DNA of 64,000 nt, from positions 1-64,000 of the forward strand of contig WGLU01000001.1 in NCBI GenBank assembly GCA_016125375.1. Reading direction: 5' to 3'. The DNA is from Pseudomonadota bacterium (GTDB lineage: Bacteria; Pseudomonadota; Alphaproteobacteria; UBA1280; RI-95). A model generated the notes under the pieces. That model saw only the letters and a list, made by a program, of their open reading frames with translations. It was not told where the DNA came from and did not search any database. This document shows positions 1 to 64,000 of this stretch, piece after piece (within the stretch, counting starts at the first letter, position 1; each line of letters begins with the position of its first letter). The position numbers were made by a program, and so were the translations under genes.

Positions 1-141
1 GAGATGGTGATGCCTGGTGACAACGTAGAGATGACCGTTGAGCTGATCGCCCCGATTGCGATGGACAAAGGTCTGCGTTTTGCGATTCGTGAAGGTGGCC
101 GTACTGTCGGCGCCGGCGTGGTCGCTGAAATTACTAAGTAA
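1..141 (+). CDS. tuf: Elongation factor Tu, C-terminal end (partial)
   Basis: The window opens inside a reading frame whose last 46 residues are the EF-Tu C-terminal barrel: [16 protein letters not shown], then a [19 protein letters not shown]-type ending, and a TAA stop. EF-Tu carries aminoacyl-tRNA to the ribosome as a GTP complex. It lies directly upstream of rpsJ, the usual junction of the str and S10 gene series. Only domain 3 is visible, so nothing can be said about the GTPase domain or which tuf copy this is. Confidence 0.97.
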
Positions 142-162
142 GTGTAATACCGGAGCCTCTGC

Positions 163-185
163 GGGGGGTGGATAAGCCACCCCCT
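163..185 (+). promoter_or_regulatory. Hairpin between tuf and rpsJ
   Basis: An eight-base-pair perfect stem (GGGGGTGG at 164-171 with CCACCCCC at 177-184) encloses a five-base loop. Only two T residues follow, so it is a poor terminator. It may act as an attenuator, a processing site or an mRNA stabiliser at the str/S10 boundary. Function is inferred; only the inverted repeat is seen. Confidence 0.5.
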
Positions 186-214
186 TGCATGCTCCCTAAA
201 TGAGAGTGATGACT

Positions 215-529
215 ATGGATGTTTCTACCCAGAATATTCGCATCCGGCTGAAGGCCTACGATCACCGCGTGCTGGACAAGTCCACCGCTGAAATCGTAGA
301 CACTGCCAAGCGTACTGGCGCCCAGGTTCGTGGGCCCATTCCGCTGCCGACAAAGTTCGAGAAGTTCACTGTACTGCGCAGCCCGCACGTGGATAAAAAA
401 TCCCGCGAGCAATTCGAAATGCGCACCTACAAGCGTATGCTCGAGATTGTTGAGCCGACCCCACAAACCATCGACGCGCTGATGAAGCTTGATCTGGCTT
501 CCGGCGTTGACGTGCAGATTAAACTCTAA
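215..529 (+). CDS. rpsJ: 30S ribosomal protein S10
   Basis: A 104-residue protein with the S10 core [12 protein letters not shown], the [14 protein letters not shown] loop and the ending [10 protein letters not shown]10 sits in the 30S head and also serves in transcription antitermination (NusE). ATG codons at 200 and 209 are in frame, but 215 is preferred: GAGAG at 202-206 gives an eight-base spacing and the length then matches the family (about 103). It is the first gene of the S10 series; rplC follows after 14 bases. Confidence 0.97.
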
Positions 530-543
530 GGAGGACTGCCGTT

Positions 544-1185
544 ATGCGTACAGGTTTGATTGCTGAGAAAATGGGTATGACCCGTATTTTCACCGCCGAA
601 GGTCAAAGCGTTCCGGTTACTGTTCTGCAAGCTCTGGATATCCAGGTGACCCAGAAGAAAACCACCGAGACCGACGGTTACACTGCTATTCAGGTTGGTA
701 TGGGCAACCAAAAGCCCAGCCGTGTTTCCAAGCCGCTGACCGGCCACTTTGCGAAAGCCAAAGTTGAGCCTAAGCAGCACGTGGTTGAGTTCCGTGTATC
801 GGAAGAGAACCTGCTGGAAGCCGGTACCGAGCTGAAAACAGACCATTTCGCCGAAGGCGCCATTGTTGATGTAACAGGCGTTACCATCGGTAAAGGTTTT
901 GCGGGTGTTATGAAGCGCCACAACTTTGGGGGCCTGCGCGCTTCCCACGGTGTGTCGGTAACTCACCGTAGCCACGGTTCGACTGGTCAACGCCAGGATC
1001 CGGGTAAAGTATTCAAAGGCAAAAAGATGGCCGGTCACATGGGCGTTCGCCGTCGCACCCAGCAGAATCTGCAGGTTGTGCGCGTTGATGCCGACCGCGG
1101 TCTGATCCTGGTGAAGGGCTCCGTGCCCGGTGCCAAGGGCTCCGTTGTGATGGTCCGCGATGCCGTGAAAAAATCCAACGCGTAA
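544..1185 (+). CDS. rplC: 50S ribosomal protein L3
   Basis: A 213-residue L3, the usual length. The signature [14 protein letters not shown] follows [10 protein letters not shown], which keeps the glutamine that PrmB methylates in Escherichia coli L3. L3 is an early assembly protein near the peptidyl transferase centre. A consensus AAGGAGG at 528-534, overlapping the rpsJ stop, fixes the start. rplD follows after 16 bases in the same operon. Confidence 0.98.
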
Positions 1186-1201
1186 GTAAGGACGTAGGAC
1201 C

Positions 1202-1831
1202 ATGAAAATGGAAGTAATTACGCTGGAAGGCAAAAAGGCGGGTTCCGTTGACCTGCCTGAGCAGATCTTCGGCGCCGAAGTCCGCAAGGACTTGCTGCAC
1301 CGGATGGTTCTGTGGCAACTGGCCAAGAGCCGTACCGGCACTGCCGACACCAAAGACCGTAGCGAAGTATCGCGTACGGGTAGCAAGCTGTACCGTCAAA
1401 AAGGTACCGGTCGCGCCCGTCACGGTAGCGCCCGTGTGAACCAGTTCCGCGGCGGTGGTGTTGTATTCGGCCCGACCCCGCGCTCGTTCGCGTTCAGCCT
1501 GACCAAGAAAGTGCGTCGCAAGGCTCTGACTTGCGCCCTGTCTGCCAAGGCTGCCGAATCGAAGCTGGTGATCCTGGACGAAGCCAAGACCAGCACACAC
1601 AAAACCAAAGACCTGGCCACCAAACTGAAGGCTCTGGGTCTGGACAACGCGCTGTTCATCGTTGACAGCATGGACGAGAACTTCACCCGTGCCAGCAGCA
1701 ACCTGCCTTTCGTGCAAGTGCTGCCGACCGAAGGTGCAAACGTGTATGACATCCTGCACGCCAAGACACTCGTTCTGACCAAAAACGCCGTGCCGATGAT
1801 TGAAGCACGCCTGACGAGCCGGAGTGAATAA
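1202..1831 (+). CDS. rplD: 50S ribosomal protein L4
   Basis: A 209-residue L4 with the extended loop [19 protein letters not shown] that reaches into the exit tunnel. The start at 1202 is favoured over the in-frame ATG at 1208 because AAGGA (1188-1192) is nine bases from it. In enterobacteria L4 represses its own operon through a leader structure. The stop is separated from the rplW start by a single base, so translation is probably coupled. Confidence 0.97.
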
Positions 1832-1832
1832 G

Positions 1833-2144
1833 ATGGCGAAGAAGGACGTTAAAATTACCGAGTCCATGTACCAGGTTCTGCTGAGCCCGGTCGTGACCGA
1901 GAAAAGCACCATGGTTGCAGAAAGCAACACCCTGACTTTCAAGGTGAAGCCGGAAGCTACCAAACCAGAAATTAAAGAAGCTGTTGAAGCCTTGTACAAA
2001 GTGAAAGTGGAAAGTGTAAACACTTCTCCTGTTAAAGGCAAAACCAAGCGTTTCCGTGGCCATACAGGTCAACGTAGCGACTGGAAAAAAGCTTTTGTTC
2101 GCCTGGCAGACGGTCAAAGTGTTGACCTGAGCGCCGGCATCTAA
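1833..2144 (+). CDS. rplW: 50S ribosomal protein L23
   Basis: A 103-residue L23, recognisable from [13 protein letters not shown] near the N-terminus and the [15 protein letters not shown] segment. L23 lies at the tunnel exit and docks trigger factor and SRP. The ATG at 1833 is chosen over an in-frame GTG at 1824 because GGAG at 1821-1824 then has an eight-base spacing. It sits one base after the rplD stop and 13 bases before rplB. Confidence 0.97.
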
Positions 2145-2157
2145 GTGAGGACAGACA

Positions 2158-2988
2158 ATGGCACTGGTAACTTATAAACCGACTTCTCCGGGCCGCCGTC
2201 AGCTGATCGCAGTTGACCGTTCGGTCCTGAGCAACGAGAAGCCGCTGAAAGACCTTCTGTCGCCGATCAAGCGTACAGGTGGCCGTAACAACAACGGTCG
2301 CATTACTGTGCGTCACATCGGTGGTGGTCACAAGCGCAAGTACCGTATGGTGGATTTCAAACGCACCAAGTGGGATGTACCCGCTACCGTGGAGCGTCTG
2401 GAGTATGATCCGAACCGTACCGCGTTCATCGCACTGATTAAGTACGAAGACGGCGAAATGTCTTACATCCTGGCACCGCAACGTGTCAAAGTTGGCGATA
2501 CTGTTATCGCCGGCGATAAAGTGGACATTCTGCCTGGCAACGCCCTGCCGCTGAAGAGCATTCCGGTAGGTACCATCGTACACAACATCGAACTAAAGCC
2601 CGGTAAAGGCGGCCAGATGGCCCGCAGCGCCGGTACCTACGTTCAGATCGTTGGTAAAGATGGTGGCTACGCGATGCTGCGTCTGGCCTCTGGCGAACAA
2701 CGCCTGGTGCACGAGACCTGCATGGCAACTGTAGGCGCGGTATCCAACCCCGACCACAGCAACACCCAAATCGGTAAAGCCGGCCGTAAGCGCTGGATGG
2801 GCGTACGTCCGACCGTTCGTGGTGTAGCTATGAACCCGATCGACCACCCGCATGGTGGTGGTGAAGGCCGCACAAGCGGTGGCCGTCACCCGGTTACCCC
2901 GTGGGGTAAGGACACCAAGGGTACACGTACCCGCAAACCGAAGAAGCCTTCGAGCAAGCTGATTGTGCGCTCGCGGCATAGCAAATAA
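2158..2988 (+). CDS. rplB: 50S ribosomal protein L2
   Basis: A 276-residue L2 of normal length. The C-terminal signature [17 protein letters not shown] contains the conserved histidine linked to peptidyl transferase activity, followed by a basic [12 protein letters not shown] tail. GAGG at 2147-2150 precedes the ATG. L2 is needed for subunit association and catalysis. rpsS follows after 10 bases. Confidence 0.98.
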
Positions 2989-2998
2989 GGGTTGAGAG

Positions 2999-3268
2999 AT
3001 GCCTCGTTCTATTAAAAAAGGGCCTTTTGTTGACCACCACCTGATGGATAAAGTGGTTTCGGCAACCGAAGGCGGTAAGCGTGGTGTGATCAAGACTTGG
3101 TCCCGCCGCAGCATGATCATGCCTGAGTTCGTGGGTCTGACTTTCGGTGTCCACAACGGGAACAAATTCATTCCCGTTCTGGTTACCGATAACATGATCG
3201 GTCACAAACTGGGCGAATTTGCGCCGACCCGCACCTACAGCGGTCACGGCGACAAAAAAGCCAAGTAA
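2999..3268 (+). CDS. rpsS: 30S ribosomal protein S19
   Basis: An 89-residue S19 starting [12 protein letters not shown] and containing the family signature [16 protein letters not shown] and the [13 protein letters not shown] ending. S19 forms a head complex with S13 near the A and P sites. GAGAG just before the ATG is the likely ribosome binding site. Neighbours are rplB and rplV in the conserved order. Confidence 0.98.
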
Positions 3269-3282
3269 TTAAGGGTTGAGCT

Positions 3283-3672
3283 ATGAGCAAACAGAAACAA
3301 CCGCGTCGTCTTGCCGATAACCAGGCAATGGCTACGCTGCGCAGTGTCCGCACAAGCGCACAGAAAGCACGTCTGGTGCTGGATATGATTCGCGGTCAGT
3401 CTGTCGACAAAGCGTTGGCCGACCTGACTTTCAGCAAGAAGAAGACCGCTAGCGACGTTAAGGCGCTGCTGCAGTCCGCTATTGCGAACGCGGAGAACAA
3501 TCACAACCTGAACGTTGACAAATTGGTGGTGGAAAAAGCGACCGCAGACAAAGCCTTCGTTATGAAGCGCTTCCATGCCCGCGCACGTGGCCGTGGTGCC
3601 CGTATCCTTAAACCGACTTGCCATATCACCCTGGTTGTGGCAGAAAAGCACGCACAAGCGAACGAGGGCTAA
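3283..3672 (+). CDS. rplV: 50S ribosomal protein L22
   Basis: A 129-residue L22, slightly longer than the 110-residue norm because of an extra 15 or so N-terminal residues ([14 protein letters not shown]). The C-terminal beta-hairpin that lines the exit tunnel is intact ([20 protein letters not shown]). This hairpin is where macrolide-resistance changes arise in other bacteria. rpsC begins four bases after the stop. Confidence 0.97.
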
Positions 3673-3676
3673 GAAT

Positions 3677-4339
3677 ATGGGTCAGAAAGTACTGCCAATT
3701 GGTCTGCGCCTGGGCATTAACCGTACGTGGAACTCCCGTTGGTTTGCCGGCAAACAGGAATATGCCGACCTGCTGAAAGAAGATATGGAGCTGCGCGCCT
3801 TCCTGAAGAAGCGTCTGGAAAATGCAGGCGTTTCCAAGGTCATTATCGAGCGTCCTGCCAAGAAATGCCGTGTGTTCATCCACACTGCACGCCCAGGCGT
3901 GATTATCGGTAAAAAAGGTGCCGACATCGAAACTCTGAAAAAAGCCCTGCAAGAGCGCTGCAAGTCCGAGGTGTTCCTGAACATCGTGGAAGTGCGCAAG
4001 CCTGATGCAGACGCTCAGCTGATTGCCGAGAACATCGCCAGCCAGCTGCAACGTCGTGTGGCTTTCCGTCGCGCCATGAAGCGCGCAATTCAGAACGCCA
4101 TGATGCAAGGTGTAGAAGGTATCCGCATCAACGCTGCCGGTCGTTTGGCCGGTGCCGAGATCGCCCGCACCGAGTGGTATCTGGAAGGTCGCCTGCCGCT
4201 GCACACCCTGCGTGCCGACATCGATTACGGCTTTGCCGAAGCGATGACCCAATACGGGATTATCGGTATCAAAGTGTGGCTGAACCACGGCGAAAAATAC
4301 CAGATCGAGAGCAACACAACAGTCGAAGGTCGCGCCTAA
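3677..4339 (+). CDS. rpsC: 30S ribosomal protein S3
   Basis: A 220-residue S3 beginning [13 protein letters not shown]. The KH domain [12 protein letters not shown] carries the GxxG loop, and the C-terminal domain contains [15 protein letters not shown]3 lies at the mRNA entry site and contributes to helicase activity. The frame stays open upstream into rplV, but the conserved start MGQKV and the four-base gap to rplV fix the ATG at 3677. A 36-base gap to rplP is the longest in this part of the operon. Confidence 0.98.
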
Positions 4340-4375
4340 GAGCGATTGGGACTTGAAAGTTAGGAATTATTTGCT

Positions 4376-4789
4376 ATGTTGCAACCGAAACGTACCAAGT
4401 ACCGTAAGGCCCATAAAGGTCGTGTCCATGGCATGGCCAAGGGCGGCACGGACGTAAGTTTTGGCGATTTTGGTCTGAAAACGACCGAAGCCGCCCGTAT
4501 CACGGCTCGCCAGATTGAGTCTGCACGTCGCGCGATGACACGTTATGTCGCTCGCGGTGGTCGCATCTGGATCCGTATTTTCCCTGATACACCAGTATCC
4601 AAGAAGCCGGCTGAAGTCCGGATGGGTTCGGGTAAAGGCTCTCCTGAATATTGGGTAGCCAAAGTTAAGCCCGGCCGCGTGATGTACGAAATTGGTGGTG
4701 TATCCGAAGAGGTAGCACGCGAGGCCTTCCGCTTGGCATCGCACAAGCTGCCAGTGAAAACCCGCGTTATTTCGCGCCACGTAGGTTAA
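4376..4789 (+). CDS. rplP: 50S ribosomal protein L16
   Basis: A 137-residue L16 of normal size, with the N-terminus [16 protein letters not shown] and the signature [15 protein letters not shown]16 organises the A-site region of the 50S subunit. It precedes rpmC by 13 bases, as expected. Confidence 0.98.
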
Positions 4790-4802
4790 GGGGTAGAACA
4801 CA

Positions 4803-5006
4803 ATGAAGGCACAAGAAATTCGTGCGCTGAGCAACGACCAGCTGAAAGACAAGCTGTTCGGTCTGCGCAAGGAGCAGATGAACCTGCGTTTTCAGCAGGC
4901 GACGGGGCAAATGGAAACCCCGACCCGCGTGCGTGAAGTACGTAAGGTCGTTGCGCGCCTGAAAACCGAAATGACCGCACGTGACCGTGCGGCTGCAGGA
5001 GAGTAA
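4803..5006 (+). CDS. rpmC: 50S ribosomal protein L29
   Basis: A 67-residue L29, two helices with the family pattern [16 protein letters not shown] and the ending [15 protein letters not shown]29 sits by the tunnel exit next to L23. Its last codons carry AGGAGAG (4997-5003), which is the ribosome binding site of rpsQ four bases downstream, so the two are probably translationally coupled. Confidence 0.97.
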
Positions 5007-5010
5007 GAAT

Positions 5011-5241
5011 ATGCCAAAGCGCATTCTGAAAGGTACTGTAGTGAGTGACGCAACCGATAAAACGGTTGTGGTATCCGTAAGCCGCTCTATCAAGCACCCG
5101 CTGTACGGTAAGACCATGCGTCGCAGCAGCAAGTACCATGCCCATGATGAGAACAATACGTTCAAAGTGGGTGACACCGTTAAGATCATCGAGTCGAAGC
5201 CATATTCCAAGCTGAAACGCTGGGAAGTGGTGACGGCGTAA
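5011..5241 (+). CDS. rpsQ: 30S ribosomal protein S17
   Basis: A 76-residue S17 with the OB-fold motifs [18 protein letters not shown] and the signature [19 protein letters not shown]17 is a primary 16S rRNA binder. An earlier in-frame GTG at 4981 would lengthen it by ten residues inside rpmC. The ATG at 5011 with AGGAG eight to ten bases upstream and the MPKRIL beginning is preferred. Confidence 0.97.
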
Positions 5242-5263
5242 GCGAGCGCAAGGAGTAGACCAA

Positions 5264-5632
5264 ATGATTCAGGTCCAAACACGACTCGACGTTGCCGACA
5301 ACTCCGGTGCACGCGAAGTGCAGTGCATCAAGGTGCTCGGCGGCTCTAAGCGCCGTTATGCACACGTAGGTGACGTTATTGTAGTCAGCGTTAAGGATGC
5401 CATTCCACGTGGCAAGGTTAAAAAGGGTGAAGTTGCCCGTGCGGTTGTTGTCCGCACTGCGAAAGAAATTATTCGCAAAGACGGCACCGCAATCCGTTTT
5501 GACAAGAACGCTGCTGTGTTGATTGACAAAAAAGGCGAGCCGGTCGGCACCCGTATTTTCGGACCCGTTGCCCGTGAACTGCGTGCGCGCAAGTTCATGA
5601 AGATCGTCTCTCTGGCACCGGAGGTTCTGTAA
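5264..5632 (+). CDS. rplN: 50S ribosomal protein L14
   Basis: A 122-residue L14, exactly the usual length, starting [16 protein letters not shown] and ending [14 protein letters not shown]14 lies at the subunit interface and forms an inter-subunit bridge. AAGGAG precedes the start. rplX begins one base after the stop. Confidence 0.98.
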
Positions 5633-5633
5633 G

Positions 5634-5966
5634 ATGACTGCAGGTCTGAAGAGCTACCTGAAAAAGGGCGACGAAGTCGTCGTTACCGCAGGTAAGGAAA
5701 AAGGCAAGAAAGGCCGTATTACCAAAGTATTCACCGATTCCGACCGTGTAACGGTTGAAGGTGTAAACCTGGTAAAACGTCACGTTCGTGCCACTAAATT
5801 GGGTCAGGATTCTGGCGTTGTAACCAAAGAGGCAGCAATTCACATTTCTAACGTGATGATCGCTGACCCTAAAACGGGCAAACCAACCCGCGTAGGTTAC
5901 AAAGTTATGGAAAACGGCCGCAAAGTACGCTTCGCCAAGAAAAGCGGCGAAGTTATCGACAGCTAG
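5634..5966 (+). CDS. rplX: 50S ribosomal protein L24
   Basis: A 110-residue L24. The KOW motif is seen near the N-terminus ([20 protein letters not shown]) and is followed by [10 protein letters not shown] and [14 protein letters not shown]24 initiates 50S assembly. It is coupled to rplN through a one-base gap. Confidence 0.97.
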
Positions 5967-5977
5967 GATTGAAAATT

Positions 5978-6571
5978 ATGGCAACCAAAGCGAAAACCAC
6001 CACCTCCAAAGCTACGGGTTATACCCCGCGCTTTAAGGAGTTCTACCGTGATCAGGTTCGCAAGCAGATGCAAGACCAGTTCAAATACGAGAACGTCATG
6101 CAAATGCCGAAGCTGGAAAAAATCGTGGTCAACATGGGCGTTGGTAAGGCGCCGGACGACAAGAAAATCCTGGAAGGTGCAGTGTCTGACATGACTCTGA
6201 TTACCGGCCAGCGTCCGATTGTGACCCGTGCAAAAAAATCCATCGCAGCGTTCAAACTGCGTGAAGGTATGCCTGTAGGGTGCAAAGTAACCCTGCGTGG
6301 TAACCACATGTACGAGTTTCTGGACCGCCTGATCACCATCGCGCTGCCACGCGTACGTGACTTTGAAGGCGTGTCCGACAAGTCCTTCGACGGCTCCGGC
6401 AACTATGCCATGGGCATCAAGGAGCAGTTGATTTTCCCGGAAATCGACTACGACAAAACGGACACCATTCGTGGTATGGATATCATCATCTGCACCACGG
6501 CTAAAACCAATGATGAAGCGCGCGCCTTGCTGGCCGCCTTCGGTATGCCGTTCAAGAAAGGTGTTAAATAA
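5978..6571 (+). CDS. rplE: 50S ribosomal protein L5
   Basis: A 197-residue L5, about 18 residues longer at the N-terminus than E. coli L5 ([18 protein letters not shown] precedes the conserved FKEFYRDQV). The core [16 protein letters not shown] and the [20 protein letters not shown] end are clear. L5 binds 5S rRNA and the P-site tRNA. AGGAT at 5965-5969 supports the ATG at 5978 over a TTG at 5969. The stop overlaps the rpsN start by one base. Confidence 0.97.
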
Positions 6572-6876
6572 TGGCTAAACGTTGTTCGATTTTCCGTAAC
6601 GACAAGCGCAAGCGTATGGCTGCCAATCAGGCAGAACGCCGCGCTGAGTTGAAAGCAAAGGTTGTTGACCAGTCCCTGAGCTGGGACGAGCGTATGTCCG
6701 CTCGCGACGCCCTGAATGCACTGCCCCGCAATGGTTCTGCCATCCGCGTGCGTCTGCGCTGCATGATTACAGGTCGTCCGCGTGGTAACTACCGCAAATT
6801 TAACATCTGCCGGAACATGTTCCGCGATATGGCGTCCAAAGGCGATCTGCCCGGCGTCACTAAATCCAGCTGGTAA
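6571..6876 (+). CDS. rpsN: 30S ribosomal protein S14 (zinc-free form)
   Basis: A 101-residue S14 of the long class with the ending CRNMFRDMASKGDLPGVTKSSW. It lacks the paired CxxC motifs of the short zinc-binding S14, as is usual in proteobacteria. S14 is a late head-assembly protein. The start ATG shares its first base with the rplE stop, which suggests reinitiation. Confidence 0.97.
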   Translation: MAKRCSIFRNDKRKRMAANQAERRAELKAKVVDQSLSWDERMSARDALNALPRNGSAIRVRLRCMITGRPRGNYRKFNICRNMFRDMASKGDLPGVTKSSW

Positions 6877-6888
6877 GGAGACTGCGTC

Positions 6889-7284
6889 ATGGCTATGACC
6901 GATCCGATCGCAGATATGCTGACCCGCATCCGTAACGGACAAATGGTTCGCAAAAGCTCTGTGCGTATGCCTGCTTCTAAACTGAAGCTTTCCATTCTGG
7001 AAGTGCTTAAAGAAGAAGGTTACATCATTGGCTACAAAGAAGTTGAGGGCACAAAGTTCCCTGAACTGGAAGTTGAACTGAAGTACTACGCTGGCAAGCC
7101 GGTTATCAGTGAGATCGAACGTATCTCCAAACCTGGTTTGCGCAAGTATTCCGCTGCTACAGACATTCCGATGGTCCGTAACGGTCTGGGTGTTGCGATT
7201 CTGTCCACCTCGCGTGGCGTGATGACCGATGCCAAAGCCCGCACCATGAATGTCGGTGGCGAGCTGATTTGCCGCGTATTCTAA
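6889..7284 (+). CDS. rpsH: 30S ribosomal protein S8
   Basis: A 131-residue S8 starting [18 protein letters not shown] and ending with the signature [21 protein letters not shown]8 binds the 16S central domain and in E. coli represses the spc operon by binding its own mRNA. AAGGAG at 6875-6880, overlapping the rpsN stop, supports 6889 rather than the ATG at 6895. Confidence 0.98.
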
Positions 7285-7297
7285 GGGAGCTGGAACA

Positions 7298-7831
7298 ATG
7301 TCTCGTATTGGTAAAAACCCGGTTACGATTCCTGCAGGTGTTGAGGTAACACTCAACGGCCGCGATCTGACCGTAAAAGGCAGCAAAGGCACTCTGCAAT
7401 TTGCTGTTCCGGCCGACATCAACACCAACATCGAGGGCAAGGAAGTTGCTTTCACCCCTCGTAACGATGCCAAAACAACCCGTGCTTTGTGGGGTACGAC
7501 CCGCGCGCGTGTTGCCAACATGGTTAACGGTGTTTCCAAAGGCTTTACCCGTAAGCTGCAAATCCAGGGCGTGGGTTACCGTGCCGCTGTTGCCGGTACC
7601 TCTTTGGACCTGCAACTGGGTTTCAGCCATCCGGTAAAAATGGCAATTCCGCAAGGTCTGACCGTACAAGTGAATGACAACACTGAGATTGTTATCACTG
7701 GTGCAGACAAGCACAAAATTGGCCAATTTGCTGCCGATGTTCGCGGTGTACGTCCGCCTGAGCCTTACAAAGGCAAGGGTGTGCGTTACTCTGACGAGCA
7801 AGTACGCCGCAAAGAAGGCAAGAAGAAGTAA
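7298..7831 (+). CDS. rplF: 50S ribosomal protein L6
   Basis: A 177-residue L6 with two homologous halves, starting MSRIGKNPVTIPAGV and closing with the signature RPPEPYKGKGVRYSDE. L6 lies near the factor-binding stalk base. GGAGC precedes the start codon. rplR follows after 21 bases. Confidence 0.98.
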   Translation: MSRIGKNPVTIPAGVEVTLNGRDLTVKGSKGTLQFAVPADINTNIEGKEVAFTPRNDAKTTRALWGTTRARVANMVNGVSKGFTRKLQIQGVGYRAAVAGTSLDLQLGFSHPVKMAIPQGLTVQVNDNTEIVITGADKHKIGQFAADVRGVRPPEPYKGKGVRYSDEQVRRKEGKKK

Positions 7832-7852
7832 TTTAGGGAAAAGGGTTGACCG

Positions 7853-8212
7853 ATGGCTGAGAACATCATCAAACGCCGCGCCCGCCGGATCCGCAACACG
7901 CTGCGCGAAGTTGCTAATCCTGAGCGTAAGCGCCTGTGCGTCACCCGCACGAGTACGCACATTTATGCGCAAATCATTGACGATGCAAAGGGCGAAACTC
8001 TGGCTTCTGCCTCCAGCATGGATAAGGATCTGCGCAAGTCCATCAAATCCGGTGCCAACGTGGCTGCCGCTGAGCTGGTGGGAGTTGAAATCGCTAAGCG
8101 TGCCAAAAAGGCAGGCGTGGTCGATGTGTACTTCGATCGTGGCGCGAACCGTTATCATGGCCGAGTTAAGGCGCTGGCAGAAGCTGCTCGCGCTGGCGGC
8201 CTGAATTTCTAA
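7853..8212 (+). CDS. rplR: 50S ribosomal protein L18
   Basis: A 119-residue L18. The basic N-terminus [22 protein letters not shown] and the ending [20 protein letters not shown] are the family patterns. L18 with L5 and L25 carries 5S rRNA into the 50S subunit. rpsE follows after 12 bases. Confidence 0.97.
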
Positions 8213-8224
8213 GAGGGTAGTCTA

Positions 8225-8881
8225 ATGGCTTTTATGGGTGAACGAGACTCCGCTTTCGTCGATAAGCTGGTCCACATTGGCCGCGTTGCCAAAGTGGTCA
8301 AAGGTGGTCGTCGCTTCGCATTTACCGCGATTGTTGTGGTAGGTGACGAGAACGGCCGCGTGGGCTGGGGCAGCGGCAAAGCGAAAGAAGTGCCAGAGGC
8401 TGTCCGCAAGGCAACCGATGCTGCTAAAAAACGCATGGTACGCGTAGCAATGCGCGAAGGCCGTACGATCCACCATGATCTGGTTGGTAAGTTCGGTGCA
8501 GCCAGTGTAGTTATGAAGCCTGCCGTACCTGGTACCGGTATCATCGCCGGCGGCCCGATCCGCGCAGTATTCGAAGCAATGGGTATGAAGGACGTGGTGA
8601 CCAAGTCGCTGGGTTCCAACAACCCGTACAACATGATTCAGGCAACCTTCAACGCTTTTGACGTGATGGAAACGCCCCGTCATGTAGCTGCCAAACGTGG
8701 TCTGAAAATGGCTGATCTGCGCTCCCGTCGTGGCGAAGCAGACGAGAAGGACATGCCGGAAGCCGAAGTAGCCCCTAAAGCTGCTGCGCCTGCTAAAAAG
8801 GCTGCTCCTGCCAAGAAAGCAGCCCCCGCTGGTAAAAAAGCAGCACCGAAAAAAGCTGCCGCTACAGAGGAGGCTAAATAA
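8225..8881 (+). CDS. rpsE: 30S ribosomal protein S5 with lysine/alanine-rich tail
   Basis: The first 165 or so residues are a normal S5: [21 protein letters not shown], then [14 protein letters not shown] and [18 protein letters not shown]5 shapes the mRNA entry site and decoding accuracy. The protein is 218 residues, longer than the 166 of E. coli, because of an added low-complexity tail of repeated AAPAKK-type units ending AATEEAK. A similar tail is on L17 (14054-14569). The tail is seen directly; its role is unknown. The stop overlaps rpmD by one base. Confidence 0.97.
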
Positions 8882-9072
8882 TGGCTGCCAAGAAAACAGT
8901 TACAGTAACCCAAACCGGGAGCATTCTGGGCCGTAAGGCTGATCAGGAAGCCACCCTTAAAGGTCTGGGTCTGAACAAACGCCACCGTACCCGTACGCTG
9001 GAAGATACCCCCGCTGTGCGTGGGATGATCGCCAAAGTAGCGCATCTGGTATGTGTAGAAGAAAACGCTTAA
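8881..9072 (+). CDS. rpmD: 50S ribosomal protein L30
   Basis: A 63-residue L30 with the pattern [24 protein letters not shown] and [11 protein letters not shown]. It is part of the usual spc order rpsE-rpmD-rplO. The start overlaps the rpsE stop by one base. A 49-base gap before rplO contains no clear terminator. Confidence 0.96.
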
Positions 9073-9121
9073 GACCTTGGCCCTGTGCCAAAAGGCTTAA
9101 GATAAGTTAAGGGTTTGAACG

Positions 9122-9655
9122 ATGACGACGCTCAACCAATTGTCCGATAACAAAGGTGCCCGTGCTACACGCAACCGCGTGGGCCGTGGTATCGGTTCCG
9201 GCAACGGTAAAACCTCCGGCCGCGGTGGCAAAGGCCAGACCGCGCGCTCCGGCGGCAGCATTATGCCCGGTTTTGAAGGTGGTCAAACACCTCTGTACCG
9301 CCGCCTGCCTATCCGTGGTTTCAACAACCACAACTTCACCACCAATTACATGGTGATGAATGTGGCTGACCTGCAAAGATTCTCTGATGCTGGCCGTCTG
9401 GACGGTATCAAGGTAATTTCTGCTGAAACCCTGAAAGCCGCAGGTATTATCCAGAAATCTCTGGATGGCCTGAAGATTCTGGGTAACGGCGAGCTGAAAG
9501 CCAAACTGACGATCGAAGCTGCTGCTGCCTCTGCATCTGCTGCCGAGAAAGTTAAAAAGGCTGGTGGTACACTGACCATCAAATCGCCGAAGGAAGGGAT
9601 TAACAAATTCCTGCCGAAAGCCGCGCTCAAGCGCATGGCTGCTGCCAAAGCATAA
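9122..9655 (+). CDS. rplO: 50S ribosomal protein L15
   Basis: A 177-residue L15, somewhat longer than the 144 of E. coli. The glycine/arginine-rich N-terminus RVGRGIGSGNGKTSGRGGKG and the GFEGGQTPLYRRLPIRGF motif identify it. L15 is a late 50S assembly protein. The extra length lies in the C-terminal half, which is rich in alanine and lysine. secY begins 17 bases later. Confidence 0.97.
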   Translation: MTTLNQLSDNKGARATRNRVGRGIGSGNGKTSGRGGKGQTARSGGSIMPGFEGGQTPLYRRLPIRGFNNHNFTTNYMVMNVADLQRFSDAGRLDGIKVISAETLKAAGIIQKSLDGLKILGNGELKAKLTIEAAAASASAAEKVKKAGGTLTIKSPKEGINKFLPKAALKRMAAAKA

Positions 9656-9672
9656 AAATAAGGGACTGACCC

Positions 9673-11040
9673 ATGGCATCATCTCAGGCTCAAGGCCCGT
9701 CGAATCCGTTTGGCGTATTCGCCAAAGCGACGGAGCTTAAAAAGCGTATTCTGTTCGTACTGGTAGCACTGATTGTCTACCGCCTTGGTACGCACATTCC
9801 GCTGCCTGGGATTGATGCTGTGGCCCTTGGCAAGAACTTGGCACAACTCCAGCATTCCTCGCAGGGGCTGTCCGGTGCTTTCAATATGTTCAACATGTTT
9901 TCCGGTGGTGCGTTCAAGCGCATGACCATTTTTGCGTTGAACATCATGCCGTACATTACGGCCTCTATTATCATTCAGCTGCTGAGCTCCATGTACCCCT
10001 CTCTTCAGGAAATGAAGAAGGAAGGGGAGATGGGCCGCCGCAAGATGAACCAATACACCCGCTACCTGACAGTAGCGCTGGCCATGTTCCAAGGGATGGG
10101 GCTTGCGATTGGTCTGGAAAGCATGCAGGTGACAGCCGACGGCATCGTGTATAACGTTGTTGCCGATCCGGGCCTGATCTTCCGTCTGCAAACTGCCTTC
10201 ACACTGACCGCTGGTTCCGTGTTCGTGATGTGGCTGGGCGAGCAGATTAGCCAGAAGGGTGTTGGTAACGGCGCGTCGCTGATTATCTTCTCCGGTATCG
10301 TAGCCGAGTTGCCCCGCGCACTGGTGAATACCTTTGATATGGCTAAAGTCGGCACAATGAGCGAGTACTTCCTGCTGGGTCTGGTGCTCTTTATTGTGGC
10401 TGTCATGGGTTTCGTTGTGTTCATGGAAAATGCACAGCGCCGTATCCTGATTCAGTATCCGAAGCGTCAGGTTGGCCTGAAAATGACCGGTGGTGAATCG
10501 AACCACATGCCACTCAAGCTGAACATGGCTGGTGTTATCCCTGCAATCTTTGCAAGCTCTATCCTGCTGTTCCCGATGAGCATCGCAAGTTTTGCACCGG
10601 AAAGCGAACTGGCGCAGATGATTGGTGCCCACTTGGCACCGGGCCGTCCGACCTACGAAATGCTGTTTGTTGCTGCTGTTATGTTCTTCTGCTTCTTCTA
10701 TACCGCGGTTGTGTTCAACCCGGAAGAAACTGCGGACAACATCAAAAAGTCCGGTGGCTTTATCCCTGGTATCCGCCCGGGCAAGGCAACTGCCGAGTAC
10801 TTTGACTATATTCTGACACGCCTGACTGTGCTGGGTTCTGTTTACATTGCCGCCGTCTGCGTATTGCCCCAGATTCTGCTGACTCAGTACAGCGTGCCGT
10901 TCTACTTTGGCGGTACCAGCTTGCTGATCGTTGTGAGTGTAACGCTGGATACCGTAACGCAAATCCAGTCGCACCTGATTGCACACCGCTACGAAGGTCT
11001 GTTGAAGAAAACCAAATTCCGCAACCGGGCAAAGGCATAG
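9673..11040 (+). CDS. secY: Protein translocase subunit SecY
   Basis: A 455-residue polytopic protein, the channel of the Sec translocon, with about ten membrane segments. Visible signatures are RIPLPGI-like GTHIPLPGIDAV near the N-terminus, NIMPYITASIIIQLL, GERISQ-like LGEQISQKGVGNGASLIIF, and the cytoplasmic segments QRRILIQYPKRQVG and GIRPGKATAEYFDYIL. It works with SecE and SecG, and with SecA encoded at 18851-21493. Its place after rplO is standard. Confidence 0.98.
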   Translation: MASSQAQGPSNPFGVFAKATELKKRILFVLVALIVYRLGTHIPLPGIDAVALGKNLAQLQHSSQGLSGAFNMFNMFSGGAFKRMTIFALNIMPYITASIIIQLLSSMYPSLQEMKKEGEMGRRKMNQYTRYLTVALAMFQGMGLAIGLESMQVTADGIVYNVVADPGLIFRLQTAFTLTAGSVFVMWLGEQISQKGVGNGASLIIFSGIVAELPRALVNTFDMAKVGTMSEYFLLGLVLFIVAVMGFVVFMENAQRRILIQYPKRQVGLKMTGGESNHMPLKLNMAGVIPAIFASSILLFPMSIASFAPESELAQMIGAHLAPGRPTYEMLFVAAVMFFCFFYTAVVFNPEETADNIKKSGGFIPGIRPGKATAEYFDYILTRLTVLGSVYIAAVCVLPQILLTQYSVPFYFGGTSLLIVVSVTLDTVTQIQSHLIAHRYEGLLKKTKFRNRAKA

Positions 11041-11050
11041 GGCAGGGGAC

Positions 11051-11704
11051 ATGCGCGTTGTATTGATGGGGCCTCCGGGCGCAGGAAAAGGAACACAGGC
11101 TGACCTGCTCAAGGAGCGCTCTGGCAAACCCAAGCTCTCGACAGGTGATATGCTCCGCGCTGCTGTAGCAGAAGGTTCTCCGGTCGGTAAGCAGGTTGAC
11201 GAGATTATGAAACGCGGCGATTTGGTGCCGGACGATTTGATGGTTGCCATCATCGAAGAACGCATCAAAAAGCCCGATTGCGCGAGCGGATACATCTTGG
11301 ATGGGTTCCCGCGTACAGTTGCTCAAGCAGAAACGCTTGACAAAATGCTCAAGAAGCACAATCTTGCGCTGGACCACATTTTTTATCTGGATGTGGATGA
11401 GGAAGTTGTTGTGGAGCGTTTTGCCGGCCGCCGTGTGGCGCCAAAATCTGGCAGAACGTACCACGTGCGGTTTAATCCGCCAAAAGTTACTGGGATTTGT
11501 GATGATTCCGGTGAGGAACTGGTACAGCGGAGTGACGACAAAGAAGAAGTTGTTCGCCACCGCCTGACTGTTTATCGCGAACAGACTGCCCCGGTGTTGG
11601 AGTACTACCGCAAACAGGGCCGTTTGGAGACCGTAGACGGGATGCAACCGGTTGAAAAAGTTTATGAGGCGATCAGCCAGCGCCTGCATGGCGCCGCCGC
11701 CTGA
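11051..11704 (+). CDS. adk: Adenylate kinase
   Basis: A 217-residue long-form adenylate kinase converting AMP and ATP to two ADP. The P-loop [10 protein letters not shown] is at residues 7-16, followed by STGDMLRAA, the [11 protein letters not shown] motif and the lid [20 protein letters not shown]. The lid has no four-cysteine zinc site. Position between secY and infA is the ancestral arrangement also seen in Gram-positive bacteria. Confidence 0.98.
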
Positions 11705-11724
11705 TAAAAAGGACGAGGGAAGAC

Positions 11725-11943
11725 GTGGCAAGAAATGACATGATCGAAGTGGAAGGCAAGGTTGTTGAAGCGTTGCCTAACCAAACTTTCCGGGTACAAC
11801 TGGAAAACGGTCATCAGATTCTGGCCTACACATCCGGCCGTATGCGTATGAACTACATTCGCATCTTGCCAGGTGACGCGGTGACATGCGAAATGACGCC
11901 GTATGACCTGACAAAAGGCCGTATCGTCTACCGTAAAAAGTAA
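11725..11943 (+). CDS. infA: Translation initiation factor IF-1
   Basis: A 72-residue OB-fold protein with the family patterns [25 protein letters not shown] and [26 protein letters not shown]-1 blocks the A site during initiation. The start is a GTG (11725), which gives the standard [11 protein letters not shown]-terminus. Finding infA between adk and rpmJ is unusual for an alphaproteobacterium, where it normally lies elsewhere. Confidence 0.97.
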
Positions 11944-11967
11944 CGTTGAGTAGGGAAAGGGAAGCAC

Positions 11968-12081
11968 ATGAAAGTACAGGCTTCTGTAAAACCGCGCTGC
12001 AAAGAGTGCCGTGTGATCAAGCGTCACGGCCGCGTGATGGTGATCTGCAAGGATCCCAACCACAAACAGCGTCAGGGTTAA
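11968..12081 (+). CDS. rpmJ: 50S ribosomal protein L36 (cysteine type)
   Basis: A 37-residue reading frame starting [19 protein letters not shown] and ending NPN-like DPNHKQRQG. The zinc ligands of the C+ form of L36 are present: two cysteines in CKEC, one in VICKD and the histidine in NHKQ. GGAAAGG lies before the ATG. Typical alphaproteobacteria carry a longer cysteine-free L36, so this form and its place next to infA are taxonomic clues. Confidence 0.95.
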
Positions 12082-12084
12082 TGC

Positions 12085-12112
12085 TTGACACGCAGGGGAA
12101 TTCTGTTATTTT
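12085..12112 (+). promoter_or_regulatory. Internal sigma70 promoter upstream of rpsM
   Basis: A perfect -35 box TTGACA (12085-12090) is followed after 16 bases by TATTTT (12107-12112). It lies in the 79-base gap between rpmJ and rpsM, so rpsM, rpsK, rpoA and rplQ may be transcribed separately from the spc genes. The -10 box overlaps a hairpin described in the next entry. Confidence 0.65.
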
Positions 12113-12126
12113 CCTGCAAGCTTTTT
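12092..12126 (+). terminator. Terminator-like hairpin overlapping the rpsM promoter
   Basis: GCAGGGGAA (12092-12100) can pair with TTTTCCTGC (12109-12117), nine pairs including two G-U, with an eight-base loop. Five T residues follow at 12122-12126. It could end transcripts coming from secY-rpmJ while the overlapping promoter starts a new one. The pairing is seen; the role is inferred. Confidence 0.45.
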
Positions 12127-12160
12127 AGTGACTAATTCCGAGATTTAAGGAGTTTGAGCC

Positions 12161-12529
12161 GTGGCTCGTATTGCTGGTGTAAACATTCCAAGTGAAAAAC
12201 AGGTGTGGATCGGCCTGACCAGCATCTTTGGTATTGGGCAGAAAACCTCTAAGGACATTCTGACCAAAGCAAAGGTGGCGCCGACCACTCGTGTACACGC
12301 GTTGTCCGAAGAGGAAGTAACGCGTATCCGTAACGTAATTGATGCCGACCAAGTGGTAGAGGGTGATCTGCGTCGTGAAATCGCGCTGAACATCAAACGC
12401 CTCATGGACCTGGGCTGCTACCGCGGCCTGCGTCACCGCCGTGGTCTGCCGGTACGTGGTCAACGTACCCAAACCAACGCCCGTACCCGTAAAGGCCCAC
12501 GTGCCGGCGCGGTTACCAAGAAGAAGTAA
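12161..12529 (+). CDS. rpsM: 30S ribosomal protein S13
   Basis: A 122-residue S13 starting (GTG) [20 protein letters not shown] and ending [24 protein letters not shown]13 contacts the P-site tRNA and helix 38 of the 50S subunit. AAGGAG at 12147-12152 lies eight bases before the GTG. rpsK follows after 12 bases. Confidence 0.98.
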
Positions 12530-12541
12530 GGTTAAGTAGAG

Positions 12542-12940
12542 ATGGCTCGTAAAGACACTTCTGCCGCCCGCTTGAAGCGTAAAGACCGCAAGAATATTAC
12601 CAGCGGTGTAGCGCACATCAACGCGACATTTAACAACACCATCGTGACCATCAGCGATGCCCAGGGTAACACCATTTCCTGGTCCAGCTCCGGTGCACAA
12701 GGCTTTAAGGGTTCGCGTAAGTCGACCCCGTACGCTTCGCAGGTTGCTGCTGAAGTTGCTGGCCGCGCTGCTCAGGAACACGGCATGAAAGTGCTGGATG
12801 TTGAGGTTAAAGGTCCCGGTTCCGGTCGTGAATCCGCTGTGCGTGCCCTGCACACCATCGGTTTCCAAGTGAACTCCATCCGCGACGTAACCCCGATCCC
12901 GCACAACGGCTGCCGCGCGCCTAAGCGCCGCCGCGTCTAA
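12542..12940 (+). CDS. rpsK: 30S ribosomal protein S11
   Basis: A 132-residue S11 with [21 protein letters not shown] near the middle and the ending [19 protein letters not shown]11 lines the E-site cleft of the 30S platform. Unlike in gamma- and betaproteobacteria, rpsD does not follow; rpoA comes next after 69 bases, as in alphaproteobacteria and Gram-positives. Confidence 0.98.
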
Positions 12941-13009
12941 GCGGATTTCGGATTTATATCCGGCTACACCTTTATAGACTAACGCTGATTACGAGTAGGA
13001 AAACGACCG

Positions 13010-14026
13010 ATGCAGATTCAGGCAAACTGGAAAGAACTGATCAAGCCCAGCAAGCTGAACTTTACCGCCGGTAACGACCCGCGCAAGAACGCGCGCGTTG
13101 TGGTGGAGCCGCTGGAGCGTGGTTTTGGTTTTACCATGGGTAACGCCCTGCGCCGCATCCTGCTGTCCAGCCTGCAAGGCTCGGCAGTGACGATGATTAA
13201 AGTTGGCGGTGTGCTGCACGAGTTCTCCTCCATTGACGGTGTGAACGAAGATGTCACCGACATCATCCTGAACATCAAGGCAATGGCCATCCGTATGCAC
13301 AGCGAAGATACAAAAACCGTTATGCTGCGTGCCAAGGGCCCTGGTGCTGTGACTGCTGGCCAGATTGAAACCGGCCACGATGTGGAAGTTATCGATTCTG
13401 ACCACCACATCTGCACACTGGCTGATGGCGCCTCGCTGGAGATGGAACTGACCATCGCTACCGGTAAAGGTTACGAGCCTGCTGCTGCGCACGCCCCTGA
13501 AGAAGCTGTTATCGGCCTGATTCCGATCGACGCCATCTTCTCGCCGGTTCGCCGCGTAGCCTATAAAGTTGACGACGCCCGTGTTGGTCAGATTACCGAC
13601 TACGACAAACTGACTCTGGACATCGAAACCAACGGCGTTGTGTCCCCTGAAGATGCGCTGGCCTACGCTGCCCGCATTCTGCAAGACCAGCTTTCCCTGT
13701 TCATCAACTTCGACGAAGTTGTTGAAGAGGAAGTGAAGAAAGAAGACGAAATCGACTTCAACCCCAACCTGCTGATGCGCGTTGACGAGTTGGAGCTGTC
13801 GGTTCGCAGCGCAAACTGCCTGAAGAACGACAACATCGTCTACATCGGCGATCTGGTTCAAAAGACCGAAGCCGAAATGCTCAAGACCCCCAACTTTGGC
13901 CGTAAGTCGCTGAACGAGATTAAAGAAGTTCTGGCGCAGCTGGGTCTGGGTCTGGGTATGAAACTGGACAACTGGCCGCCGGAGAACATCTCCGATCTGG
14001 CTAAGAAGTTCGAACGTAGCTACTAA
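13010..14026 (+). CDS. rpoA: RNA polymerase subunit alpha
   Basis: A 338-residue alpha subunit. The N-terminal assembly domain (about 1-235) contains [21 protein letters not shown]. After an acidic linker the C-terminal domain (about 260-330) carries the helix-hairpin-helix [21 protein letters not shown] that contacts UP elements and activators. It is transcribed with rpsM, rpsK and rplQ. The gap before it (12941-13009) contains a short imperfect hairpin and no strong promoter. Confidence 0.98.
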
Positions 14027-14053
14027 TTAGTTGTTTTAAGAGAGGATAAACCC

Positions 14054-14569
14054 ATGCGTCATGGAGTTGCCGGCCGCAAGTTCAGCCGCCAAAGCGACCA
14101 CCGCAAAGCAATGCTGGGCAACCTGGCTACCTCGCTGCTGAAGCATGGTCAAATCAAGACCACGCTGGCGAAAGCAAAGGACCTGCGCCGTGTTGTAGAG
14201 CCCCTGATCACCAAAGCTAAAAAAGGTGACCTGGCTGCTCGCCGCGAAGTCATGAAAACCGTTACTGAAAAAGGCGTTGTTGCCCGTCTGTTCGACGAAA
14301 TCGCCCCCGCATTCAAAGCCCGCAACGGTGGTTACACCCGCGTGCTGAAAGCCGGCTGGCGCCAAGGCGACGCTGCTGATATGGCCATCATTGAACTGGT
14401 AGACCAGCCCAAAGCTGCTGCTCCTGCCAAGGCCGAAGGTAAAGAAACCGCCAAGAAGGCTGCCCCGGCTAAAGAAGCCAAAGCTGCTGATAAAGGCGAA
14501 ACCAAAGCTAAGGCCGCTGCTGCAAAGCCTGCTGCTAAAGCCAAGAAAGCAAAGACTGAAGAGAAGTAA
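14054..14569 (+). CDS. rplQ: 50S ribosomal protein L17 with lysine/alanine-rich tail
   Basis: The first 120 residues are a standard L17 ([21 protein letters not shown], then [24 protein letters not shown]). The protein continues to 171 residues through a tail of alternating lysine, alanine, proline and glutamate, similar in style to the tail on S5. L17 lies near the tunnel exit. It ends the alpha series and is followed by a strong terminator. Confidence 0.97.
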
Positions 14570-14600
14570 TTCTCTCCGCCTTTGTGCCGACCTGTTCGGA

Positions 14601-14633
14601 AAGACCCCCACAGCATGTGGGGGTCTTTTTTTT
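14601..14633 (+). terminator. Intrinsic terminator after rplQ
   Basis: A perfect 12-base-pair stem (14601-14612 with 14616-14627) with loop GCA runs into eight T residues. It closes the ribosomal protein series. Confidence 0.95.
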
Positions 14634-14643
14634 CATGTAGATA

Positions 14644-14677
14644 AGCGCTTGCAGGCGGCCAGCCGAACGCCTATATG
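14644..14677 (+). promoter_or_regulatory. Promoter of the 14811 unit
   Basis: TTGCAG (14649-14654), a 17-base spacer and TATATG (14672-14677), just downstream of the rplQ terminator. The -35 box sits in an 11-mer, AGCGCTTGCAG, that recurs exactly in the promoter of the minus-strand unit at 23329-23362. A leader of about 130 bases, pyrimidine-rich near its end, separates it from the start codon. Confidence 0.65.
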
Positions 14678-14810
14678 GTTAGAAGCTTTGTAAAAGCTCG
14701 TATGCTTATCTTGACCGTTTTGCATCTCATCCTGCGACTCTCCGTCGCACAAAGCGGCTTAAGTCTGCGTGCGTCCCTTCCACACTTCTTTCTCTGTACA
14801 GGAGGACATC

Positions 14811-16010
14811 ATGTCCAACAACTTCCGCAACACCTCCCTCGCGGCTCAGCTCAAGGCGGCTGGTGCCGTGGCCAAGGTCATGTCGGCTGCCGCCGACGAA
14901 GTGACCGAAGCCAAGAACATCGCCGGTCAGGCTCTGGTGGCTGCGGCTTCCTTCGCCGAAGCCGTCAACATCGAGGTCCCCGCGCCGCGGTTCGACGGGC
15001 TCTACCAGCCCGACACCGCCAAGCGCGAAATCGCGGGTAAGGCCCTCAACGCCTACATCCGCAACTACCTGGGCCGGGTGAAGAACACGGTGCTCAAGCG
15101 TGAGCTCAACGCGTTCGACATCCTCTCGGTGGACCTCATCGACAAGGTGCTGAACACCCTGGCGCGTCTGCACGAAGGCATCGCCAAGGCCGAAGCGGCC
15201 AGCAAGCGCAACCAGCTCTCCATCTACACCAAGGTCGTTCGCGGCCGCGGCGGTGTGGACGAGCTGCTCGGCAAGCTGGCGATGAGCGGCGACATGGAGG
15301 ACATCCTCCGTGCCCATGCCCGCTCGGCGCTCGACCGCTCCCGCGGTCGTCTGAAGGCCAAGGCGGACGAGGCGAATGCCACGTTCATCAAGGCCGACAG
15401 CGATCTGGCGGCGCTGGCCGAGAAGGCCGACAGCGCGTCGCTGGCCAAGATGGGCGAGGCGGAAGCCACGTTCAACAAGGCCAAGAAGCAGGTCGAAGTG
15501 GTGGCTGCGGCCATCAAGCTGCTGGAGGACGCCGAGAACACCGATCTGGTGGACAAGGCGACCCGTGTGGTCCACGCCATCTACAAGATGGATGTGTTCG
15601 CCCATCACGCCAAGCAGCGCGCCAAGCGCATCGCCGAGGCCAAGTCGAAGCCCGTCAAGGCCGAGACCGAGCCCAAGGCCGAGAAGGCCGGCAAGCGCCG
15701 TAAGCGCCGTCGTGGCGGCAAGAAGGGCAAGGGCGGCAACGCTCCGGCCCCGCAGGCGACCGAAACGGCTCCGGCCGTCGAGGAAGCCGCTGCCGAGCCG
15801 GTGATCGTGACCGGTAGCTGCGGCAACGACTGCAGCACCTGCCCGGTCGCGGCAACCTGCGAGTCCGTCATCGAGGCCCCCGCGGCCGACGTGCCGGAAG
15901 CGTTCGCCAACCGGGCCGACGACTACCGCGCCTACGTGGCCGAGAAGGGCAAGGCCCCGGCGAATGCCGGTGTGCTGACCCGCTGGGTCAACGCCCGCAA
16001 CAAGGCCTAA
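14811..16010 (+). CDS. Uncharacterised coiled-coil protein with basic tract and four-cysteine cluster
   Basis: A 399-residue protein I do not recognise. Residues 1-280 are almost entirely helical and alanine/lysine-rich. Residues 293-309 form a strongly basic tract (KAGKRRKRRRGGKKGKGG) suggesting nucleic-acid binding. A proline/alanine linker is followed by cysteines at 337, 341, 344 and 350 (C-x3-C-x2-C-x5-C), which could bind zinc or an Fe-S cluster. The end (WVNARNKA) is aromatic/basic. AGGAGGA at 14800-14806 decides the start at 14811 over an upstream in-frame start at 14769. Codon third positions are nearly all G or C and CTC, GTC and AAG are common, unlike the ribosomal genes beside it. 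It has its own promoter and terminator. Confidence 0.85.
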   Translation: MSNNFRNTSLAAQLKAAGAVAKVMSAAADEVTEAKNIAGQALVAAASFAEAVNIEVPAPRFDGLYQPDTAKREIAGKALNAYIRNYLGRVKNTVLKRELNAFDILSVDLIDKVLNTLARLHEGIAKAEAASKRNQLSIYTKVVRGRGGVDELLGKLAMSGDMEDILRAHARSALDRSRGRLKAKADEANATFIKADSDLAALAEKADSASLAKMGEAEATFNKAKKQVEVVAAAIKLLEDAENTDLVDKATRVVHAIYKMDVFAHHAKQRAKRIAEAKSKPVKAETEPKAEKAGKRRKRRRGGKKGKGGNAPAPQATETAPAVEEAAAEPVIVTGSCGNDCSTCPVAATCESVIEAPAADVPEAFANRADDYRAYVAEKGKAPANAGVLTRWVNARNKA

Positions 16011-16028
16011 CGGCAACAAGCGAAACGG

Positions 16029-16060
16029 AAAGGCTCCCCTCGGGGAGCCTTTCTTTTTTT
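16029..16060 (+). terminator. Intrinsic terminator of the 14811 unit
   Basis: Stem AAAGGCTCCC (16029-16038) with GGGAGCCTTT (16043-16052), loop CTCG, then a long T run to 16060. It is preceded by GCGAAACGGAA, a near copy (other orientation) of the leader motif found in related units. Confidence 0.93.
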
Positions 16061-16070
16061 GTGGGTCGGG

Positions 16071-16790
16071 TTAGCGGGTGCGGGTAACGATATAACCAAC
16101 CGAAGGGGTTGCTCCGGCAACAACATCCAGTACGGTTTCGTCATTATCCTTAAAGCCCACAACCTTGAGGCTGGAACCGGGGAGGTTCTCGACCTCGAAG
16201 GTCATGCCTTCCTTAAGGCCCTGGGCTCGGCTGCCGGCAATAACAACCTGCGTGCCTTCCTGACTCAGGACCGTGCTGCGCCAAGCCTGCGAGGCCAGAC
16301 GTTTGCCCAGTTCTGTAACCAGCTGGCTCACCGCATCGCCCAGAGCGGCCGGTGAGGCGCTGCCCGCATCGCGCAGGGCAGGGAACATGGCCTGCTGGTT
16401 ATCGCCAACGCCCACAACATCCCCGCTGGTAACGGGTTTGCCTTGCATGTCCAGCAGGGTGTAGCCCATCCGGTAGTAGGCGGGGCGTTTTTCGGCTTTG
16501 AGAACGCCGACAATACGCGGTTTGCTGCCCAGCGATTCTGCCCGTTCGGCAGGCAGACCATCATTAATCACAAGATTATAGGCGCTGAACTCGTCCTCGG
16601 ACACGGGGGACAGTGTCCCGGATGTGGCCATGGCCTGTTCGACCTGCGCCCGCAGGTCGCTGTTCGCGGTAACGATTTTAATCATGTGCTTGGGCTGGTT
16701 GCCGCCGCTGCCGCCGAACGGGCTGGTGGATGTGGTTGCACACCCGGCCAGAACAGCTGCAAAAGCGAAAACGGAAAGTCGGCGCAACAT
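16071..16790 (-). CDS. Predicted lipoprotein, function unknown
   Basis: A 239-residue protein with a lipoprotein signal peptide: MLRRLSVFAFAAVLAGC, the cysteine at 17 being the lipidation site, followed by a serine/glycine-rich linker. The mature part looks like a periplasmic domain with a beta-rich C-terminal module (EGMTFEVENLPGSSLKVVGF). No enzymatic motif is visible. It lies 18 bases downstream of the parvulin gene in the same direction, so the two probably form an operon and may serve envelope biogenesis. Confidence 0.85.
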   Translation of the reverse strand: MLRRLSVFAFAAVLAGCATTSTSPFGGSGGNQPKHMIKIVTANSDLRAQVEQAMATSGTLSPVSEDEFSAYNLVINDGLPAERAESLGSKPRIVGVLKAEKRPAYYRMGYTLLDMQGKPVTSGDVVGVGDNQQAMFPALRDAGSASPAALGDAVSQLVTELGKRLASQAWRSTVLSQEGTQVVIAGSRAQGLKEGMTFEVENLPGSSLKVVGFKDNDETVLDVVAGATPSVGYIVTRTR

Positions 16791-16808
16791 ACCGGTATCC
16801 CCTCAGGT

Positions 16809-17600
16809 TTAGTTGGTTTTGTACTCGATTTTGGCTTTGGACTTAAGCGAGGCCATAAAGTCGGCGTACACTTTTTCGCTCAGCGACTCACGGATTTCGC
16901 TTTCCAGTTCGGAAAGCTCAGGCACGTGTTTATCGTCGCGGTCGGTCACCTGAATGACGTGCCAGCCAAAGTCGGTCTTAACCGGTGTTTTGGTGTATTC
17001 GCCTTTTTTCAGGGTAAAAGCAGCATCGGAGAAGGGTTTGACCATCTCGCCAGCGGTAAACCAGCCCAGTTCGCCACCGTTCGGGCCGGTTGGGCCAACG
17101 GAGTACTGTTTGGCCAGATCTTCGAACTTGGCACCTTTATCCAGTTTTTTGATGATGTCGGCGGCTTCGGCCTGTTCTTTCACCAGAATGTGACGGGCGG
17201 AAATGGCTGGAGCGGCGTAATCACCTTTGATTTTTTCGTAGTGGGCGGCAATCGCTTCGTCGGTCAGAGCCTTATCCATTTGCGACTGGATGGTGTATTT
17301 GAAGACCATGCCTTCTTTCACCATGGCCAGCTCCTGTTGGAAGGCGGGAGTTTTTTCTACGCCCAGTTTGTTGGCTTCCTGTGAAACCAGCGTCTGGTCA
17401 ATCAGGCGGTCCAGAATGGCTTTGCGGACTTCTTTCGCGCGGGCCTCGTCCAGCTGCATGGGCAGGGCCTTCATGTAGTCTTCTACTTTTTGTTCGGTAA
17501 TGGCGGTGCCGTTGACAGTAACAAGTGTAGAGGTATCGGCAGCCATAGCCATCAGAGGCAGAGCGCTCAGCAGACAGGTGACGGAAATCAGGCGTTTCAT
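16809..17600 (-). CDS. Periplasmic parvulin-type peptidyl-prolyl isomerase
   Basis: A 263-residue protein with a signal peptide (cleavage likely after ALPLMAMAA), an N-terminal chaperone-like helical part (about 25-120) and a parvulin domain (about 130-225) with the markers ISARHILVKEQAEA, FEDLAKQYSVGPTGPNGGELGWF and FGWHVIQV. It should catalyse proline cis/trans isomerisation on envelope proteins, in the manner of PpiC, PrsA or SurA. A lipoprotein gene follows in the same operon; the M23 peptidase gene is divergent. Confidence 0.92.
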   Translation of the reverse strand: MKRLISVTCLLSALPLMAMAADTSTLVTVNGTAITEQKVEDYMKALPMQLDEARAKEVRKAILDRLIDQTLVSQEANKLGVEKTPAFQQELAMVKEGMVFKYTIQSQMDKALTDEAIAAHYEKIKGDYAAPAISARHILVKEQAEAADIIKKLDKGAKFEDLAKQYSVGPTGPNGGELGWFTAGEMVKPFSDAAFTLKKGEYTKTPVKTDFGWHVIQVTDRDDKHVPELSELESEIRESLSEKVYADFMASLKSKAKIEYKTN

Positions 17601-17687
17601 CGACGTTATCCTTCAATGGTTCTTGGTCGGTTTAGAAAGCTTTCACAGCTTGCCGCGAGCGGGCATTTTTTTCAAGTTAAAAGCCCG

Positions 17688-17716
17688 TTGGATTGACCCG
17701 CTGAAAGGGGTATGAT
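17688..17716 (+). promoter_or_regulatory. Promoter upstream of the M23 peptidase and secA
   Basis: TTGGAT (17688-17693), a 17-base spacer and TATGAT (17711-17716), about 80 bases before the GTG at 17797. It lies in the 196-base divergent gap after the isomerase gene. Confidence 0.6.
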
Positions 17717-17796
17717 AAGACACTTTGAAACGGCGCCAAAGGGGCAGTTCTCCGGCTGTTTTAGAACAAAAATTAGGCAACAGATAACGTAACCCT

Positions 17797-18828
17797 GTGA
17801 AAAAAATCAAAAAGCTGTTACAGCACCGTGTGTATATCTCCGTCGCCTTGTCCGATACGGGCCGGGCACGCAGCTTCAGTCCGCGCCTGGTGATGTTAAA
17901 AAGTGTGGTTGCTCTGGCCATTGCCGGTTTTGTCGGCTTTGTTGCCTACGAGAACCGTCCGCGGGATGTGGGCGCTGTCGTTGTGACCAGTTTGAGCGGC
18001 GATAGCACGGGTACCGTGAACGACCTGCGCCAGCGGCTTGCCTCGGTTGAGCAGGAAAAAAGCTTTCAGGACCAGCAGATTCAGGTTTTTGCCCAGCAGC
18101 TGGGTGTTTTGCAGGCACGTCTGGAGCGGTTTGATGCCATCAGCGAGAAGCTGTTCGATGACAAATATTTTGGCGAGTACCTCAAGGGCATGGCCGAGTT
18201 TGAACCGATTGGCAGTGTTGATATGCCTGTGGACGAACGCCCTGTGACCATTTTCGAACTGACCAACAACGTTGCCTCCCTTAAACGCCGTGCTGACGGT
18301 GTGGAGCGGATGATGGAAACCAGTCTTGACTTGTTGTCACGCACCCAGATGAACCGTGCCCAGCAGCCACATATCTGGCCCGTTGTGCATGAGCGGACAT
18401 GGATGAGCTCCCAGTATGGCTGGCGCCGCGACCCGTTTACCAAAAAGCGTGCCTGGCACGGCGGTGTGGATATTGCCGGTGGCCAAAATGCCCCGGTTGT
18501 GGCATCCAGTGAAGGGATTGTCACCTATGCGGGTTTCCGTTATGGCTATGGTCTGATGGTTGAGCTACGCCATGCTGGCGGCTTTATCACCCGCTATGCA
18601 CACCTGAACAAGGTGCTGGCCAAGAACGGTCAAAGCCTTGCAGCAGGGGAAATCTTGGGTCTGATGGGCGCCAGCGGGCGCTCAACGGGTCCGCACCTGC
18701 ACTTTGAGGTTCTGGTCGGTGATCATAAAATCGACCCCGAGCCGTTTATTAAGGGCCGGATGCAGGCTGCCCGCATGTTGGCGCGCAGCACCGGCTGGCA
18801 AGAGCAGGCCGAACTCCTGATTAAATAA
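17797..18828 (+). CDS. Membrane-anchored M23 family metallopeptidase
   Basis: A 343-residue protein with a cytoplasmic N-terminus, one membrane segment (about 31-50), a periplasmic coiled coil (about 72-115) and a C-terminal LytM/M23 domain (about 190-325). Zinc ligands are H221 and D225 in HGGVD and the HxH pair H300/H302 in GPHLHFE, so the site looks intact. M23 enzymes cut peptidoglycan cross-bridges or, with coiled coils, regulate amidases. The start is a GTG. The gene lies 22 bases before secA, a frequent pairing in proteobacteria. Confidence 0.93.
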
Positions 18829-18850
18829 CCAACCGATTGGATTTTTACCG

Positions 18851-21493
18851 ATGTTGATGTCTGTAGCGAAACGCCTGTTTGGTACGCGTAACGAGCGCTT
18901 TATCGCCTCGCTCCAGCCGACCGTGAAAAAGATTAACGAGCTTGAGCCTACCTACACGGCGATGAGTGATGACGAGCTGAAAAACCAGACAGTTCTTTTC
19001 CGGGAGCGTCTGGAAAAAGGTGCATCGCTGGATAGCCTGTTGCCCGAGGCTTTTGCCGTGGTTCGTGAAGCTGCGAAACGCACCCTTGGCGAACGTCATT
19101 ACGACGTTCAGCTGGCCGGCGGGATGATTCTGCACAAGGGTATGATTTCCGAAATGAAAACCGGTGAAGGTAAAACACTGGTCGCGACACTGGCATCGTA
19201 TCTGAATGCCTTGCCCGGCAACGGTGTGCACGTGGTGACCGTCAACGACTACCTGGCCAAGCGTGATGCTGAATGGATGGGGCAGGTACACCGTTCTCTT
19301 GGTCTGACCGTAGGCGCTATTGTTAACGATATGAGCGATGATGCCCGCCGCGAGGCCTATGCCTGTGACATTACCTATGCCACCAACAACGAGCTGGGCT
19401 TTGACTACCTGCGCGACAATATGAAGTTCTCCAGCAGCGAGATTGTCCAGCGTGCCCATGCCTACGCGATTGTGGACGAGGTGGATTCCATCCTGATTGA
19501 CGAAGCGCGGACACCGCTGATTATCTCTGGCCCGACCGAAGACCGGACAGATATGTACAAAGCCATGAATATGGTCATCCCGCGTCTGAGCAAGGAAGAC
19601 TATCATCTGGACGAGAAAGCCCGCAGCGTCAGCCTGACGGAAGAGGGCATGGACCACGCCGAAGAGATTATGCGCGAGCTGGGTATCCTGAGTGATGGCA
19701 ACCTGTACGACATCACCAACGTGACGCTGGTGCACCACCTGAATCAGGCGCTGCGTGCACATACACTGTTCAGCAAGGACAAAGACTATATTATCAAAGA
19801 TAATCAAGTAGTTATCATTGATGAGTTCACAGGACGCATGATGTCTGGCCGCCGTTATTCCGAAGGCCTCCACCAGGCTTTGGAAGCCAAAGAGAATGTA
19901 GACATCAAGAACGAGAACCAGACGCTGGCCTCGATTACATTCCAGAACTACTTCCGTATGTATGGCAAGCTGGCCGGGATGACCGGTACCGCAGATACCG
20001 AAGCAGAAGAGCTGGAAAGCATTTACGGCCTGCGCGTTGTGGTCGTGCCGACCAACCGCCCGGTTGCCCGTGCGGACGCGCCGGATATCATCTACGTAAA
20101 CGAAAAAGCCAAGTTCCGCGCGATTATCCGCGATATTCAGGATTGCGTAGAGCGTGGCCAGCCTGTGCTGGTTGGTGCGGCGTCGATTGAGAAATCGGAA
20201 CTGCTGTCGGAAGCGCTTAAGGCAGAAGGCATCAAGCACAACGTACTGAACGCCCGTTACCACGAACAGGAAGCTGAGATTATTGCGCAGGCAGGTCGTG
20301 AGGGTGCGATTACCATTGCCACCAACATGGCTGGCCGCGGTACCGACATCAAACTCGGCGGTAACCTTGAGCTGCTGCTGGCCGGTGCAGAGAGCGATGC
20401 CGATAAAGCCAAAGTTAAAGAGGCCTACAAGGCCGAGAAAGAACGCGTGATTGCCGCCGGGGGCTTGCGTGTGTTGGGTACCGAACGGAACGAATCCCGC
20501 CGCGTGGATAACCAGCTGCGTGGCCGTTCCGGCCGTCAGGGCGACGTAGGCTCCAGTATCTTCTATATCTCTATGGAAGATGACTTGATGCGCATTTTTG
20601 CCGCACCCATGCAGGGGCTCATCGACAAAATGTCCTTCCCTGAGGATGACCCGATTCAGAGCCGGATGGTCAGCGCTGCCATCGAAACCGCGCAGCGTAA
20701 GATTGAGGCCCGTAACTTTGATATTCGTAAGAACCTGCTCAAGTACGACGATGTTCTGAACGACCAGCGTAAGGTGATTTATGACCAGCGCCGCGAGATT
20801 ATGGCGTCTGAGACTGTGGACGACATCCTGCAGAACTTCCGCGCCGACATCGCCGAAGGCATTGTGAACGCCTGCATGCCGGAAGACAGCTACGCCGAGC
20901 AGTGGCTGCTGGAGCAGTTGAAGGACGAAGTGTCCCGTATCTTTAATGTAACGCCGCCGCTGGCCGACTGGGCCCACGAAGAGGGCATTACCAATGAAGA
21001 GATGATTACCCGCCTGACGGATTACGTTGAGCGCGTATTCAAGGAGAAAGAAGCCCGCTTCGGCACGGAGCTGATGCGCCGTATCGAGAAGAGCGTTCTG
21101 CTGCAAGTGCTTGACCAGCAATGGAAAGACCACCTGCTGCGCCTGGACTACCTGCGCGAGGGGATTCACCTGCGTGGCTACGCCCAGAAAAACCCGTTGA
21201 ACGAGTACAAGCGCGAAGCGTTTGTGATGTTCGAAGGGCTGCTCCGCCACATCAGTGAGGAGTCGGTGATGCTGCTCTCCCGCGTGGAAGTGCGTGAAAA
21301 TACATTCGACCCGCATGCGCTGGAAGGCGAGGTACCGGCAGCGCCTGCGCTTGGCGACCCGACAGACGGCACCAATCCCTATGCAGATATGGACATTGGC
21401 CGCAACGACCCATGCCCCTGTGGCAGCGGGAAACGGTATAAACATTGCCATGGCGCGCTTTCGTCCGCTATTGGCGCGGAGGCAAGCAAATGA
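18851..21493 (+). CDS. secA: Preprotein translocase ATPase SecA
   Basis: An 880-residue SecA of standard size. Walker A is in [14 protein letters not shown] near residue 100, the Walker B region is [20 protein letters not shown] near 210, helicase motif residues are in [15 protein letters not shown], and the C-terminal zinc site is [14 protein letters not shown]. SecA drives unfolded preproteins through SecYEG. The stop overlaps the mutT start by four bases (ATGA), and the M23 gene lies upstream. Confidence 0.98.
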
Positions 21494-21903
21494 CCGCTAA
21501 AAAAGTTGTGTACTGCGCTGCGATGGTACTGGAGAACGACGAGGGTGAAATCCTGCTGGCCCAGCGCCCCAAGGGTAAATCCTTTGAGGGGATGTGGGAG
21601 TTCCCGGGCGGTAAAATCGAATCCGGCGAAACACCCGAGGCCGCGCTGGTTCGCGAAGCGGAAGAGGAACTGGGTATTGTCCTGAATCCCGAGCGTCTGC
21701 TGCCGCTGCATTTTGTTTCCCACGCTTATGATGATTTCCATCTGGTGATGATGGTCTACCACGCCATCAGTTGGCTGGGTGATCTGGATGCCAAGGAAGG
21801 GCAAACACTGCGCTGGGTCGCACGTGAGGACATGGCCGATTACATCGACAAGACGCCGCCTGCCGACATCCCCCTGATGGAACTTTTGGCAGAAGTCGCC
21901 TGA
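21490..21903 (+). CDS. mutT: 8-oxo-dGTP diphosphatase MutT (Nudix)
   Basis: A 137-residue Nudix hydrolase. The Nudix box begins at [14 protein letters not shown] and ends REAEEELGI, with the full glutamate set. Upstream [11 protein letters not shown] is typical of MutT, which removes 8-oxo-dGTP from the nucleotide pool. The start overlaps the secA stop (ATGA). The order secA-mutT is characteristic of gamma- and betaproteobacteria. Confidence 0.92.
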
Positions 21904-22012
21904 TTTTTGGCGCTTCCCGGGTTGATTTGTCCGGGTACATCCCCACATGGGTGGGAGTATTTCTGACCTTCTTTGCTTTTTGACAGCACAACCTGCAAAA
22001 GGTGTACTCCCC

Positions 22013-22360
22013 ATGTCAGCCTTCGACGACGAGATGAAAGCCATCCGTGACGCGAACGTTGCGGACAAGAAAACCCAGGCCAATGCGGCCATCGACCAGA
22101 TCTGCAAGACCTACCAGAGCGACCTGAAAGCCGCCCTTGCGGCCCGCAAAGGCAACGTGACCGATGCCGAGGTCCGCTATCAGGTGGTCGGTGCCGTGGT
22201 CGGCAGCACGCTGAGCTACACGCCGGAGCATCTGGAAGCCTACGGGCGGCTGAAAGCCGATGCCACGGCCACCAGCCAGAACATCACGGTCAGCTGGGAC
22301 CAGGGCAACGACAAGGACGGCGTGTTCTGCCTGAACATCATCGTCCGCTATCGCGGATAA
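22013..22360 (+). CDS. Uncharacterised small protein (dispersed high-GC unit)
   Basis: A 115-residue protein of unknown function. The first 60 residues are predicted helical and charged, and the second half contains SWDQGNDKDGVFCLNIIVRY, suggesting a small alpha/beta fold. No signal peptide is seen. AAGGTG lies nine bases before the ATG, and the leader is pyrimidine-rich (CTTCTTTGCTTTTT). Third positions are almost all G or C, in contrast with mutT just upstream. A strong terminator follows ten bases after the stop. Confidence 0.82.
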   Translation: MSAFDDEMKAIRDANVADKKTQANAAIDQICKTYQSDLKAALAARKGNVTDAEVRYQVVGAVVGSTLSYTPEHLEAYGRLKADATATSQNITVSWDQGNDKDGVFCLNIIVRYRG

Positions 22361-22369
22361 CGAATGCAA

Positions 22370-22397
22370 AAAACCCCCGCCATTTGGCGGGGGTTTT
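22370..22397. terminator. Bidirectional terminator between convergent units
   Basis: A 12-base-pair stem, AAAACCCCCGCC (22370-22381) with GGCGGGGGTTTT (22386-22397), loop ATTT. A and T runs on the two sides let it serve both the plus-strand gene ending at 22360 and the minus-strand gene ending at 22402. Confidence 0.9.
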
Positions 22398-22401
22398 CGC
22401 G

Positions 22402-22791
22402 TTATTCGGGCTGTGCTTTCTGCGGAGCGACCACCAGCTTGGCGGGCAGCTCGGCGAAGAACATCATGGCCCAGACTTCGGGTACCAGTGATTCCTGGAA
22501 GCCGTGCACCCAGAACCCGAGCGCGGCCTGCTGGCCGTATTGCGGGTTGAGGGGGAACTTCTCCCAGTTGCGTTCGTACTCCAGCTTGACGGTGCCTTCC
22601 CAGACGACCGTCTTGCCGTCGAAACCGTAGACGGTCAGGTGGTCACCGTCCTTGAGGCAGTGGAGGCCGTCGTAGGTGCGCTTGCCGTCGGGCGTTTGCA
22701 GGCTGGTGTCGTAGAACGACCAGATGACGCCCTCGGTGCCGGTTTCCCAGAAGGCTTCCAGCACGCCGCTCAGGATGATTTTATCGCTCAT
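22402..22791 (-). CDS. Uncharacterised protein (dispersed high-GC unit)
   Basis: A 129-residue protein rich in aromatic residues (AFWETGTEGVIWSFYD, then WVHGF and EVWAMMFF), probably beta-rich and soluble, with no recognised family. AAGGGAG just upstream supports the start at 22791. It is 11 bases downstream of the thermonuclease gene and shares its promoter. GC-rich third positions place both in the same compositional class. Confidence 0.82.
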   Translation of the reverse strand: MSDKIILSGVLEAFWETGTEGVIWSFYDTSLQTPDGKRTYDGLHCLKDGDHLTVYGFDGKTVVWEGTVKLEYERNWEKFPLNPQYGQQAALGFWVHGFQESLVPEVWAMMFFAELPAKLVVAPQKAQPE

Positions 22792-22802
22792 GGTTGTCTC
22801 CC

Positions 22803-23264
22803 TTACTGCTGACCCGTGCACCAGGGCTCGCGCTTGCCGCCGTCGTAGGGGCGGGCAAGTCCGGCAGCGATGAGCAGGTCGGCCAGCGATTGACCGTCGG
22901 TGGTATAGGCGTCGGCGAGGACGCGGCCGGCGTACTTGTCATGCCGGATGTTTTTCAGCACCACATGGGTGCCGGCATTGGCGATGGTCAGGGCCTTGGC
23001 CTCTTGGGCCTTGTCCTTCTCGAACTGGCACTTGCCCCGGATTTCCGGCGCGTCCAGTCCCATCAGGCGCACGCTGACGTGCATCACCACGCCCGGCCAC
23101 GGATAGGCCAGCACGGTGAAGGTATCGCCGTCGTAGACGCTGACCACATCGGCCTGTACCGGACCGCTGATGACGGTCGGCATGTGGATGGGGTCATCGG
23201 CACGGGCAGTGCCAACGCCGAGAACGGAAAAAATCAACAACAGAGCCACGAGAGTACGTTTCAT
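22803..23264 (-). CDS. Secreted thermonuclease-family nuclease (SNase-like)
   Basis: A 153-residue protein with a signal peptide (about 1-23, cleavage after TARA). The SNase fold is shown by VVSVYDGDTFTV, RLMGLDAPEIRG and the HDKYAGRVLADAY segment, which match the calcium-ligand, catalytic arginine and second-arginine regions of staphylococcal nuclease. It should cleave DNA or RNA outside the cytoplasm. Six cysteine-free core strands end in a short W-C tail. It is the first gene of a two-gene unit with its own promoter and the TTCCCGTTTTGC leader element. Confidence 0.88.
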   Translation of the reverse strand: MKRTLVALLLIFSVLGVGTARADDPIHMPTVISGPVQADVVSVYDGDTFTVLAYPWPGVVMHVSVRLMGLDAPEIRGKCQFEKDKAQEAKALTIANAGTHVVLKNIRHDKYAGRVLADAYTTDGQSLADLLIAAGLARPYDGGKREPWCTGQQ

Positions 23265-23291
23265 GTTTGAAACCTCGGGGGGTGATATAAA

Positions 23292-23303
23292 GCAAAACGG
23301 GAA
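23292..23303 (-). promoter_or_regulatory. Leader element, variant TTCCCGTTTTGC
   Basis: Read on the minus strand this 12-mer differs by one base from TTCCCGTTTCGC, which is found exactly in the leaders at 47422-47433 and 61456-61467. It lies 28 bases before the thermonuclease start codon, inside a pyrimidine-rich leader. Function unknown. Confidence 0.5.
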
Positions 23304-23328
23304 GGGAAGTGAGGAAACTTAAGGCCGA

Positions 23329-23362
23329 CTTATAGCAGCCGCTTGCCGTTGCTGCAAGCGCT
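23329..23362 (-). promoter_or_regulatory. Promoter of the thermonuclease unit
   Basis: On the minus strand: AGCGCTTGCAG (-35 TTGCAG at 23352-23357), 17-base spacer, TATAAG (23329-23334). It abuts the stop codon of the upstream EEP-family gene. The 11-mer is identical to the one at 14644-14654. Confidence 0.65.
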
Positions 23363-24195
23363 TAGAGTTTAGCCTCGATAAGCAGGGGATAGTGATCGGA
23401 CCCGCAGCGTGTGCTGAGGATTTGTGTGTTCTGCAACGGCACGTCTGACGGCGTGAGGATGTAATCCAACTGGATGTTGAGCATCTGGTGGGTGCGCTTG
23501 CCGGAGAACGGGTTGGTCAAATGGTGCGCTGCCATCATCTGTTCGATGTGTCGGCGCTCGTGGATGAGGTAATCCCTGGATGTATAGCCGTAGTACCAGC
23601 CCCATGACGGGTTGACGAGTGGTCCGCCAAAGCTGTTGAAGTCACCGCAGACGAAGTTTTTACGGTCGGCGGCCAGATACTTCCGTAGGTAATCCAACTC
23701 GGCCAAACGAAAGGATGGCGGTACCTTGAGGGGCAGGTGCACATTGAAAACACGGATAGGCTGGCCGTTCAGCATGAGGTCGACAAAGTGGAACTCTTTC
23801 CCCTCGCATTTGCCGGACCATTTGGCCGCACGGGAGGTTGCCGGCGGGCTGCCATGCTCGACGCGTGTATGGGTCTCCAGCGGGTGTTTGGACAGGATGA
23901 CCAACTGGGTTTCCATCCGCTTTTTGTGGGGTTCAAACTCGCGGCAGGTCACCATGTGGGGCATGGTGCCTTCGAGCAGGGGCAGGGCGGTAAGGGGAAC
24001 TTCCTGCAGGCAGAGCACGTCTGCATTCAGACTACGCACAAAATCCGCCAGTTTGTCGAGGTGGCGGTTACGGCGGTAGATGTTCCAGGTAATCAGCTTC
24101 ACGGCTTTTTTGCTGTCTGCTTTTTGCGTTGTTGAAGAGGGATTTTTTATTGTTTTTTGCGCCGCCGTCAAGGCGATTCGGTTATAATCCTCCAT
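23362..24195 (-). CDS. Endonuclease/exonuclease/phosphatase (EEP) family protein
   Basis: A 277-residue cytoplasmic protein. The EEP catalytic markers appear in order: ITWNIYRRN, LCLQEV, VFNVHLPL, CGDFNS, IQLDYIL and GSDHYPLLI, so metal and catalytic residues look complete. The family includes exonuclease III, sphingomyelinases and inositol phosphatases; the substrate here cannot be told. The basic N-terminal 35 residues are not part of the domain, so a later start is possible. It is divergent from gltX. Confidence 0.88.
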   Translation of the reverse strand: MEDYNRIALTAAQKTIKNPSSTTQKADSKKAVKLITWNIYRRNRHLDKLADFVRSLNADVLCLQEVPLTALPLLEGTMPHMVTCREFEPHKKRMETQLVILSKHPLETHTRVEHGSPPATSRAAKWSGKCEGKEFHFVDLMLNGQPIRVFNVHLPLKVPPSFRLAELDYLRKYLAADRKNFVCGDFNSFGGPLVNPSWGWYYGYTSRDYLIHERRHIEQMMAAHHLTNPFSGKRTHQMLNIQLDYILTPSDVPLQNTQILSTRCGSDHYPLLIEAKL

Positions 24196-24202
24196 CTGGG
24201 GC

Positions 24203-24230
24203 TTGCTTTCTGTCGCGTACGGCGGATAAT
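24203..24230 (+). promoter_or_regulatory. Promoter upstream of gltX
   Basis: TTGCTT (24203-24208), 16-base spacer, GATAAT (24225-24230), 60 bases before the gltX start, in the divergent gap with the EEP gene. Confidence 0.5.
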
Positions 24231-24289
24231 GGCCGCTGTTTTGTTGGCGTTATGCCTGCGTTTCTAACCAATAGATTGAAGTGATTTTT

Positions 24290-25690
24290 ATGACTGTCCG
24301 GGTTCGTTTTGCACCTAGTCCCACAGGGAAGCTGCACGTTGGTAACGTGCGTACAGCGTTGATGAATGTTCTGTTCGCCCGCAAAGAGGGCGGGACGTTC
24401 GTGCTGCGCTTTGAAGATACCGACCTCGAGCGCGAGGTGCCGGGTGCAGAGCAGAATATGATTGAGGCACTGGACTGGCTGGGCATGACCCCCGACGAGT
24501 CCCCATACCACGGCGGCGATTTTGGCCCGTACCGCACCCGTGAGCGTGCCGCCCGCGGCGACTATGCCGCCGCCATGAAAAAACTGCAGGATAAGGGACT
24601 GGCCTACGAGTGCTTTATGAGCAAGGAAGAACTGGACCTGCTGCGTAAAATCCAGACCAGTCGCGGCCTGCCACCGGGGTATGACAACCGCCACCGCACC
24701 CTGTCGGACGGGGAGAAGGCAAAATACCGTGCGGAAGGGCGTGAGCCGGTTATCCGCTTTAAGCTGCCGGACGACGCCACCATCGAGTTTACCGATCTGG
24801 TACGCGGCATCGTGCGCTATGAAACAAAGAACCTCGGCGGTGACCCTGTCATCATCCGCTCCAACGGCATCCCGATGTTCACCTTCGGCGGGGCTGTGGA
24901 CGATATTAACCAGAACATCACCCACGTTGTCCGTGGCGAGGATCACGTCACCAATACGGCGCTGCAAGTCGCGCTGTTCCAGGCCCTGGATGCGGAAGTG
25001 CCCAAGTTTGCGCACCTGCCGCTCCTGCGGGACAGTGATGGCGGCAAATTGTCCAAACGCTTGGACGGCCTGTCTGTTGCCAGCCTCAAGGCAGAAGGGT
25101 ACACCCCGCAGGCTGTCGTATCCTTCCTCAGCGTCTTGGGGACCGGTCACGCCCCTGAACTGAAACCGTTGGCGGAACTGGCAAGAACCTTTGATTTTGG
25201 CAACATCGGCCGCGCGCCCGTGCGCTTTGACATGGAGCAGGTAGACCGCTTGAACGCGCTCTTCCTGAACGAGATGAACTGGTCCGATGTGAAAAGACTG
25301 GCCGAGCCGTTCGTGAAGGATTTCGGCATGTCGGACAATGAACTGGCCAACTTCTGGGAAGCGGTCAAGTTCAACATTGCCAAACTGGACGAATTGAAAC
25401 TCCAGCATGACATCTGCTTTGGCAATCCGCCCAAGGCGGAGCTGTCGGCAGAGGATGTGGCCTATGTGGTTGCGGCAGAAGAAGTGCTGCCTAAGGGCCC
25501 CTATACGGCCAATACATGGAACGACTGGGTAAACAGCATCAAGTCCCACACAGGCCGTAAAGGTAAAGCACTGTTTATGCCGCTGCGCCTTGCCCTGACG
25601 GGAATGGATCATGGCCCCGAGCTGGGCAACCTGCTGCCGGTGATGGGTGAGGACAAGGTGCGTCAGCGCTTGCGTCAAAATGCTAAATAG
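24290..25690 (+). CDS. gltX: Glutamate--tRNA ligase
   Basis: A 466-residue class I aminoacyl-tRNA synthetase. The HIGH motif is in FAPSPTGKLHVGNVRTAL and the KMSKS equivalent is KLSKRLDG, which is common in alphaproteobacterial GltX. The catalytic half also shows VRGEDHVTNT. It charges tRNA-Glu, and in bacteria lacking GlnRS also tRNA-Gln; which applies cannot be told. The ATG at 24290 is chosen over a GTG three codons upstream because MTVRVRFAPSPTG is the usual N-terminus. Confidence 0.96.
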   Translation: MTVRVRFAPSPTGKLHVGNVRTALMNVLFARKEGGTFVLRFEDTDLEREVPGAEQNMIEALDWLGMTPDESPYHGGDFGPYRTRERAARGDYAAAMKKLQDKGLAYECFMSKEELDLLRKIQTSRGLPPGYDNRHRTLSDGEKAKYRAEGREPVIRFKLPDDATIEFTDLVRGIVRYETKNLGGDPVIIRSNGIPMFTFGGAVDDINQNITHVVRGEDHVTNTALQVALFQALDAEVPKFAHLPLLRDSDGGKLSKRLDGLSVASLKAEGYTPQAVVSFLSVLGTGHAPELKPLAELARTFDFGNIGRAPVRFDMEQVDRLNALFLNEMNWSDVKRLAEPFVKDFGMSDNELANFWEAVKFNIAKLDELKLQHDICFGNPPKAELSAEDVAYVVAAEEVLPKGPYTANTWNDWVNSIKSHTGRKGKALFMPLRLALTGMDHGPELGNLLPVMGEDKVRQRLRQNAK

Positions 25691-25723
25691 CCAAGAATAA
25701 AAGAAAAACAAGGGCAGTCTGTT

Positions 25724-26425
25724 ATGCGTAATTTCCTGATTGTTGGCGGCAGCCGCGGTATTGGCAACAGCCTTGGGGCGGTTCTGCCCGAGCAGGGAGA
25801 TACGGTCTGGATTGTCTCGCGTACCCAGCCGCAGTGCATGAACCGTCCGGATGGTGTGACCCGCCATTGGATTCAGGGCGATGTGACCGACTTGGCGTTG
25901 GCGAAAAAGCTGGATGCGGAGATTGGCCGTCAGAAGCTCGACGTGCTTATTTATAACGCCGGCATTTGGGAGGAATCTCCCTTCGGTCAGCTGACGCCGG
26001 AGCGTATTGCCCGCATTGTCACTGTCAACCTGACGGCCATGTTGGTGATTGTACAGGCGCTGATGGTGCAGCTTAAGGGCGCACCCAAAGCCAACGTGAT
26101 TCTGGTCGGCTCCACATCCGGCCTGCCGCACCGCCACAGCTCGGCTGTGGTCTACGATGCCTCTAAAAACGGTATGCGCGGCGCAGCCCATACCCTGCGG
26201 GAGATTTTCCGCGGCACCAACGTGGGCGTGACCTACTTTGCACCGGGCGCCGTGGCTGCCGAAGTGCATGTAGAAGACGGCCCGCAGGCCGCCTTGACCA
26301 AGCATCAGGGCCGACGCATGCCTGTGCAGGACGTTGTGGACGTGCTGCGATGTATCCTGTCTCTCTCCCCGGCGGCACTGGTGAAAGAAGTCATCATGCC
26401 CGCTTTGAACGATAAGGATATTTGA
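25724..26425 (+). CDS. Short-chain dehydrogenase/reductase (SDR)
   Basis: A 233-residue SDR. The NAD(P)-binding motif is GGSRGIGNSLG at residues 8-18, the catalytic pair is in VVYDASKNG (YxxxK), the serine is in GSTSG and an YNAGIWE segment matches the NNAG motif. Substrate unknown. It lies between gltX (33 bases) and cysS (29 bases) in the same direction and may be cotranscribed. Confidence 0.92.
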   Translation: MRNFLIVGGSRGIGNSLGAVLPEQGDTVWIVSRTQPQCMNRPDGVTRHWIQGDVTDLALAKKLDAEIGRQKLDVLIYNAGIWEESPFGQLTPERIARIVTVNLTAMLVIVQALMVQLKGAPKANVILVGSTSGLPHRHSSAVVYDASKNGMRGAAHTLREIFRGTNVGVTYFAPGAVAAEVHVEDGPQAALTKHQGRRMPVQDVVDVLRCILSLSPAALVKEVIMPALNDKDI

Positions 26426-26454
26426 CGATTTTTTAAGAGAGAGATTGTAAGGTT

Positions 26455-27879
26455 ATGACAGTTCAGCCCTTCAAGCTGTACAACACCCTGAGCCGCAGCG
26501 TAGAACCCGTAACCCCCATCAAGTCAGGTCATATCGGTATGTATGTGTGCGGCGTCACGCCGTACGACCACAGCCACATCGGCCATGGCCGCGTTTACGT
26601 TGTGTACGATACGTTGCTGCGTTTTTTGCGCACGGGTGGCTGGCAGGTAAAGTACGTCCGTAACTATACCGACGTGGATGATAAAATCATCAACCGCTCC
26701 CGCGAACTGGGCGAAGAACCGGATGTGCTGGCCAACACGTACATCAACAGCTATCAGGCGGATATGGCGTCGCTGAATGTTACGCCACCGGATGTTGAAC
26801 CGCGGGTGACCACCCACATCCAGCCGATTATCGCGCTGATTAAAAAGCTGGAAGAAAAGGGCATTGCCTATCAGGCCAAAGGGGACATGCTCTATGATGT
26901 AAGCAAGTTTGCGACGTACGGCAAACTGTCGCAAAAACCTCTGGATGACCTGATTGCCGGTGCGCGTGTTGCGGTAGATGCAACCAAGCGTAATCCGGGT
27001 GACTTTGCCCTGTGGAAGGCTGCCAAACCCGGGGAGCCTGCATGGGATGCCCCATGGGGTAAGGGGCGGCCTGGCTGGCATATCGAGTGCTCGGCCATGT
27101 CTGCCACGCACCTTGGCGAAACCTTTGATATTCATGGCGGCGGGATGGATTTGACCTTCCCCCACCACGAAAACGAAATCGCCCAAAGCGAGGGCGCACA
27201 CGGTTGCAAGATGGTCAACCACTGGATGCACGTGGCGTTTTTGCAGGTTAACCGGGAGAAGATGTCCAAGTCACTTGGGAACTTCAGCACCATCAAGGAT
27301 GTGCTGGGGCAAGTCAGTGGCGAGGCGTTGCGTCTGTACTATCTGCAAACCCACTACCGCCATCCGCTGGACTTTGCGCCGGATGCCCTCAAGAGCGCTG
27401 AAAAGCAGCTTGAGCGTATGTATATGACACTGGCTAAGGCGGCAGATGCACGCTTGCCGAAAGGTGAAGCTGCACGCGAAAGCGGGTATGCGGCTCAGTT
27501 TACCGAGTCGCTTGCCGACGACCTGAACACCCCTAAAGCGCTGGCCGCACTTTCGGGCGTGCAGACGGCTTTGAATAAGGCGCTGGAGGCTGGCGAGCTG
27601 CAAGCAGCTGCCGACCTGCTGGCTGTATTCAGGCAACTGGGCGCTGTCTTTGGCCTGATGACCTACGACCCGCAGGCGTACCTGCAAGGGGAGCAGGGCG
27701 TGCCGAAGAACACAGACAATGGCTTGGCACCTGACACTGTTGAGGCGCTGATTGCCGACCGCACTGCCGCACGGGAACGCCGCGACTTTGCCGAGGCGGA
27801 CCGCATCCGTGATGTGCTGACTGCCCAAGGGATTGTACTGGACGACACCAAAGCTGGCACAACCTGGCGGCGCGCGTAG
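26455..27879 (+). CDS. cysS: Cysteine--tRNA ligase
   Basis: A 474-residue class I synthetase. MYVCGVTPYDHSHIGHGR carries the first zinc cysteine and the HIGH motif, IECSAMS the second cysteine, FPHHENEIAQSEG the remaining ligands, and KMSKSLGNF the KMSKS loop. The C-terminal helical domain ends in RDFAEADRIRDVL, which is the family pattern. A strong terminator follows. Confidence 0.97.
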   Translation: MTVQPFKLYNTLSRSVEPVTPIKSGHIGMYVCGVTPYDHSHIGHGRVYVVYDTLLRFLRTGGWQVKYVRNYTDVDDKIINRSRELGEEPDVLANTYINSYQADMASLNVTPPDVEPRVTTHIQPIIALIKKLEEKGIAYQAKGDMLYDVSKFATYGKLSQKPLDDLIAGARVAVDATKRNPGDFALWKAAKPGEPAWDAPWGKGRPGWHIECSAMSATHLGETFDIHGGGMDLTFPHHENEIAQSEGAHGCKMVNHWMHVAFLQVNREKMSKSLGNFSTIKDVLGQVSGEALRLYYLQTHYRHPLDFAPDALKSAEKQLERMYMTLAKAADARLPKGEAARESGYAAQFTESLADDLNTPKALAALSGVQTALNKALEAGELQAAADLLAVFRQLGAVFGLMTYDPQAYLQGEQGVPKNTDNGLAPDTVEALIADRTAARERRDFAEADRIRDVLTAQGIVLDDTKAGTTWRRA

Positions 27880-27899
27880 CCTGCTACTCCAAAAAGAAC

Positions 27900-27927
27900 A
27901 AGCCCCGCACAACTGTGCGGGGCTTTT
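27900..27927. terminator. Terminator after cysS
   Basis: AAGCCCCGCAC (27900-27910) pairs with GTGCGGGGCTT (27915-27925), loop AACT, then T residues. It lies between cysS and a convergent minus-strand gene; A residues on the left mean it can serve both. Confidence 0.9.
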
Positions 27928-27946
27928 ATCTGCGATTGGTCATGAC

Positions 27947-28642
27947 TCAGGCCATTGCCGCGGCTTTGGCCTGCACATCACGCTGAATAGCGTCGAGCAG
28001 GGTCAGACTGAGGGAAATGGCATGGTCGGCCTTATCCAGCGCGGTATACGGGCTGCCGAGCAGCAACGTGATATCGCACAGGACAGCGTCGATGGCGGGT
28101 GCGTTGTCGATGGCGCTTTCCACACCCAGCGCGAGGCGGATGTGCTCGACCGGGAGCATGGCAAAAGCCATCTCCAGTGCCTTGTCCAGCGGTGTGCCTT
28201 CCTTCAGGTCGCGGATGTTGCGCGCGGCCGGTAGGACGGTATCCTGCAGAAAAGACAGGCGGTATTCCGCCTCGGTCCGGGCGCAGTCAAGAGCCGCATC
28301 CCAGTCATTCGGGTTGAGCTGAATCTCGGTGCCGAGGCGCGCGCGAATGCCCGCGAACAGGTTGGCAACGTCGTTCAGGGCCTTGGCCGTGGCATCGGGG
28401 TCGGTGGCACCACCGGTCAGCCCCGCAATCGCGGGAATGCCGGCCAGCAGCGGACGCACCTGCGTGCGCACACGGTCGATGTCGTGGGCAAGAAGGGCCA
28501 GCAAGCGGCCTTCGGGCTTGTTGTTGTGGGCGGCAGCGCACAGGGCGATCGTCCTGCGGATTTTGCCCAGTGCCAGCAGCCGCAGCTGATGACGGGAAAG
28601 GTCATTGCGCACCTTATCGTGGTACGTCTCGATGTCGAACAT
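27947..28642 (-). CDS. Uncharacterised helical protein (dispersed high-GC unit)
   Basis: A 231-residue protein without a recognised family. It appears wholly helical, with conserved-looking segments RNDLSRHQLRLLALGKIRR and ARTEAEYRLSFLQDTVLPAAR. No signal peptide or membrane segment. The frame is open 34 codons upstream, but GGAG nine bases before the ATG at 28642, and the change of composition there, favour this start. Codon usage is GC-rich at third positions, unlike cysS and the nitroreductase on its sides. Confidence 0.8.
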   Translation of the reverse strand: MFDIETYHDKVRNDLSRHQLRLLALGKIRRTIALCAAAHNNKPEGRLLALLAHDIDRVRTQVRPLLAGIPAIAGLTGGATDPDATAKALNDVANLFAGIRARLGTEIQLNPNDWDAALDCARTEAEYRLSFLQDTVLPAARNIRDLKEGTPLDKALEMAFAMLPVEHIRLALGVESAIDNAPAIDAVLCDITLLLGSPYTALDKADHAISLSLTLLDAIQRDVQAKAAAMA

Positions 28643-28705
28643 GTTCGGGTACTCCGGCCAGTGCCGAAAAGAAGATAAAAGGTGAGGTACTGCAAAAGGT
28701 TCAGA

Positions 28706-28734
28706 TAAATATGATGTCGGCAATATCCACACAA
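28706..28734 (-). promoter_or_regulatory. Promoter of the 28642 unit
   Basis: On the minus strand TTGTGT (28729-28734), 17-base spacer, TATTTA (28706-28711). The leader that follows contains CTTTTATCTTCTTTTCGGCAC, the pyrimidine-rich style of the other units. Confidence 0.5.
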
Positions 28735-28795
28735 AGCAAGGCATTTTATCGGACCTTTTTATCTGTCATGATGGAGGGCGAAAAAGGAGGCAAGC

Positions 28796-29353
28796 ATGGA
28801 CGTATTTACCGCAATCCGTACCCGCCGCAGTGACGGGCAGGTACTGGCCGACAAGCCTGTAAACAAAACGGATATCGAAAAGCTGCTCGAGGCCGCAGGC
28901 TGGGCACCCAACCACCACCGCACCGAACCGTGGCGCTTTGCCGTCTTTAGCGGCACCGGGCGTAAGAAGCTGGCAGCTGCATTGGCAACTAGCGACGAGG
29001 ATATGGCCGATGCCCTTAAAAAAGTGATGCGCGCGCCCGTGGTGATTACCGTCTGGGCTGCTACCGGACGAGGGCAGTTCAAAAATCCGCCAGTTTGGGA
29101 AGACCATGCCGCAGTTGCGGCCGCCTGTCAGAACATTGTACTGGCCGCGCATGCTTTGGGTCTGGCCGCCATCTGGCGCAGCGGCGGATATGTGGACGCG
29201 ACAGGGCTGCATGACCTGCTGGAGCTGGATACTGCCAAGGGCGACCGGGTTATGGGCTTTATTTATGTGGGTCATCATGATCCTGAACGTCCGGAGCCGA
29301 TGCGTCCGGACCCCAAAACCGCAGAACGTACCTTGTGGTTTGATGCCGAATAA
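28796..29353 (+). CDS. Nitroreductase family protein
   Basis: A 185-residue FMN-dependent oxidoreductase of the nitroreductase fold. The N-terminal AIRTRRSDGQV motif binds FMN phosphate, APNHHRTEPWRF is the central motif, and GLAAIWRSGGY and GFIYVGHHD complete the family pattern, closest in style to YdjA-like short members. AAAGGAGG before the ATG gives a strong ribosome binding site. Substrate unknown. Confidence 0.92.
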   Translation: MDVFTAIRTRRSDGQVLADKPVNKTDIEKLLEAAGWAPNHHRTEPWRFAVFSGTGRKKLAAALATSDEDMADALKKVMRAPVVITVWAATGRGQFKNPPVWEDHAAVAAACQNIVLAAHALGLAAIWRSGGYVDATGLHDLLELDTAKGDRVMGFIYVGHHDPERPEPMRPDPKTAERTLWFDAE

Positions 29354-29361
29354 TTTATAAC
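29333..29361 (+). promoter_or_regulatory. Promoter of the 29458 unit
   Basis: TTGTGG (29333-29338), 17-base spacer, TATAAC (29356-29361). The -35 box lies inside the last codons of the nitroreductase gene. A 100-base leader follows with a long pyrimidine tract (29401-29440). Confidence 0.55.
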
Positions 29362-29380
29362 GGTTCCCGCGACATAACAC

Positions 29381-29398
29381 AGGCCGCCTAGGCGGCCT
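29381..29398 (+). terminator. Palindrome after the nitroreductase gene
   Basis: An 18-base perfect palindrome (AGGCCGCCT and its complement) without a clean T run; CTTT and CCCTTTT follow. A weak terminator or a leader structure of the next unit. Confidence 0.4.
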
Positions 29399-29457
29399 GT
29401 ACCTTTCTCCCTTTTCCCTTTCTTTATTTCTTTTCCTCCGCTTTGTGCGAGGCTGAC

Positions 29458-30246
29458 ATGATCGACCGTCTTACCGGCGTCTTTCAGGCGCTGCTCAAGT
29501 TCAGCTGGTATATCTTCCGGCTGTGGCTTTTCATCTTTGTCCTCTCCGTGGGATTGAGCCTTCTGGGCCACACGCCCATGCAGGCTACCAAACCCGCCTA
29601 CACGGGTCAGGTCTGCACGCAGGCCCCACAGGTGACGACCACGCGCGTGTTCTCCCTGATGGGAGCGCAGGGCACGGGCTTTGGCGTTGCTGGCAACATC
29701 ATCACCAACAACCATGTGGTTGGCTGGTCGCCGGTGGTGTTGCTCATCGACGAGAACTGGCATGTGGACTTCGGCTGGGTGCGCGCCACCGCGCGTGACG
29801 ACTCCGACACCGCTGCCCATACCGACCTTGCCGTCGTGCGCCCGCTGCTGGGCACGCTGACGGTCAACGACCTGCCGATGGCGCGTACCAGCACGGCAGG
29901 AACGGTGTACACCCGCGGGTTCCCCAAGGGGAGCCTGAACGACACCTTTGGCACCATGTGGCCGACGGTGAGTGAAAACGTGCTCGACACCGACCGCGTG
30001 GTCACCAACGGTGCCTCCGGCTCGCCGGTTGTCAACTGCAAGGGCGAGGTTGTCGGCGTGATCGCGACCCAGCTCAAGCTGCCGCTGTTCATGACGCCGG
30101 ATGGCAGTCTGCACAGCCCGCGCTTCATGGACCTGCACAACCTGTCCGGCATGGGCTGGGTGACCGGCCGTGGCGGCATCTGGTTCGACAACGGGGCCAT
30201 CCCCGTCGAGCGCCTGCAGGAGCTGCTGGCCAGCCTGAGCGACTGA
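29458..30246 (+). CDS. Membrane-anchored trypsin-like serine protease (dispersed high-GC unit)
   Basis: A 262-residue protein. One membrane segment (about 17-37) is followed by a chymotrypsin-fold domain. The catalytic triad is visible as H86 in TNNHVVGW, D123 in AAHTDLAVV and S188 in TNGASGSPVV. There is no PDZ domain, unlike DegP/DegS. The most likely topology places the protease domain in the periplasm. Three cysteines, at 53 and in VVNCKG among others, are present. GAGG five bases before the ATG at 29458 supports that start over one at 29443. Composition, leader and private terminator put it in the dispersed class. Confidence 0.88.
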   Translation: MIDRLTGVFQALLKFSWYIFRLWLFIFVLSVGLSLLGHTPMQATKPAYTGQVCTQAPQVTTTRVFSLMGAQGTGFGVAGNIITNNHVVGWSPVVLLIDENWHVDFGWVRATARDDSDTAAHTDLAVVRPLLGTLTVNDLPMARTSTAGTVYTRGFPKGSLNDTFGTMWPTVSENVLDTDRVVTNGASGSPVVNCKGEVVGVIATQLKLPLFMTPDGSLHSPRFMDLHNLSGMGWVTGRGGIWFDNGAIPVERLQELLASLSD

Positions 30247-30257
30247 CCGAACGAGAG

Positions 30258-30289
30258 AAAACGCCCCGCATTTGCGGGGCGTTTTTTTT
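30258..30289 (+). terminator. Terminator of the 29458 unit
   Basis: AAAACGCCCCGC (30258-30269) pairs with GCGGGGCGTTTT (30274-30285), loop ATTT, with eight T residues. It may also help the convergent gene ending at 30301. Confidence 0.94.
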
Positions 30290-30300
30290 ATGCCTTAATC

Positions 30301-31308
30301 TTAGAAGGTTTTTTGCCAGCCGAGTGTGACAGCGTAATCCTTCTCCAACTGCGTGCCTTGCAGATTGCGGTACATGGGCACCGTGACCTCCAGTGACAGG
30401 CGGTGCCCTTTGGCAGTGGCAGGCATGAGGAAGTTAACCCCAAAACCTGCATCCACCATTGTACCACCTGAATTGATGGTGTTGGCTGCAGGCATCATCA
30501 TTGGCGTCAGAGCGCTGTCGCGTCCGTTAATTTGCCCTGTGTAGGTCCCGAGCAGACGGCCGGAAAGGCTGACGTTCTCGGTCACCGGGCGGGCGAGCCA
30601 TCCGGTTGCGCTATAGATATTGCCGAGGCGGTAACCATTGTCATTGTCGCCGGTGCGCAGGGTGGTGGCCCCTTGAGCACCCCATGACCAGTCAGCCGTG
30701 TGGCCGCTGTAGGTCAGGCTGGCAATGGCGTCATAGGTACCAGAGCCCAGTTGCATGGGGTAGGCGAGGCGGGCACCTGTTGTCCCGGTTTTATCAATAT
30801 CGCCGGTGGGCAGGCTCAGGCCCAGCTGACCTTGCAGGCGCGCGTTGTCGCCTTCCCACAGCTCCATCAGGGCGCTGGCTTTAATATCGCCAAGCCCGTC
30901 GGCCGTCTGCTTGGCGCGTGTGCCGTTGCGGTGAAGGGTTTCCATCTTCTTATCCAGATAGGGCACCATGGCCATAACGGTCACTTTGTCGGTCAGGCCG
31001 TACATGCCGCCGAACATGTGCATATTCGTATGCATGTCCAGGGGTGTCATCATGTAGGAGCCCAGTACCTGTTGAGGTGTCTGGGTATGTGTGCCGGCAC
31101 GCAGGCCGTCCATTTCCATCCGCATATAACGGTAGGAGAGCATAAAATCACCCTTGCCGTGCATGTGGTCGGCCATCACGCCAATCGGGGCATGGCCGTC
31201 CGGCCGAGCAAGGAAAGTGTTGTAACTCTCTGAATGTATATCGTCAGCAAAAGCCGGGGTTGCTGCGCCGAGCATAAGCGCTACGGCACCAGTAAGTACA
31301 TGTTTCAT
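30301..31308 (-). CDS. Outer-membrane beta-barrel, MetA-phenol-degradation/transporter-like
   Basis: A 335-residue protein with a signal peptide (cleavage after ATPAFA) and alternating strands typical of a 10-14-strand barrel. LGDIKASALMELW and LGLSLPTGDIDKTG resemble the DUF/PF13557 'MetA pathway of phenol degradation' porin family, and the protein ends in phenylalanine (GWQKTF), the usual outer-membrane insertion signal. The first third is rich in methionine and histidine (MADHMHGKGDF, MRMEMDG, MHTNMHMFGGM), a pattern seen in copper-related proteins. Metal binding is only an inference. It follows the small 96-residue gene in one operon. Confidence 0.8.
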   Translation of the reverse strand: MKHVLTGAVALMLGAATPAFADDIHSESYNTFLARPDGHAPIGVMADHMHGKGDFMLSYRYMRMEMDGLRAGTHTQTPQQVLGSYMMTPLDMHTNMHMFGGMYGLTDKVTVMAMVPYLDKKMETLHRNGTRAKQTADGLGDIKASALMELWEGDNARLQGQLGLSLPTGDIDKTGTTGARLAYPMQLGSGTYDAIASLTYSGHTADWSWGAQGATTLRTGDNDNGYRLGNIYSATGWLARPVTENVSLSGRLLGTYTGQINGRDSALTPMMMPAANTINSGGTMVDAGFGVNFLMPATAKGHRLSLEVTVPMYRNLQGTQLEKDYAVTLGWQKTF

Positions 31309-31343
31309 TGTGTATATCCTGTATCGTGAGTTTTTATTTTCTC

Positions 31344-31634
31344 TTAGAGCGATGTAGGCAGGACAGGGGGAGCGCGCGGCGCGGCGTGAGGGAGGAGGAC
31401 AGGCAAGTATGGCGCAGGCTGTGGTGGCGGATAGGTACGGACCTGAGTGACATCTGCAAGCTGCACCGGACGAGGCACTGCAACAACCTGCTGAACTTCG
31501 GCGGCAATACTTTGCGTGGCTGTGTGTTCAATACGCACCTGCTGGATGGGCGGCTCGTACAGAACGGGCGCACCGCGCAGCGCCAGCACGTTGAGGTTAA
31601 GCAGCAGTAAAATAGAGACAATTAACGCCGTCAT
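31344..31634 (-). CDS. Small predicted secreted or membrane-anchored protein
   Basis: A 96-residue protein with an N-terminal hydrophobic segment (TALIVSILLLLNLNVLALRG, about 2-20) that could be a signal peptide or anchor. The rest is proline-rich and low in charge. It starts nine bases after the methyltransferase stop and ends 35 bases before the barrel gene, so it is plausibly cotranscribed. Another frame overlaps it (31334-31621), so the coding status is uncertain. No function can be assigned. Confidence 0.55.
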   Translation of the reverse strand: MTALIVSILLLLNLNVLALRGAPVLYEPPIQQVRIEHTATQSIAAEVQQVVAVPRPVQLADVTQVRTYPPPQPAPYLPVLLPHAAPRAPPVLPTSL

Positions 31635-31643
31635 GGGGCCAGT

Positions 31644-32525
31644 CTAGTCTTTTTGCGAACGTGGCGGAAGGGTTTTAAGCACCTCATCCAGACTTACTGT
31701 TGCGCTACCCGGTTTGAGCGGTTTTTGCTGGCTTGTGTGTGGGCGCCATCCATGCAGGTAGAGGATTTCCAGCGTGACGGGCAGGGTGCCGTCCGGCCGG
31801 GCAAAATTGGTACGGTATGCGTCTTCCATCCGGCGCAGCTGTCGGGGTGTCATCAGGCCACGGCTGCGGGCGGGATGCAGGTTGCGGCTGCCGGCAAGGC
31901 GCATGTCTGTGTAGAGAGCGGCAAAATCCTTGTAGGTGACGGTGATGACATCCCGGTCAACAACGGGCATGGCGTAACCAACCTTCTGCAAGGCGGCACC
32001 CGCAGACTGCACGTCCGTAAACGGAATAGTGTGTGCATGCCGGCTGCCAGATTCGGCAAAGGCGGTTTTAAGTTCGATAAAACTGTCGTTACCAAAAGTG
32101 CTGGCCAGAAAAAGCCCGTCCGGCTTGAGGGCGCGGCCAATGTGCATCAACGTTTGCGGTACGTCGTTAATCCAGTGGAGCATCAGGTTGCTGATAACCG
32201 CATCAAAGGTGCCGTTTGCAAAGGGCAGGGGGTGTTCTGCGTTCAGCGCGACGCTTAAGGGATGGTGCAGATTGCCGGATACCAGATCTGCGTGGATGAG
32301 CGTATCAGGCGTTACCCCTGCCTGTGCAAGGGAGGCAGCCATGCTGGCCGTGCCACTGCCCAAATCCAGAACAGTTCCAAAGCCGCGGCGCATATCGGCC
32401 ATGCGCTCGGCAAGACGGCTGGCAACCTCTTCTGCCAGCGGGTGCTGGTCCTGCCCGTGGGAGAACGTGGCTTTGAGAAGAGGAAACGGATACAGAAGCT
32501 GCATGATTGTTTGCCTGTGGTTCAT
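31644..32525 (-). CDS. SAM-dependent methyltransferase (BioC/NDUFAF5-like)
   Basis: A 293-residue class I methyltransferase. Motif I is VLDLGSGTASMAASL, and ISNLMLHWINDVPQTLMHIGRALKPDG matches the BioC/NDUFAF5 group, where LHW(V/I)NDLP is typical. Members methylate malonyl-ACP or modify complex I. Alphaproteobacteria usually carry such a gene divergent from comF, as here. The ATG at 32525 is preferred over a longer upstream frame; no clear ribosome binding site is seen. Confidence 0.85.
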   Translation of the reverse strand: MNHRQTIMQLLYPFPLLKATFSHGQDQHPLAEEVASRLAERMADMRRGFGTVLDLGSGTASMAASLAQAGVTPDTLIHADLVSGNLHHPLSVALNAEHPLPFANGTFDAVISNLMLHWINDVPQTLMHIGRALKPDGLFLASTFGNDSFIELKTAFAESGSRHAHTIPFTDVQSAGAALQKVGYAMPVVDRDVITVTYKDFAALYTDMRLAGSRNLHPARSRGLMTPRQLRRMEDAYRTNFARPDGTLPVTLEILYLHGWRPHTSQQKPLKPGSATVSLDEVLKTLPPRSQKD

Positions 32526-32563
32526 CGCGTATGCTGGATTGGTTTTAACGCGGACGGCAGGGA

Positions 32564-33247
32564 ATGGCAATCACCCCTTTTATCGGCAAATGGATGGAAC
32601 GGACGGTATCGTACCTGTTACCCCCGTTGTGCGTTGTGTGCGAGGCACGCCTGCAAACGCGTGCACCCGTGGGCATCTGCCCCCAATGCTGGGGTAAATT
32701 GCCGCGCTTGGACGTCACCGCTGAGCCGGCCCTGACAGATATGCTTGCACGCAGTACATTCGGCCACTTTTACGCGCCCTTTACCTATGAGGGCGAGGTC
32801 ATCGGCCTGCTGACGCGCCTGAAGTACTATCAGGCACCCCATCTGGCGCAGGCGGTTGTGCCTTTTATGTCGGCCGCGTTGCCGGATGCGACACTCTATG
32901 ACGTGGCCGTGCCGGTTCCTGTGGACAGGGTAAGATTGCTCAAGCGCGGGTATAACCAAGCGGCTGAGATTGTCCGGCTGCTGGCACCAGCACTGCATCT
33001 GCCGTTTGATATGGTGGGGCTGGTGCGTGTCAAACGTGCGGGCCGACAGGTCGGGCGGACAAAAGATGAGCGCCGTAAAGCACTTGCAGGTGCTTTTGCC
33101 GCGGATGCTCGCTTTAAGGGAAAGTCTGTGTTATTGGTTGACGATGTTCTGACCACGGGCAGTACGGCGGATGCCTGCGCAAAGGCTTTGCGCGCCGCAG
33201 GCGCCACACGTGTTGATGTACTGACCGCGGCCTGGGTGCGCCCCTGA
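32564..33247 (+). CDS. comF: ComF family phosphoribosyltransferase-like protein
   Basis: A 227-residue ComF homologue. The N-terminal zinc-finger cysteines are in PPLCVVCEA and GICPQCW, and the C-terminal PRTase motif is VLLVDDVLTTGSTADACAKAL. The YNQAAEI segment is also family-specific. In Haemophilus and Bacillus ComF is needed for DNA uptake; in most proteobacteria its biochemical role is undefined. It lies 22 bases upstream of grxC. Confidence 0.92.
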   Translation: MAITPFIGKWMERTVSYLLPPLCVVCEARLQTRAPVGICPQCWGKLPRLDVTAEPALTDMLARSTFGHFYAPFTYEGEVIGLLTRLKYYQAPHLAQAVVPFMSAALPDATLYDVAVPVPVDRVRLLKRGYNQAAEIVRLLAPALHLPFDMVGLVRVKRAGRQVGRTKDERRKALAGAFAADARFKGKSVLLVDDVLTTGSTADACAKALRAAGATRVDVLTAAWVRP

Positions 33248-33269
33248 TATACGCGAAAGGACGAAAGAA

Positions 33270-33530
33270 ATGGCTGCCGATATTGTGATGTACACCAAAG
33301 ACTATTGCCCATATTGCACGCGTGCCAAAGCGTTGCTGGAACAGCTGGGCCAAACATACACGGAGATAGATCTGGTCAAACATCCCACCCGTAAGGACGA
33401 AATGGTCGAGCGTGCACATGGCCGGACAACCGTCCCGCAGATTTTTATTGATGACGCCCATGTCGGCGGGTGCGACGACCTGTTTGCCCTGCATGCCGGT
33501 GGCAAACTGAAACCGATGTTGGGACTCTAG
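33270..33530 (+). CDS. grxC: Glutaredoxin 3
   Basis: An 86-residue glutaredoxin with the dithiol active site CPYC at residues 14-17, the cis-proline loop TTVPQIFI and the GGCDDL glutathione-binding motif. It reduces disulfides and mixed disulfides with glutathione. AAAGGACGAAAG precedes the start. comF-grxC order is typical of alphaproteobacteria. The next gene starts seven bases after the stop. Confidence 0.96.
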   Translation: MAADIVMYTKDYCPYCTRAKALLEQLGQTYTEIDLVKHPTRKDEMVERAHGRTTVPQIFIDDAHVGGCDDLFALHAGGKLKPMLGL

Positions 33531-33537
33531 CCTGCCA

Positions 33538-34278
33538 ATGGGCGGCGTCAAACTGACAGCACTGGAAGCCTTGTGGGGTGGTTTGACGGCCACCTTGACG
33601 CCCGGCATGCTGATGGTACTGCCTGTTTTTCTGGCATTTTTAATGGGCAGCCTGCGCTACGAGCTGGCAGGTGCGCCGATTGGCCGTCAACGGCGTGACG
33701 TTCTGGTAACAGCCTTCTTTTTTGCTGTCGGCTTTAATACGATTTTTGTCATTTTCAGTCTAGCCGCCGTTATCGGTCAGCAGATGGGCAGCGATGCCCT
33801 TGCCGTGCGGGCCATGACCGGTGGCATGGTTGGCCTGTGGGGGCTGCGGCAAGTGATGGGCCTGCGTGTGCGCATTGGTGATGACATCAGCCGGAGCCGT
33901 CTGGGGCTGGATGACTGGCCCGTTGCCGCCCTGGTGGGGCTGGTTATCGGTGCAGCGCTCTCCCTCGGGTGGCAGGCAGTGTCCGGTCCTGTGCTTGGGA
34001 CCATTCTGGGGCTGCAAATGAATGAGGGCGCCCAGCATGGCGCAGGGTTCCTGATGGCGCTTTATGCCATGGGGCTGACGTTGGGAATGGTAGGCGTTGG
34101 AGCCGGTGTGTTGCCGCTGCTGCTGTGGATAGCCCGCGAGCGCATCTGGCTGCGTCGACTGGAGATGGGATGCGGCATTCTCCTACTACTGGCCGCAGGC
34201 GCTATCGTCAGCGGGAATGCGCTGACATTTGCCGATTGGCTTGTGGCGCATTTGCCGGGGTTGAACCGCCTCGGCTAG
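33538..34278 (+). CDS. CcdA/DsbD-like membrane protein lacking the redox cysteines
   Basis: A 246-residue protein with about six membrane segments. LTPGMLMVLPVFLAFLMG aligns with the LSPC..P..PGYLSFISG motif of CcdA, and GWQAVSGPVLGTIL aligns with GWTPCIGPILGAIL. In both places the redox cysteine is gone: glycine at 23 and valine at 148. CcdA moves electrons across the membrane to periplasmic thiol proteins; this protein cannot do that chemistry by the known mechanism. It is tightly linked to grxC. The family assignment rests on these two motifs and the hydropathy. Confidence 0.7.
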   Translation: MGGVKLTALEALWGGLTATLTPGMLMVLPVFLAFLMGSLRYELAGAPIGRQRRDVLVTAFFFAVGFNTIFVIFSLAAVIGQQMGSDALAVRAMTGGMVGLWGLRQVMGLRVRIGDDISRSRLGLDDWPVAALVGLVIGAALSLGWQAVSGPVLGTILGLQMNEGAQHGAGFLMALYAMGLTLGMVGVGAGVLPLLLWIARERIWLRRLEMGCGILLLLAAGAIVSGNALTFADWLVAHLPGLNRLG

Positions 34279-34282
34279 AAGG

Positions 34283-35017
34283 CTATTTGCGGACGACCGT
34301 CCCCATGTAGCGGATGCTGGTATCGGTGGTCTTGTCCCAGTTACGGGTGGTTGGGTTAAAACACACGCCCGTCTGGTGGGTCAGTTTGAGGCCGTGCGTA
34401 TCCAGCAGGTGTGCCAGCTCTTCAGGCGGCAGAAAGTTCTTCCATGTATGGGTACCGACGGGCATCCATTTCAGCATACGCTCCACAACCAGCACGTTGG
34501 CGAGCCAGGATGGCCATGTGCGGTTAATGGTCGAGAATACCATCACGCCATTCGGGCCCAAAAGTTTTGAAACAGCCCAGATGAGGCGTTTGGTGTCTGC
34601 TGTGTGCTCAAGCACGTCGAGGCAGAGGATAATATCGTACTGGCGGTTCTCGCGGACCAGTTCTTCGGCCGAGGACAAAATAAACTGTACCGGGGACCCT
34701 TTGCTGGCAGCCGAACGGCTGGCCAGGTGAATGGCGTCATTGTTAAGATCAACAGCCACGCAGTCGGCACCGCGGAAAGCGATTTCTTCCGCGATATGGT
34801 TGTTACCACAGCCAATATCCAACAGGTTCATACCCAGCAGGGGGGCCGGCTCGTGTTTGTTGACTTTGAGGTGCTGGCAGGTCTGGGAAAGGATGTATTT
34901 GCGGCGTACCAGATGGTATTCCAGATAGGCTTTGCGCGTGGCTTCGTCACGATGGATAAGGGACTGCCAAATCAGGCGCAGTCGGTCGAAACGGCTCAGG
35001 CGGACAGCCTCGCTCAT
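34283..35017 (-). CDS. ubiG: UbiG-like SAM-dependent methyltransferase
   Basis: A 244-residue methyltransferase. NLLDIGCGNNHIAEEIAFRGADCVAVDLN is motif I with the acidic loop, and ILCLDVLEHTADTKRLI and MVFSTINRTWPSWLANVLVVER match UbiG strongly (the STINRT motif). UbiG performs both O-methylations of ubiquinone synthesis. It differs from E. coli UbiG by a 65-residue N-terminal extension. It converges on the CcdA-like gene with a four-base gap. Confidence 0.85.
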   Translation of the reverse strand: MSEAVRLSRFDRLRLIWQSLIHRDEATRKAYLEYHLVRRKYILSQTCQHLKVNKHEPAPLLGMNLLDIGCGNNHIAEEIAFRGADCVAVDLNNDAIHLASRSAASKGSPVQFILSSAEELVRENRQYDIILCLDVLEHTADTKRLIWAVSKLLGPNGVMVFSTINRTWPSWLANVLVVERMLKWMPVGTHTWKNFLPPEELAHLLDTHGLKLTHQTGVCFNPTTRNWDKTTDTSIRYMGTVVRK

Positions 35018-35116
35018 AGTATCCTCTTCTTCGTTGTTGGAGGTTTATTGTGGAATGTTGCAACCGGAAGGTAAAGGGGTTAGCTGCAATATATTTTCAA
35101 CCGCCTGCTTTTGGGC

Positions 35117-35145
35117 TTGCATTTGCCGTGGTGCTGGGGCATAAA
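35117..35145 (+). promoter_or_regulatory. Candidate promoter upstream of rpsU
   Basis: TTGCAT (35117-35122), 17-base spacer, CATAAA (35140-35145), about 80 bases before rpsU, in the 206-base divergent gap after ubiG. Confidence 0.45.
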
Positions 35146-35223
35146 TGGCCTGTTTTTAACTATTTTGCACCCACAAACGTGCTTGCACGGGCGGGGTTAA
35201 GCAGTGGAAGGGGGTGAATACTC

Positions 35224-35421
35224 ATGGTTCGTATCGATGTTTATGACAACAACGTGGAGCAGGCAATCCGCTCGCTCAAGAAAAAGCTGAACCGTGAAGG
35301 TTTCTTCCGCGAAATCAAGAAACGCCGTTTCTTTGAAAAGCCGTCGGAAAAACGTCGCCGTGAAGCTGCTGAATCGGGTCGTCGCGCCCGTAAGGCCGAA
35401 TCGCGCCGTTCCTACCGCTAA
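35224..35421 (+). CDS. rpsU: 30S ribosomal protein S21
   Basis: A 65-residue S21 with [24 protein letters not shown] and a basic tail ([13 protein letters not shown]). S21 is the last 30S protein to join and helps anti-Shine-Dalgarno pairing. GGAAGGGGG precedes the start. It stands alone with its own terminator. Confidence 0.97.
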
Positions 35422-35439
35422 GGTAGCCGGATGTGTTTA

Positions 35440-35471
35440 AAAGTGGCAGGGGAAACCCTGCCACTTTTTTT
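35440..35471 (+). terminator. Terminator after rpsU
   Basis: AAGTGGCAGGG (35441-35451) pairs with CCCTGCCACTT (35456-35466) across a GAAA tetraloop, followed by T residues to 35471. Confidence 0.95.
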
Positions 35472-35566
35472 GTGTGTCCGCAAAAAGGGGCATGACCCGG
35501 TGCGTGCAATGGGCTAAAATACACTGATTTTTAACGCACCTCTTTCAAGTAAATCAGGATGCCGGC

Positions 35567-36931
35567 ATGAGCACAAAAGAAGAACAAACCGTCGAACAAA
35601 TGCTCGCTGAAACGACTGTGGGCGAGCTGGTGGCCAAGGCACGCCGTTCCCGACGTCTGACCGTTAAGCGTATTGCCCACGACTTGAATATCCGTGAGGC
35701 ACATCTTGAAGCGATTGAAGAAAACCGTTTCAACGACCTGCCGGGCAAGGTGTACATTACGGGCTTTTTGCGGTCGTACTGCGACTATCTGGAGCTTGAT
35801 CCCAACCCGATGATTCAGCGCCTGCGGGACGAGGGTTACCTCAAACCCGAGACAGAATACGCACTGCCGACACCTGTGGAAGAGGGGGTTATGCCCAGCA
35901 AGGCTGTTGTGTACGGCGCTATATCCGCGCTGGTGCTGGTCATGGCTGCCTTTGGTGTTTACTACTGGCGTGCCGGTGCCGCCGGTACCCCGGGTGAGGC
36001 GACGCTCAGTGCTGAACCTGCTCCTGTTGTGACGGACGAAATGCGTAAAGAAGCCGATGATTCTGCCCATAAAGACATGCAGCCCGAGCCTGAGTTTGTT
36101 GCGCCGGACCCTGAACATGAGGTTCTGAACGAACAGGCAACCGAAGAGGCTGTGAAGGAGCAGGTGCAGGAAGAGAAGGCTGAAGCTGCCGCCGTCGTTG
36201 CAGACGAGGTTGCGCAGGAAGAAAAGGCAACGGAGACCAAACCCAAGGTAACTGCCGCTACGCCTGCTGCTCCGGCTGCATCTGTTGCCAAGTCTGAAAA
36301 GAGTGCCGCTGATGCAATTCTGGCCCGGGCAGACGTGAATGCCATCAGTAAGCCCGCCAAAGCGCCCAAGCCCGAAGTCGTGGCCGAGCCACAGGAGCCT
36401 AAAGAAGTTATTCCCCCCGCACCGGCAGGTGCCCGTATCCGCCTGGTTGCCGGCGATGATGTATGGGTTCAGGTGCGTGATACCGTGTCGGATAAGGTTT
36501 TTGTCAGTAAAGTCCTGAAAAAAGGCGAGTCCCACTGGGTACGTCCGCGTGTGGGTACCGTGCTGGATGTTGGTAATCCGCCGTCGTTGCTGATTGTGGT
36601 TGATGGCAAGAACTTGGGTCCTTCGGGCACGATTGACCGTCGCGTTTGGGGGTTGCCGCTGGTACCGAGCTACCTGACCGACGACTATTACGGAAAAGGC
36701 TTGAACAAGCAGGCAAATATTGATACCAAACCTGCGCAGGATGCCGCCGCTAACATGTCAAACGATGACGACGAAACTGAACAGGCTGCCGAAGTGGAGG
36801 AGACCCCCACGCCCGCGCCTGATGTGGTTGTAGCAACCCCTCCTGCCGCAAACGGCGAGGCTACAGCAGCCGCGCCACAATCTGAAACAGAACAAAAGGC
36901 CGAGAAACCACTCCCATGGGCACAGCCATAA
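35567..36931 (+). CDS. rodZ: RodZ-like cytoskeletal/cell-shape protein
   Basis: A 454-residue bitopic protein. An N-terminal helix-turn-helix (about 18-85; ELVAKARRSRRLTVKRIAHDL, then GKVYITGFLRSYCDYL) is the RodZ cytoplasmic domain that binds MreB. One membrane segment lies at 113-134, followed by a long acidic alanine/glutamate linker, a DUF4115 beta domain (about 288-370; RLVAGDDVWVQVRD) and a further acidic C-terminal tail. RodZ links MreB to wall synthesis. Its end overlaps the hisS start by 16 bases. Confidence 0.88.
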   Translation: MSTKEEQTVEQMLAETTVGELVAKARRSRRLTVKRIAHDLNIREAHLEAIEENRFNDLPGKVYITGFLRSYCDYLELDPNPMIQRLRDEGYLKPETEYALPTPVEEGVMPSKAVVYGAISALVLVMAAFGVYYWRAGAAGTPGEATLSAEPAPVVTDEMRKEADDSAHKDMQPEPEFVAPDPEHEVLNEQATEEAVKEQVQEEKAEAAAVVADEVAQEEKATETKPKVTAATPAAPAASVAKSEKSAADAILARADVNAISKPAKAPKPEVVAEPQEPKEVIPPAPAGARIRLVAGDDVWVQVRDTVSDKVFVSKVLKKGESHWVRPRVGTVLDVGNPPSLLIVVDGKNLGPSGTIDRRVWGLPLVPSYLTDDYYGKGLNKQANIDTKPAQDAAANMSNDDDETEQAAEVEETPTPAPDVVVATPPAANGEATAAAPQSETEQKAEKPLPWAQP

Positions 36932-38181
36932 CTCTTCAACCGCCACGCGGCACGCATGACGCGCTGCCGGACCTTTCCCGCCGTTTCCGCTTTGTTGAGG
37001 AAACGGTGTTAAAGGTTTTTAAGACCTATGGTTTTGGCGAAATCCGCACACCGATGTTCGAGGCGACCGACGTGTTTGCCCGCAACGTCGGCGATACTAC
37101 CGATATTGTAACCAAAGAGATGTACACCTTCACCGACCGCGGGGGCGATAACCTGAGCCTGCGTCCCGAAGGGACCGCACCGGTGGTGCGTGCGTACTAC
37201 AGCAACGGCCTTAAACAGCACCTGCCGCTCAAGCTGTGCTACGTGGGCACGCCGATGTTCCGTTATGAACGGCCTCAAAAGGGGCGTCTGCGCGAGCACC
37301 ATCAGGTCGGCGCAGAGGTGTTCGGGATTGCAGGGCCAATGGCCGAGGTTGAACTGATTGCGATGGCGTTCGATTTTTTGCGTGCGCTGGGCATGAAGGA
37401 GGATTTCTACGTCCAGCTCAACTCGTTGGGGACGTCGGAAGAGCGTTCCAAATACCGCGACGCACTGGTGGCATACTTTACGCCATTCAAAGATAAGTTG
37501 TCGGAAGAATCCAAAGACCGTCTGGCCAAGAACCCGCTGCGGATTCTGGACAGTAAGGATGAAGGTGACCGCAAGCTGCTTGCCGATGCGCCCAAACTGG
37601 CCGACTATCTGGGTAACGAGTCCAGTGCCCACTTTGCCGCCGTGCAAAAGGGGCTGGATACGCTGGACATCCGCTGGCAGGTCAACAACACGCTGGTGCG
37701 CGGGCTGGACTATTACAGCCACACGGTGTTCGAGATTCACAGTGATGCATTGGGTGCCCAAAGTCAGGTGGTATCGGGCGGCCGTTACAATGGTCTTATC
37801 GGCCAGATGGGCGGCGACGATGTGCCGGCCGTGGGTTTCGGCTGCGGTGTAGAACGTCTGGAACTGATGCTGGCTGCGGACGCGGTACCTGAGAACCGCC
37901 CCGTTGCCTTTGTGACCATGAATGAAGAGGCCACCATGCAGAGCCTCGATCTGGCGCGCAAACTGCGTGCCGGCGGGTTGGAAGTTCTGGTGGCGCTGGA
38001 CCCACTGTCGGTTAAGGCGCAGATGAAGCGTGCCAACAAGGTTAATGCCACGCACACCATTGTGGTGGGAGAGGAAGAACTGGCAAGCGGCAAGTTTGTG
38101 TTGAAAGATATGGATGCCGGTACACAGGATAGCCTGTCGCCGGAGGATATTATTGCCAGCCTGTGCGGAGGGGCCCTGTAA
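36916..38181 (+). CDS. hisS: Histidine--tRNA ligase
   Basis: A 421-residue class II synthetase. Motif 1 is PPRGTHDALPD with the following helix, motif 2 is MFRYERPQKGRLREHHQVG, the histidine A motif is VRGLDYYSHTVFE, and motif 3 is GGRYNGLIGQMGG with GFGCGVERLEL. The C-terminal anticodon domain is intact. Its start lies within the last 16 bases of rodZ, so translation is likely coupled; hemA starts three bases after its stop. Confidence 0.97.
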   Translation: MGTAITLQPPRGTHDALPDLSRRFRFVEETVLKVFKTYGFGEIRTPMFEATDVFARNVGDTTDIVTKEMYTFTDRGGDNLSLRPEGTAPVVRAYYSNGLKQHLPLKLCYVGTPMFRYERPQKGRLREHHQVGAEVFGIAGPMAEVELIAMAFDFLRALGMKEDFYVQLNSLGTSEERSKYRDALVAYFTPFKDKLSEESKDRLAKNPLRILDSKDEGDRKLLADAPKLADYLGNESSAHFAAVQKGLDTLDIRWQVNNTLVRGLDYYSHTVFEIHSDALGAQSQVVSGGRYNGLIGQMGGDDVPAVGFGCGVERLELMLAADAVPENRPVAFVTMNEEATMQSLDLARKLRAGGLEVLVALDPLSVKAQMKRANKVNATHTIVVGEEELASGKFVLKDMDAGTQDSLSPEDIIASLCGGAL

Positions 38182-38184
38182 GCC

Positions 38185-39399
38185 ATGATGGAACACGCGT
38201 TCGTGCTTGGGGTGGACCACCACCACAGCTCCGTAGATGTACGGGAGCTGCTCGCGCGCGTGGAAAAGGCTGACCTGCTGCGCCATTTGCAAAGCAATGG
38301 CGTGCGGGAGGCCATGTGCCTGTCGACCTGCAACCGCTTCGAACTCTATGGCGTGGCCGACTGCCCGGGTATGGTGCCGTGGCGTGTGGCCCAGGTGCTG
38401 GGAGCGGACGCGGATACCTTTTATGCCCATGCCTATCATAAAACCGGTACGGCGATGGTCCGTCACGGGTTTGCGGTGGCCTCATCACTTGAGTCGATGG
38501 TGGTGGGTGAACCCCAGATTCTGGGACAGATGAAAGATGCATGGCAGCAGGGTCGCGACGCAGGAACCGTGCATACCTATCTGGATAAGTTCTGCACCAC
38601 GGCGTTTCATGTGGGCAAGCGCGTCAGAACCGAAACCGAAATTGCCAAGCTGCCGGTATCGGTGGCATCTGCCGCGGTGCGTCTTGCGGCTGATATTCAC
38701 GGCGACCTGCGCGATACCCGTGTGCTGCTGGTCGGTGCCGGCGATATGTGCCTGAATGCCGCCCGCCACCTTAAAACCGCCGGTGCAGGTCACATGATGG
38801 TGACCAACCGTAGCCCGCAGCGTGCAATCGAACTCGCGGCAGAGGTGGGCGGGAACGTTCTGCCATTCGAGGACATGGCAGCAAACCTTGCCCGCGCAGA
38901 TGTGGTGATTACCTCCACAGCCAGCCCGACCTATGTGATTACGGAGCCGATGGTCCGGGAGGCGCTGCGTCTGCGCCGCCAGAAGCCAATTTTTATTGTA
39001 GATATTGCCGTGCCGCGGGATGTTGACCCGCTGGTCGGCAACCTGCCGGATGCCTTTGTGTACGACATTGACCAATTGGGCAAAATGGTGGAAAAAGCCA
39101 TTGCTGCGCGCAGTGAACACATGCAACAGGCTCACCGGATTGTCGATGACGAGGTAGATCGGTTCAGCAAATGGAGCGAAAGTAGTCGTCGGGTGGATGT
39201 TGTCCGTCTGCTGCGCGACCACTTTGAGGAAATGCGCGCCGAGGTTTTGACCCGTGCCCGCACGCCCGAAGAGGCGACCCGCCTGCTGATGAATAAAATT
39301 CTGCATAACCCGACAGTATTTCTGCGCCAGCATACTCGGGAAGAGGATGTTACCCGCCTGATGGATGCCTTTGGTGTGACCGAGAAGGATGCCCGCTGA
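38185..39399 (+). CDS. hemA: Glutamyl-tRNA reductase
   Basis: A 404-residue enzyme that starts tetrapyrrole synthesis by the C5 route, making glutamate-1-semialdehyde from Glu-tRNA. The catalytic cysteine is C49 in LSTCNRFELYG, the substrate pocket ESMVVGEPQILGQMKDAW is clear, and the NADP site is LLVGAGDMCLNAARHL. A C5 HemA rather than ALA synthase is notable because classical alphaproteobacteria mostly use ALA synthase. ATG codons at 38185 and 38188 are both possible. prfA follows after three bases. Confidence 0.96.
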   Translation: MMEHAFVLGVDHHHSSVDVRELLARVEKADLLRHLQSNGVREAMCLSTCNRFELYGVADCPGMVPWRVAQVLGADADTFYAHAYHKTGTAMVRHGFAVASSLESMVVGEPQILGQMKDAWQQGRDAGTVHTYLDKFCTTAFHVGKRVRTETEIAKLPVSVASAAVRLAADIHGDLRDTRVLLVGAGDMCLNAARHLKTAGAGHMMVTNRSPQRAIELAAEVGGNVLPFEDMAANLARADVVITSTASPTYVITEPMVREALRLRRQKPIFIVDIAVPRDVDPLVGNLPDAFVYDIDQLGKMVEKAIAARSEHMQQAHRIVDDEVDRFSKWSESSRRVDVVRLLRDHFEEMRAEVLTRARTPEEATRLLMNKILHNPTVFLRQHTREEDVTRLMDAFGVTEKDAR

Positions 39400-39402
39400 C
39401 CA

Positions 39403-40494
39403 ATGAATTTGCTCGCCAAACTGAAAGACCTGCAAGCCCGCCACGACGATATTGCCAGTGCGTTGCAAGACCCGAATGCCACAAAAGATATGGCACGTTA
39501 TGCCCAGTTGAACCGCGAATATGCGGAGATGGGCCCTGTTCTCGCCGCCTATAATAAATACAAGAAGATGCTGGACGATCTGCAAGGCTGCAAAGATGTG
39601 TTGGCCGACCCGGCAGCGGATGCCGAAATGCGCGACATGGCCAAGATGGAAATTGATGAGCTGCTGGCCAGCATCCCGGAAGCCGAGGAAGATCTGAAAA
39701 TCAAGCTGCTGCCTAAAGATGCGGCGGACGATAAGAACATCATTATCGAAATCCGTGCCGGTACAGGCGGGGATGAGGCGGCTCTGTTTGCTGGCGATAT
39801 TTACCGCATGTACTGCCGATATGCAGAATTACACCGCTGGAAAGTAGAAGAACTGAGCCGTTCGGATACAGCATTGGGCGGTCTGAAAGAAGTTATTGCC
39901 CAGATCGTCGGTAACGGCGTTTATGCCCGCCTGAAGTTCGAATCGGGCGTTCACCGCGTGCAGCGTGTGCCGGATACGGAAACGCAGGGACGCATTCATA
40001 CCTCTGCCATTACGGTGGCTGTGTTGCCCGAGGCGGAAGAGGTGGATGTGCACATTGAAGCAAAAGACCTGCGAATTGATGTGTTTCGCTCCTCCGGACC
40101 CGGTGGTCAGAGTGTAAACACGACGGACTCTGCCGTGCGTGTGACGCACATCCCGACCGGTATTGTCGTGCAGTGCCAGGACGAGAAATCCCAGCACAAG
40201 AACAAGGAAAAGGCTCTCAAGGTTCTGCGCGCCCGTATTCTGGACAAGCAGCAGGAAGAGGCCGACAAGGAGCGCTCGGATGCCCGCAAGAGTCAAATTG
40301 GCAGCGGTGACCGTTCAGAGCGCATCCGTACCTATAACTTTCCGCAGAGCCGGGTGACAGATCACCGCATCAACTTTACCTCTCACGCGCTGGAGCACAT
40401 TCTGGCCGGTGAAAAACTCGATGAATTGGTGGATGCGCTGGTGACGGAAGACCAGGCCAAGCGCCTCGCCTCGCTGGAAACAAAGGCAGGCTGA
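39403..40494 (+). CDS. prfA: Peptide chain release factor 1
   Basis: A 363-residue RF1. The codon-recognition tripeptide region is [14 protein letters not shown] (PxT as in RF1), and the catalytic GGQ is in [17 protein letters not shown]. The glutamine of GGQ is the target of PrmC, encoded immediately downstream with a one-base overlap. It ends translation at UAA and UAG codons. Confidence 0.97.
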
Positions 40495-41342
40495 TGCTGA
40501 CGTTCGAGCAGGCCATCCGCGAGACCACCGCCCGTTTGCAGGATGCGGGTTCCGCATCAGCCGGGTTGGATGCCTCGCTCCTGCTTATGCTGGCAACGGG
40601 CAAAGACCGTCTGCACCTGTACACGCACCCCTATACAGAATTAACCCCGACAGAGTTCGCCTGTTTTGAAGGGTATGTCAGCCGCCGCGAGAAGGGGGAG
40701 CCTATCGCCTACATCACGGGTGAGAGGGAGTTCTGGGGCCTGTCTTTTGCCGTCAAACCCGGGGTCCTGATTCCGCGGCCAGACAGTGAAACGCTTGTTG
40801 CGACCCTGATTGCGCTGGTGGGCGATAAAAATGCCGAGGCTAAAATTGCCGAGATTGGTGTTGGCAGTGGCGCCTTGATTATCAGTATTCTGAAAGAGTT
40901 CCCGCATTTTATCGGCTACGGTGTAGACAGTGAGCCCACCCCCGTAGTTGTGACCCAGCAAAACGCGCAGAAACATGGTGTGGAGAATCGCCTGACTGTC
41001 ATGCAGGGCAGCTGGTGCGGTCCGTTGCCGGATGGCTTGAATGTCATCATCAGCAATCCGCCCTATATCCGACGGGGGGAGATTTCAACATTGATGCGCG
41101 ATGTGCGCAATTATGAGCCTCATACGGCTTTAGATGGCGGTGATGACGGCCTTGATGCCTACCGTAGCCTTATCCCCGCTGCTTATGGTAAGCTCATAGC
41201 CGGTGGGTTGTTGCTGCTGGAAATCGGCCACGATCAAAAAGGGGACGTAGAAGCCCTGTTGGAGAAAGATAAATGGCAATCCGTACACGCATTTCAGGAT
41301 TTGGCGGGGCACGTACGCGTGCTGGGCGCCGTGCGGGCATAG
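40494..41342 (+). CDS. prmC: Release factor glutamine methyltransferase PrmC
   Basis: A 282-residue methyltransferase with the N-terminal helical release-factor-binding domain, motif I AEIGVGSGALIISIL and the active-site NPPY in NVIISNPPYIRRGE. YITGEREFWGLSF is the family hallmark. It methylates the GGQ glutamine of RF1 and RF2. The start overlaps the prfA stop by one base, and its last 70 bases overlap the next gene. Confidence 0.96.
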   Translation: MLTFEQAIRETTARLQDAGSASAGLDASLLLMLATGKDRLHLYTHPYTELTPTEFACFEGYVSRREKGEPIAYITGEREFWGLSFAVKPGVLIPRPDSETLVATLIALVGDKNAEAKIAEIGVGSGALIISILKEFPHFIGYGVDSEPTPVVVTQQNAQKHGVENRLTVMQGSWCGPLPDGLNVIISNPPYIRRGEISTLMRDVRNYEPHTALDGGDDGLDAYRSLIPAAYGKLIAGGLLLLEIGHDQKGDVEALLEKDKWQSVHAFQDLAGHVRVLGAVRA

Positions 41343-41881
41343 GGCTGGTGCTGGCCGCCGCGCTGGCTGGCTGTGCAACCGTACCTAACCGCAAGATCGA
41401 TCCGGTTGTTACACCATTTCACTACAAGATAGGGGATTACCGTGATCTGCGGCAGACGGAAGATACCATGATGCCGTACCGTCTGAGCAAGGATCACCTT
41501 ATCAACTCGCTGGTCGCGACGCTGAACCGGGACATTTTTAATCAGGAACCTGCAACGCTGGATATCGGCGTGGCTGACTACTACAGTAATCTGGAAAAAG
41601 GCGGCGGCGGTAAAGAGGGGAAACTCTTCATCGAATTGGAAATGCGCGCCCATGATGCGCAGGGACGTCTGCTGGCTAATGGCAAGTACGGCTGCACGGC
41701 AACGGGTGGGGAGCCTTTTGAGTTGGGTTCCATGTTCAACGAACTTGTGAACAGTGGAACATTTACCAATCGCGAGCCTTTGGCTAAACTATGGGAGAAC
41801 CTGTTCGCTGAATGTATGGAACGTTTGGCGAGCGATTTTGGGGCGTCAGTCCTAACAGGTGATGGAGTACGACAAAAATGA
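41273..41881 (+). CDS. Predicted lipoprotein overlapping prmC
   Basis: A 202-residue protein. An unusually basic, glycine/arginine-rich N-region (MAIRTRISGFGGARTRAGRR) precedes a hydrophobic core and the lipobox LAGC, cysteine 34. The mature domain has no recognised motif; a C-terminal pair of cysteines (KYGCTA and AECME) could form a disulfide. The only usable ATG lies inside prmC, giving a 70-base out-of-phase overlap. The next lipoprotein gene overlaps its stop by four bases, so the two are an operon pair. Confidence 0.82.
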   Translation: MAIRTRISGFGGARTRAGRRAGIGLVLAAALAGCATVPNRKIDPVVTPFHYKIGDYRDLRQTEDTMMPYRLSKDHLINSLVATLNRDIFNQEPATLDIGVADYYSNLEKGGGGKEGKLFIELEMRAHDAQGRLLANGKYGCTATGGEPFELGSMFNELVNSGTFTNREPLAKLWENLFAECMERLASDFGASVLTGDGVRQK

Positions 41882-42549
41882 CAAAAAAACTGCTCTTAAC
41901 AAGCTTTTTTGCCGTTGTGGCCCTGACCGGCTGCGACCAGCTCAGAGTTGCCCAGCCGGAAGTTTTTGATAACGGCGATGAGGCGTTCTTCGACCGTCCG
42001 AACAGTGCACAGGATTCGGACATGTCCCGCAGCGAGGATGTTCGCCGCGACAACTTTAATGTGAAATTCAAGAAAATTGCGGATAAGCGCCGCCCCAAAG
42101 CGCTGGCAAACTCGGTTGAACAAAACGTGATACACGAATATGACCCGGATAAATTGCAAGGCGGTGTTCGTTCCTTGTTCCAAAACCACATGGACAACTA
42201 TTTTGGTGTGAATAGCCGTGGCGAGGAAGAGCTGATTGCCGAGATGGATGTGCGTGATTTTAAAACGCAGATTGTTGATGGTACGTTCCTATCTGGTCGC
42301 CAGGGTAATTACCGTGTGTACATCGAAGCGGATGTCCGCGTACGGGATGGCCTGGGTAAGGTATACGTAATTGATACCTATAAGGTTGATTATAAAACTC
42401 CACGTCGCAGTAACGACGGGTATCCGCCGAGCGAACGTCTGGATAAAAGCCGGATGCTGGATGCCGTTGCAGCGGCCATGCGTAATCTGGGCGATGACCT
42501 GAGCCATGATGTGCGTGTAAAGTTGCGCGCGGCTCATACTGTCCGTTAG
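41878..42549 (+). CDS. Predicted lipoprotein, function unknown
   Basis: A 223-residue protein with a clean lipoprotein signal (MTKKLLLTSFFAVVALTGC, cysteine 19). The mature part is rich in charged residues, with FQNHMDNYFGVNSRGEEEL and a beta-rich stretch VYIEADVRVRDGLGKVYVIDTYKVD. It overlaps the preceding lipoprotein gene by ATGA. The two probably act together at the outer membrane; no family is recognised. Confidence 0.85.
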   Translation: MTKKLLLTSFFAVVALTGCDQLRVAQPEVFDNGDEAFFDRPNSAQDSDMSRSEDVRRDNFNVKFKKIADKRRPKALANSVEQNVIHEYDPDKLQGGVRSLFQNHMDNYFGVNSRGEEELIAEMDVRDFKTQIVDGTFLSGRQGNYRVYIEADVRVRDGLGKVYVIDTYKVDYKTPRRSNDGYPPSERLDKSRMLDAVAAAMRNLGDDLSHDVRVKLRAAHTVR

Positions 42550-42562
42550 GTTCTCTGAGGAG

Positions 42563-43147
42563 TTACCACATACGCGAGGCAATAAGGTGCTCTTCCTCGC
42601 CGACCGCAGCTGCGTAGATTGCTGTGGTACTGAGTTGGGCGTGCCCAAGCCACTTTTGCACCATGTTCAAAGGAATACCTGCCGACACGGCTGAGACGCC
42701 AAAACCGTGTCGCAGGCCTTTGGGGCTTGCTTGTGGTCCGCAAGTGATGCCAGCCTTTTCCATAACCGCCTTCACCTGCCGCCAGGCTGTTGGCCTGCTC
42801 ATTGGCCATAGATGAATATGACGCCCGCCGGAAGGCTGTTGTTGATGGTGGCCAATATTGTGGATAGCGTCCAGTGTGTCTAATAACAGGGGGGGCACAG
42901 GCACACCTCGGAAAATCCCTTTGCGGCGCTTTTTAAGGCACTCGAAAATAATAAGCCTTCCAGTCATATCTACGCGATCAACGGTTAGCTCCAATGCTTC
43001 GGACAGGCGACAACCTGTGAAGGCGAGCACGCTACAGAATGTATATACGTCTTGGGGAGCTGATTCGGCTGCTTTTATAAATGCATTACGCTCATTGGTC
43101 GTAAGGTATTTACGCTTGCCATACTGATCAAACAGTTGTCCAGGCAT
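42563..43147 (-). CDS. Tyrosine recombinase (integrase-like)
   Basis: A 194-residue protein made of little more than the catalytic domain. Catalytic residues are R47 in FTGCRLSEAL, R146 in PKGLRHGFG, H169 in WLGHAQLSTT and the nucleophile Y178 in AIYAA. The first histidine of the usual HxxR motif is replaced by lysine (K143). The N-terminal core-binding domain is missing or vestigial, giving a short recombinase of the kind that acts on local inversion sites. A TTG at 43231 would add 28 residues. It sits beside a secreted cysteine-rich protein gene and inverted repeats. Confidence 0.85.
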   Translation of the reverse strand: MPGQLFDQYGKRKYLTTNERNAFIKAAESAPQDVYTFCSVLAFTGCRLSEALELTVDRVDMTGRLIIFECLKKRRKGIFRGVPVPPLLLDTLDAIHNIGHHQQQPSGGRHIHLWPMSRPTAWRQVKAVMEKAGITCGPQASPKGLRHGFGVSAVSAGIPLNMVQKWLGHAQLSTTAIYAAAVGEEEHLIASRMW

Positions 43148-43149
43148 CG

Positions 43150-43211
43150 GTTTCGCTATGCTTGTTTGTCTTTGTTGGCCAAGCCCGCTACGTTGCCGGG
43201 CTGTGCGAAAC
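43150..43211. repeat. Nested inverted repeats upstream of the recombinase gene
   Basis: GTTTCGC (43150-43156) is repeated inverted as GCGAAAC (43205-43211), and inside them AGCCCG (43182-43187) pairs with CGGGCT (43197-43202). Such nested arms could be recombinase binding sites or an mRNA leader structure. Confidence 0.5.
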
Positions 43212-43334
43212 ACAATTACTAATAGTGTCAAATGACCGGATTATCTCACCGATAGTGTGTATGGAAAATAGAAATTTTACATATTTTTTCTTGTGATGTG
43301 TTTAAGGCATTGTAATTTATGAATAAAGTTTCCC

Positions 43335-43361
43335 TGAAACAATATTAGTAATTTTGTTTCA
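43335..43361. repeat. Perfect inverted repeat upstream of the secreted protein gene
   Basis: TGAAACAA (43335-43342) and TTGTTTCA (43354-43361) flank an 11-base AT-rich centre, 22 bases before the start codon. It may be an operator, a recombination half-site pair, or a hairpin in the leader. The surrounding 43230-43380 stretch is much more AT-rich than the rest of the window. Confidence 0.5.
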
Positions 43362-43382
43362 AGTAGGAATGAGGATAAAACG

Positions 43383-44024
43383 ATGTTTACAATTGTCCTG
43401 TCTTTTATAGCTTTTTTTCCTGATGTAGCTCTGGCCCAGAGCAAATTTTTCAGCACACCAACAAGAGGCGGTAATGATGCCAGGGAGCAGGCAGTCCTGC
43501 AAAGTATGTTGTCTGAGAGTCAACGTGCGAATACCTGTACGTCCAGGGGGCTGATCTACGCCCCTACGCACGCATCTGCAGATGCTGATGGTTGTACAGC
43601 TTCTGCAGATGGGCGTGTCTATGCCGGGAATGTAAGTGTTGGCGCCGATATTTCTGCGAGTGGGACCGTGCAGATAGGGGGGGCATCGGTTGTCTGCAAT
43701 GCCTCACGGGAAGGGGCCATCAGGTATAACAGCGGTACTCACAAAATGGAGTTCTGTGATAGTACCAGCTGGAAAAGTATGGGATTTAACATTAGCGCAT
43801 GTACCATCCGTTCGAACGTAACAACTACAGCGGCAGTGGATGGCCGCGATGTGGCAAATGTCTTCTGCCAGAATGGAGAAACCGTGATGGGAGGCGGGTG
43901 TTCGCATGGGTCACCCTTCAATCTACGGGTGAGCTATCCGGGAAACAACGGCTGGCATTGCCAGTGGCTGAGCGCAAATAACGATATAAAGACCGCTTAT
44001 GCCACATGTTGCCCTGTGAATTAG
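43383..44024 (+). CDS. Secreted cysteine-rich protein, adhesin or pilus-tip-like
   Basis: A 213-residue protein with a signal peptide (about 1-18, ending ALAQ). The middle contains REGAIRYNSGTHKMEFCDS followed by TSWKSMG, a motif I associate with repeated surface and minor-pilin C-terminal segments, and the second half carries many cysteines (CTIRSN, VFCQNGE, GGGCSHG, WHCQW, CCPVN) likely in disulfides. Function is not certain. GGATGA-type sequence AGGATAAAACG lies before the start. Next to a short tyrosine recombinase, it could be a variable surface protein. Confidence 0.7.
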   Translation: MFTIVLSFIAFFPDVALAQSKFFSTPTRGGNDAREQAVLQSMLSESQRANTCTSRGLIYAPTHASADADGCTASADGRVYAGNVSVGADISASGTVQIGGASVVCNASREGAIRYNSGTHKMEFCDSTSWKSMGFNISACTIRSNVTTTAAVDGRDVANVFCQNGETVMGGGCSHGSPFNLRVSYPGNNGWHCQWLSANNDIKTAYATCCPVN

Positions 44025-44031
44025 GCGCAAC

Positions 44032-44061
44032 AAAAAAACACGGCCCCCGAAGGGGCCGTGT
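44032..44061 (-). terminator. Terminator of the helicase unit
   Basis: ACACGGCCCC (44038-44047) pairs with GGGGCCGTGT (44052-44061), loop CGAA. Seven A residues on the left become a T run for minus-strand transcription ending the gene at 44067. It also lies after the convergent plus-strand gene. Confidence 0.9.
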
Positions 44062-44066
44062 AGTCG

Positions 44067-46097
44067 TTAGTGCATCTGCTGCGGGTGACGTCCGCTGCCC
44101 TTGGACTTGCGTCCGTTACGGGGGCGGTGCGCTACCTTGGGCTTTTTGCGCGCGCCGGTTTTGGGCGGCGTGTGCTGCGGCTTGGCCCGCTTGCTCTTGT
44201 CGGGCGAGCGGTGCCGGCGCCCAGGCTTGGGCAGCAGGTCCTTGGCACCATCCTCGGGGAGGATTTGCTCCAGCGTGCGCAGGCTGACCACGGTCAGGTT
44301 CTGCAGCAGCGCCAGATCTTCGCCACCGGAGGTTTCCAGATTGAAGGGTTCACCCACAACCAGGTCGCCAGCGGCGGAAACAAAGGATGCCTTGGAGATC
44401 AGTCGCGTCTCACCAGCTGCGTTGGTGGCATGGCGGCCGTTGGCCATCCACACCCCCCACGGCCAGAGGCCGGCAGCGATGCTCGCGATCATGTCTTTTT
44501 GCTTGGACAGGGGCTTCTGCTCGGAGAACGGGATTTTCTGCTCCGTCTCGCAAAGCTTGAAGTACACATCCATCGCCCGGTGGAAACGCCGTGGAACCAC
44601 GTCGTTGTCCGCCAGATGTGCGTCGATCGCATCTCCCACAAGGTTCTTGAGGGTGATGTCACGGCACAGCTCGAGGAAGATGTCCTTCTGGGCCAGCAGG
44701 TCGCTGTCGTGATGGCGGGATTTGCCGCCGTACTCGCTGAGGCTGCGCATATCCAGGATACCGCCGACCGACGCGCAGGCCAGAGCGGCCAGCAGATCGG
44801 TGACAACATCGCGGTTCTTGGCCTCGACCATCATGCGCGCGTACTCGGGGTCCAGCGGGTAGGCCAGCATCTTCTCACCGGTATTGGTGAGCTTCTTGCC
44901 GCCCTTCATCAGTGCGCCGAGTTGCTGCAGACGCTCCCGCCCGAGGGCGAGGTGCCGCTTGCGCGGCGCGTCCATGAAGAGCATCTTCTCGGGCGTAATG
45001 CCCGTGGAAAGAAGCCGCAGCAGCACACCATCCAGACGGTTGGTGTGAATCTCGGGCGCCGGATGCGCCTCACGCCGGTCGAACAGGCCACCGCACAGGA
45101 AATACGTACCGGGCTTGGTTCGCCCCGCACGTCCCATACGCTGGATGCAGTCCGCCTTGGAGGTATCCGCCAGCATCAGGCCAGGCACGCCTTGCTTGTC
45201 CAGCGTCGGCACACGCTCGAGGCCCGAATCCACCACCGAATCGATATCCGGAATGGTGATGGAGGTCTGCGCCACATTGGTCGCTACGACCACCTTGGGG
45301 CGGCTGTAGGAGGCAAACGCGAGGTCTTTCTCTTCCTTGGAGAGGTCGGCGTACAGGGGCAGAACCTCGGCATCCACGCCGCTCTGGGACAGAGCTTCGC
45401 AGACAGCCTCGATTTCCCGCACACCGGGGAGGAAGACCAGAACGTTGTGACCTTTCTTCAGCTGCTTGATGGTGGTAGGCACCAGGTCGCTGGCCGTGCG
45501 CTGCTCGAACTGGACCGGGAAGGTCCGTCCAGCAATATGCACATGCGGCACAGTACCGAAATGCGGTGCCAGAAACGCCTTCAGACGCTCCACTTCGGCG
45601 GTTGCGGACATGATGACGAGCCGGAACTTTTCCCCCTTGCGGAGGCGTTCCAGCGCCAGTGCCAGCAGCGCGTCGATGTTGATGGAGCGCTCGTGATGCT
45701 CGTCGATGATGAGCACGCACGAGGAGTTGTCGGCAATACCGTGTCCGCCGGCCTCGCGGGCGAGCTGAAGGCCGTCGGTCCGGAAGACCACGCGGGTATC
45801 CGGTCCGATTACACGGTAGAGGCTGCTGTGGTAGCCCACGCTTTGGCCGACCTTTTCGCCCCGCATGCGGGCCACGTACTCGGCTACCGAAGTGGCAGCG
45901 GTGATACGCGGCTGGGTGATGACGACCTCGGTGAAGAAAGCGTCATCGAGCAGCAGGTTTGCAAGGCCGGTGGTCTTGCCGCTGCCCGTCTCGCCGGTGA
46001 CGATGGTGATGCTGTTGGCCTTGATGGCCGCGAGAATCTCGTCACGATGGGCAAAGACAGGGAGCGCAGCAAGTGCGTTTTTGGTTGATTTGGACAT
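44067..46097 (-). CDS. DEAH/RHA-family helicase (HrpA-like; dispersed high-GC unit)
   Basis: A 676-residue superfamily 2 helicase. Walker A GETGSGKTTG lies at 35-44, motif II is DEHHERS at 132-138 (histidine where DEAH has alanine), motif III is MSATAE, and motif VI is CIQRMGRAGRTKPG. The order fits HrpA/HrpB enzymes, which unwind RNA. It is much shorter than HrpA (1300) and HrpB (about 810), and ends in a strongly basic tail (from about 620; KKPKVAHRPRNGRKSKGSGR) likely to bind RNA. AAGG precedes the ATG. It has its own promoter, a long pyrimidine-rich leader and terminator. Confidence 0.92.
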   Translation of the reverse strand: MSKSTKNALAALPVFAHRDEILAAIKANSITIVTGETGSGKTTGLANLLLDDAFFTEVVITQPRITAATSVAEYVARMRGEKVGQSVGYHSSLYRVIGPDTRVVFRTDGLQLAREAGGHGIADNSSCVLIIDEHHERSINIDALLALALERLRKGEKFRLVIMSATAEVERLKAFLAPHFGTVPHVHIAGRTFPVQFEQRTASDLVPTTIKQLKKGHNVLVFLPGVREIEAVCEALSQSGVDAEVLPLYADLSKEEKDLAFASYSRPKVVVATNVAQTSITIPDIDSVVDSGLERVPTLDKQGVPGLMLADTSKADCIQRMGRAGRTKPGTYFLCGGLFDRREAHPAPEIHTNRLDGVLLRLLSTGITPEKMLFMDAPRKRHLALGRERLQQLGALMKGGKKLTNTGEKMLAYPLDPEYARMMVEAKNRDVVTDLLAALACASVGGILDMRSLSEYGGKSRHHDSDLLAQKDIFLELCRDITLKNLVGDAIDAHLADNDVVPRRFHRAMDVYFKLCETEQKIPFSEQKPLSKQKDMIASIAAGLWPWGVWMANGRHATNAAGETRLISKASFVSAAGDLVVGEPFNLETSGGEDLALLQNLTVVSLRTLEQILPEDGAKDLLPKPGRRHRSPDKSKRAKPQHTPPKTGARKKPKVAHRPRNGRKSKGSGRHPQQMH

Positions 46098-46258
46098 AGG
46101 ACCACCTTGGGTGAACAGTGGAAGAAGAGAAGAAGAACGAAACCGAACGGATCGTTACGTATCAGGTGTCCGCAGCAATGTGCACGCGGGGTTAAGGGAA
46201 AGAAAAGAGAGCGCAAAGGCAAAAGCGCATGTTTCGTCTTGGAATGAAGACAGCACTA

Positions 46259-46287
46259 TACTTAAGCATGAGGTGGTTAACGCGCAA
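46259..46287 (-). promoter_or_regulatory. Promoter of the helicase unit
   Basis: On the minus strand TTGCGC (46282-46287), 17-base spacer, TAAGTA (46259-46264), running on into TATAGT. The 160-base leader after it contains CTCTCTTTTCTTTCCC and GTTCTTCTTCTCTTCTTCC tracts. Confidence 0.45.
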
Positions 46288-46309
46288 GTTCAATTTGTAT
46301 ACCGGGCAT

Positions 46310-46339
46310 AAAAAAACGGCACCCCCTAGGGGGTGCCGT
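46310..46339 (-). terminator. Terminator of the patatin unit
   Basis: ACGGCACCCCC (46316-46326) pairs with GGGGGTGCCGT (46329-46339). Seven A residues at 46310-46316 give the T run on the minus strand. Confidence 0.92.
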
Positions 46340-46344
46340 AACCG

Positions 46345-47379
46345 TTATAGGCTGTCGGGCGTGCCTTTGAGCGCTGCATCGCCTGCACGTTCGCCAGTGG
46401 CAAACAGCTGTCGGATGAGCGCGTGGGACACGCGGCGCTTCTGCGGCGGGGTGAACCCGCTGCGGCCAAGACCGCCGATATCGAACGCTGTGACGCGCGG
46501 CTTGTTCCGGCCGTCGTTCAGCGCTGCGATGGCAGCCATGTCGCGCTTGAGGGGTTTGTTGAACACCTCGGCCTGATCGTAGTAGGCCTGCTCGGCGCGG
46601 TAGCGCGGAGGGTTGAAGTTGTCGGAGTTCAGGCGGATGAGCACCACCGTGTCCACACCGTCGTTGATGGGAGCCATCAGCGGCGGATTGTGGGCGTAGC
46701 CGCCTTCGATGTAAGGCACCCCGTCGATGACGAGGGGGGCAAACATATCCGGCAGGGCACCACTGGCGGCAACCACCTTGTCGGTGATTTCCTTGGTGGT
46801 GAAGACGCGGCCCTTATGCGGGGCTGCAGCTTCGCACGCGGCGATGTACAGCTTGAAGCGCTTGTTCTTGCGAATGCGCTCAAAGTCCACCTTGTCCACC
46901 AGCATGCGCAGGGTGTTGTCCGCCTCGGAGATGAGGGGCACATGCACCGGCACGCCGTAGGCTTGCATGGTATCCAGCCACAGGTCGAGCGCCTTCTGCA
47001 TCAGGTCGAGCAGGGTCTCGGTCGGCAGGGCCATGCGGGTGGTGAACATCCACAGGTCCGGAAAGTACTTGTTGATGTACTCCAGCGCCATTTTGGGAAT
47101 GCGGTCCTGCCACAGAGTGGTCAGGGCGTCAATCGCCCGCTGGCGCTGTTCGGCTTCGGTCCCGCCTGCAAGCAGGGCGTCGGCCAGAATGACGGCGTTC
47201 AGGGCACCGGCACTGGTGCCGGAGATGACCGTCGGGAGAGGGAAAGAGGGATCGGCAAGCAGCTTGCACAGCACACCCGCCTGGAAGGCGCCGAACGTAC
47301 CACCCCCTTGCAGGGCCAGCATGTAGGGCCCCTTTCGGGTGCGGAGTGACTGCCAAACCGCCTTGTGATGGGAGGTCAT
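46345..47379 (-). CDS. Patatin-like phospholipase (dispersed high-GC unit)
   Basis: A 344-residue patatin. The oxyanion loop is LALQGGGTFGAFQAGVL (about 21-37), and the nucleophile is S56 in GTSAG. The partner acid normally found in a DGG/DGA motif appears as E225 in YIEGGYAHNPP, a change that may alter or lower activity. Patatins cleave membrane lipids or other acyl esters; some act in anti-phage systems or as toxins. No signal peptide. The frame is open upstream, but the start at 47379 fits the GC-rich composition and an AAGGA site upstream. Confidence 0.9.
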   Translation of the reverse strand: MTSHHKAVWQSLRTRKGPYMLALQGGGTFGAFQAGVLCKLLADPSFPLPTVISGTSAGALNAVILADALLAGGTEAEQRQRAIDALTTLWQDRIPKMALEYINKYFPDLWMFTTRMALPTETLLDLMQKALDLWLDTMQAYGVPVHVPLISEADNTLRMLVDKVDFERIRKNKRFKLYIAACEAAAPHKGRVFTTKEITDKVVAASGALPDMFAPLVIDGVPYIEGGYAHNPPLMAPINDGVDTVVLIRLNSDNFNPPRYRAEQAYYDQAEVFNKPLKRDMAAIAALNDGRNKPRVTAFDIGGLGRSGFTPPQKRRVSHALIRQLFATGERAGDAALKGTPDSL

Positions 47380-47421
47380 GGCTTTGGTCCTTGTGTGAGA
47401 AAGAAATGCCCCTTGGGGCTT

Positions 47422-47433
47422 GCGAAACGGGAA
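47422..47433 (-). promoter_or_regulatory. Leader element TTCCCGTTTCGC (patatin unit)
   Basis: Read on the minus strand, identical over 12 bases to the element in the leader at 61456-61467 and one base different from that at 23292-23303. It lies 43 bases before the patatin start, next to a CCCCAAGGGG hairpin. Confidence 0.55.
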
Positions 47434-47485
47434 GAGGTTGAGGCTTTGACCTGTGTTGGAAGCAGGTCGAAAGTACATAACAGAG

Positions 47486-47514
47486 AATATAAGCGTCCAT
47501 GGGGTGCGGCTCAA
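47486..47514 (-). promoter_or_regulatory. Promoter of the patatin unit
   Basis: On the minus strand TTGAGC (47509-47514), 17-base spacer, TATATT (47486-47491). Good match to the sigma70 consensus. Confidence 0.6.
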
Positions 47515-47759
47515 GGCAAAAGGCGGGAAAAAGCACAAGGTAGGATGAACTGATGATAGACCTGCCTGAAAACACACTTTTTTTGTTAATAAATAAAATG
47601 GTCCCAATCGCCCGCAAAACAGGGGGATTTTGAACATAACACCCGGCGGTCAATGGTCATATGAAGCGCTTGGGCATGGGTGCTACCCTAAAGTGCATTC
47701 TAACCTGTTGGAGATAGAAATGGGCACACGCCCCAACAGCTGCCAACGGAGAATGAACT

Positions 47760-49571
47760 ATGACCCTGATGACGACCTTGAAAAACCTTTCCAGCCGCCA
47801 GCAATTGACTCTGATTGCGGGAGTCAGCGTTGCGTCGCTGGCAGCTTCCGTCATGTCGGCTCCGGCGGGTAATCCAGAAGAATTGGTCCATCTGACAGTA
47901 TGGGCTGCCGGCGGCGCTATCGTGGTGAGCCTGATGGCGTATTTTGTCGCACGGATGAACAGTGCCAAAGAAGAGCAGGGACAGCTGGCACAATCTACGC
48001 TGATGGGTCTGGCGAATAACGTCCTGATTGCGGACAGCGATGACCGCCTGGTCTACTTGAACGAGGCATCTTCGAGCGCGTTGCGTGAGCTGGCTCCCGT
48101 AATTCGTGAAACTTTCCCCTCGTTTGACCCAGAAAAGCTTGTTGGTGCCTCTATCCATAACTTCCACAAAGACCCGGAGAAAATCCGTCGCCGTCTGCGC
48201 AGTCTGAAGGCAGGTGATCAGCACCGCACCCACATTACGCTGGGGCCTCTGACCCTGTCGCTGAACGTCGGCCCGATTTTTATGGGTAACAAGCGCATCG
48301 GTTCCTACGCTGAATGGTCCGATGTGACGCAGGCTATCGCACAGGAGCGCCAAGGCAATTTTATGCGCCAGTGCCTGACCAGCCTGAGCAACAACGTAAT
48401 GATTGCCGATGCAACAGACACCATTATCTACACCAACGAAGCCAGCATGAACGCTTTCCGTTCTCTGGCGGCGGAAATCCGCAAGACTTTCCCCAACTTT
48501 GATCCTGACAAGGTCATGGGCAGCAGCATCCACGTCTTCCATAAAGATCCGGAAATTGTAAAAGCCCGTTTGGCCGGTATGAAAGAAGGGCAAGTACACC
48601 GCACCCACATTGCCATTGGGGAATTGACCTTCAGCCTGAACGTAGGCGCCATCTTCGAGAATGGCAAAAAAATCGGCCACTACGCTGAGTGGATGGATGT
48701 AACCCACCAGATGCGCGAGAACAACCGCAAGAAGGAAGTTGAGCTGCGCGTGAACGAAGTCGCTTCCCGCATTAACGATGCGACGCGTGACATTGCCCAG
48801 GGCAACATGAATCTGTCCGAGCGTACAGAGGCGCAAGCGTCGTCTATCGAAGAAACAACAGCCACCATGCAGCAGGTGACCGAGCGTGTGAATGAAAACG
48901 CCGAAAACTCCCGCGAGGCGCTTAAAGTTGCCGGTGTGACCCGTGAGGCTGCTGATCGTGGCGGTCACGTGGTGCAGTCTGCCATTGCAGCGATGGGTGA
49001 AATCAGCAAGAGCTCGACCCAGATTTCCGAAATCATTGGCGTTATCGACGAAATCGCCTTCCAGACCAACCTGCTGGCGCTGAACGCGGCGGTAGAGGCG
49101 GCCCGCGCTGGCGAGCAAGGCCGAGGCTTTGCCGTGGTGGCGTCCGAAGTCCGTACGCTTGCCGGCCGTTCGGCCAAGGCTGCCAAGGAAATCAAAGACC
49201 TGATTACCGAAAGCGTTGCCAAGGTCAAAACCGGTATGGAGCAGGTGAACGAAACAGGGACTTGCCTGAACGACATCATCTCGAACGTGCAGAAAGTGAC
49301 CGACATGATTGGCGATATCGCCAACGCAAGCCAGGAACAGGCCCTGAGCATTTCGGAGATCAACAAGACGGTTGCACAGATGGACTCCTTCACCCAGCAG
49401 AACGCATCGCTGGTGGAAGAGGCGGCTGCCGCAAGCAAATCGCTGGAAGAGCAAGCCGCTGACCTGCTGGAACTGGTGCTGAACACCAAGGAAGCGCTGG
49501 AAGTTGTTGAGGCTGCAAACAAGGCAAACAGCCGTGGCGGCAAAGGCAAGAAGGAGCAGGCGCATGCCTAA
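47760..49571 (+). CDS. Methyl-accepting chemotaxis protein with two PAS domains
   Basis: A 603-residue receptor. Two membrane segments (about 16-33 and 43-64) are separated by only nine residues, so there is no periplasmic sensor. Two tandem PAS-type domains follow (about 78-190 and 200-310) with near-identical ending patterns (SYAEWSDVTQ and HYAEWMDVTH). The signalling domain (about 320-590) has the hairpin tip DEIAFQTNLLALNAAVEAAR. It should sense an intracellular signal such as redox state and control CheA. It heads the chemotaxis operon. Confidence 0.95.
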   Translation: MTLMTTLKNLSSRQQLTLIAGVSVASLAASVMSAPAGNPEELVHLTVWAAGGAIVVSLMAYFVARMNSAKEEQGQLAQSTLMGLANNVLIADSDDRLVYLNEASSSALRELAPVIRETFPSFDPEKLVGASIHNFHKDPEKIRRRLRSLKAGDQHRTHITLGPLTLSLNVGPIFMGNKRIGSYAEWSDVTQAIAQERQGNFMRQCLTSLSNNVMIADATDTIIYTNEASMNAFRSLAAEIRKTFPNFDPDKVMGSSIHVFHKDPEIVKARLAGMKEGQVHRTHIAIGELTFSLNVGAIFENGKKIGHYAEWMDVTHQMRENNRKKEVELRVNEVASRINDATRDIAQGNMNLSERTEAQASSIEETTATMQQVTERVNENAENSREALKVAGVTREAADRGGHVVQSAIAAMGEISKSSTQISEIIGVIDEIAFQTNLLALNAAVEAARAGEQGRGFAVVASEVRTLAGRSAKAAKEIKDLITESVAKVKTGMEQVNETGTCLNDIISNVQKVTDMIGDIANASQEQALSISEINKTVAQMDSFTQQNASLVEEAAAASKSLEEQAADLLELVLNTKEALEVVEAANKANSRGGKGKKEQAHA

Positions 49572-49842
49572 GAAAAAACCGCTCCTGCTGCCCGAAGTGC
49601 TGACGGCCTATCAGGTTGGAGAACTCAAACCCTTGCTCCAGAAAGCAGTGGCAAACGGGCAGCCGATTGATGGCGGTTCCGTTAGTCGGGTGGACACGCT
49701 TGGATGCCAACTGCTGGTCAGTCTGCATCACAGTCTTGAAGCTGTTGGCCAGACGGACTTGTTGCAGAACCTGTCGGCACCGTTGATGGCAGCGATGACA
49801 GAACTGGGGCTACACACCCTTTTTAGCGGAGATGCGGCATGA
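49564..49842 (+). CDS. STAS-domain protein
   Basis: A 92-residue protein with the STAS fold pattern [38 protein letters not shown] and [13 protein letters not shown] domains bind nucleotides or serve as phosphorylated switches. The usual target serine lies at or near SRVDT. A START within the end of the receptor gene (8-base overlap) with GGAGCAGG upstream supports 49564; a four-base overlap joins it to the next gene. Its role in this chemotaxis operon is not established. Confidence 0.85.
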
Positions 49843-50948
49843 AGGACCGACTGACAGACCTTAAGCCCTATCTGGTGCCTGCTGGTATTGCTGGCGGTGC
49901 GCTGGTCGCGGGGTTGGGGCTGGGGTTCCTGCCGTGGCAGCCGTTCGGGAGCACACTGGCTGTGCTTGCCGGGTTGGGATGCGGGTATCTGCTGCCCCGC
50001 TGGGTCGCTTTACCAGGTACGGCTTTGGAGGCTGTTCAAACCGATAATGCCGCACAAATGAAAGTGCTGGCCACGCTGTTGGAAGATGTTTCTGCCGACC
50101 TGGAAGGGACAATTGGCCATATTATCGGCCAATTCCTGGGGCTTGCGGATAAGGCGGGTGCACAGTCGCAGCTGCTGGCACAAACCGCTGCGGCGGCTGA
50201 TACGCTGGAAAGCGGCGGCAAGAATATGACGATGGATGAGTTCTCCCGCGATGTGGCCGGTCAGGTGCAGAGCATCGTCGGGACCATTCACTGGATTTGC
50301 GACAGTATGGAGAAGGTCAGTGGCGAGCTGGATACATTGCAGCACCATGCAGATACGGTGCGCGGCTTCATGGAAAAAATCGACTTTATTGCCAAGCAGA
50401 CCGACCTGCTGGCGCTGAATGCGGCGATTGAGGCCGCCCGTGCCGGCGATAACGGTCGCGGCTTTATGGTGGTTGCGGAAGAGGTGCGTAAACTGGCCAC
50501 CGAATCCGGCAAGTTCAGTGATGAAATCCGTCGTGAGATTGTGGCGATTACTGGCGGATTGGAACACTCATACGCCAGTGTACAGCAGGTTGTCGGTCAG
50601 GATATGTCGCCGCTGGACAGTGCAAAAGGCCGCATTGAAGAGATGGTGGGCCAGCTTATCGACCAAAAAACCGGGGTGCAGGTGTTGCTCCAGCAGGCGG
50701 GGCAGGATGTGGGCAAAATGTCCGGCAATATCTTCGCCATCGTGCAGGACTTGCAGTTTCAGGACCGCATCAAACAACGTCTGGAGCATGTCATCGAGCC
50801 GCTTAAGGGTATGACGGACGGTGAACGTATTCATGCCAGCTACACCATGAAAGAAGAACGCGAGGCCCACGCGCGGGCCGTGGCCGGCGAGGCACCGGCA
50901 CCGCAGATACCGGCTAAACCTCAAGACGATAACATAGACCTGTTTTAG
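49839..50948 (+). CDS. Receptor-like protein with a CheZ-type FQDxxxQ motif
   Basis: A 369-residue protein. Two closely spaced membrane segments (about 13-31 and 36-53) precede a helical region and a receptor signalling tip ([20 protein letters not shown] and following, about 177-220). Past the tip, FQDRIKQ at 307-313 matches the FQDxxxQ active site of the CheY-P phosphatase CheZ (D143, Q147 in E. coli). The last residues, PQDDNIDLF, resemble the acidic-hydrophobic CheZ tail that grips CheY. It sits directly before cheY. A phosphatase role is an inference from these two motifs. Confidence 0.8.
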
Positions 50949-50964
50949 GAAAGGCAGACCCCCG

Positions 50965-51336
50965 ATGAGTAAGACGATTTTGACAGTGGATGATTCGGCC
51001 TCCATCCGCCAGATGGTGACGTTCACCCTCAAACAGGCGGGCTATACGGTGGTTGAGGCTGATGATGGCAGCAAAGGGTTGGAAGTGGCAAAGTCCGTTG
51101 GGGATATTGCCCTTGTTTTGACCGACTTGAACATGCCGAACATGAATGGTCTGGAGCTTATCCGTAACCTCCGTCAATTACCTGCCTTCAAGTTTACGCC
51201 GATTTTGATGCTGACGACCGAGTCGGACGAAACAAAGAAGATGGAAGGTAAGCAAGCAGGCGCAACAGGCTGGATTGTAAAGCCTTTCAATCCGGAGCAA
51301 CTGCTCAAGGTTATTGAAAAAGTCATCCCTGCGTAA
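50965..51336 (+). CDS. cheY: Chemotaxis response regulator CheY
   Basis: A 123-residue receiver domain. The acid pocket is D9 and D10, the phosphoacceptor D54 in LVLTDLNMP, the switch threonines are in LMLTTES and the lysine is in IVKPFN. Phosphorylated CheY binds the flagellar motor or another target. GGAAAGG precedes the start. The next gene, cheA, is its kinase. Confidence 0.96.
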   Translation: MSKTILTVDDSASIRQMVTFTLKQAGYTVVEADDGSKGLEVAKSVGDIALVLTDLNMPNMNGLELIRNLRQLPAFKFTPILMLTTESDETKKMEGKQAGATGWIVKPFNPEQLLKVIEKVIPA

Positions 51337-51347
51337 GGAGCGCCCCC

Positions 51348-53414
51348 ATGTCCATCGACATGTCCCAATTTCACCAGACCTATCTGGAAGAAGCCGTAGA
51401 AAACCTTGCCGAACTCGAAAACGGTCTGCTTGCGCTGGAACGTGATGGCAATGCCGACCTGAATGCCATCTTCCGTGCGGCGCACTCGATTAAAGGCGGT
51501 GCGGCAACTTTTGGGTTTCAGGATATTGCAGACTTCACCCACGGGGTGGAAACTGTTCTCGACAAAGGACGCGATCTGACACTGGACCTGAGCGCAGAGG
51601 TGACAGCTGTTCTGTTGCGGGCCGTTGACGTTTTGGGTGAGTTGATTACCGCCGCGCGGGAAAATCGCAAGGCTACGGCAAATGACCGCCTTGCGTGTCA
51701 GCAGGCTCTGACCGATATTTGCGGCGATGGTACACCTAAAGCGGCCTCTGCCCGTAAAGAAGGCACCGGCGGGCATAAGATGATGAACATCACCTTTAAG
51801 CCGCATCCGGATTTGCCCAAAACCGGGTCAGACCCCCTCAATATCCTGCGGGAGTTGGGGCGGCTGGGGGAGATGACACTGACAGCATTCCCCGAGAGTG
51901 TGCCGACTCTGGAAGAACTGGAGGTCGAAAATCTGTTCCTCTGGTGGGAGGCAACGCTGGAAACAGAGCACACGGTAGACGATGTGCATGATGTGTTCCT
52001 GTTTGTGACCGACGAGGCCGAGATTACCGTACAGGTGGTCGCTGCTATTGATGCGGCCCCTCAGGCGCAGCCTGTCGAGCAAACACTTGTGGCGGAACCA
52101 ATGACAGACCGCCGCGCACCCGAGAATGAACGCCGTGCCGGCAACGACCGCAGACAGCCGGAAAAAGCTCCGGAAACGGCCTTTATCCGTGTGGCAACGG
52201 ACAAGGTGGATAACCTCATTAACCTGGTCGGGGAGCTGGTGACCACTCACGCAATGGTCAGCCAGCACAGCAGCCGGGTAGATGCTGACGGGCATCCCAT
52301 GCTCCACAGTTCGGTGCAGGAAATGGCGCACCATACACGCACGCTGCAAGAGGCAATTATGGCCATCCGTATGATGCCCATCAGTTTTGCCTTCAGCCGC
52401 TTTCCGCGGATGGTGCGGGATACTGCGACCAAGCTTGGTAAACAGGTGTCGCTGGTAACGCACGGTGACCAGACGGAACTGGATAAAACAGTCATCGAGC
52501 GTATTGCCGACCCGCTGACGCACCTTGTCCGCAATGCGATTGACCACGGCATAGAGATACCGGAAGAACGCAAAGCCCACGGCAAACCTGCCGAAGCGAC
52601 GGTAGAGCTCGCCGCTTATTACCGTGGCGGCAACGTGATGATTGAGGTACGTGACGATGGGCGCGGCTTGGACCGGGATAAGCTCATGAAAAAGGCCACG
52701 GAAAAGGGGCTGGCACAGGAAGGGGAAACCTACACGGACGAGCAGGTGTATCAGTTTATCTTCCACCCCGGTTTCTCTACAGCTGCGCAGGTGACGGATG
52801 TGTCCGGCCGTGGTGTGGGGATGGATATTGTGCGCAAGAACATTCAGTCGCTTGGGGGTAATATCTCCATCGAAACCGAGAAGCACAAAGGCACGCGCTT
52901 TATCATCAGTCTGCCGCTGACACTGGCGATTGTGGACGGTATGGCCATCCGTTCCGGGGACGAGGTGTATATCGTCCCGATTCTGAACATTATGGAGTCC
53001 ATCAAGCCGACAAAAGGGCAGGTTAAAACTGTCGGGCACAATGCAGAGGTGATGGATATTCGCGGCAGTTACATCCCGTTTGTGCGCCTGTCGGAAGTCT
53101 TTAAAACCGAAATGGGTGACGGCTCGACCCGCCCCGAAGACGGTATTGCCATGATTGTGGAGTCCGACCACGAGCGGATAGCCCTGTTTGTGGATGAACT
53201 GCTGGGCGAACGTCAGGTCGTCATCAAGAGCATCGAGGCAAACTACCGCGCTATAGAAGGTGTATCCGGCGCTACGATTCTGGGTGATGGCCGCGTGTCG
53301 TTCATCATCGACCTTGCAGGCATCATCAAACGGGCAAACCGCGAAGGTCTGCACCACGCACCCGTTAAACCAAATAAATCCAAAATGACCGAGGAGGGGC
53401 ATCATGTCGTCTAA
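51348..53414 (+). CDS. cheA: Chemotaxis histidine kinase CheA
   Basis: A 688-residue kinase. The HPt domain carries the phosphorylated H46 in FRAAHSIKGGAATFG. A middle segment (about 120-270), possibly a poorly conserved P2, precedes the dimerisation helices (ATDKVDNLINLVGEL), the ATPase with N box HLVRNAIDHGIE, G1 EVRDDGRGLD and G2 GRGVGMDIVRKN, and the C-terminal CheW-like domain. It autophosphorylates under receptor control and passes phosphate to CheY. Its end overlaps cheW by 11 bases. Confidence 0.97.
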   Translation: MSIDMSQFHQTYLEEAVENLAELENGLLALERDGNADLNAIFRAAHSIKGGAATFGFQDIADFTHGVETVLDKGRDLTLDLSAEVTAVLLRAVDVLGELITAARENRKATANDRLACQQALTDICGDGTPKAASARKEGTGGHKMMNITFKPHPDLPKTGSDPLNILRELGRLGEMTLTAFPESVPTLEELEVENLFLWWEATLETEHTVDDVHDVFLFVTDEAEITVQVVAAIDAAPQAQPVEQTLVAEPMTDRRAPENERRAGNDRRQPEKAPETAFIRVATDKVDNLINLVGELVTTHAMVSQHSSRVDADGHPMLHSSVQEMAHHTRTLQEAIMAIRMMPISFAFSRFPRMVRDTATKLGKQVSLVTHGDQTELDKTVIERIADPLTHLVRNAIDHGIEIPEERKAHGKPAEATVELAAYYRGGNVMIEVRDDGRGLDRDKLMKKATEKGLAQEGETYTDEQVYQFIFHPGFSTAAQVTDVSGRGVGMDIVRKNIQSLGGNISIETEKHKGTRFIISLPLTLAIVDGMAIRSGDEVYIVPILNIMESIKPTKGQVKTVGHNAEVMDIRGSYIPFVRLSEVFKTEMGDGSTRPEDGIAMIVESDHERIALFVDELLGERQVVIKSIEANYRAIEGVSGATILGDGRVSFIIDLAGIIKRANREGLHHAPVKPNKSKMTEEGHHVV

Positions 53415-53958
53415 GAATGCTGTTGTGGCTTTGGAAGGCCAGAAGAACGCGCAGGCTGGCGGGCATGCCCTGACAGAACCGGGGATGGATGACCAGTACC
53501 TCACGTTCACCCTTGCAGACGAACTGTACGGCGTGGACATCCTCAAGGTGCAGGAAATCCGCGGCTGGAGCGGTGTCACCCAAATACCGAACTGCCCGCC
53601 GTATATCCGTGGTGTGGTCAACTTGCGTGGCGCCATTGTGCCGATTCTGGATATGCGTCGCCGCTTTGCCATGGAAGAGACGCCCTTTACACCCTACACG
53701 GTGGTGATTGTGGTGAACGTGCAGGGGCGCACTGTTGGCCTTGTTGTGGACGCTGTATCGGACGTGGTGAACCTGAAGGAAGATGACCTGCGCCCACCGC
53801 CTGATTTTGGCACGGCCATCGACAATACCTATCTGCGTGCGCTGGCCCAGATTGGTGAGGATATGGTGATTCTTCTGAACGTGGATGACATGCTGCGCAG
53901 TAGCGAGTTATTGGCTGTGGATAAAATCCGCCAGACGGGGAGTGAAACCCATGCCTGA
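53404..53958 (+). CDS. cheW: Chemotaxis coupling protein CheW
   Basis: A 184-residue CheW domain protein: LTFTLADELYGVDILKVQEIRG, PPYIRGVVNLRGAIVPILDMRRRF and VDAVSDVV are the family segments. It links receptors to CheA. A 30-residue N-terminal extension precedes the domain. The start overlaps the end of cheA, with GAGGAGGGG as ribosome binding site, and its end overlaps cheR by eight bases. Confidence 0.96.
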   Translation: MSSKNAVVALEGQKNAQAGGHALTEPGMDDQYLTFTLADELYGVDILKVQEIRGWSGVTQIPNCPPYIRGVVNLRGAIVPILDMRRRFAMEETPFTPYTVVIVVNVQGRTVGLVVDAVSDVVNLKEDDLRPPPDFGTAIDNTYLRALAQIGEDMVILLNVDDMLRSSELLAVDKIRQTGSETHA

Positions 53959-54811
53959 GCAGAGCGCACTGCTGGAGCAGATGGAGTTCCCGTTCAGTGA
54001 CAGTGACTTTGAACAGCTCAGTCTGCTGATTACAAAGCGGACGGGCATTGAACTGCCATCCCATAAAAAGGCGCTTGTTTATGGTCGCCTAGCGCGGCGT
54101 TTGCGGGCCCTTGGATTAAAAGATTTTACCTCATACATCAAAATGATGGATGATAAAATTAAACAAGGAAATGAAGAAGAGTTGATTACAGCTATTCAAG
54201 CTGTCACAACCAACGTCACCTCCTTTTTCCGGGAGTCCCACCACTTTGATGTGCTGCGGGAGGCGCTCCCTAAAATGCTGGCCGAGCATGGCGAGGTGCG
54301 CATCTGGAGCAGTGCCTGTTCCACAGGAGAAGAACCCTGGTCCATTGCCATGGTTGTTGCCGAGTTTTGTAAGAACAACCCTGATGCAAAGGTTAGTATT
54401 CTTGCCAGTGATATTGATAACGCGGCAATCGCCAAGGCACAGAAAGGTAGCTATACCCTGCGGCCGGAAGAGCTGAAAGTACACCCTCTGATGGGTAAGT
54501 ATCTCAAAGATACAGGTCCGGCACGTATGCCGCATGAGCGGACGTACAGCATAGACCAGAACCTGCGCCCTTATGTGCAATTCAAACAGCTCAACCTGAT
54601 AGAAGACTGGCGCCTGCCCAAAGCGGCGCATATCGTCTTCTGCCGCAACGTTATCATCTACTTCGGCAGAGAAACTAAAACCGGTATTTTTGAACGGATG
54701 AACCGCAGTATGGTCAGCGGCGGTTTGCTGTGTATCGGCCACTCGGAGACTTTGCTCGGCATTAGCAGCGCCTACAAGCTGATTGGCCGCACCACGTACC
54801 AGAAAGTCTAA
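53951..54811 (+). CDS. cheR: Chemotaxis protein methyltransferase CheR
   Basis: A 286-residue enzyme that methylates receptor glutamates with SAM. The N-terminal helical domain (LITKRTGIELPSHKK) is followed by TTNVTSFFRESHHF and the SAM motif IWSSACSTGEEPWSIAM, then FCRNVIIYF and GLLCIGHSE. The start MPEQSAL at 53951 lies within the last codons of cheW. No cheB gene accompanies it in this operon. Confidence 0.96.
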   Translation: MPEQSALLEQMEFPFSDSDFEQLSLLITKRTGIELPSHKKALVYGRLARRLRALGLKDFTSYIKMMDDKIKQGNEEELITAIQAVTTNVTSFFRESHHFDVLREALPKMLAEHGEVRIWSSACSTGEEPWSIAMVVAEFCKNNPDAKVSILASDIDNAAIAKAQKGSYTLRPEELKVHPLMGKYLKDTGPARMPHERTYSIDQNLRPYVQFKQLNLIEDWRLPKAAHIVFCRNVIIYFGRETKTGIFERMNRSMVSGGLLCIGHSETLLGISSAYKLIGRTTYQKV

Positions 54812-54813
54812 CA

Positions 54814-55413
54814 ATGGGCGACAGTTTTTCCCGGAAGGGTCAGAACAGGTATCTGGACCCCTACGTTAACCGTTGGACGACCAAAATCCTGCCCGGCGAG
54901 TACGCAGTGACGGCTGAGGATGAACTCATCGTTACAGCCGTGGGGTCATGCATTGCTGCGTGCATTCACGACACGGTAACTGGGATTGGCGGCATGAACC
55001 ACTTTATGCTGCCCAGTTCGACAGGCGGGGATTGGGCGGGACAGAACGCTGCTGCCCGTTATGGTAACTTTGCGATGGAGTTCCTGATTAACGAGATTTT
55101 GAAGCAGGGTGGCAAAAAAACCAATCTGGTCGCCAAAATTTTTGGTGGCGGGACCATGATGCCCGCACAGCTCCAGATTGGTGAAATGAATGCGGCTTTT
55201 GCACGTGAATACCTCCAGACCGAGAAGATTCCCATCCTGGCCGAAGATGTTGGGCAGGGGTATTCCCGCAAGGTATATTTTCACCCCAAGAGCGGCGCGG
55301 TAACCATGAAGAAGCTGATGGTGCTCGCCAACGATACCATTCCTAGGCGCGAGGCCGACTATGGCAAGGTGCTGTCCGATATGCCGCTGGACGGCGAGGT
55401 GGAGCTGTTTTAG
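54814..55413 (+). CDS. cheD: Chemoreceptor glutamine deamidase CheD
   Basis: A 199-residue CheD. The catalytic cysteine is C46 in VGSCIAACIHD and the histidine is H63 in GGMNHFMLP, with the same 17-residue spacing as Thermotoga CheD. FGGGTMM is the third conserved segment. It deamidates receptor glutamines and in some species works with CheC. No cheC is present here. It starts two bases after cheR and ends the operon. Confidence 0.95.
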   Translation: MGDSFSRKGQNRYLDPYVNRWTTKILPGEYAVTAEDELIVTAVGSCIAACIHDTVTGIGGMNHFMLPSSTGGDWAGQNAAARYGNFAMEFLINEILKQGGKKTNLVAKIFGGGTMMPAQLQIGEMNAAFAREYLQTEKIPILAEDVGQGYSRKVYFHPKSGAVTMKKLMVLANDTIPRREADYGKVLSDMPLDGEVELF

Positions 55414-55416
55414 CCG

Positions 55417-56262
55417 CTAGCCCTGCACACGGGCATCCTGCGCACCTTGACGCGCCCATTTTTCCGGCGGGCAGGTGGGGCAAAAGTGCTGGCCGTTATG
55501 GTCGATATTCATGGGGATACCGCAGCCGTAACACATTTTATGCGTGGTTGTCTGGGCTAGACCGTGACCAACGGCAACACGGCCGTCAAAAACATAGCAT
55601 TCACCGTCCCACAGGCTTTGCTCGGCGGGGACTTCTTCCAGATATTTCAGGATGCCGCCCTTGAGGTGATAGACCTCCTCAAACCCCTGCTTGAGCATAT
55701 AGGCGCTGGCTTTCTCGCAGCGGATGCCGCCGGTGCAGAACATGGCGACCTTCTTGTGCTTCTCCGGGTCAAAGTTCTCTTCCACAAATGCCGGGAAGTC
55801 GCTGAATTTCTTCGTTTTAGGATCAATGGCGCGTTTGAAGGTGCCGATTTTGACTTCGTAGTCGTTGCGGGTATCCAGCACCACAACGTCTGGATCCATA
55901 ATCAGCTGATTCCATTCCTGCGGGCTTACGTATCTGCCCACAACCTCGTTGGGGTCGATGTGCGGTTGTTTGAGAGTGACAATTTCCTTCTTCAGGCGCA
56001 CACGACATTTTTTGAATGGTGCCTCGCGGGAGGTGCTTTCCTTGTGCTCCAGATCGGCCAGGCGCGGGTCGCTGCGCAGGAACGCCAGTGTGGCGTCGAT
56101 ACCTTCGCGTGAGCCCGCGATTGTGCCGTTAATACCTTCTTTAGCCAGCAGCAAGGAACCCAGAATGTCATGGGTGCGGACGATGTCTTTGATTTTAGGC
56201 TGCATCGCCTCAAAATCATCCAGCGTGACGAACTTGTAAAGTGCGGCAACGATGTAGCTCAT
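55417..56262 (-). CDS. trhO: tRNA uridine(34) hydroxylase TrhO (rhodanese family)
   Basis: A 281-residue YceA/TrhO protein. The N-terminal acylphosphatase-like domain contains [14 protein letters not shown], the rhodanese domain has [16 protein letters not shown] and the active-site cysteine in [16 protein letters not shown], and the C-terminal cysteines (CYGCG and CPTC) may bind zinc. TrhO makes 5-hydroxyuridine at position 34 of tRNA with O2. It converges on cheD with a three-base gap. Confidence 0.94.
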
Positions 56263-56338
56263 CTGGCTCTCCTGCGGTAGTAACCATCATTTAATTATGG
56301 CTTTTAAGCCTTGCGGGCGTATTTGTAAAGCCCGAGGG

Positions 56339-56367
56339 TTGATATTTAGGGCAAATGGGCATAAATT
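56339..56367 (+). promoter_or_regulatory. Promoter of the 56443 unit
   Basis: TTGATA (56339-56344), 17-base spacer, TAAATT (56362-56367). The leader contains CTTCCTCTCGTTTTTCCCGATTCAC (in part 56397-56419), a degenerate form of the shared leader element. Confidence 0.55.
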
Positions 56368-56442
56368 CCAGTCATAAAACTCATCTTTACGATACTTCCT
56401 CTCGTTTTTCCCGATTCACACAGGTTGAAGGACTGGCCTGTC

Positions 56443-56775
56443 ATGCTTAACAAACTCTACGAAACTCTTATCGCCACCACGTTCGGTGGTTTCGTCATCG
56501 GCTGGATCGTCGACGCGCTGGCGCATTCGCTGGTGGTCAAGATCCTCGGTGCCGTCGGACTGGCCGGCGTGAGCGCCGGTGCGGTGGGTGCCGTTGTCGG
56601 TCTCATCGTCGGTGGCATCCTGTTCGCGGCGACCCGCGGCAAAATCGCCAACGATGACGATGATGGCAACGAGAAGAAAAACGACGCCGAAGACGAGGCG
56701 CCGGTCACCAAGTCGGACAAGGACGACAGCAAGCCGACCAACAGCGGTAAGCTGGGTGGTAGCACCCGCAAGTAA
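56443..56775 (+). CDS. Small two-helix membrane protein (dispersed high-GC unit)
   Basis: A 110-residue protein of unknown function. Two hydrophobic segments (about 12-28 and 37-63, the second rich in glycine, alanine and valine) are followed by a highly charged, probably disordered tail starting at NDDDDGNEKKND and ending GKLGGSTRK. AAGGA lies ten bases before the ATG at 56443; an upstream TTG is less likely. It has GC-rich codons and its own terminator. Confidence 0.82.
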   Translation: MLNKLYETLIATTFGGFVIGWIVDALAHSLVVKILGAVGLAGVSAGAVGAVVGLIVGGILFAATRGKIANDDDDGNEKKNDAEDEAPVTKSDKDDSKPTNSGKLGGSTRK

Positions 56776-56782
56776 CAAGCGT

Positions 56783-56813
56783 AAAAGCCTGCCCCTCGGG
56801 GCAGGCTTTTTTT
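56783..56813 (+). terminator. Terminator of the 56443 unit
   Basis: AAAAGCCTGCCC (56783-56794) pairs with GGGCAGGCTTTT (56799-56810), loop CTCG, with T residues to 56813. It may also serve leuA, whose stop is at 56830 on the other strand. Confidence 0.93.
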
Positions 56814-56829
56814 GTATCAGGCCGATAGG

Positions 56830-57978
56830 TTAGAGTTTTGCTGCCAGCTCTTTGAGTTTGGCGTCGGTCACGCGGCCTTTGGCGGCCTCATCCATAAAGA
56901 GGGGGTAGAGCTTATCGATCTGCTCTTTTTGCAGGGTGTAGCCCAGCTCTTCCATTTTGCGGCGCAGGCCATCACGGCCGGAGGTAACGCCAAGGGTGAT
57001 GGCGCTCTTCTTCTGGCCAACGGACTCGGGGGTCATAATTTCGTACGTTTCGCGGTTTTTACCAACGCCATGCTGGTGAATGCCACTTTCATGCGCAAAC
57101 GCATTAGCGCCTACAATCGCTTTGTTGCGTTGTACGGCCATACCCGTCAGGTCTTGAACCAGCTCGCTGGCGGCCATAAAGTATTCAGTCCTTACGCCTG
57201 TTTCCAGTTTCATGCGGTCACGGCGCACACGCATGGCCATGACGATTTCTTCCATGGCGGCGTTACCGGCACGCTCGCCAATACCGTTGATGCTGCACTC
57301 AATCTGGCGTGCGCCAGCCTGCGCTCCGGCCAGCGAGTTGGCAACAGCAAGGCCGAGGTCGTTATGGCAATGGGTGGAGATAACAGCCTTATCGATGTTC
57401 GGGACGTTATTCACCACGCCGGCAATCAGTTCGGCATAGTCGTCCGGTGTGGAGTAGCCCACCGTATCGGGCAGGTTGATGGTAGTTGCACCGGCATTAA
57501 TCACAGCCTCGATGACCTTATAGGAGAACTCCCGCTCGGTACGGGTGTAGTCCTCCAGCGAGAACTGTACGTCGTCCGACAGACTGCGTGCCAGTTTAAC
57601 GCCATCAATCGCTGCCTGCAGAACGGCATCCGGTGCCAGGCGCAGTTTATGCTCCATATGCAGCGGCGAGGTGGAAATAAAGGTGTGGATGCGCCCGCTG
57701 CGCGCAGCCTTGAGGGCATTGCCTGCCGCTTCAATATCGTCACGCTTGGTACGGGCGAGGGAGCAGACAGTCGCATCCAGTCCTTTTTGGGCCAGTGTGG
57801 CGATGGTGTCGTAATCCAGTTTGCCGCCAATTGCGAAGCCAGCCTCGATAATATCCACACCCATTTCAGCCAGTTTCAGGCCAATGGCAACGCGCCCCTC
57901 CAGTGTGACGGGATGAATGCCCGGCGATTGCAGGCCATCGCGCAGCGTGGTGTCAAAAATGCGGAGGCGGTTGGTCAT
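56830..57978 (-). CDS. leuA: 2-isopropylmalate synthase, short form without regulatory domain
   Basis: A 382-residue HMGL-like enzyme. FDTTLRDGLQSPG is the active-site start, STHCHNDLGLAVANSLAG the metal-binding HxH, and GIGERAGNAAMEE and HESGIHQHG complete the catalytic barrel. It condenses acetyl-CoA with 2-oxoisovalerate, the first step to leucine. The usual LeuA is about 510 residues with a C-terminal leucine-binding domain; here the protein ends after the catalytic and linker parts. AGGAG nine bases upstream fixes the start at 57978. Homocitrate or citramalate synthase is possible, but leuB, leuC and leuD nearby favour LeuA. Confidence 0.85.
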   Translation of the reverse strand: MTNRLRIFDTTLRDGLQSPGIHPVTLEGRVAIGLKLAEMGVDIIEAGFAIGGKLDYDTIATLAQKGLDATVCSLARTKRDDIEAAGNALKAARSGRIHTFISTSPLHMEHKLRLAPDAVLQAAIDGVKLARSLSDDVQFSLEDYTRTEREFSYKVIEAVINAGATTINLPDTVGYSTPDDYAELIAGVVNNVPNIDKAVISTHCHNDLGLAVANSLAGAQAGARQIECSINGIGERAGNAAMEEIVMAMRVRRDRMKLETGVRTEYFMAASELVQDLTGMAVQRNKAIVGANAFAHESGIHQHGVGKNRETYEIMTPESVGQKKSAITLGVTSGRDGLRRKMEELGYTLQKEQIDKLYPLFMDEAAKGRVTDAKLKELAAKL

Positions 57979-58049
57979 GGCGTGAGGCTCCTTTTTATAC
58001 GTGGGCACAGTATACGGAACATCCGCCGGTGGGGGAATGCGTAAAATCC

Positions 58050-58078
58050 TTGCAGTCGTGCAGTGCAATACCTATGTT
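58050..58078 (+). promoter_or_regulatory. Promoter of the RNase III-like unit
   Basis: TTGCAG (58050-58055), 17-base spacer, TATGTT (58073-58078). The -35 box CTTGCAG is shared with the promoters at 14644 and 23362. The leader is pyrimidine-rich (TTTCTTTTCGTATGCTTTCTTCCC) and includes a GCGGCTTTGCTGCCGC hairpin. Confidence 0.55.
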
Positions 58079-58182
58079 TAGCAGGTCCAAAACACTTGGA
58101 CCCATCTCGACGTTTCTTTTCGTATGCTTTCTTCCCTTTGTGCGGCTTTGCTGCCGCATCGGCTTTCTCTTAGGAGTCTCCC

Positions 58183-58932
58183 GTGAACACAGAAGATCTT
58201 GAAGCCTTTCAGGCGCGCATCGGCTATCGCTTCCGCAAGCCGGCGCTGCTCCGTCAGGCGCTCACCCACAAAACCGCCAACCGGCGCGAAAACTACGAGT
58301 CCATGGAATACCTCGGCGACGCGTTCATGCTGGCTGCCATCCGCGAGTGGCTGACCCGCTACGTGCCCAAGGTGCCCGTCCGCCTGAAGGTGGAAGGTGC
58401 GGCCAAGAGCAACGAGATGCTCGGCCTCATCGTCCGGCGCCTCGGTATCCCCGACCTGCTCGCCATGAGCAAGGAGGAAGCCTGCGGCGACCTCTACAAG
58501 CAGTCCAAGAAATACGCCGACGCCTACGAGGCGCTCATCACCGCTATCTACCATGACGGCGGATACGAGGCGGCGCGCAACTTCGTCTGGCGCACCATGC
58601 CGTTGCAGAAACTGGCCGACGGTGACTGGGAGCGGATTCCCCGCAACCCGCGCTGGAAGGATGCCACCAAGGATCTGGTCAAGCTGCTCGAAGAGCTGGA
58701 GCTCGGCGAGCCGGTCTACACCCACGTGCACAACGTGGGCAAGTATCAGGTCTGGCAGGTGGATACCGGTGTCGGTATTGCCTGGGGCCGTGGCCAGCTG
58801 GGTCTGGAAAACGACCTCGGCGCCGAACATGCCAAGGGCAACGCGGCGTCCAAGCTGTTGCGCAAGCTGCTCATCGACCAGCTCGAGGACATCTTCGACG
58901 AACCGACCACGCCGTCCGAACCGACGGCCTGA
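58183..58932 (+). CDS. Ribonuclease III-family protein (dispersed high-GC unit)
   Basis: A 249-residue protein (GTG start) with an RNase III domain (about 5-145) and a double-stranded RNA-binding domain (about 160-232). The catalytic acids are all there: E39, E42 and D46 in YESMEYLGDAFM, D113 and E116 in ADAYEALITAIYHDGG, matching E38, E41, D45, D114 and E117 of E. coli Rnc. It should cut double-stranded RNA. It lacks the lepB-rnc-era neighbourhood and has the composition of the dispersed class, so it is more likely a second enzyme than the housekeeping copy. AGGAG precedes the GTG. Confidence 0.88.
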   Translation: MNTEDLEAFQARIGYRFRKPALLRQALTHKTANRRENYESMEYLGDAFMLAAIREWLTRYVPKVPVRLKVEGAAKSNEMLGLIVRRLGIPDLLAMSKEEACGDLYKQSKKYADAYEALITAIYHDGGYEAARNFVWRTMPLQKLADGDWERIPRNPRWKDATKDLVKLLEELELGEPVYTHVHNVGKYQVWQVDTGVGIAWGRGQLGLENDLGAEHAKGNAASKLLRKLLIDQLEDIFDEPTTPSEPTA

Positions 58933-58938
58933 AAAACG

Positions 58939-58968
58939 AAAGCCGACCCCATGTGGGGTCGGCTTTTT
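58939..58968. terminator. Terminator of the RNase III-like unit
   Basis: AAAGCCGACCCC (58939-58950) pairs with GGGGTCGGCTTT (58955-58966), loop ATGT, then T residues. It lies between this gene and the convergent leuB. Confidence 0.92.
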
Positions 58969-58981
58969 CTTTTGTGGCAGC

Positions 58982-60097
58982 TCAGGCGACTTTAGCCAGC
59001 TGCTTACGCATGCGGGCAACCACCTGGTCACCCATGGTGGCGGTGTCGACCTTGATTTTACCGTCTTCCATAATGTCCGGCGTCCGGAAGCTGTCCAGCA
59101 CGTCGGCAACGGCGGTACGCAGGGCATCGGCCGTGGCGTGTGCCCCCAGCGAGTAGCGCAGCAGCATCTCGAAGCTGAGGATAGCCGCCAAGGGGTTGGC
59201 TTTGCCTTGCCCGGCAATATCGGGGGCGCTGCCGTGGACGGGTTCGTACAGGGCGTAGGGCAGGCCGTTTGGCTGCTTGTCCCCCAGCGAGGCAGAAGGC
59301 AACATCCCCAGAGAGCCGGTCATGGCCGCTGCGAGGTCGGAGAGGATATCCCCCGCCAGATTGGGGCAGAGCATCACGTCAAACTGTGCAGGCTTGGTGG
59401 CCAGTTGCATGGCGGCATTGTCCACATACATGTGGGAGAGGGCGACGTCCGGGTATTTCTTGCCGACGCTCGTCACCGTCTCGCGCCAGACAATCATGCT
59501 CTCCAGCACGTTGGCCTTGTCGATGCTGCACAGGGTTTTACCGCGTGCACGGGCAATGTTAAAGGCAACCTCGGCCACGCGGGTGACTTCGTCGGTGCTG
59601 TAGGTGGCGGTGTTGTAGCCGCGCTTTTTGCCGTTGCCCAAGTCTTCTATCCCTCTAGGCTGGCCAAAGTACACGCCGCCGATGAGCTCGCGCACAATCA
59701 TCACGTCCAACCCTTTAATGATGTGCTCTTTGAGGGACGAAGCACCGATAAGCTGGTCAAAAACAAAGGCAGGGCGCAGGTTGGCGTAGAGGTTCATGTC
59801 CTTGCGGATGTCCAGCAGGCCCTGTTCGGGGCGCTTGTCAAAAGGTACGTCCACCCATTTGGGACCACCCACGGCGCCAAGCATAACGGCGTCGGCCTCT
59901 TTAACACGGTAGGCGGTTTCGTCCGGGTAGGGATCGCGGTGGGCGTCGTAACCGGCGCCGCCAATGTCGGCATGCTCGATTTCGAAACCGATAACGCCGT
60001 CGGCAGACAGGGCACGTGCAACTTTTTCCACCTCGGCAGTTACTTCCGGGCCAATGCCGTCACCTGGCAGGAACAGCAGTTTGTAGGATGTTGCCAT
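58982..60097 (-). CDS. leuB: 3-isopropylmalate dehydrogenase
   Basis: A 371-residue enzyme. LLFLPGDGIGPEVTAEVEKV opens the fold, IVRELIGGVYFG carries the substrate-binding tyrosine region, DKANVLESMIVWRE the lysine, and LCPNLAGDILSDLAAAMTGSLGMLPSASLG plus PVHGSAPDIAGQGKANPLA the metal and NAD sites. It oxidises and decarboxylates 3-isopropylmalate. The start ATSYKLL at 60097 lies one base after the leuD stop, so the pair is coupled. Confidence 0.97.
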   Translation of the reverse strand: MATSYKLLFLPGDGIGPEVTAEVEKVARALSADGVIGFEIEHADIGGAGYDAHRDPYPDETAYRVKEADAVMLGAVGGPKWVDVPFDKRPEQGLLDIRKDMNLYANLRPAFVFDQLIGASSLKEHIIKGLDVMIVRELIGGVYFGQPRGIEDLGNGKKRGYNTATYSTDEVTRVAEVAFNIARARGKTLCSIDKANVLESMIVWRETVTSVGKKYPDVALSHMYVDNAAMQLATKPAQFDVMLCPNLAGDILSDLAAAMTGSLGMLPSASLGDKQPNGLPYALYEPVHGSAPDIAGQGKANPLAAILSFEMLLRYSLGAHATADALRTAVADVLDSFRTPDIMEDGKIKVDTATMGDQVVARMRKQLAKVA

Positions 60098-60098
60098 G

Positions 60099-60707
60099 TT
60101 ATTTACCCTCCTGATACAGCCACGGCTGGGTGGTGGATTGTTTGGCCTCGAATCCGTCAATGGCTTTGGTTTTTTGCAGGGTCTGGCCAATATCGTCCAG
60201 TCCCTCCAGCAACACGGTCTTGCGGAAAGGCTCAATATCGAACGTAAAGCTCAGGTTGCCGGCTTTGACGGTCTGGTTTTTCAGGTCCACGGTTACGGGC
60301 GTTGTGTCGGCCACAGCAGCCAGTTGCTCGATAGCGGCCATTGGCAATGTCAAAGGCAGGATGCCGTTTTTAAAGCAATTGCCGTAAAAAATATCCGCAA
60401 AAGAAGGGGCTATAACGCAGCGGATGCCAAAGTCCAGCAGCGACCACGGGGCATGCTCGCGCGACGACCCGCAGCCGAAGTTCTGCCCGGCCAGCAGGAT
60501 GCCTGCCTTGCGGTACGCAGGTTTGTTCAGGACAAAGTTGCCGATTTCCTGACCGTCTTGCGTATAGCGCAGGTCATTGAACAGGTTCTTGCCGAGGCCC
60601 GTGCGCTTGATGGTCTTCAGGAACTGCTTGGGGATAATCAGGTCGGTATCCACATTCTCCATCATCAATGGGGCTGCGGGGGCGGTAAGGGTGGTGAATT
60701 TGTCCAT
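60099..60707 (-). CDS. leuD: 3-isopropylmalate dehydratase small subunit
   Basis: A 202-residue small subunit with [21 protein letters not shown] and the signature [19 protein letters not shown]. With LeuC (62401-63804) it isomerises 2- to 3-isopropylmalate. It is normally directly downstream of leuC; here an OsmC-like gene and two dispersed units separate them. AAGGGACAAAGA lies before the ATG. Confidence 0.97.
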
Positions 60708-60794
60708 GGTTCTTTGTCCCTTAAAAAATAACGCCCGTAGTTTAGCACCCCAAAACAGTGCCGTCAGCCGCCAAACATGCTGCGCCGCACAAGC

Positions 60795-60820
60795 AAAAAG
60801 GCCGCCCCGAAGGGCGGCCT
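60795..60820 (-). terminator. Terminator of the 61439 unit
   Basis: AGGCCGCCC (60799-60807) pairs with GGGCGGCCT (60812-60820), loop CGAA; the A run on the left is a T run on the minus strand. Confidence 0.9.
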
Positions 60821-60830
60821 GTACGATTGG

Positions 60831-61439
60831 TCAGGCGCGGAGTGTCAGGTCGGTGACCCGCTCCATGCCGTTGTTGATGAGCTCCCGCTCATAGGTTTTT
60901 CCGCGGACAATGAGTCCGGCAGCAATCATCTGCTCGATGACCGTCACATCTTCCGCCGCCACATCCTCGTAGCGGACTTCGCCCATGCCGGCGTAGTAGA
61001 CCCATGTGTAGGGTTGCTTCTGGTAGGGGTTGCGGCTGAGGTCCTGATGGACAAGGCCACGGAAGTCGCTGCTCGCGCGCTGGCGGGACTGCCACTTCTT
61101 GAGGAAGTTCTGGAACGGGCCGTGGTTGGGCATCTCGGTACGGAGGGTATCCGCGGGCGAGATGTCCACCTTGAGGATAATGCGGTAGGCCCTCAGGCCG
61201 TCGTTCAGCAGCGTGGATGCGTCCAGACGGACGAAGATGCCGCTGCCCAGCAGGCTGAGGGCCGCTTCGGTTTCGTCCGGGCTGGCCAGACGGTCGATGC
61301 TGGTACCCATGCCGCCGTAGCCGACCCAGTGGAAGCCGATGGCCGACTCGTACAGGAACAGCTGGTAGGGGGTGGGGAAACCGAGGTTTTTGACCTTGCG
61401 GAGAATGTCCGCTTTGGTAGCGTCAAGACGGGCCGACAT
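60831..61439 (-). CDS. Uncharacterised protein (dispersed high-GC unit)
   Basis: A 202-residue protein I do not recognise. Notable segments are TPYQLFLYESAIGFHWVGYGG, a long central charged part, QPYTWVYYAGMGEVRYEDV and a C-terminal ELINNGMERVTDL. It seems soluble, with mixed helices and strands. AAGGAG before the ATG at 61439 supports this start over one 26 codons upstream. The leader has the exact TTCCCGTTTCGC element 17 bases before the start. Confidence 0.82.
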   Translation of the reverse strand: MSARLDATKADILRKVKNLGFPTPYQLFLYESAIGFHWVGYGGMGTSIDRLASPDETEAALSLLGSGIFVRLDASTLLNDGLRAYRIILKVDISPADTLRTEMPNHGPFQNFLKKWQSRQRASSDFRGLVHQDLSRNPYQKQPYTWVYYAGMGEVRYEDVAAEDVTVIEQMIAAGLIVRGKTYERELINNGMERVTDLTLRA

Positions 61440-61455
61440 GGTCAGCTCCTTATGT

Positions 61456-61467
61456 GCGAAACGGGAA
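61456..61467 (-). promoter_or_regulatory. Leader element TTCCCGTTTCGC (61439 unit)
   Basis: Identical over 12 bases (minus strand) to the element in the patatin leader at 47422-47433. It lies 17 bases before the start codon, just upstream of the ribosome binding site. A weak -10 box TATACA is at 61488-61493. Confidence 0.55.
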
Positions 61468-61520
61468 AAATGATGAAGGTGTCCACGTGTATAACATGGA
61501 CGCCGTGCTTTACGCATAAG

Positions 61521-61542
61521 AAAAACCGCCCCGAAGGGCGGT
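61521..61542 (-). terminator. Terminator of the 61892 unit
   Basis: ACCGCCC (61525-61531) pairs with GGGCGGT (61536-61542), loop CGAA; five A residues on the left give the minus-strand T run. Confidence 0.85.
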
Positions 61543-61556
61543 CCTGCGCAAAAGGG

Positions 61557-61892
61557 TTAGTAGGGGGTTGCCGGATGGGCAATGTCCGCCAAATAGCGGG
61601 CAATGTCGATCAGCGGCATGTTGATGTTCAGGTGCAGGCGAATGGCCATGACACCGGGGGTGGGCTCGCAGGACTCGTTGCTGGTGAGCAGAATATTGTG
61701 CGCCAGCATGTCTTTGACGGTTTCGCTTTCGTCGTCGTCGAGTCGGCGGAAGGGCTTGTCGGCACCGTCAGGGTTGGTGACGTGGTAGCCGAGGGTGCTC
61801 TTCCAGAGGCTGAAACGGGTTTTGCCGATGGGCGTGTGGTCTGCGTTCATCAGGTCCACGATGATGCGCTCGGCGATATGGGTATTAGGCAT
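61557..61892 (-). CDS. Uncharacterised small protein (dispersed high-GC unit)
   Basis: A 111-residue protein of unknown function. The second half is probably alpha/beta (NILLTSNESCEPTPGVMAIRLHLNINM, then IARYLADI), with one cysteine. GAGGA lies before the ATG at 61892; the frame is open further upstream but enters the osmC-side terminator. A variant leader element (TTTCCCGTTCG, 61908-61919) is present. It is the left of two adjacent units inside the leucine cluster. Confidence 0.8.
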   Translation of the reverse strand: MPNTHIAERIIVDLMNADHTPIGKTRFSLWKSTLGYHVTNPDGADKPFRRLDDDESETVKDMLAHNILLTSNESCEPTPGVMAIRLHLNINMPLIDIARYLADIAHPATPY

Positions 61893-61907
61893 AGAAATGT
61901 CCTCAGT

Positions 61908-61919
61908 CGAACGGGAAAG
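61908..61919 (-). promoter_or_regulatory. Leader element, variant CTTTCCCGTTCG
   Basis: On the minus strand, a shortened copy of the TTCCCGTTTCGC element, 16 bases before the start codon and preceded by a CTTACTTTTTT pyrimidine tract. A possible promoter, TTGACT at 61979-61984 with a poor -10, overlaps the terminator upstream. Confidence 0.4.
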
Positions 61920-61941
61920 AAAAAAGTAAGAGATGGTGCAA

Positions 61942-61971
61942 AAGAACAAAGGGGCAATCTGGTGCCCCTTT
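61942..61971 (-). terminator. Terminator after the OsmC-like gene
   Basis: AAAGGGGC (61948-61955) pairs with GCCCCTTT (61964-61971), loop of eight. On the minus strand GTTCTTTT follows, so the T run is interrupted and the terminator may be leaky. Confidence 0.65.
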
Positions 61972-61996
61972 ACCGGAAAGTCAACCCCTTTGCTGT

Positions 61997-62404
61997 TTAT
62001 GCCAGCGAGGTATGGATCTCTGCGCCGTGGCTGAGGGTTTTGTGCACCGGGCATTTGTCGGCGATTTCCAGCAGGCGGGTGAGGGATTCCTCGGTCAGCG
62101 AGGTGCTGGAGAAAGTGATTTTGCGGGTAAAGACATCGCCCTTGGTCTCCTCGTCTTTATGGTGAGTGACAACGACGTGAATGTGTCCCACGTCCCAGCC
62201 TTTACGGTCTGCGTACATGCGCAGGGTAATACTGGTGCAGGCACCCAGACCGGATGCCACATATTCGTACGGGTTGGGGCCGGTGTCCTGGCCGCCCAGC
62301 TCGGCAGGTTCGTCCGCTGCCAGCGTATGGCGTCCGTCTGTAACGGTATTGCTGTACAATCCCTTGCCGGTTTCAAAAACTTCTACGCGGATGGCATGGC
62401 TCAT
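61997..62404 (-). CDS. OsmC family protein (peroxiredoxin-like)
   Basis: A 135-residue OsmC-fold protein. The two family cysteines are in [17 protein letters not shown] and DKCPVHKTL, which in OsmC/Ohr reduce organic hydroperoxides. [19 protein letters not shown] is the usual middle motif. The start overlaps the leuC stop (ATGA), so it is translationally coupled to leuC. This position in a leucine operon suggests co-expression only. Confidence 0.9.
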
Positions 62405-63804
62405 TTAATGAACTCCCGCACGTCGGCAAGGTGGCCGGTAATGGCAGCGGCGGCGGCCATGGCCGGGCTCATCAGGTGGGTACGTCCACCGCGGCCCTGA
62501 CGGCCTTCAAAGTTACGGTTGGAGGTGCTGGCGCAGCGCTCGCCCGGCTCAAGGCGGTCGGCGTTCATGGCCAGACACATACTGCACCCGGGCTGGCGCC
62601 ATTCAAAACCGGCCTCGGTAAAGATTTTATCCAGCCCTTCCGCTTCGGCCTGCTTACGCACTAGGCCGGAGCCCGGTACCACTAGCGCCTGAACATTTTT
62701 GGCCACATGGCGGCCTTTGGCGATGGCGGCTGCGGCGCGCAGATCCTCGATACGGGCATTGGTGCAGGAGCCGATAAAGACCTTATCCACGGCAATGTCT
62801 TCGATTTTCTGGCCGCCTGTGATGCCCATGTAGTCGTACATACGTTCCATGGCGGCTTTATGCTCGGCATTATGGGCGGCGTCTGTTGTGGGGACGTTAG
62901 CGGTAATGTCGGCCACAGTCTCCGGGCTGGTGCCCCATGTGACTTGCGGGGGCATGTCCGTTATGTCCAGCCGGTATTCCACGTCGTAGGCAGCCCCTTT
63001 GTCGGTTTTCAGGGTACGCCAGTAGGCGACGGCCTTGTCCCAATCGGCGCCTTTGGGTGCCATCGGGCGGCCTTTGAGGTAGGCAAAGGTGATGTCGTCC
63101 GGGGCAATCATGCCTGCGCGGGCACCAGCCTCGATAGACATGTTACAGATGCTCATCCGCGCTTCCATGGAAAGCTTCTCAATCACGGGGCCTGCAAACT
63201 CGATCACGTGGCCGGTGCCACCGGCGGTGCCAATCATGCTGATGAGTTTGAGGATAATGTCTTTGGACGTGACTCCTTTACCCAGCGTGCCATCTACGTG
63301 TAGCAACATGGTTTTGGACTTTTTGAGCACGAGGGTCTGGGTTGCCAACACGTGTTCCACCTCGCTGGTGCCGATGCCGAAAGCCAGCGCGCCGAAGGCA
63401 CCGTGGGTGCTGGTGTGGCTGTCGCCGCAGACAACGGTTGTGCCGGGCAGGGTAAAGCCCTGCTCGGGGCCGACAATGTGGACGATACCCTGCTGGTCGC
63501 TCATCAGGTCAAAATAGGGGACGCCGAACTCCTTGACGTTATGCTCCAGCGTTTGCACCTGCTCGCGGGATTCCGGGTCGGCAATACCGTTTTCGCGGCC
63601 TACCGTCGGCACGTTATGGTCGGCCACGGCGAGTGTGGCATCCGGACGGCGGACCTTGCGGCCGCTCATGCGCAGGCCCTCAAAGGCTTGGGGGGAGGTT
63701 ACCTCGTGCACCAGATGGCGGTCGATGTAAATCAGGGCGGTACCGTCGGGGCGGTCTTCGACCACGTGGGCATTCCAGACTTTGTCGTACAGGGTGTTGG
63801 GCAT
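62401..63804 (-). CDS. leuC: 3-isopropylmalate dehydratase large subunit
   Basis: A 467-residue aconitase-family subunit. The Fe-S cluster cysteines lie in [13 protein letters not shown] and in [43 protein letters not shown] is the family signature and [16 protein letters not shown] the C-terminal one. It works with LeuD. AAGGGG before the ATG at 63804 supports this start; the frame extends six codons further. The OsmC-like gene overlaps its end. Confidence 0.97.
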
Positions 63805-63875
63805 GGGGGTTCCCCTTCTTGTCATATCAAAACGTATCTATCAAACCCGAAAGGGGGGAGGGTGGTCAAGCGCCG

Positions 63876-64000
63876 TCAATCAAGCCCGACCATATGACGC
63901 ACGTCGGCCCGTGTTTTGCCACCTGCCCGCAGTTCTTGCAACGTGACGGACCGGTAGCTTTTGGCGTAGCGTTTGCCTGTGGTCGGGTCAATCATCAGGG
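63876..64000 (-). CDS. C-terminal end of an unidentified protein (partial)
   Basis: The last 40 or so codons of a minus-strand reading frame that runs off the window: LMIDPTTGKRYAKSYRSV, then TLQELRAGGKTRADVRHMVGLD and a TGA stop. It is too short to assign. It lies upstream of leuC in the same direction, with 71 bases between, where no clear terminator is seen. Confidence 0.55.
   Translation of the reverse strand, partial: LMIDPTTGKRYAKSYRSVTLQELRAGGKTRADVRHMVGLD

Follow-up and report, generated by a model that had tools for sequence, protein, structure and literature searches.

The window, that is, the whole stretch of 64,000 nucleotides analysed here, contains twelve genes (Table 1) whose neighbours are housekeeping genes. 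All twelve are open reading frames from the starts given in an initial annotation, which had described their third positions as almost all G or C; their third-position G/C content (GC3) was found to be 0.78-0.89, corresponding to the 89th to 98th percentile among 798 genes sampled from the same genome, and that of the ribosomal-protein genes in the same window was 0.49-0.70. Pyrimidine-rich (Y) leaders were likewise recovered upstream of eleven genes, with 73-97% pyrimidine in the best 30-nt stretch, a content of at least 80% being reached by just 0.3% of the 30-nt stretches across the window. The one exception, gene 3, had been recognized previously and lies 11 nt downstream of gene 4, as the second gene of a two-gene unit and without a leader of its own. 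The immediate terminators also proved correct, since a hairpin and a T run end nearly all transcription units of the twelve genes, with one convergent terminator common to genes 2 and 3.

Table 1. Class genes of the window with their leaders and 3' regions. maxY30, pyrimidine fraction of the best 30-nt stretch within 75 nt upstream of the start.
Feature	Position	Strand	Description	GC3	maxY30
Gene 1	14811..16010	+	399 aa; no family; immediately following rplQ; 98th percentile of GC3	0.89
Gene 1 leader	14751..14810	+	pyrimidine-rich; Shine-Dalgarno AGGAGG		0.80
Gene 1 3' region	16011..16065	+	AAGCGA, hairpin GGCTCCCCTCGGGGAGCC, T run
Gene 2	22013..22360	+	115 aa; no known family; stop with TAACGA	0.84	0.73
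Gene 3	22402..22791	-	129 aa; no known family	0.86	0.57
Gene 4	22803..23264	-	153 aa; SNase (thermonuclease) domain, PF00565, E 6.8e-8; signal peptide-like N-terminus	0.80
Gene 4-3 unit leader	23265..23324	-	contains TTCCCGTTTT		0.87
Gene 5	27947..28642	-	231 aa; no Pfam match	0.78	0.80
Gene 5 leader	28643..28702	-
Gene 6	29458..30246	+	262 aa; trypsin-like serine protease, PF13365, E 6.8e-11; N-terminal membrane segment	0.87
Gene 6 leader	29398..29457	+	highest pyrimidine content in window		0.97
Gene 6 3' region	30247..30292	+	GAACGA, hairpin, T run
Gene 7	44067..46097	-	676 aa; HrpB-like DEAH helicase	0.79
Gene 7 leader	46098..46157	-			0.90
Gene 7 3' region	44012..44066	-	TAACGA overlapping stop, hairpin GGCCCCTTCGGGGGCC, T run
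Gene 8	46345..47379	-	344 aa; patatin-like phospholipase, PF01734, E 1.6e-16	0.82
Gene 8 leader	47380..47439	-	contains CTTCCCGTTTC		0.73
Gene 9	56443..56775	+	110 aa; small membrane protein, no known family	0.78	0.80
Gene 9 leader	56383..56442	+
Gene 10	58183..58932	+	249 aa; second RNase III-like protein, PF14622, E 1.6e-14	0.85
Gene 10 leader	58123..58182	+			0.83
Gene 10 3' region	58933..58980	+	AAACGA, hairpin, T run
Gene 11	60831..61439	-	202 aa; no known family	0.84
Gene 11 leader	61440..61499	-	contains TTCCCGTTTC		0.77
Gene 12	61557..61892	-	111 aa; no known family	0.81
Gene 12 leader	61893..61952	-			0.87

Stretches of 843 kb from the source genome and of 961 kb and 463 kb from two other genomes, approximately 29-53% of each genome, were sampled. 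With genes called by a simple in-house caller and class thresholds set after data inspection, 71 of 798 genes in the source genome and 50 of 875 genes in UBA6503, which belongs to a different family (GC 48%), were assigned to the class, or about one gene in 11 to 18. Class genes were organized as single genes in 91-96% of cases versus 29-40% for other genes. The pattern exceeded chance genome-wide: GC3 was correlated with leader pyrimidine content in both genomes (r = 0.48 and 0.49), and a two-component mixture was preferred (BIC -3211 versus -3006 and -3967 versus -3593), which agrees with the separate GC3 cluster that the earlier proposal required. No such correlation was detected in Azospirillum and Sinorhizobium, controls outside the order. 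The autonomous single-gene units reported for the window are thus spread along the chromosome throughout the genome and recur in further members of the order, and their co-regulation is probable. Ribosomal-protein genes fall outside the class.

The class is rich in proteases, AAA+ proteins and additional copies of housekeeping enzymes (FtsH, ClpX, RNase III, NfeD/SPFH), a theme absent from the 25 families listed for 49 control single genes. Gene 10, for example, is separate from the canonical rnc of the source genome (C9:309573). Queuosine-salvage proteins belong to the class in both genomes. The C-terminal part of the gene 11 product matches a class gene of UBA6503 (L064:3561-4484), and gene 1 had no match in the other five genomes of the order; single-sequence structure predictions were of low confidence (pLDDT 34 for gene 11 and 50 for gene 5). 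The suggested overlap with defence effectors was weak, consisting of sub-domain resemblances (protease, helicase, patatin) with nothing specific: curated defence models gave only partial domain matches for the window genes and few for the UBA6503 class, and a defence role is not supported.

Both ends of the class transcripts carry common features. Sigma70-type promoters, noted previously upstream of several of the window genes, received moderate support, as matches to at least 9 of 12 consensus -35/-10 positions were found upstream of 32% of class genes versus 13% of shuffled upstream sequences (26% versus 18% in UBA6503). Folding predicted that the Shine-Dalgarno (SD) sequence of class genes is seldom unpaired (probability 0.16-0.20 versus 0.43-0.45 for other genes). 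Shuffled class leaders gave 0.18-0.19, so SD occlusion is accounted for by leader composition alone, and specific SD-sequestering hairpins were rejected. The leaders have no single strict motif, and literature searches yielded no description that matches the leader pattern. At the 3' side, an immediate terminator follows 83% and 74% of class genes versus 22% and 16% of the rest in the two genomes, and AACGA stands between stop and hairpin in 60% of class genes versus 4% of the rest in UBA6503. Pairing of the two untranslated regions through CGTTT and AAACG was discarded as a general rule, CGTTT being enriched in leaders of the source genome and outside the top list of genome G005. Untranslated elements are thus common to many unlinked transcripts, as in a post-transcriptional regulon.

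The preference for AAG, CTC and GTC described for the window genes holds genome-wide (class versus rest: AAG 0.83 versus 0.45; CTC 0.27 versus 0.12; GTC 0.43 versus 0.22). In addition, class genes avoid T|A across codon junctions; the avoidance concerns T|A generally, and a UAG-specific effect was rejected. In genome G003 (GC 40%) the leaders are kept and the codon shift is absent, indicating that leader and codons are separable.

Reciprocal best hits among the three genomes included 11, 8 and 8 pairs with a leader on both sides, so that the presence of a leader on one gene strongly predicted it on the orthologue (odds ratios 27, 41 and 42, p 5e-9 to 8e-8; >300 with a strict leader rule, p 1e-10 to 6e-14), and neighbours were conserved in 8 of 11, 6 of 8 and 7 of 8 of these pairs. 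The HrpB-like helicase is preceded by a Y leader in four genomes (the source and three others) from three families, the scan of named genomes having found three relatives only; in 17 genomes from other families of the taxonomic class it had no GC3 shift and, save two weak exceptions, no Y leader. In three genomes, a divergent FtsH-like/ClpX-like pair occurs in which each gene has a Y leader. The possibility that all relatives share these genes at identical positions applied to a minority only, reciprocal best hits being found for 13-21% of class genes versus 28-43% of the rest. In two families, there is thus a genome-wide class of singly organized genes that combine a Y-rich leader with AACGA and a hairpin at the 3' end and with a separate synonymous-codon and junction signature, and its leader stays on orthologous genes across families. 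Because the marks are kept on the same genes in relatives, the class genes appear to be a long-established, co-regulated set and not recent acquisitions.

As judged from sequence, these genes probably constitute a native, order-specific expression class whose monocistronic mRNAs have a post-transcriptional control in common. Each unit would have a promoter of its own, probably of the standard sigma70 type, and control would be exerted after transcription through the common leader, whose Y tract can pair with the purine-rich SD sequence. Since the SD sequence is mostly paired in the folding analysis, initiation would be low until the leader is opened by a trans-acting factor, such as an S1-, Csp- or Hfq-like RNA-binding protein or a small RNA, or by a condition. 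By avoiding UpA and codons that end in A or U, the class mRNAs would be stable or efficiently read in the inducing condition. The content of the class (extra proteases, AAA+ proteins, nucleases, lipid enzymes and many uncharacterized membrane proteins) suggests a stress or slow-growth programme.

The initial annotation had proposed acquisition or co-regulation. Phage morons and GC-atypical acquired genes stand singly between conserved operons, each with its own promoter and terminator, and have atypical codons and patchy presence; comparable units might move within the order, insert between operons and bring leader and codon usage from a mobile pool. Several observations are consistent with this: for most class genes no orthologue was detected in the remaining sampled genomes, class proteins are more divergent than other orthologues (mean identity 37-45% versus 51-65%), and the junction signature leans toward other alphaproteobacteria, UBA6503 class genes being closer to genes of the source genome than to their own genome. 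Five class runs are missing from UBA6503 between conserved neighbours that are separated there by gaps of 17-186 nt, which suggests that single-unit gain and loss does occur; other class genes are at conserved positions. Nevertheless, class composition tracks each genome (GC3 0.82, 0.64 and 0.32 in the three genomes), which argues against a common donor composition, and a common GC-rich donor was rejected. Integration at tRNA genes was also rejected, class genes being depleted there rather than enriched; no recombinase was among the families listed for class members, and the three class proteins tested had no homologue on viral contigs. Unlike morons, moreover, the class keeps leader and signature on mostly syntenic orthologues across families. 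Class genes that have a Y-leader orthologue and those that lack one were equal in GC3 (0.82/0.83 and 0.66/0.66) and had similar T|A values (0.68/0.66 and 0.78/0.71), although synonymous sites should be saturated; the fading with residence time expected of a foreign composition was thus not seen, and a donor imprint would hardly be kept at 25-54% protein identity. Foreign origin as the general cause of the codon usage was accordingly not upheld, the codon shift of the class is not explained by gene origin, and mobile units are rather doubtful as an account of the class.

It is unlikely that the codon usage is itself the primary control, acting through a changed tRNA-modification state with the leader as an accessory. 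The modification-tunable transcripts of Mycobacterium bovis BCG, associated with hypoxia and persistence, are a stress-related gene set with its own synonymous-codon bias (PMC5114619). Both those transcripts and the present class are functional gene sets with a synonymous bias that sets them apart from the other genes of their genome, and here the bias is also amino-acid specific: in the UBA6503 class, Phe, Ile, Lys, Gln, Pro, Ser, Thr and Leu shift by 0.32-0.48, whereas Glu, Gly, Asn, His and Tyr have no GC rise, so that the GC increase is not uniform. The queuosine-salvage members of the class are consistent with such control. The source genome, furthermore, strongly prefers AAG and CAG with only tRNA-Lys(UUU) and tRNA-Gln(UUG) found, although the list of 35 distinct tRNAs is one or two genes short; matching of these codons by C34 tRNAs was rejected, no CUU or CUG tRNA being among those found. 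The class differs from the BCG transcripts, however, in adding 5' and 3' untranslated features, monocistronic organization and UpA avoidance. T|A avoidance acts across codons, beyond codon choice, and the G003 class has leaders without the codon shift.

Loose RNA thermometers, in which U/C-rich tracts pair with the SD sequence and melt on heating to induce a translational heat-shock set, are very unlikely. The leaders resemble fourU thermometers in being U/C-rich and able to pair with the SD sequence, with strong predicted occlusion, and the targets include chaperones and proteases (DnaJ, ClpP/ClpX-like and HtrA-like members). The class, however, has no defined hairpin, and the equality of shuffled leaders indicates compositional occlusion without selection for a specific helix; it comprises tens of unrelated genes, many outside heat-shock families, and no Rfam thermometer family matched in the window. 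Ordinary compositional heterogeneity, by which weakly constrained single accessory genes would have long pyrimidine-rich upstream regions and GC-rich third positions by chance, is extremely improbable despite the enrichment of the class in fast-evolving, lineage-specific and membrane proteins, as single genes outside the class with just as much upstream space mostly lack both features (among monocistronic genes, leaders on 77% and 70% of GC3-high genes versus 14% and 4% of others in the two genomes), GC3-matched genes of the source genome lack the T|A signature, and intergenic GC is 0.49 and 0.40, so that GC3 would be expected to fall, not rise, in genes under relaxed constraint.

Eukaryotic 5'TOP mRNAs form a class distinguished by a pyrimidine tract in their 5' region. 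The likeness to the present class may be taken as an analogy only, since the class consists of bacterial mRNAs with an SD sequence and excludes ribosomal-protein genes. A tentative extension of shared post-transcriptional control, which we regard as possible though not likely, is a genome with two mRNA dialects, the core and a second one distinguished by a pyrimidine tract in the leader, UAACGA and a hairpin at the 3' end, and C/G-ending codons poor in UpA, which dedicated machinery would read or stabilize in a separate physiological state and which new genes would join by adopting its untranslated-region grammar.

Atypical codon usage is routinely taken as a mark of horizontal transfer, but here it marks a conserved class with matching 5' and 3' untranslated-region features, which suggests that methods inferring transfer from composition would misclassify 6-9% of genes in these genomes. 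Should the class prove to be a post-transcriptional regulon, it would offer one testable system linking the evolution of leaders, terminators and synonymous sites, and many uncharacterized proteins of an uncultured alphaproteobacterial order would gain a functional context.

The initial annotation had described twelve window genes with high GC3 and pyrimidine-rich leaders, and reading frames were found to be open at all twelve starts. GC3 was 0.78-0.89, corresponding to the 89th-98th percentile of 798 sampled genes of the alphaproteobacterial source genome (G000), and in 11 of the 12 genes the most pyrimidine-rich 30-nt stretch within 75 nt upstream contained 73-97% pyrimidines. Window-wide, only 0.3% of 30-nt stretches reach 80%. 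The exception, 22791(-), reached 57% and lies 11 nt downstream of 23264(-), in agreement with the earlier view that it is leaderless and read with that gene. Since the ribosomal-protein genes at the window start have a GC3 of 0.49-0.70, the bias differs from the one seen in genes that are usually highly expressed. One bidirectional terminator hairpin serves the convergent genes 2 and 3, and another is common to gene 6 and the convergent gene at 30301-31308.

Genes were called with our own two-model codon caller on sampled stretches, 843 kb of G000 (1.98 Mb in nine contigs, with the window at C9:1-64000) and 961 kb of UBA6503 (GC 48%), which shares the order of G000 but belongs to another family. 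Class genes were defined by a maximal 30-nt pyrimidine fraction of at least 0.766 and a GC3 cut of 0.74 (G000) or 0.56 (UBA6503); with these thresholds, which were set post hoc, the class comprised 71 of 798 genes in G000 and 50 of 875 in UBA6503, and a leuC-like window gene, 62401-63804(-), is a likely false positive. GC3 and leader pyrimidine content were correlated (r = 0.48 in G000, 0.49 in UBA6503), and in both genomes a two-component mixture clearly outperformed one component, as expected for a separate cluster. The description as single-gene units with immediate terminators held genome-wide: 91% (G000) and 96% (UBA6503) of class genes were monocistronic versus 29% and 40% of the rest, and 83% and 74% versus 22% and 16% had an intrinsic terminator within about 70 nt. 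When only monocistronic genes with 80 nt or more of upstream space were compared, the leader was present in 77%/70% of GC3-high genes versus 14%/4% of others, and therefore the link between GC3 and leader is not a by-product of single-gene status. AACGA occurred in the first 22 nt past the stop in 34% (G000) and 60% (UBA6503) of class genes, compared with 9% and 4% of the remaining genes that have a terminator. Leader motifs above composition were TTCCCGTTT in G000, where eight of nine occurrences 12-75 nt upstream of genes belonged to class genes, and TATCTTCT in UBA6503 (13 of 16 occurrences).

The codon shift in UBA6503 depended on the amino acid: codons of Phe, Ile, Lys, Gln, Pro, Thr, Ser, Leu and Val shifted strongly, and those of Glu, Gly, Asn, His and Tyr did not shift. 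Codon junctions with T before and A after the boundary (T-A) occurred at 0.63 (G000) and 0.70 (UBA6503) of expectation in the class versus 0.97 and 1.07 in the rest, with non-overlapping bootstrap intervals; values for UAG in any frame were 0.04/0.11 versus 0.18/0.37. Leaderless GC3-matched genes of G000 showed no T-A avoidance (0.96 at GC3 0.75-0.80). Twelve leaderless UBA6503 genes with GC3 above 0.60 avoided T-A (0.64), and may be class members missed by the leader cut. Intergenic GC is 0.49 in G000, 0.40 in UBA6503 and 0.32 in G003, a third genome of the order, which indicates that class GC3 in the first two is not a mutational equilibrium. G003 (GC 40%) shares its family and genus labels with UBA6503, so that the independent comparison is that of G000 with this genus. 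In G003 leaders were present and the codon shift was absent, whereas UBA6503 has the shift; the leader is therefore constant across the three genomes, and two of them have the codon dialect.

Non-class genes of all three genomes avoided T followed by C across codon junctions (0.43-0.65 of expectation) and did not avoid T-A, the opposite of the pattern in the few negative controls from outside the order (100 kb of Azospirillum and 50 kb of Sinorhizobium). CP090106.1, a 3.7-Mb Sinorhizobium record labelled pSymB in the plasmid collection, contains rnc, era, lepB, smpB and dapA; it appears to be a main chromosome under a wrong label.

Reciprocal best hits among the three genomes included 11, 8 and 8 pairs with the leader on both sides, and the leader was kept with the orthologue at odds ratios of 27-42 (above 300 under a strict rule). 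A second orthologous pair lay within 8 kb in both genomes for 8 of 11, 6 of 8 and 7 of 8 of these pairs. Gene 7, encoding an HrpB-like helicase, was preceded by the leader in four genomes from three families, at protein identities down to 32%; HrpB genes in other alphaproteobacteria showed no GC3 shift and, two weak exceptions aside, lacked the leader. Both genes of a divergent pair encoding ClpX-like and second FtsH-like proteins had leaders in all three genomes. The pair is kept in three genomes beside the canonical FtsH, and the N-terminal segment of the ClpX-like protein is rich in Cys/His.

Locations of gene pairs, gene runs and terminator hairpins
Feature	Location
ClpX-like/FtsH-like divergent pair	L144:5192-6697 (-) and L144:7169-9448 (+)
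ClpX-like/FtsH-like divergent pair	L106:2986-7184
ClpX-like/FtsH-like divergent pair	L184 (G003:C32)
Four adjacent class genes, UBA6503	L104:3807-8746
Two NfeD-SPFH-like pairs	G000:C9:153156-156860 (L126)
Hairpin of genes 2 and 3	window:22361-22401
Hairpin of gene 6 and its convergent neighbor	window:30247-30300

Class genes with and without a leader-bearing orthologue elsewhere were alike in GC3 (0.82 versus 0.83 in G000, 0.66 versus 0.66 in UBA6503) and T-A ratio (0.68 versus 0.66, and 0.78 versus 0.71). Because synonymous sites should be saturated at 25-54% protein identity, this equality means that the signature must be maintained. The proposed foreign or acquired origin was thus not supported as a general cause, since leaders stay on mostly syntenic orthologues and the signature is independent of such orthologues; as far as tested, the class genes do not appear to be foreign. 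On the other hand, orthologues were found for 13-21% of class genes versus 28-43% of other genes, and five class-gene runs were cleanly missing in UBA6503 between conserved neighbors, which indicates that the set gains and loses single units. In one UBA6503 run of four adjacent class genes, each with its own pyrimidine-rich leader, three tandem paralogues (42-50% identical) are followed by a trypsin-like protease gene.

Many class genes encode unrecognized proteins: forty-nine UBA6503 class proteins matched 37 Pfam families, versus 99 for 49 single non-class genes. Proteolysis was prominent among recognized members (M41, M48, M50, M17, S9, ClpP-like, in UBA6503 six trypsin-like proteins, with PDZ domains also present, and ClpX-like AAA+, NfeD, SPFH and DnaJ); no peptidase was among the 25 control families listed of the 99, so that this comparison is only indicative. 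Other members were nucleases, enzymes of lipid metabolism, NADAR proteins and proteins of queuosine salvage. Several are second copies of non-class proteins, named from Pfam and size: FtsH, ClpX, ClpP, RNase III, NfeD with SPFH, and an AMP-ligase/acyltransferase-like protein. Of two nearby NfeD-SPFH-like pairs in G000, only one carries the class signature. The suggested link to defence was not borne out, as defence models matched class proteins only in part.

The reading as autonomous, co-regulated units gained support, since 5' and 3' UTR features are common to unlinked single-gene units and conserved with the genes. The predicted unpaired probability of the Shine-Dalgarno sequence was 0.20/0.16 in the class versus 0.45/0.43 in others; shuffled class leaders gave equal values, so that this occlusion is an effect of composition. 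In the whole of G000, 36 tRNA matches were found and 35 distinct, single-copy tRNAs were read. Class genes prefer AAG (83%) and CAG (89%) although the only tRNA-Lys (UUU) and tRNA-Gln (UUG) found carry U34, which makes a tRNA-modification regime behind the class possible by analogy (cf. PMC5114619). Translation of the class would be kept low until a shared factor or condition releases it; in the released state, UpA avoidance together with strong terminators may favor mRNA stability or decoding.

Follow-up and report, generated by a model that had tools for sequence, protein, structure and literature searches.

The window, i.e., the whole 64,000-nucleotide stretch of alphaproteobacterial DNA that was analyzed, carries on its forward strand a chemotaxis operon with the order receptor, STAS-domain gene, 369-residue receptor, cheY, cheA, cheW, cheR, and cheD. 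The STAS gene and the gene of the 369-residue receptor share a 4-base overlap at the receptor start. The features are as follows.

47760..49571, +: upstream chemoreceptor, PAS-PAS-MCPsignal, the operon's first gene as read (Pfam MCPsignal, E 1.2e-53)
49564..49842, +: STAS-domain protein in a CheS-like position, start codon inferred from the overlap (Pfam STAS_2, E 3.3e-8)
49839..50948, +: receptor-like protein with a CheZ-like motif, 369 residues, ATG start (ORF reading, Pfam, alignment)
49872..50006, +: hydrophobic membrane hairpin, residues ~12-56 (hydropathy)
50133..50135, +: conserved Phe99 (invariant in a 25-member alignment, present in 96% of 51 nonredundant members)
50379..50495, +: receptor kinase-control tip, residues 181-219 (MCPsignal match, conserved columns)
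50754..50777, +: QFQDRIKQ, residues 306-313, CheZ-like DxxxQ motif (invariant Q306, Q308, D309, and Q313; aligned on CheZ FQDxTGQ)
50841..50861, +: YTMKEER, residues 335-341, second conserved block, also found in short stand-alone relatives
50931..50945, +: NIDLF C-terminal tail (53 of 56 members but none of 101 other receptors end in [IVLT]x[LFM]F)
50965..51336, +: cheY, the proposed substrate (ORF reading, alignment)
51348..53414, +: cheA (ORF reading, homologue matches)
53404..53958, +: cheW (ORF reading, homologue matches)
53951..54811, +: cheR, inferred to start at the ORF's second Met (ORF reading, homologue matches)
54814..55413, +: cheD, with the C-terminal end GEVELF (Pfam CheD, E 3.6e-33; tail comparison)

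The initial annotation had placed the receptor gene directly before cheY, which is indeed the next gene after the receptor ORF, in an operon lacking cheZ, cheC, and cheX. ORF and Pfam readings of the operon detected none of these three genes, but the statement does not extend to the genome, because a canonical CheZ is encoded on another contig (L003:5898-6608). This protein carries the motif NFQDVTGQ, which falls on D143/Q147 in an alignment with E. coli CheZ (1KMI), and its gene lies in a fliM-cheY-cheZ-cheB-cheA-mot cluster together with flagellar genes. Most relatives of the window operon have a cheB following cheD, which is missing here (position 55414 onward); the flagellar cluster of the same genome does encode a CheB (L003:6627-7745).

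Both FQDRIKQ (residues 307-313) and the terminal PQDDNIDLF are present in the translated ORF, and the earlier description of a two-helix membrane anchor plus signaling tip agrees with the hydrophobic hairpin and with a match to MCPsignal (PF00015) at residues 156-263 (E 2.6e-28), the sole domain above the cutoff. The hairpin is found in 30 of 56 family members and is missing from about half. Phe99 lies on the opposite arm at approximately the same distance from the tip as the motif and probably faces it in the receptor hairpin. AlphaFold (AF2) monomer models computed from four sequences and from one were of low confidence (pLDDT 52 and 63) and did not place the exposure of the motif in a helical bundle. 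A fold search matched receptors only and no CheZ, as expected of a long helical hairpin.

A conserved motif in McpA-type receptors

Relatives were collected by protein and profile searches and then read together with their gene neighborhoods. A set of 25 members was chosen by profile and neighborhood without the motif as a criterion, and all 25 keep Q306, Q308, D309, and Q313. Outside the tip, the invariant columns of this alignment are F99, D255, Q306, Q308, D309, Q313, and F369. Two further sets, one of 56 members and one of 51 nonredundant members (median pairwise identity of 23%), were selected with the motif pattern, so that the 100% conservation of Q, D, and Q in them is by construction; among the 51, only M1, F99, QFQD, Q313, and F369 exceed 90% outside the tip. 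The aspartate and the glutamine are retained even in divergent members, e.g., as QVQDRAKQ (L159), QFEDIVRQ (L208), and QFTDIIVQ in Vibrio (L216), and also in a short protein with QSEDALVQ (L220). In the 101 other chemoreceptor ORFs of the examined DNA, neither FQDxxxQ nor the C-terminal tail was found. The Q-F-x-D-x-x-x-Q core is, as judged from these alignments, a feature of the family and not a product of chance. A tandem receptor duplication of 696 residues (L106:7098-9188) has lost the QFQD motif from its second copy, and a receptor-like protein of another che cluster (L138:1153-2274), with QIHDITRQ, is a possible divergent member.

In alphaproteobacteria and Vibrio, the motif gene also occurs in the order cheY-cheA-cheW-receptor (WxxF)-cheR-cheD-cheB-motif gene-receiver/PP2C, accompanied by STAS genes, which is the published stage 1 F7 order of McpA-like receptors (Ortega 2020, PMC7184735). 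A Pseudomonas-type cluster (L207), with an Aer2 closely similar to that of P. aeruginosa (3VOL), has a receptor with QFQDMSSQ and the end EVELF directly before cheY, and the syntenic Vibrio receptor with QFTDIIVQ ends in GEVELF. On the basis of gene order, the family can thus be assigned to the McpA/CttP-type receptors of F7 systems; the sequence comparison with this class relies on the syntenic Pseudomonas and Vibrio receptors. The window receptor lacks an x-[HFYW]-x2-[HFYW] pentapeptide, has the conserved C terminus NIDLF, and sits in an F7-type che cluster with cheD. According to the published analysis, McpA-like receptors (P. aeruginosa McpA/CttP PA0180, V. cholerae VCA1088) likewise belong to an F7 cluster and have a membrane segment, no WxxF pentapeptide, and a conserved C terminus with Val or Ile second among the last five residues, PA0180 having Val at the matching tail position (PMC7184735). 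The window receptor differs in being alphaproteobacterial, in lying directly before cheY, and in the absence of cheB from its operon. The initial annotation considered that a receptor also dephosphorylating CheY-P at the array would be an unusual architecture; the combination of receptor and CheZ-like motif, however, marks a widespread class and recurs in dozens of distantly related receptors.

The published analysis described the conserved C terminus of McpA as important but of unclear role and reported cheY without cheZ in the F7 clusters of both stage 1 and stage 2 (PMC7184735). In the searchable open literature, subscription papers aside, nothing was found on a motif of the CheZ type in McpA-type receptors. 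A comparable system is CheT of S. meliloti, a DXXXQ CheY phosphatase from an F7 operon with the STAS protein CheS and CheD (Agbekudzi 2024, as described in PMC12654446). CheT shares the motif and the operon context with the window receptor, but it is a small, separate, CheR-binding protein without a receptor part. A small Phaeobacter protein was considered as CheT-like and dismissed, since its FYDELGK lacks the glutamine.

Methylation zone, C-terminal tail, and receptor-less forms

In 50 of the 56 members, the motif aspartate follows the tip NA at a distance of exactly 115 residues. Other receptors show maxima of C-terminal methylation sites at +104, +111, and +118, with a second group at +76/+77, and a strict methylation consensus is present in 82 of 101 of them versus 3 of 56 family members. 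The location in the adaptation zone combined with the near loss of the methylation consensus indicates that the motif replaces the adaptation helix.

The tail of the receptor had initially been read as the CheZ tail that binds CheY. The tail is similarly acidic, but it is not evidence for CheZ in particular: CheD ends in the IELF/VELF motif of the receptor (within its last few residues) in most operons with such a receptor tail, and the CheZ tails (QDDIDALF, QAEIDKLL) have one residue more between the hydrophobic positions (I-D-A-L-F/L versus I-x-L-F). In the gamma operon L213, both CheD and the receptor have a [ST]FF tail. The use of the tail as proof of CheY binding was dropped, given that CheD carries it too, including that of Paroceanicella, in whose examined stretch no QFxDxxxQ protein was found. 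A tail common to CheD and receptor would rather be a docking signal for a common partner, for which CheY is one candidate. The CheD proteins with ends mostly of the [IV][ED]LF type are those of the window (54814-55413) and of L100-L106, L146-L161, L201, L202, L207, L208, and L216.

The motif region also occurs without a receptor. Proteins of 150 to 180 residues that lack the tip but have motif and tail are encoded directly before F7-type cheY genes (L201, L202, and L220), with the motif as QFQDxxxQ or as degenerate QxxDxxxQ; a further short form (L188) comes from an alphaproteobacterium. For L188, L201, and L202, the match to the receptor family has a probability of 98.6%, and the weaker one to CheZ has 54.7%. 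Longer and shorter coiled-coil proteins outside recognizable operons combine QFYD[KR]L[TS]Q or QFDDITAQ with YTMxxER and DDIELF, and stand-alone proteins of ~190 residues match the receptor family with 98% and show no direct match to CheZ. The QFQD region can thus be regarded as a module that also exists apart from the receptor.

Among the proteins outside a recognizable che cluster, five of ~190 to 220 residues (L196:9198-9767, L197:9143-9748, L198:9559-10143, L199:5106-5681, and L200:9306-9980) combine QFYD[KR]L[TS]Q with a block resembling YTMEEER and with DDIELF; they belong to no Pfam family and are possible free response-regulator phosphatases. Coiled-coil proteins of 570 to 600 residues (L204:864-2582, L205:3272-5059, and L206:5645-7411) carry Q[FY]DDI[TS][AS]Q and YTMxSER and end in DDIELF or DLDIELF.

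Relation to CheZ

The initial annotation had identified FQDRIKQ as a CheZ-type active-site motif and had foreseen a profile comparison, which aligned the motif, kept throughout the family, on D143/Q147 of CheZ. The family profile matched the canonical CheZ profile with a probability of 95.5% (E 1.4e-8), motif on motif. With the motif masked in one or both profiles, the match persisted at 82% and 88%, and with motif and flanks masked it fell to 34%. Two hundred column-shuffled CheZ profiles scored at most 23, compared with 58.6 for the real match, and ordinary receptors of the same operons reached 17.8% and 4% against the CheZ profile. The single sequence of the window protein reached 33% only and has no match to Pfam CheZ (PF04344), but this model gave sub-cutoff matches to relatives, i.e., G453 (E 2.4e-5), G496 (twice, E 7e-4), and the short form L188 (E 2e-4). 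In the reverse direction, the family profile detected in the window's genome only the gene at 49839-50948 and the CheZ of the genome (E 3.5e-5). Weak matches examined from a class-wide search with the same profile were CheZ proteins with [NS]FQDITGQ, except for one divergent receptor-like protein.

The window receptor shares with CheZ (PF04344; 1KMI) the FQDxxxQ corresponding to D143/Q147, resemblance in the regions flanking this motif, and a similar acidic hydrophobic tail. It differs in the fusion of the motif to a receptor tip, in a tail spacing that is one residue shorter, in the failure of the Pfam model to reach it, and in the residue after the motif aspartate, which is Arg in the window protein and most family members and Leu, Ile, or Val in CheZ. 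A CheZ study of 2020 described a conserved AXXFQ beside DXXXQ (PMC7750401), and the FQ part of this element is common to the receptor family.

The CheY of the operon (50965-51336) has D/E where E. coli CheY has K91/K92, and the CheZ-linked CheY of the same genome (L003:5494-5880) has K/K. The F7-type CheYs examined are without Lys at 91 and 92, whereas three CheZ-linked CheYs have K91. A charge swap between R310 and CheY 91/92 was considered and set aside, as the pattern may reflect lineage alone: the L147 operon has Leu instead of Arg and the same type of CheY. Complete operons contain an F7-type cheY without adjacent cheZ, with the exception of genomes that have a separate cheY-cheZ pair. 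However, every genome checked encodes a canonical CheZ (the window's own and 14 of 14 others), and B. glumae has an F7-type cheY with no QFxDxxxQ-type protein upstream, so that the necessity of the receptor motif is unproven.

Putative phosphatase function and its alternatives

With a probability of about 0.6, we propose on the basis of these sequence comparisons that McpA-type receptors with a CheZ-like site have real CheY-P phosphatase activity serving the F7 CheY. From the same material we infer catalysis, substrate, array membership, and a tail partner. The intact tip would allow the receptor to join the CheA-CheW array, and a CheZ-like helix would take the place of the methylation region within its C-terminal helix. 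D309 and Q313 would act like D143 and Q147 of CheZ, the aspartate orienting the bound CheY-P and the glutamine positioning the attacking water, and the CheY-P of the operon would be dephosphorylated at the array. The x-[IV]-[DE]-L-F tail would serve as a docking peptide for a partner shared with CheD, possibly CheY. CheA3 of Rhodobacter sphaeroides is a bifunctional kinase-phosphatase (cf. PMC2924250); compared by description, it provides a precedent for phosphatase activity within a protein of the signaling complex, although it is a kinase rather than a receptor.

An unlikely alternative is that the CheZ-like surface only binds, but does not hydrolyze, CheY or CheY-P and serves as a docking site or a sink holding CheY near the array. 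Mere binding would suffice to account for the CheZ-like profile, the adjacency of cheY, and the conserved docking tail, but the most divergent members (L159, Vibrio, and L220) keep exactly the catalytic D and Q, which goes beyond the needs of binding. Even less probable is a phosphatase acting on another receiver, namely, that of the receiver-PP2C (SpoIIE) partner-switching output encoded downstream in many alphaproteobacterial operons and in Vibrio. A REC-SpoIIE protein does follow the motif gene in L146 and L102, as does a protein with a receiver-like start in Vibrio; operons of the window type, however, keep the motif beside cheY, and the short stand-alone forms are also encoded directly before cheY.

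We consider it just as improbable that QFxDxxxQ is a structural or adaptation element, e.g., a coiled-coil irregularity or a contact for CheD, CheB, or CheR, with no phosphatase role. Its position in the adaptation zone, the tail in common with CheD, and the irregular 3-3-4 hydrophobic spacing at the motif would fit such an element, which leaves unexplained why the match to CheZ extends beyond the motif and why receptor-less proteins keep it. Since the motif has just four fixed letters, its fortuitous occurrence in an ordinary receptor was also considered, but this is hardly credible in view of its retention in all 25 profile-selected members and in 51 nonredundant proteins with a median identity of 23%, as opposed to none of the 101 other receptors.

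A common ancestry of CheZ and McpA-type receptors is a speculative scenario that we regard as rather doubtful: the phosphatase site would have arisen in a receptor-like hairpin, loss of the tip would have given rise to free CheZ-like phosphatases, and the short QFQD proteins would be surviving intermediates.

The cluster of an F7 system that includes an McpA-like receptor encodes a CheY of its own but lacks CheZ, and the published analysis gave no explanation for the function of these systems or for the striking conservation of the McpA C terminus (PMC7184735). If our main proposal is correct, the phosphatase site in the McpA C terminus would supply their missing signal-termination step, and it would explain why the receptor gene is kept with the cluster even though array formation does not require this receptor. 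One and the same receptor would then both belong to the kinase array and remove the product of the kinase.
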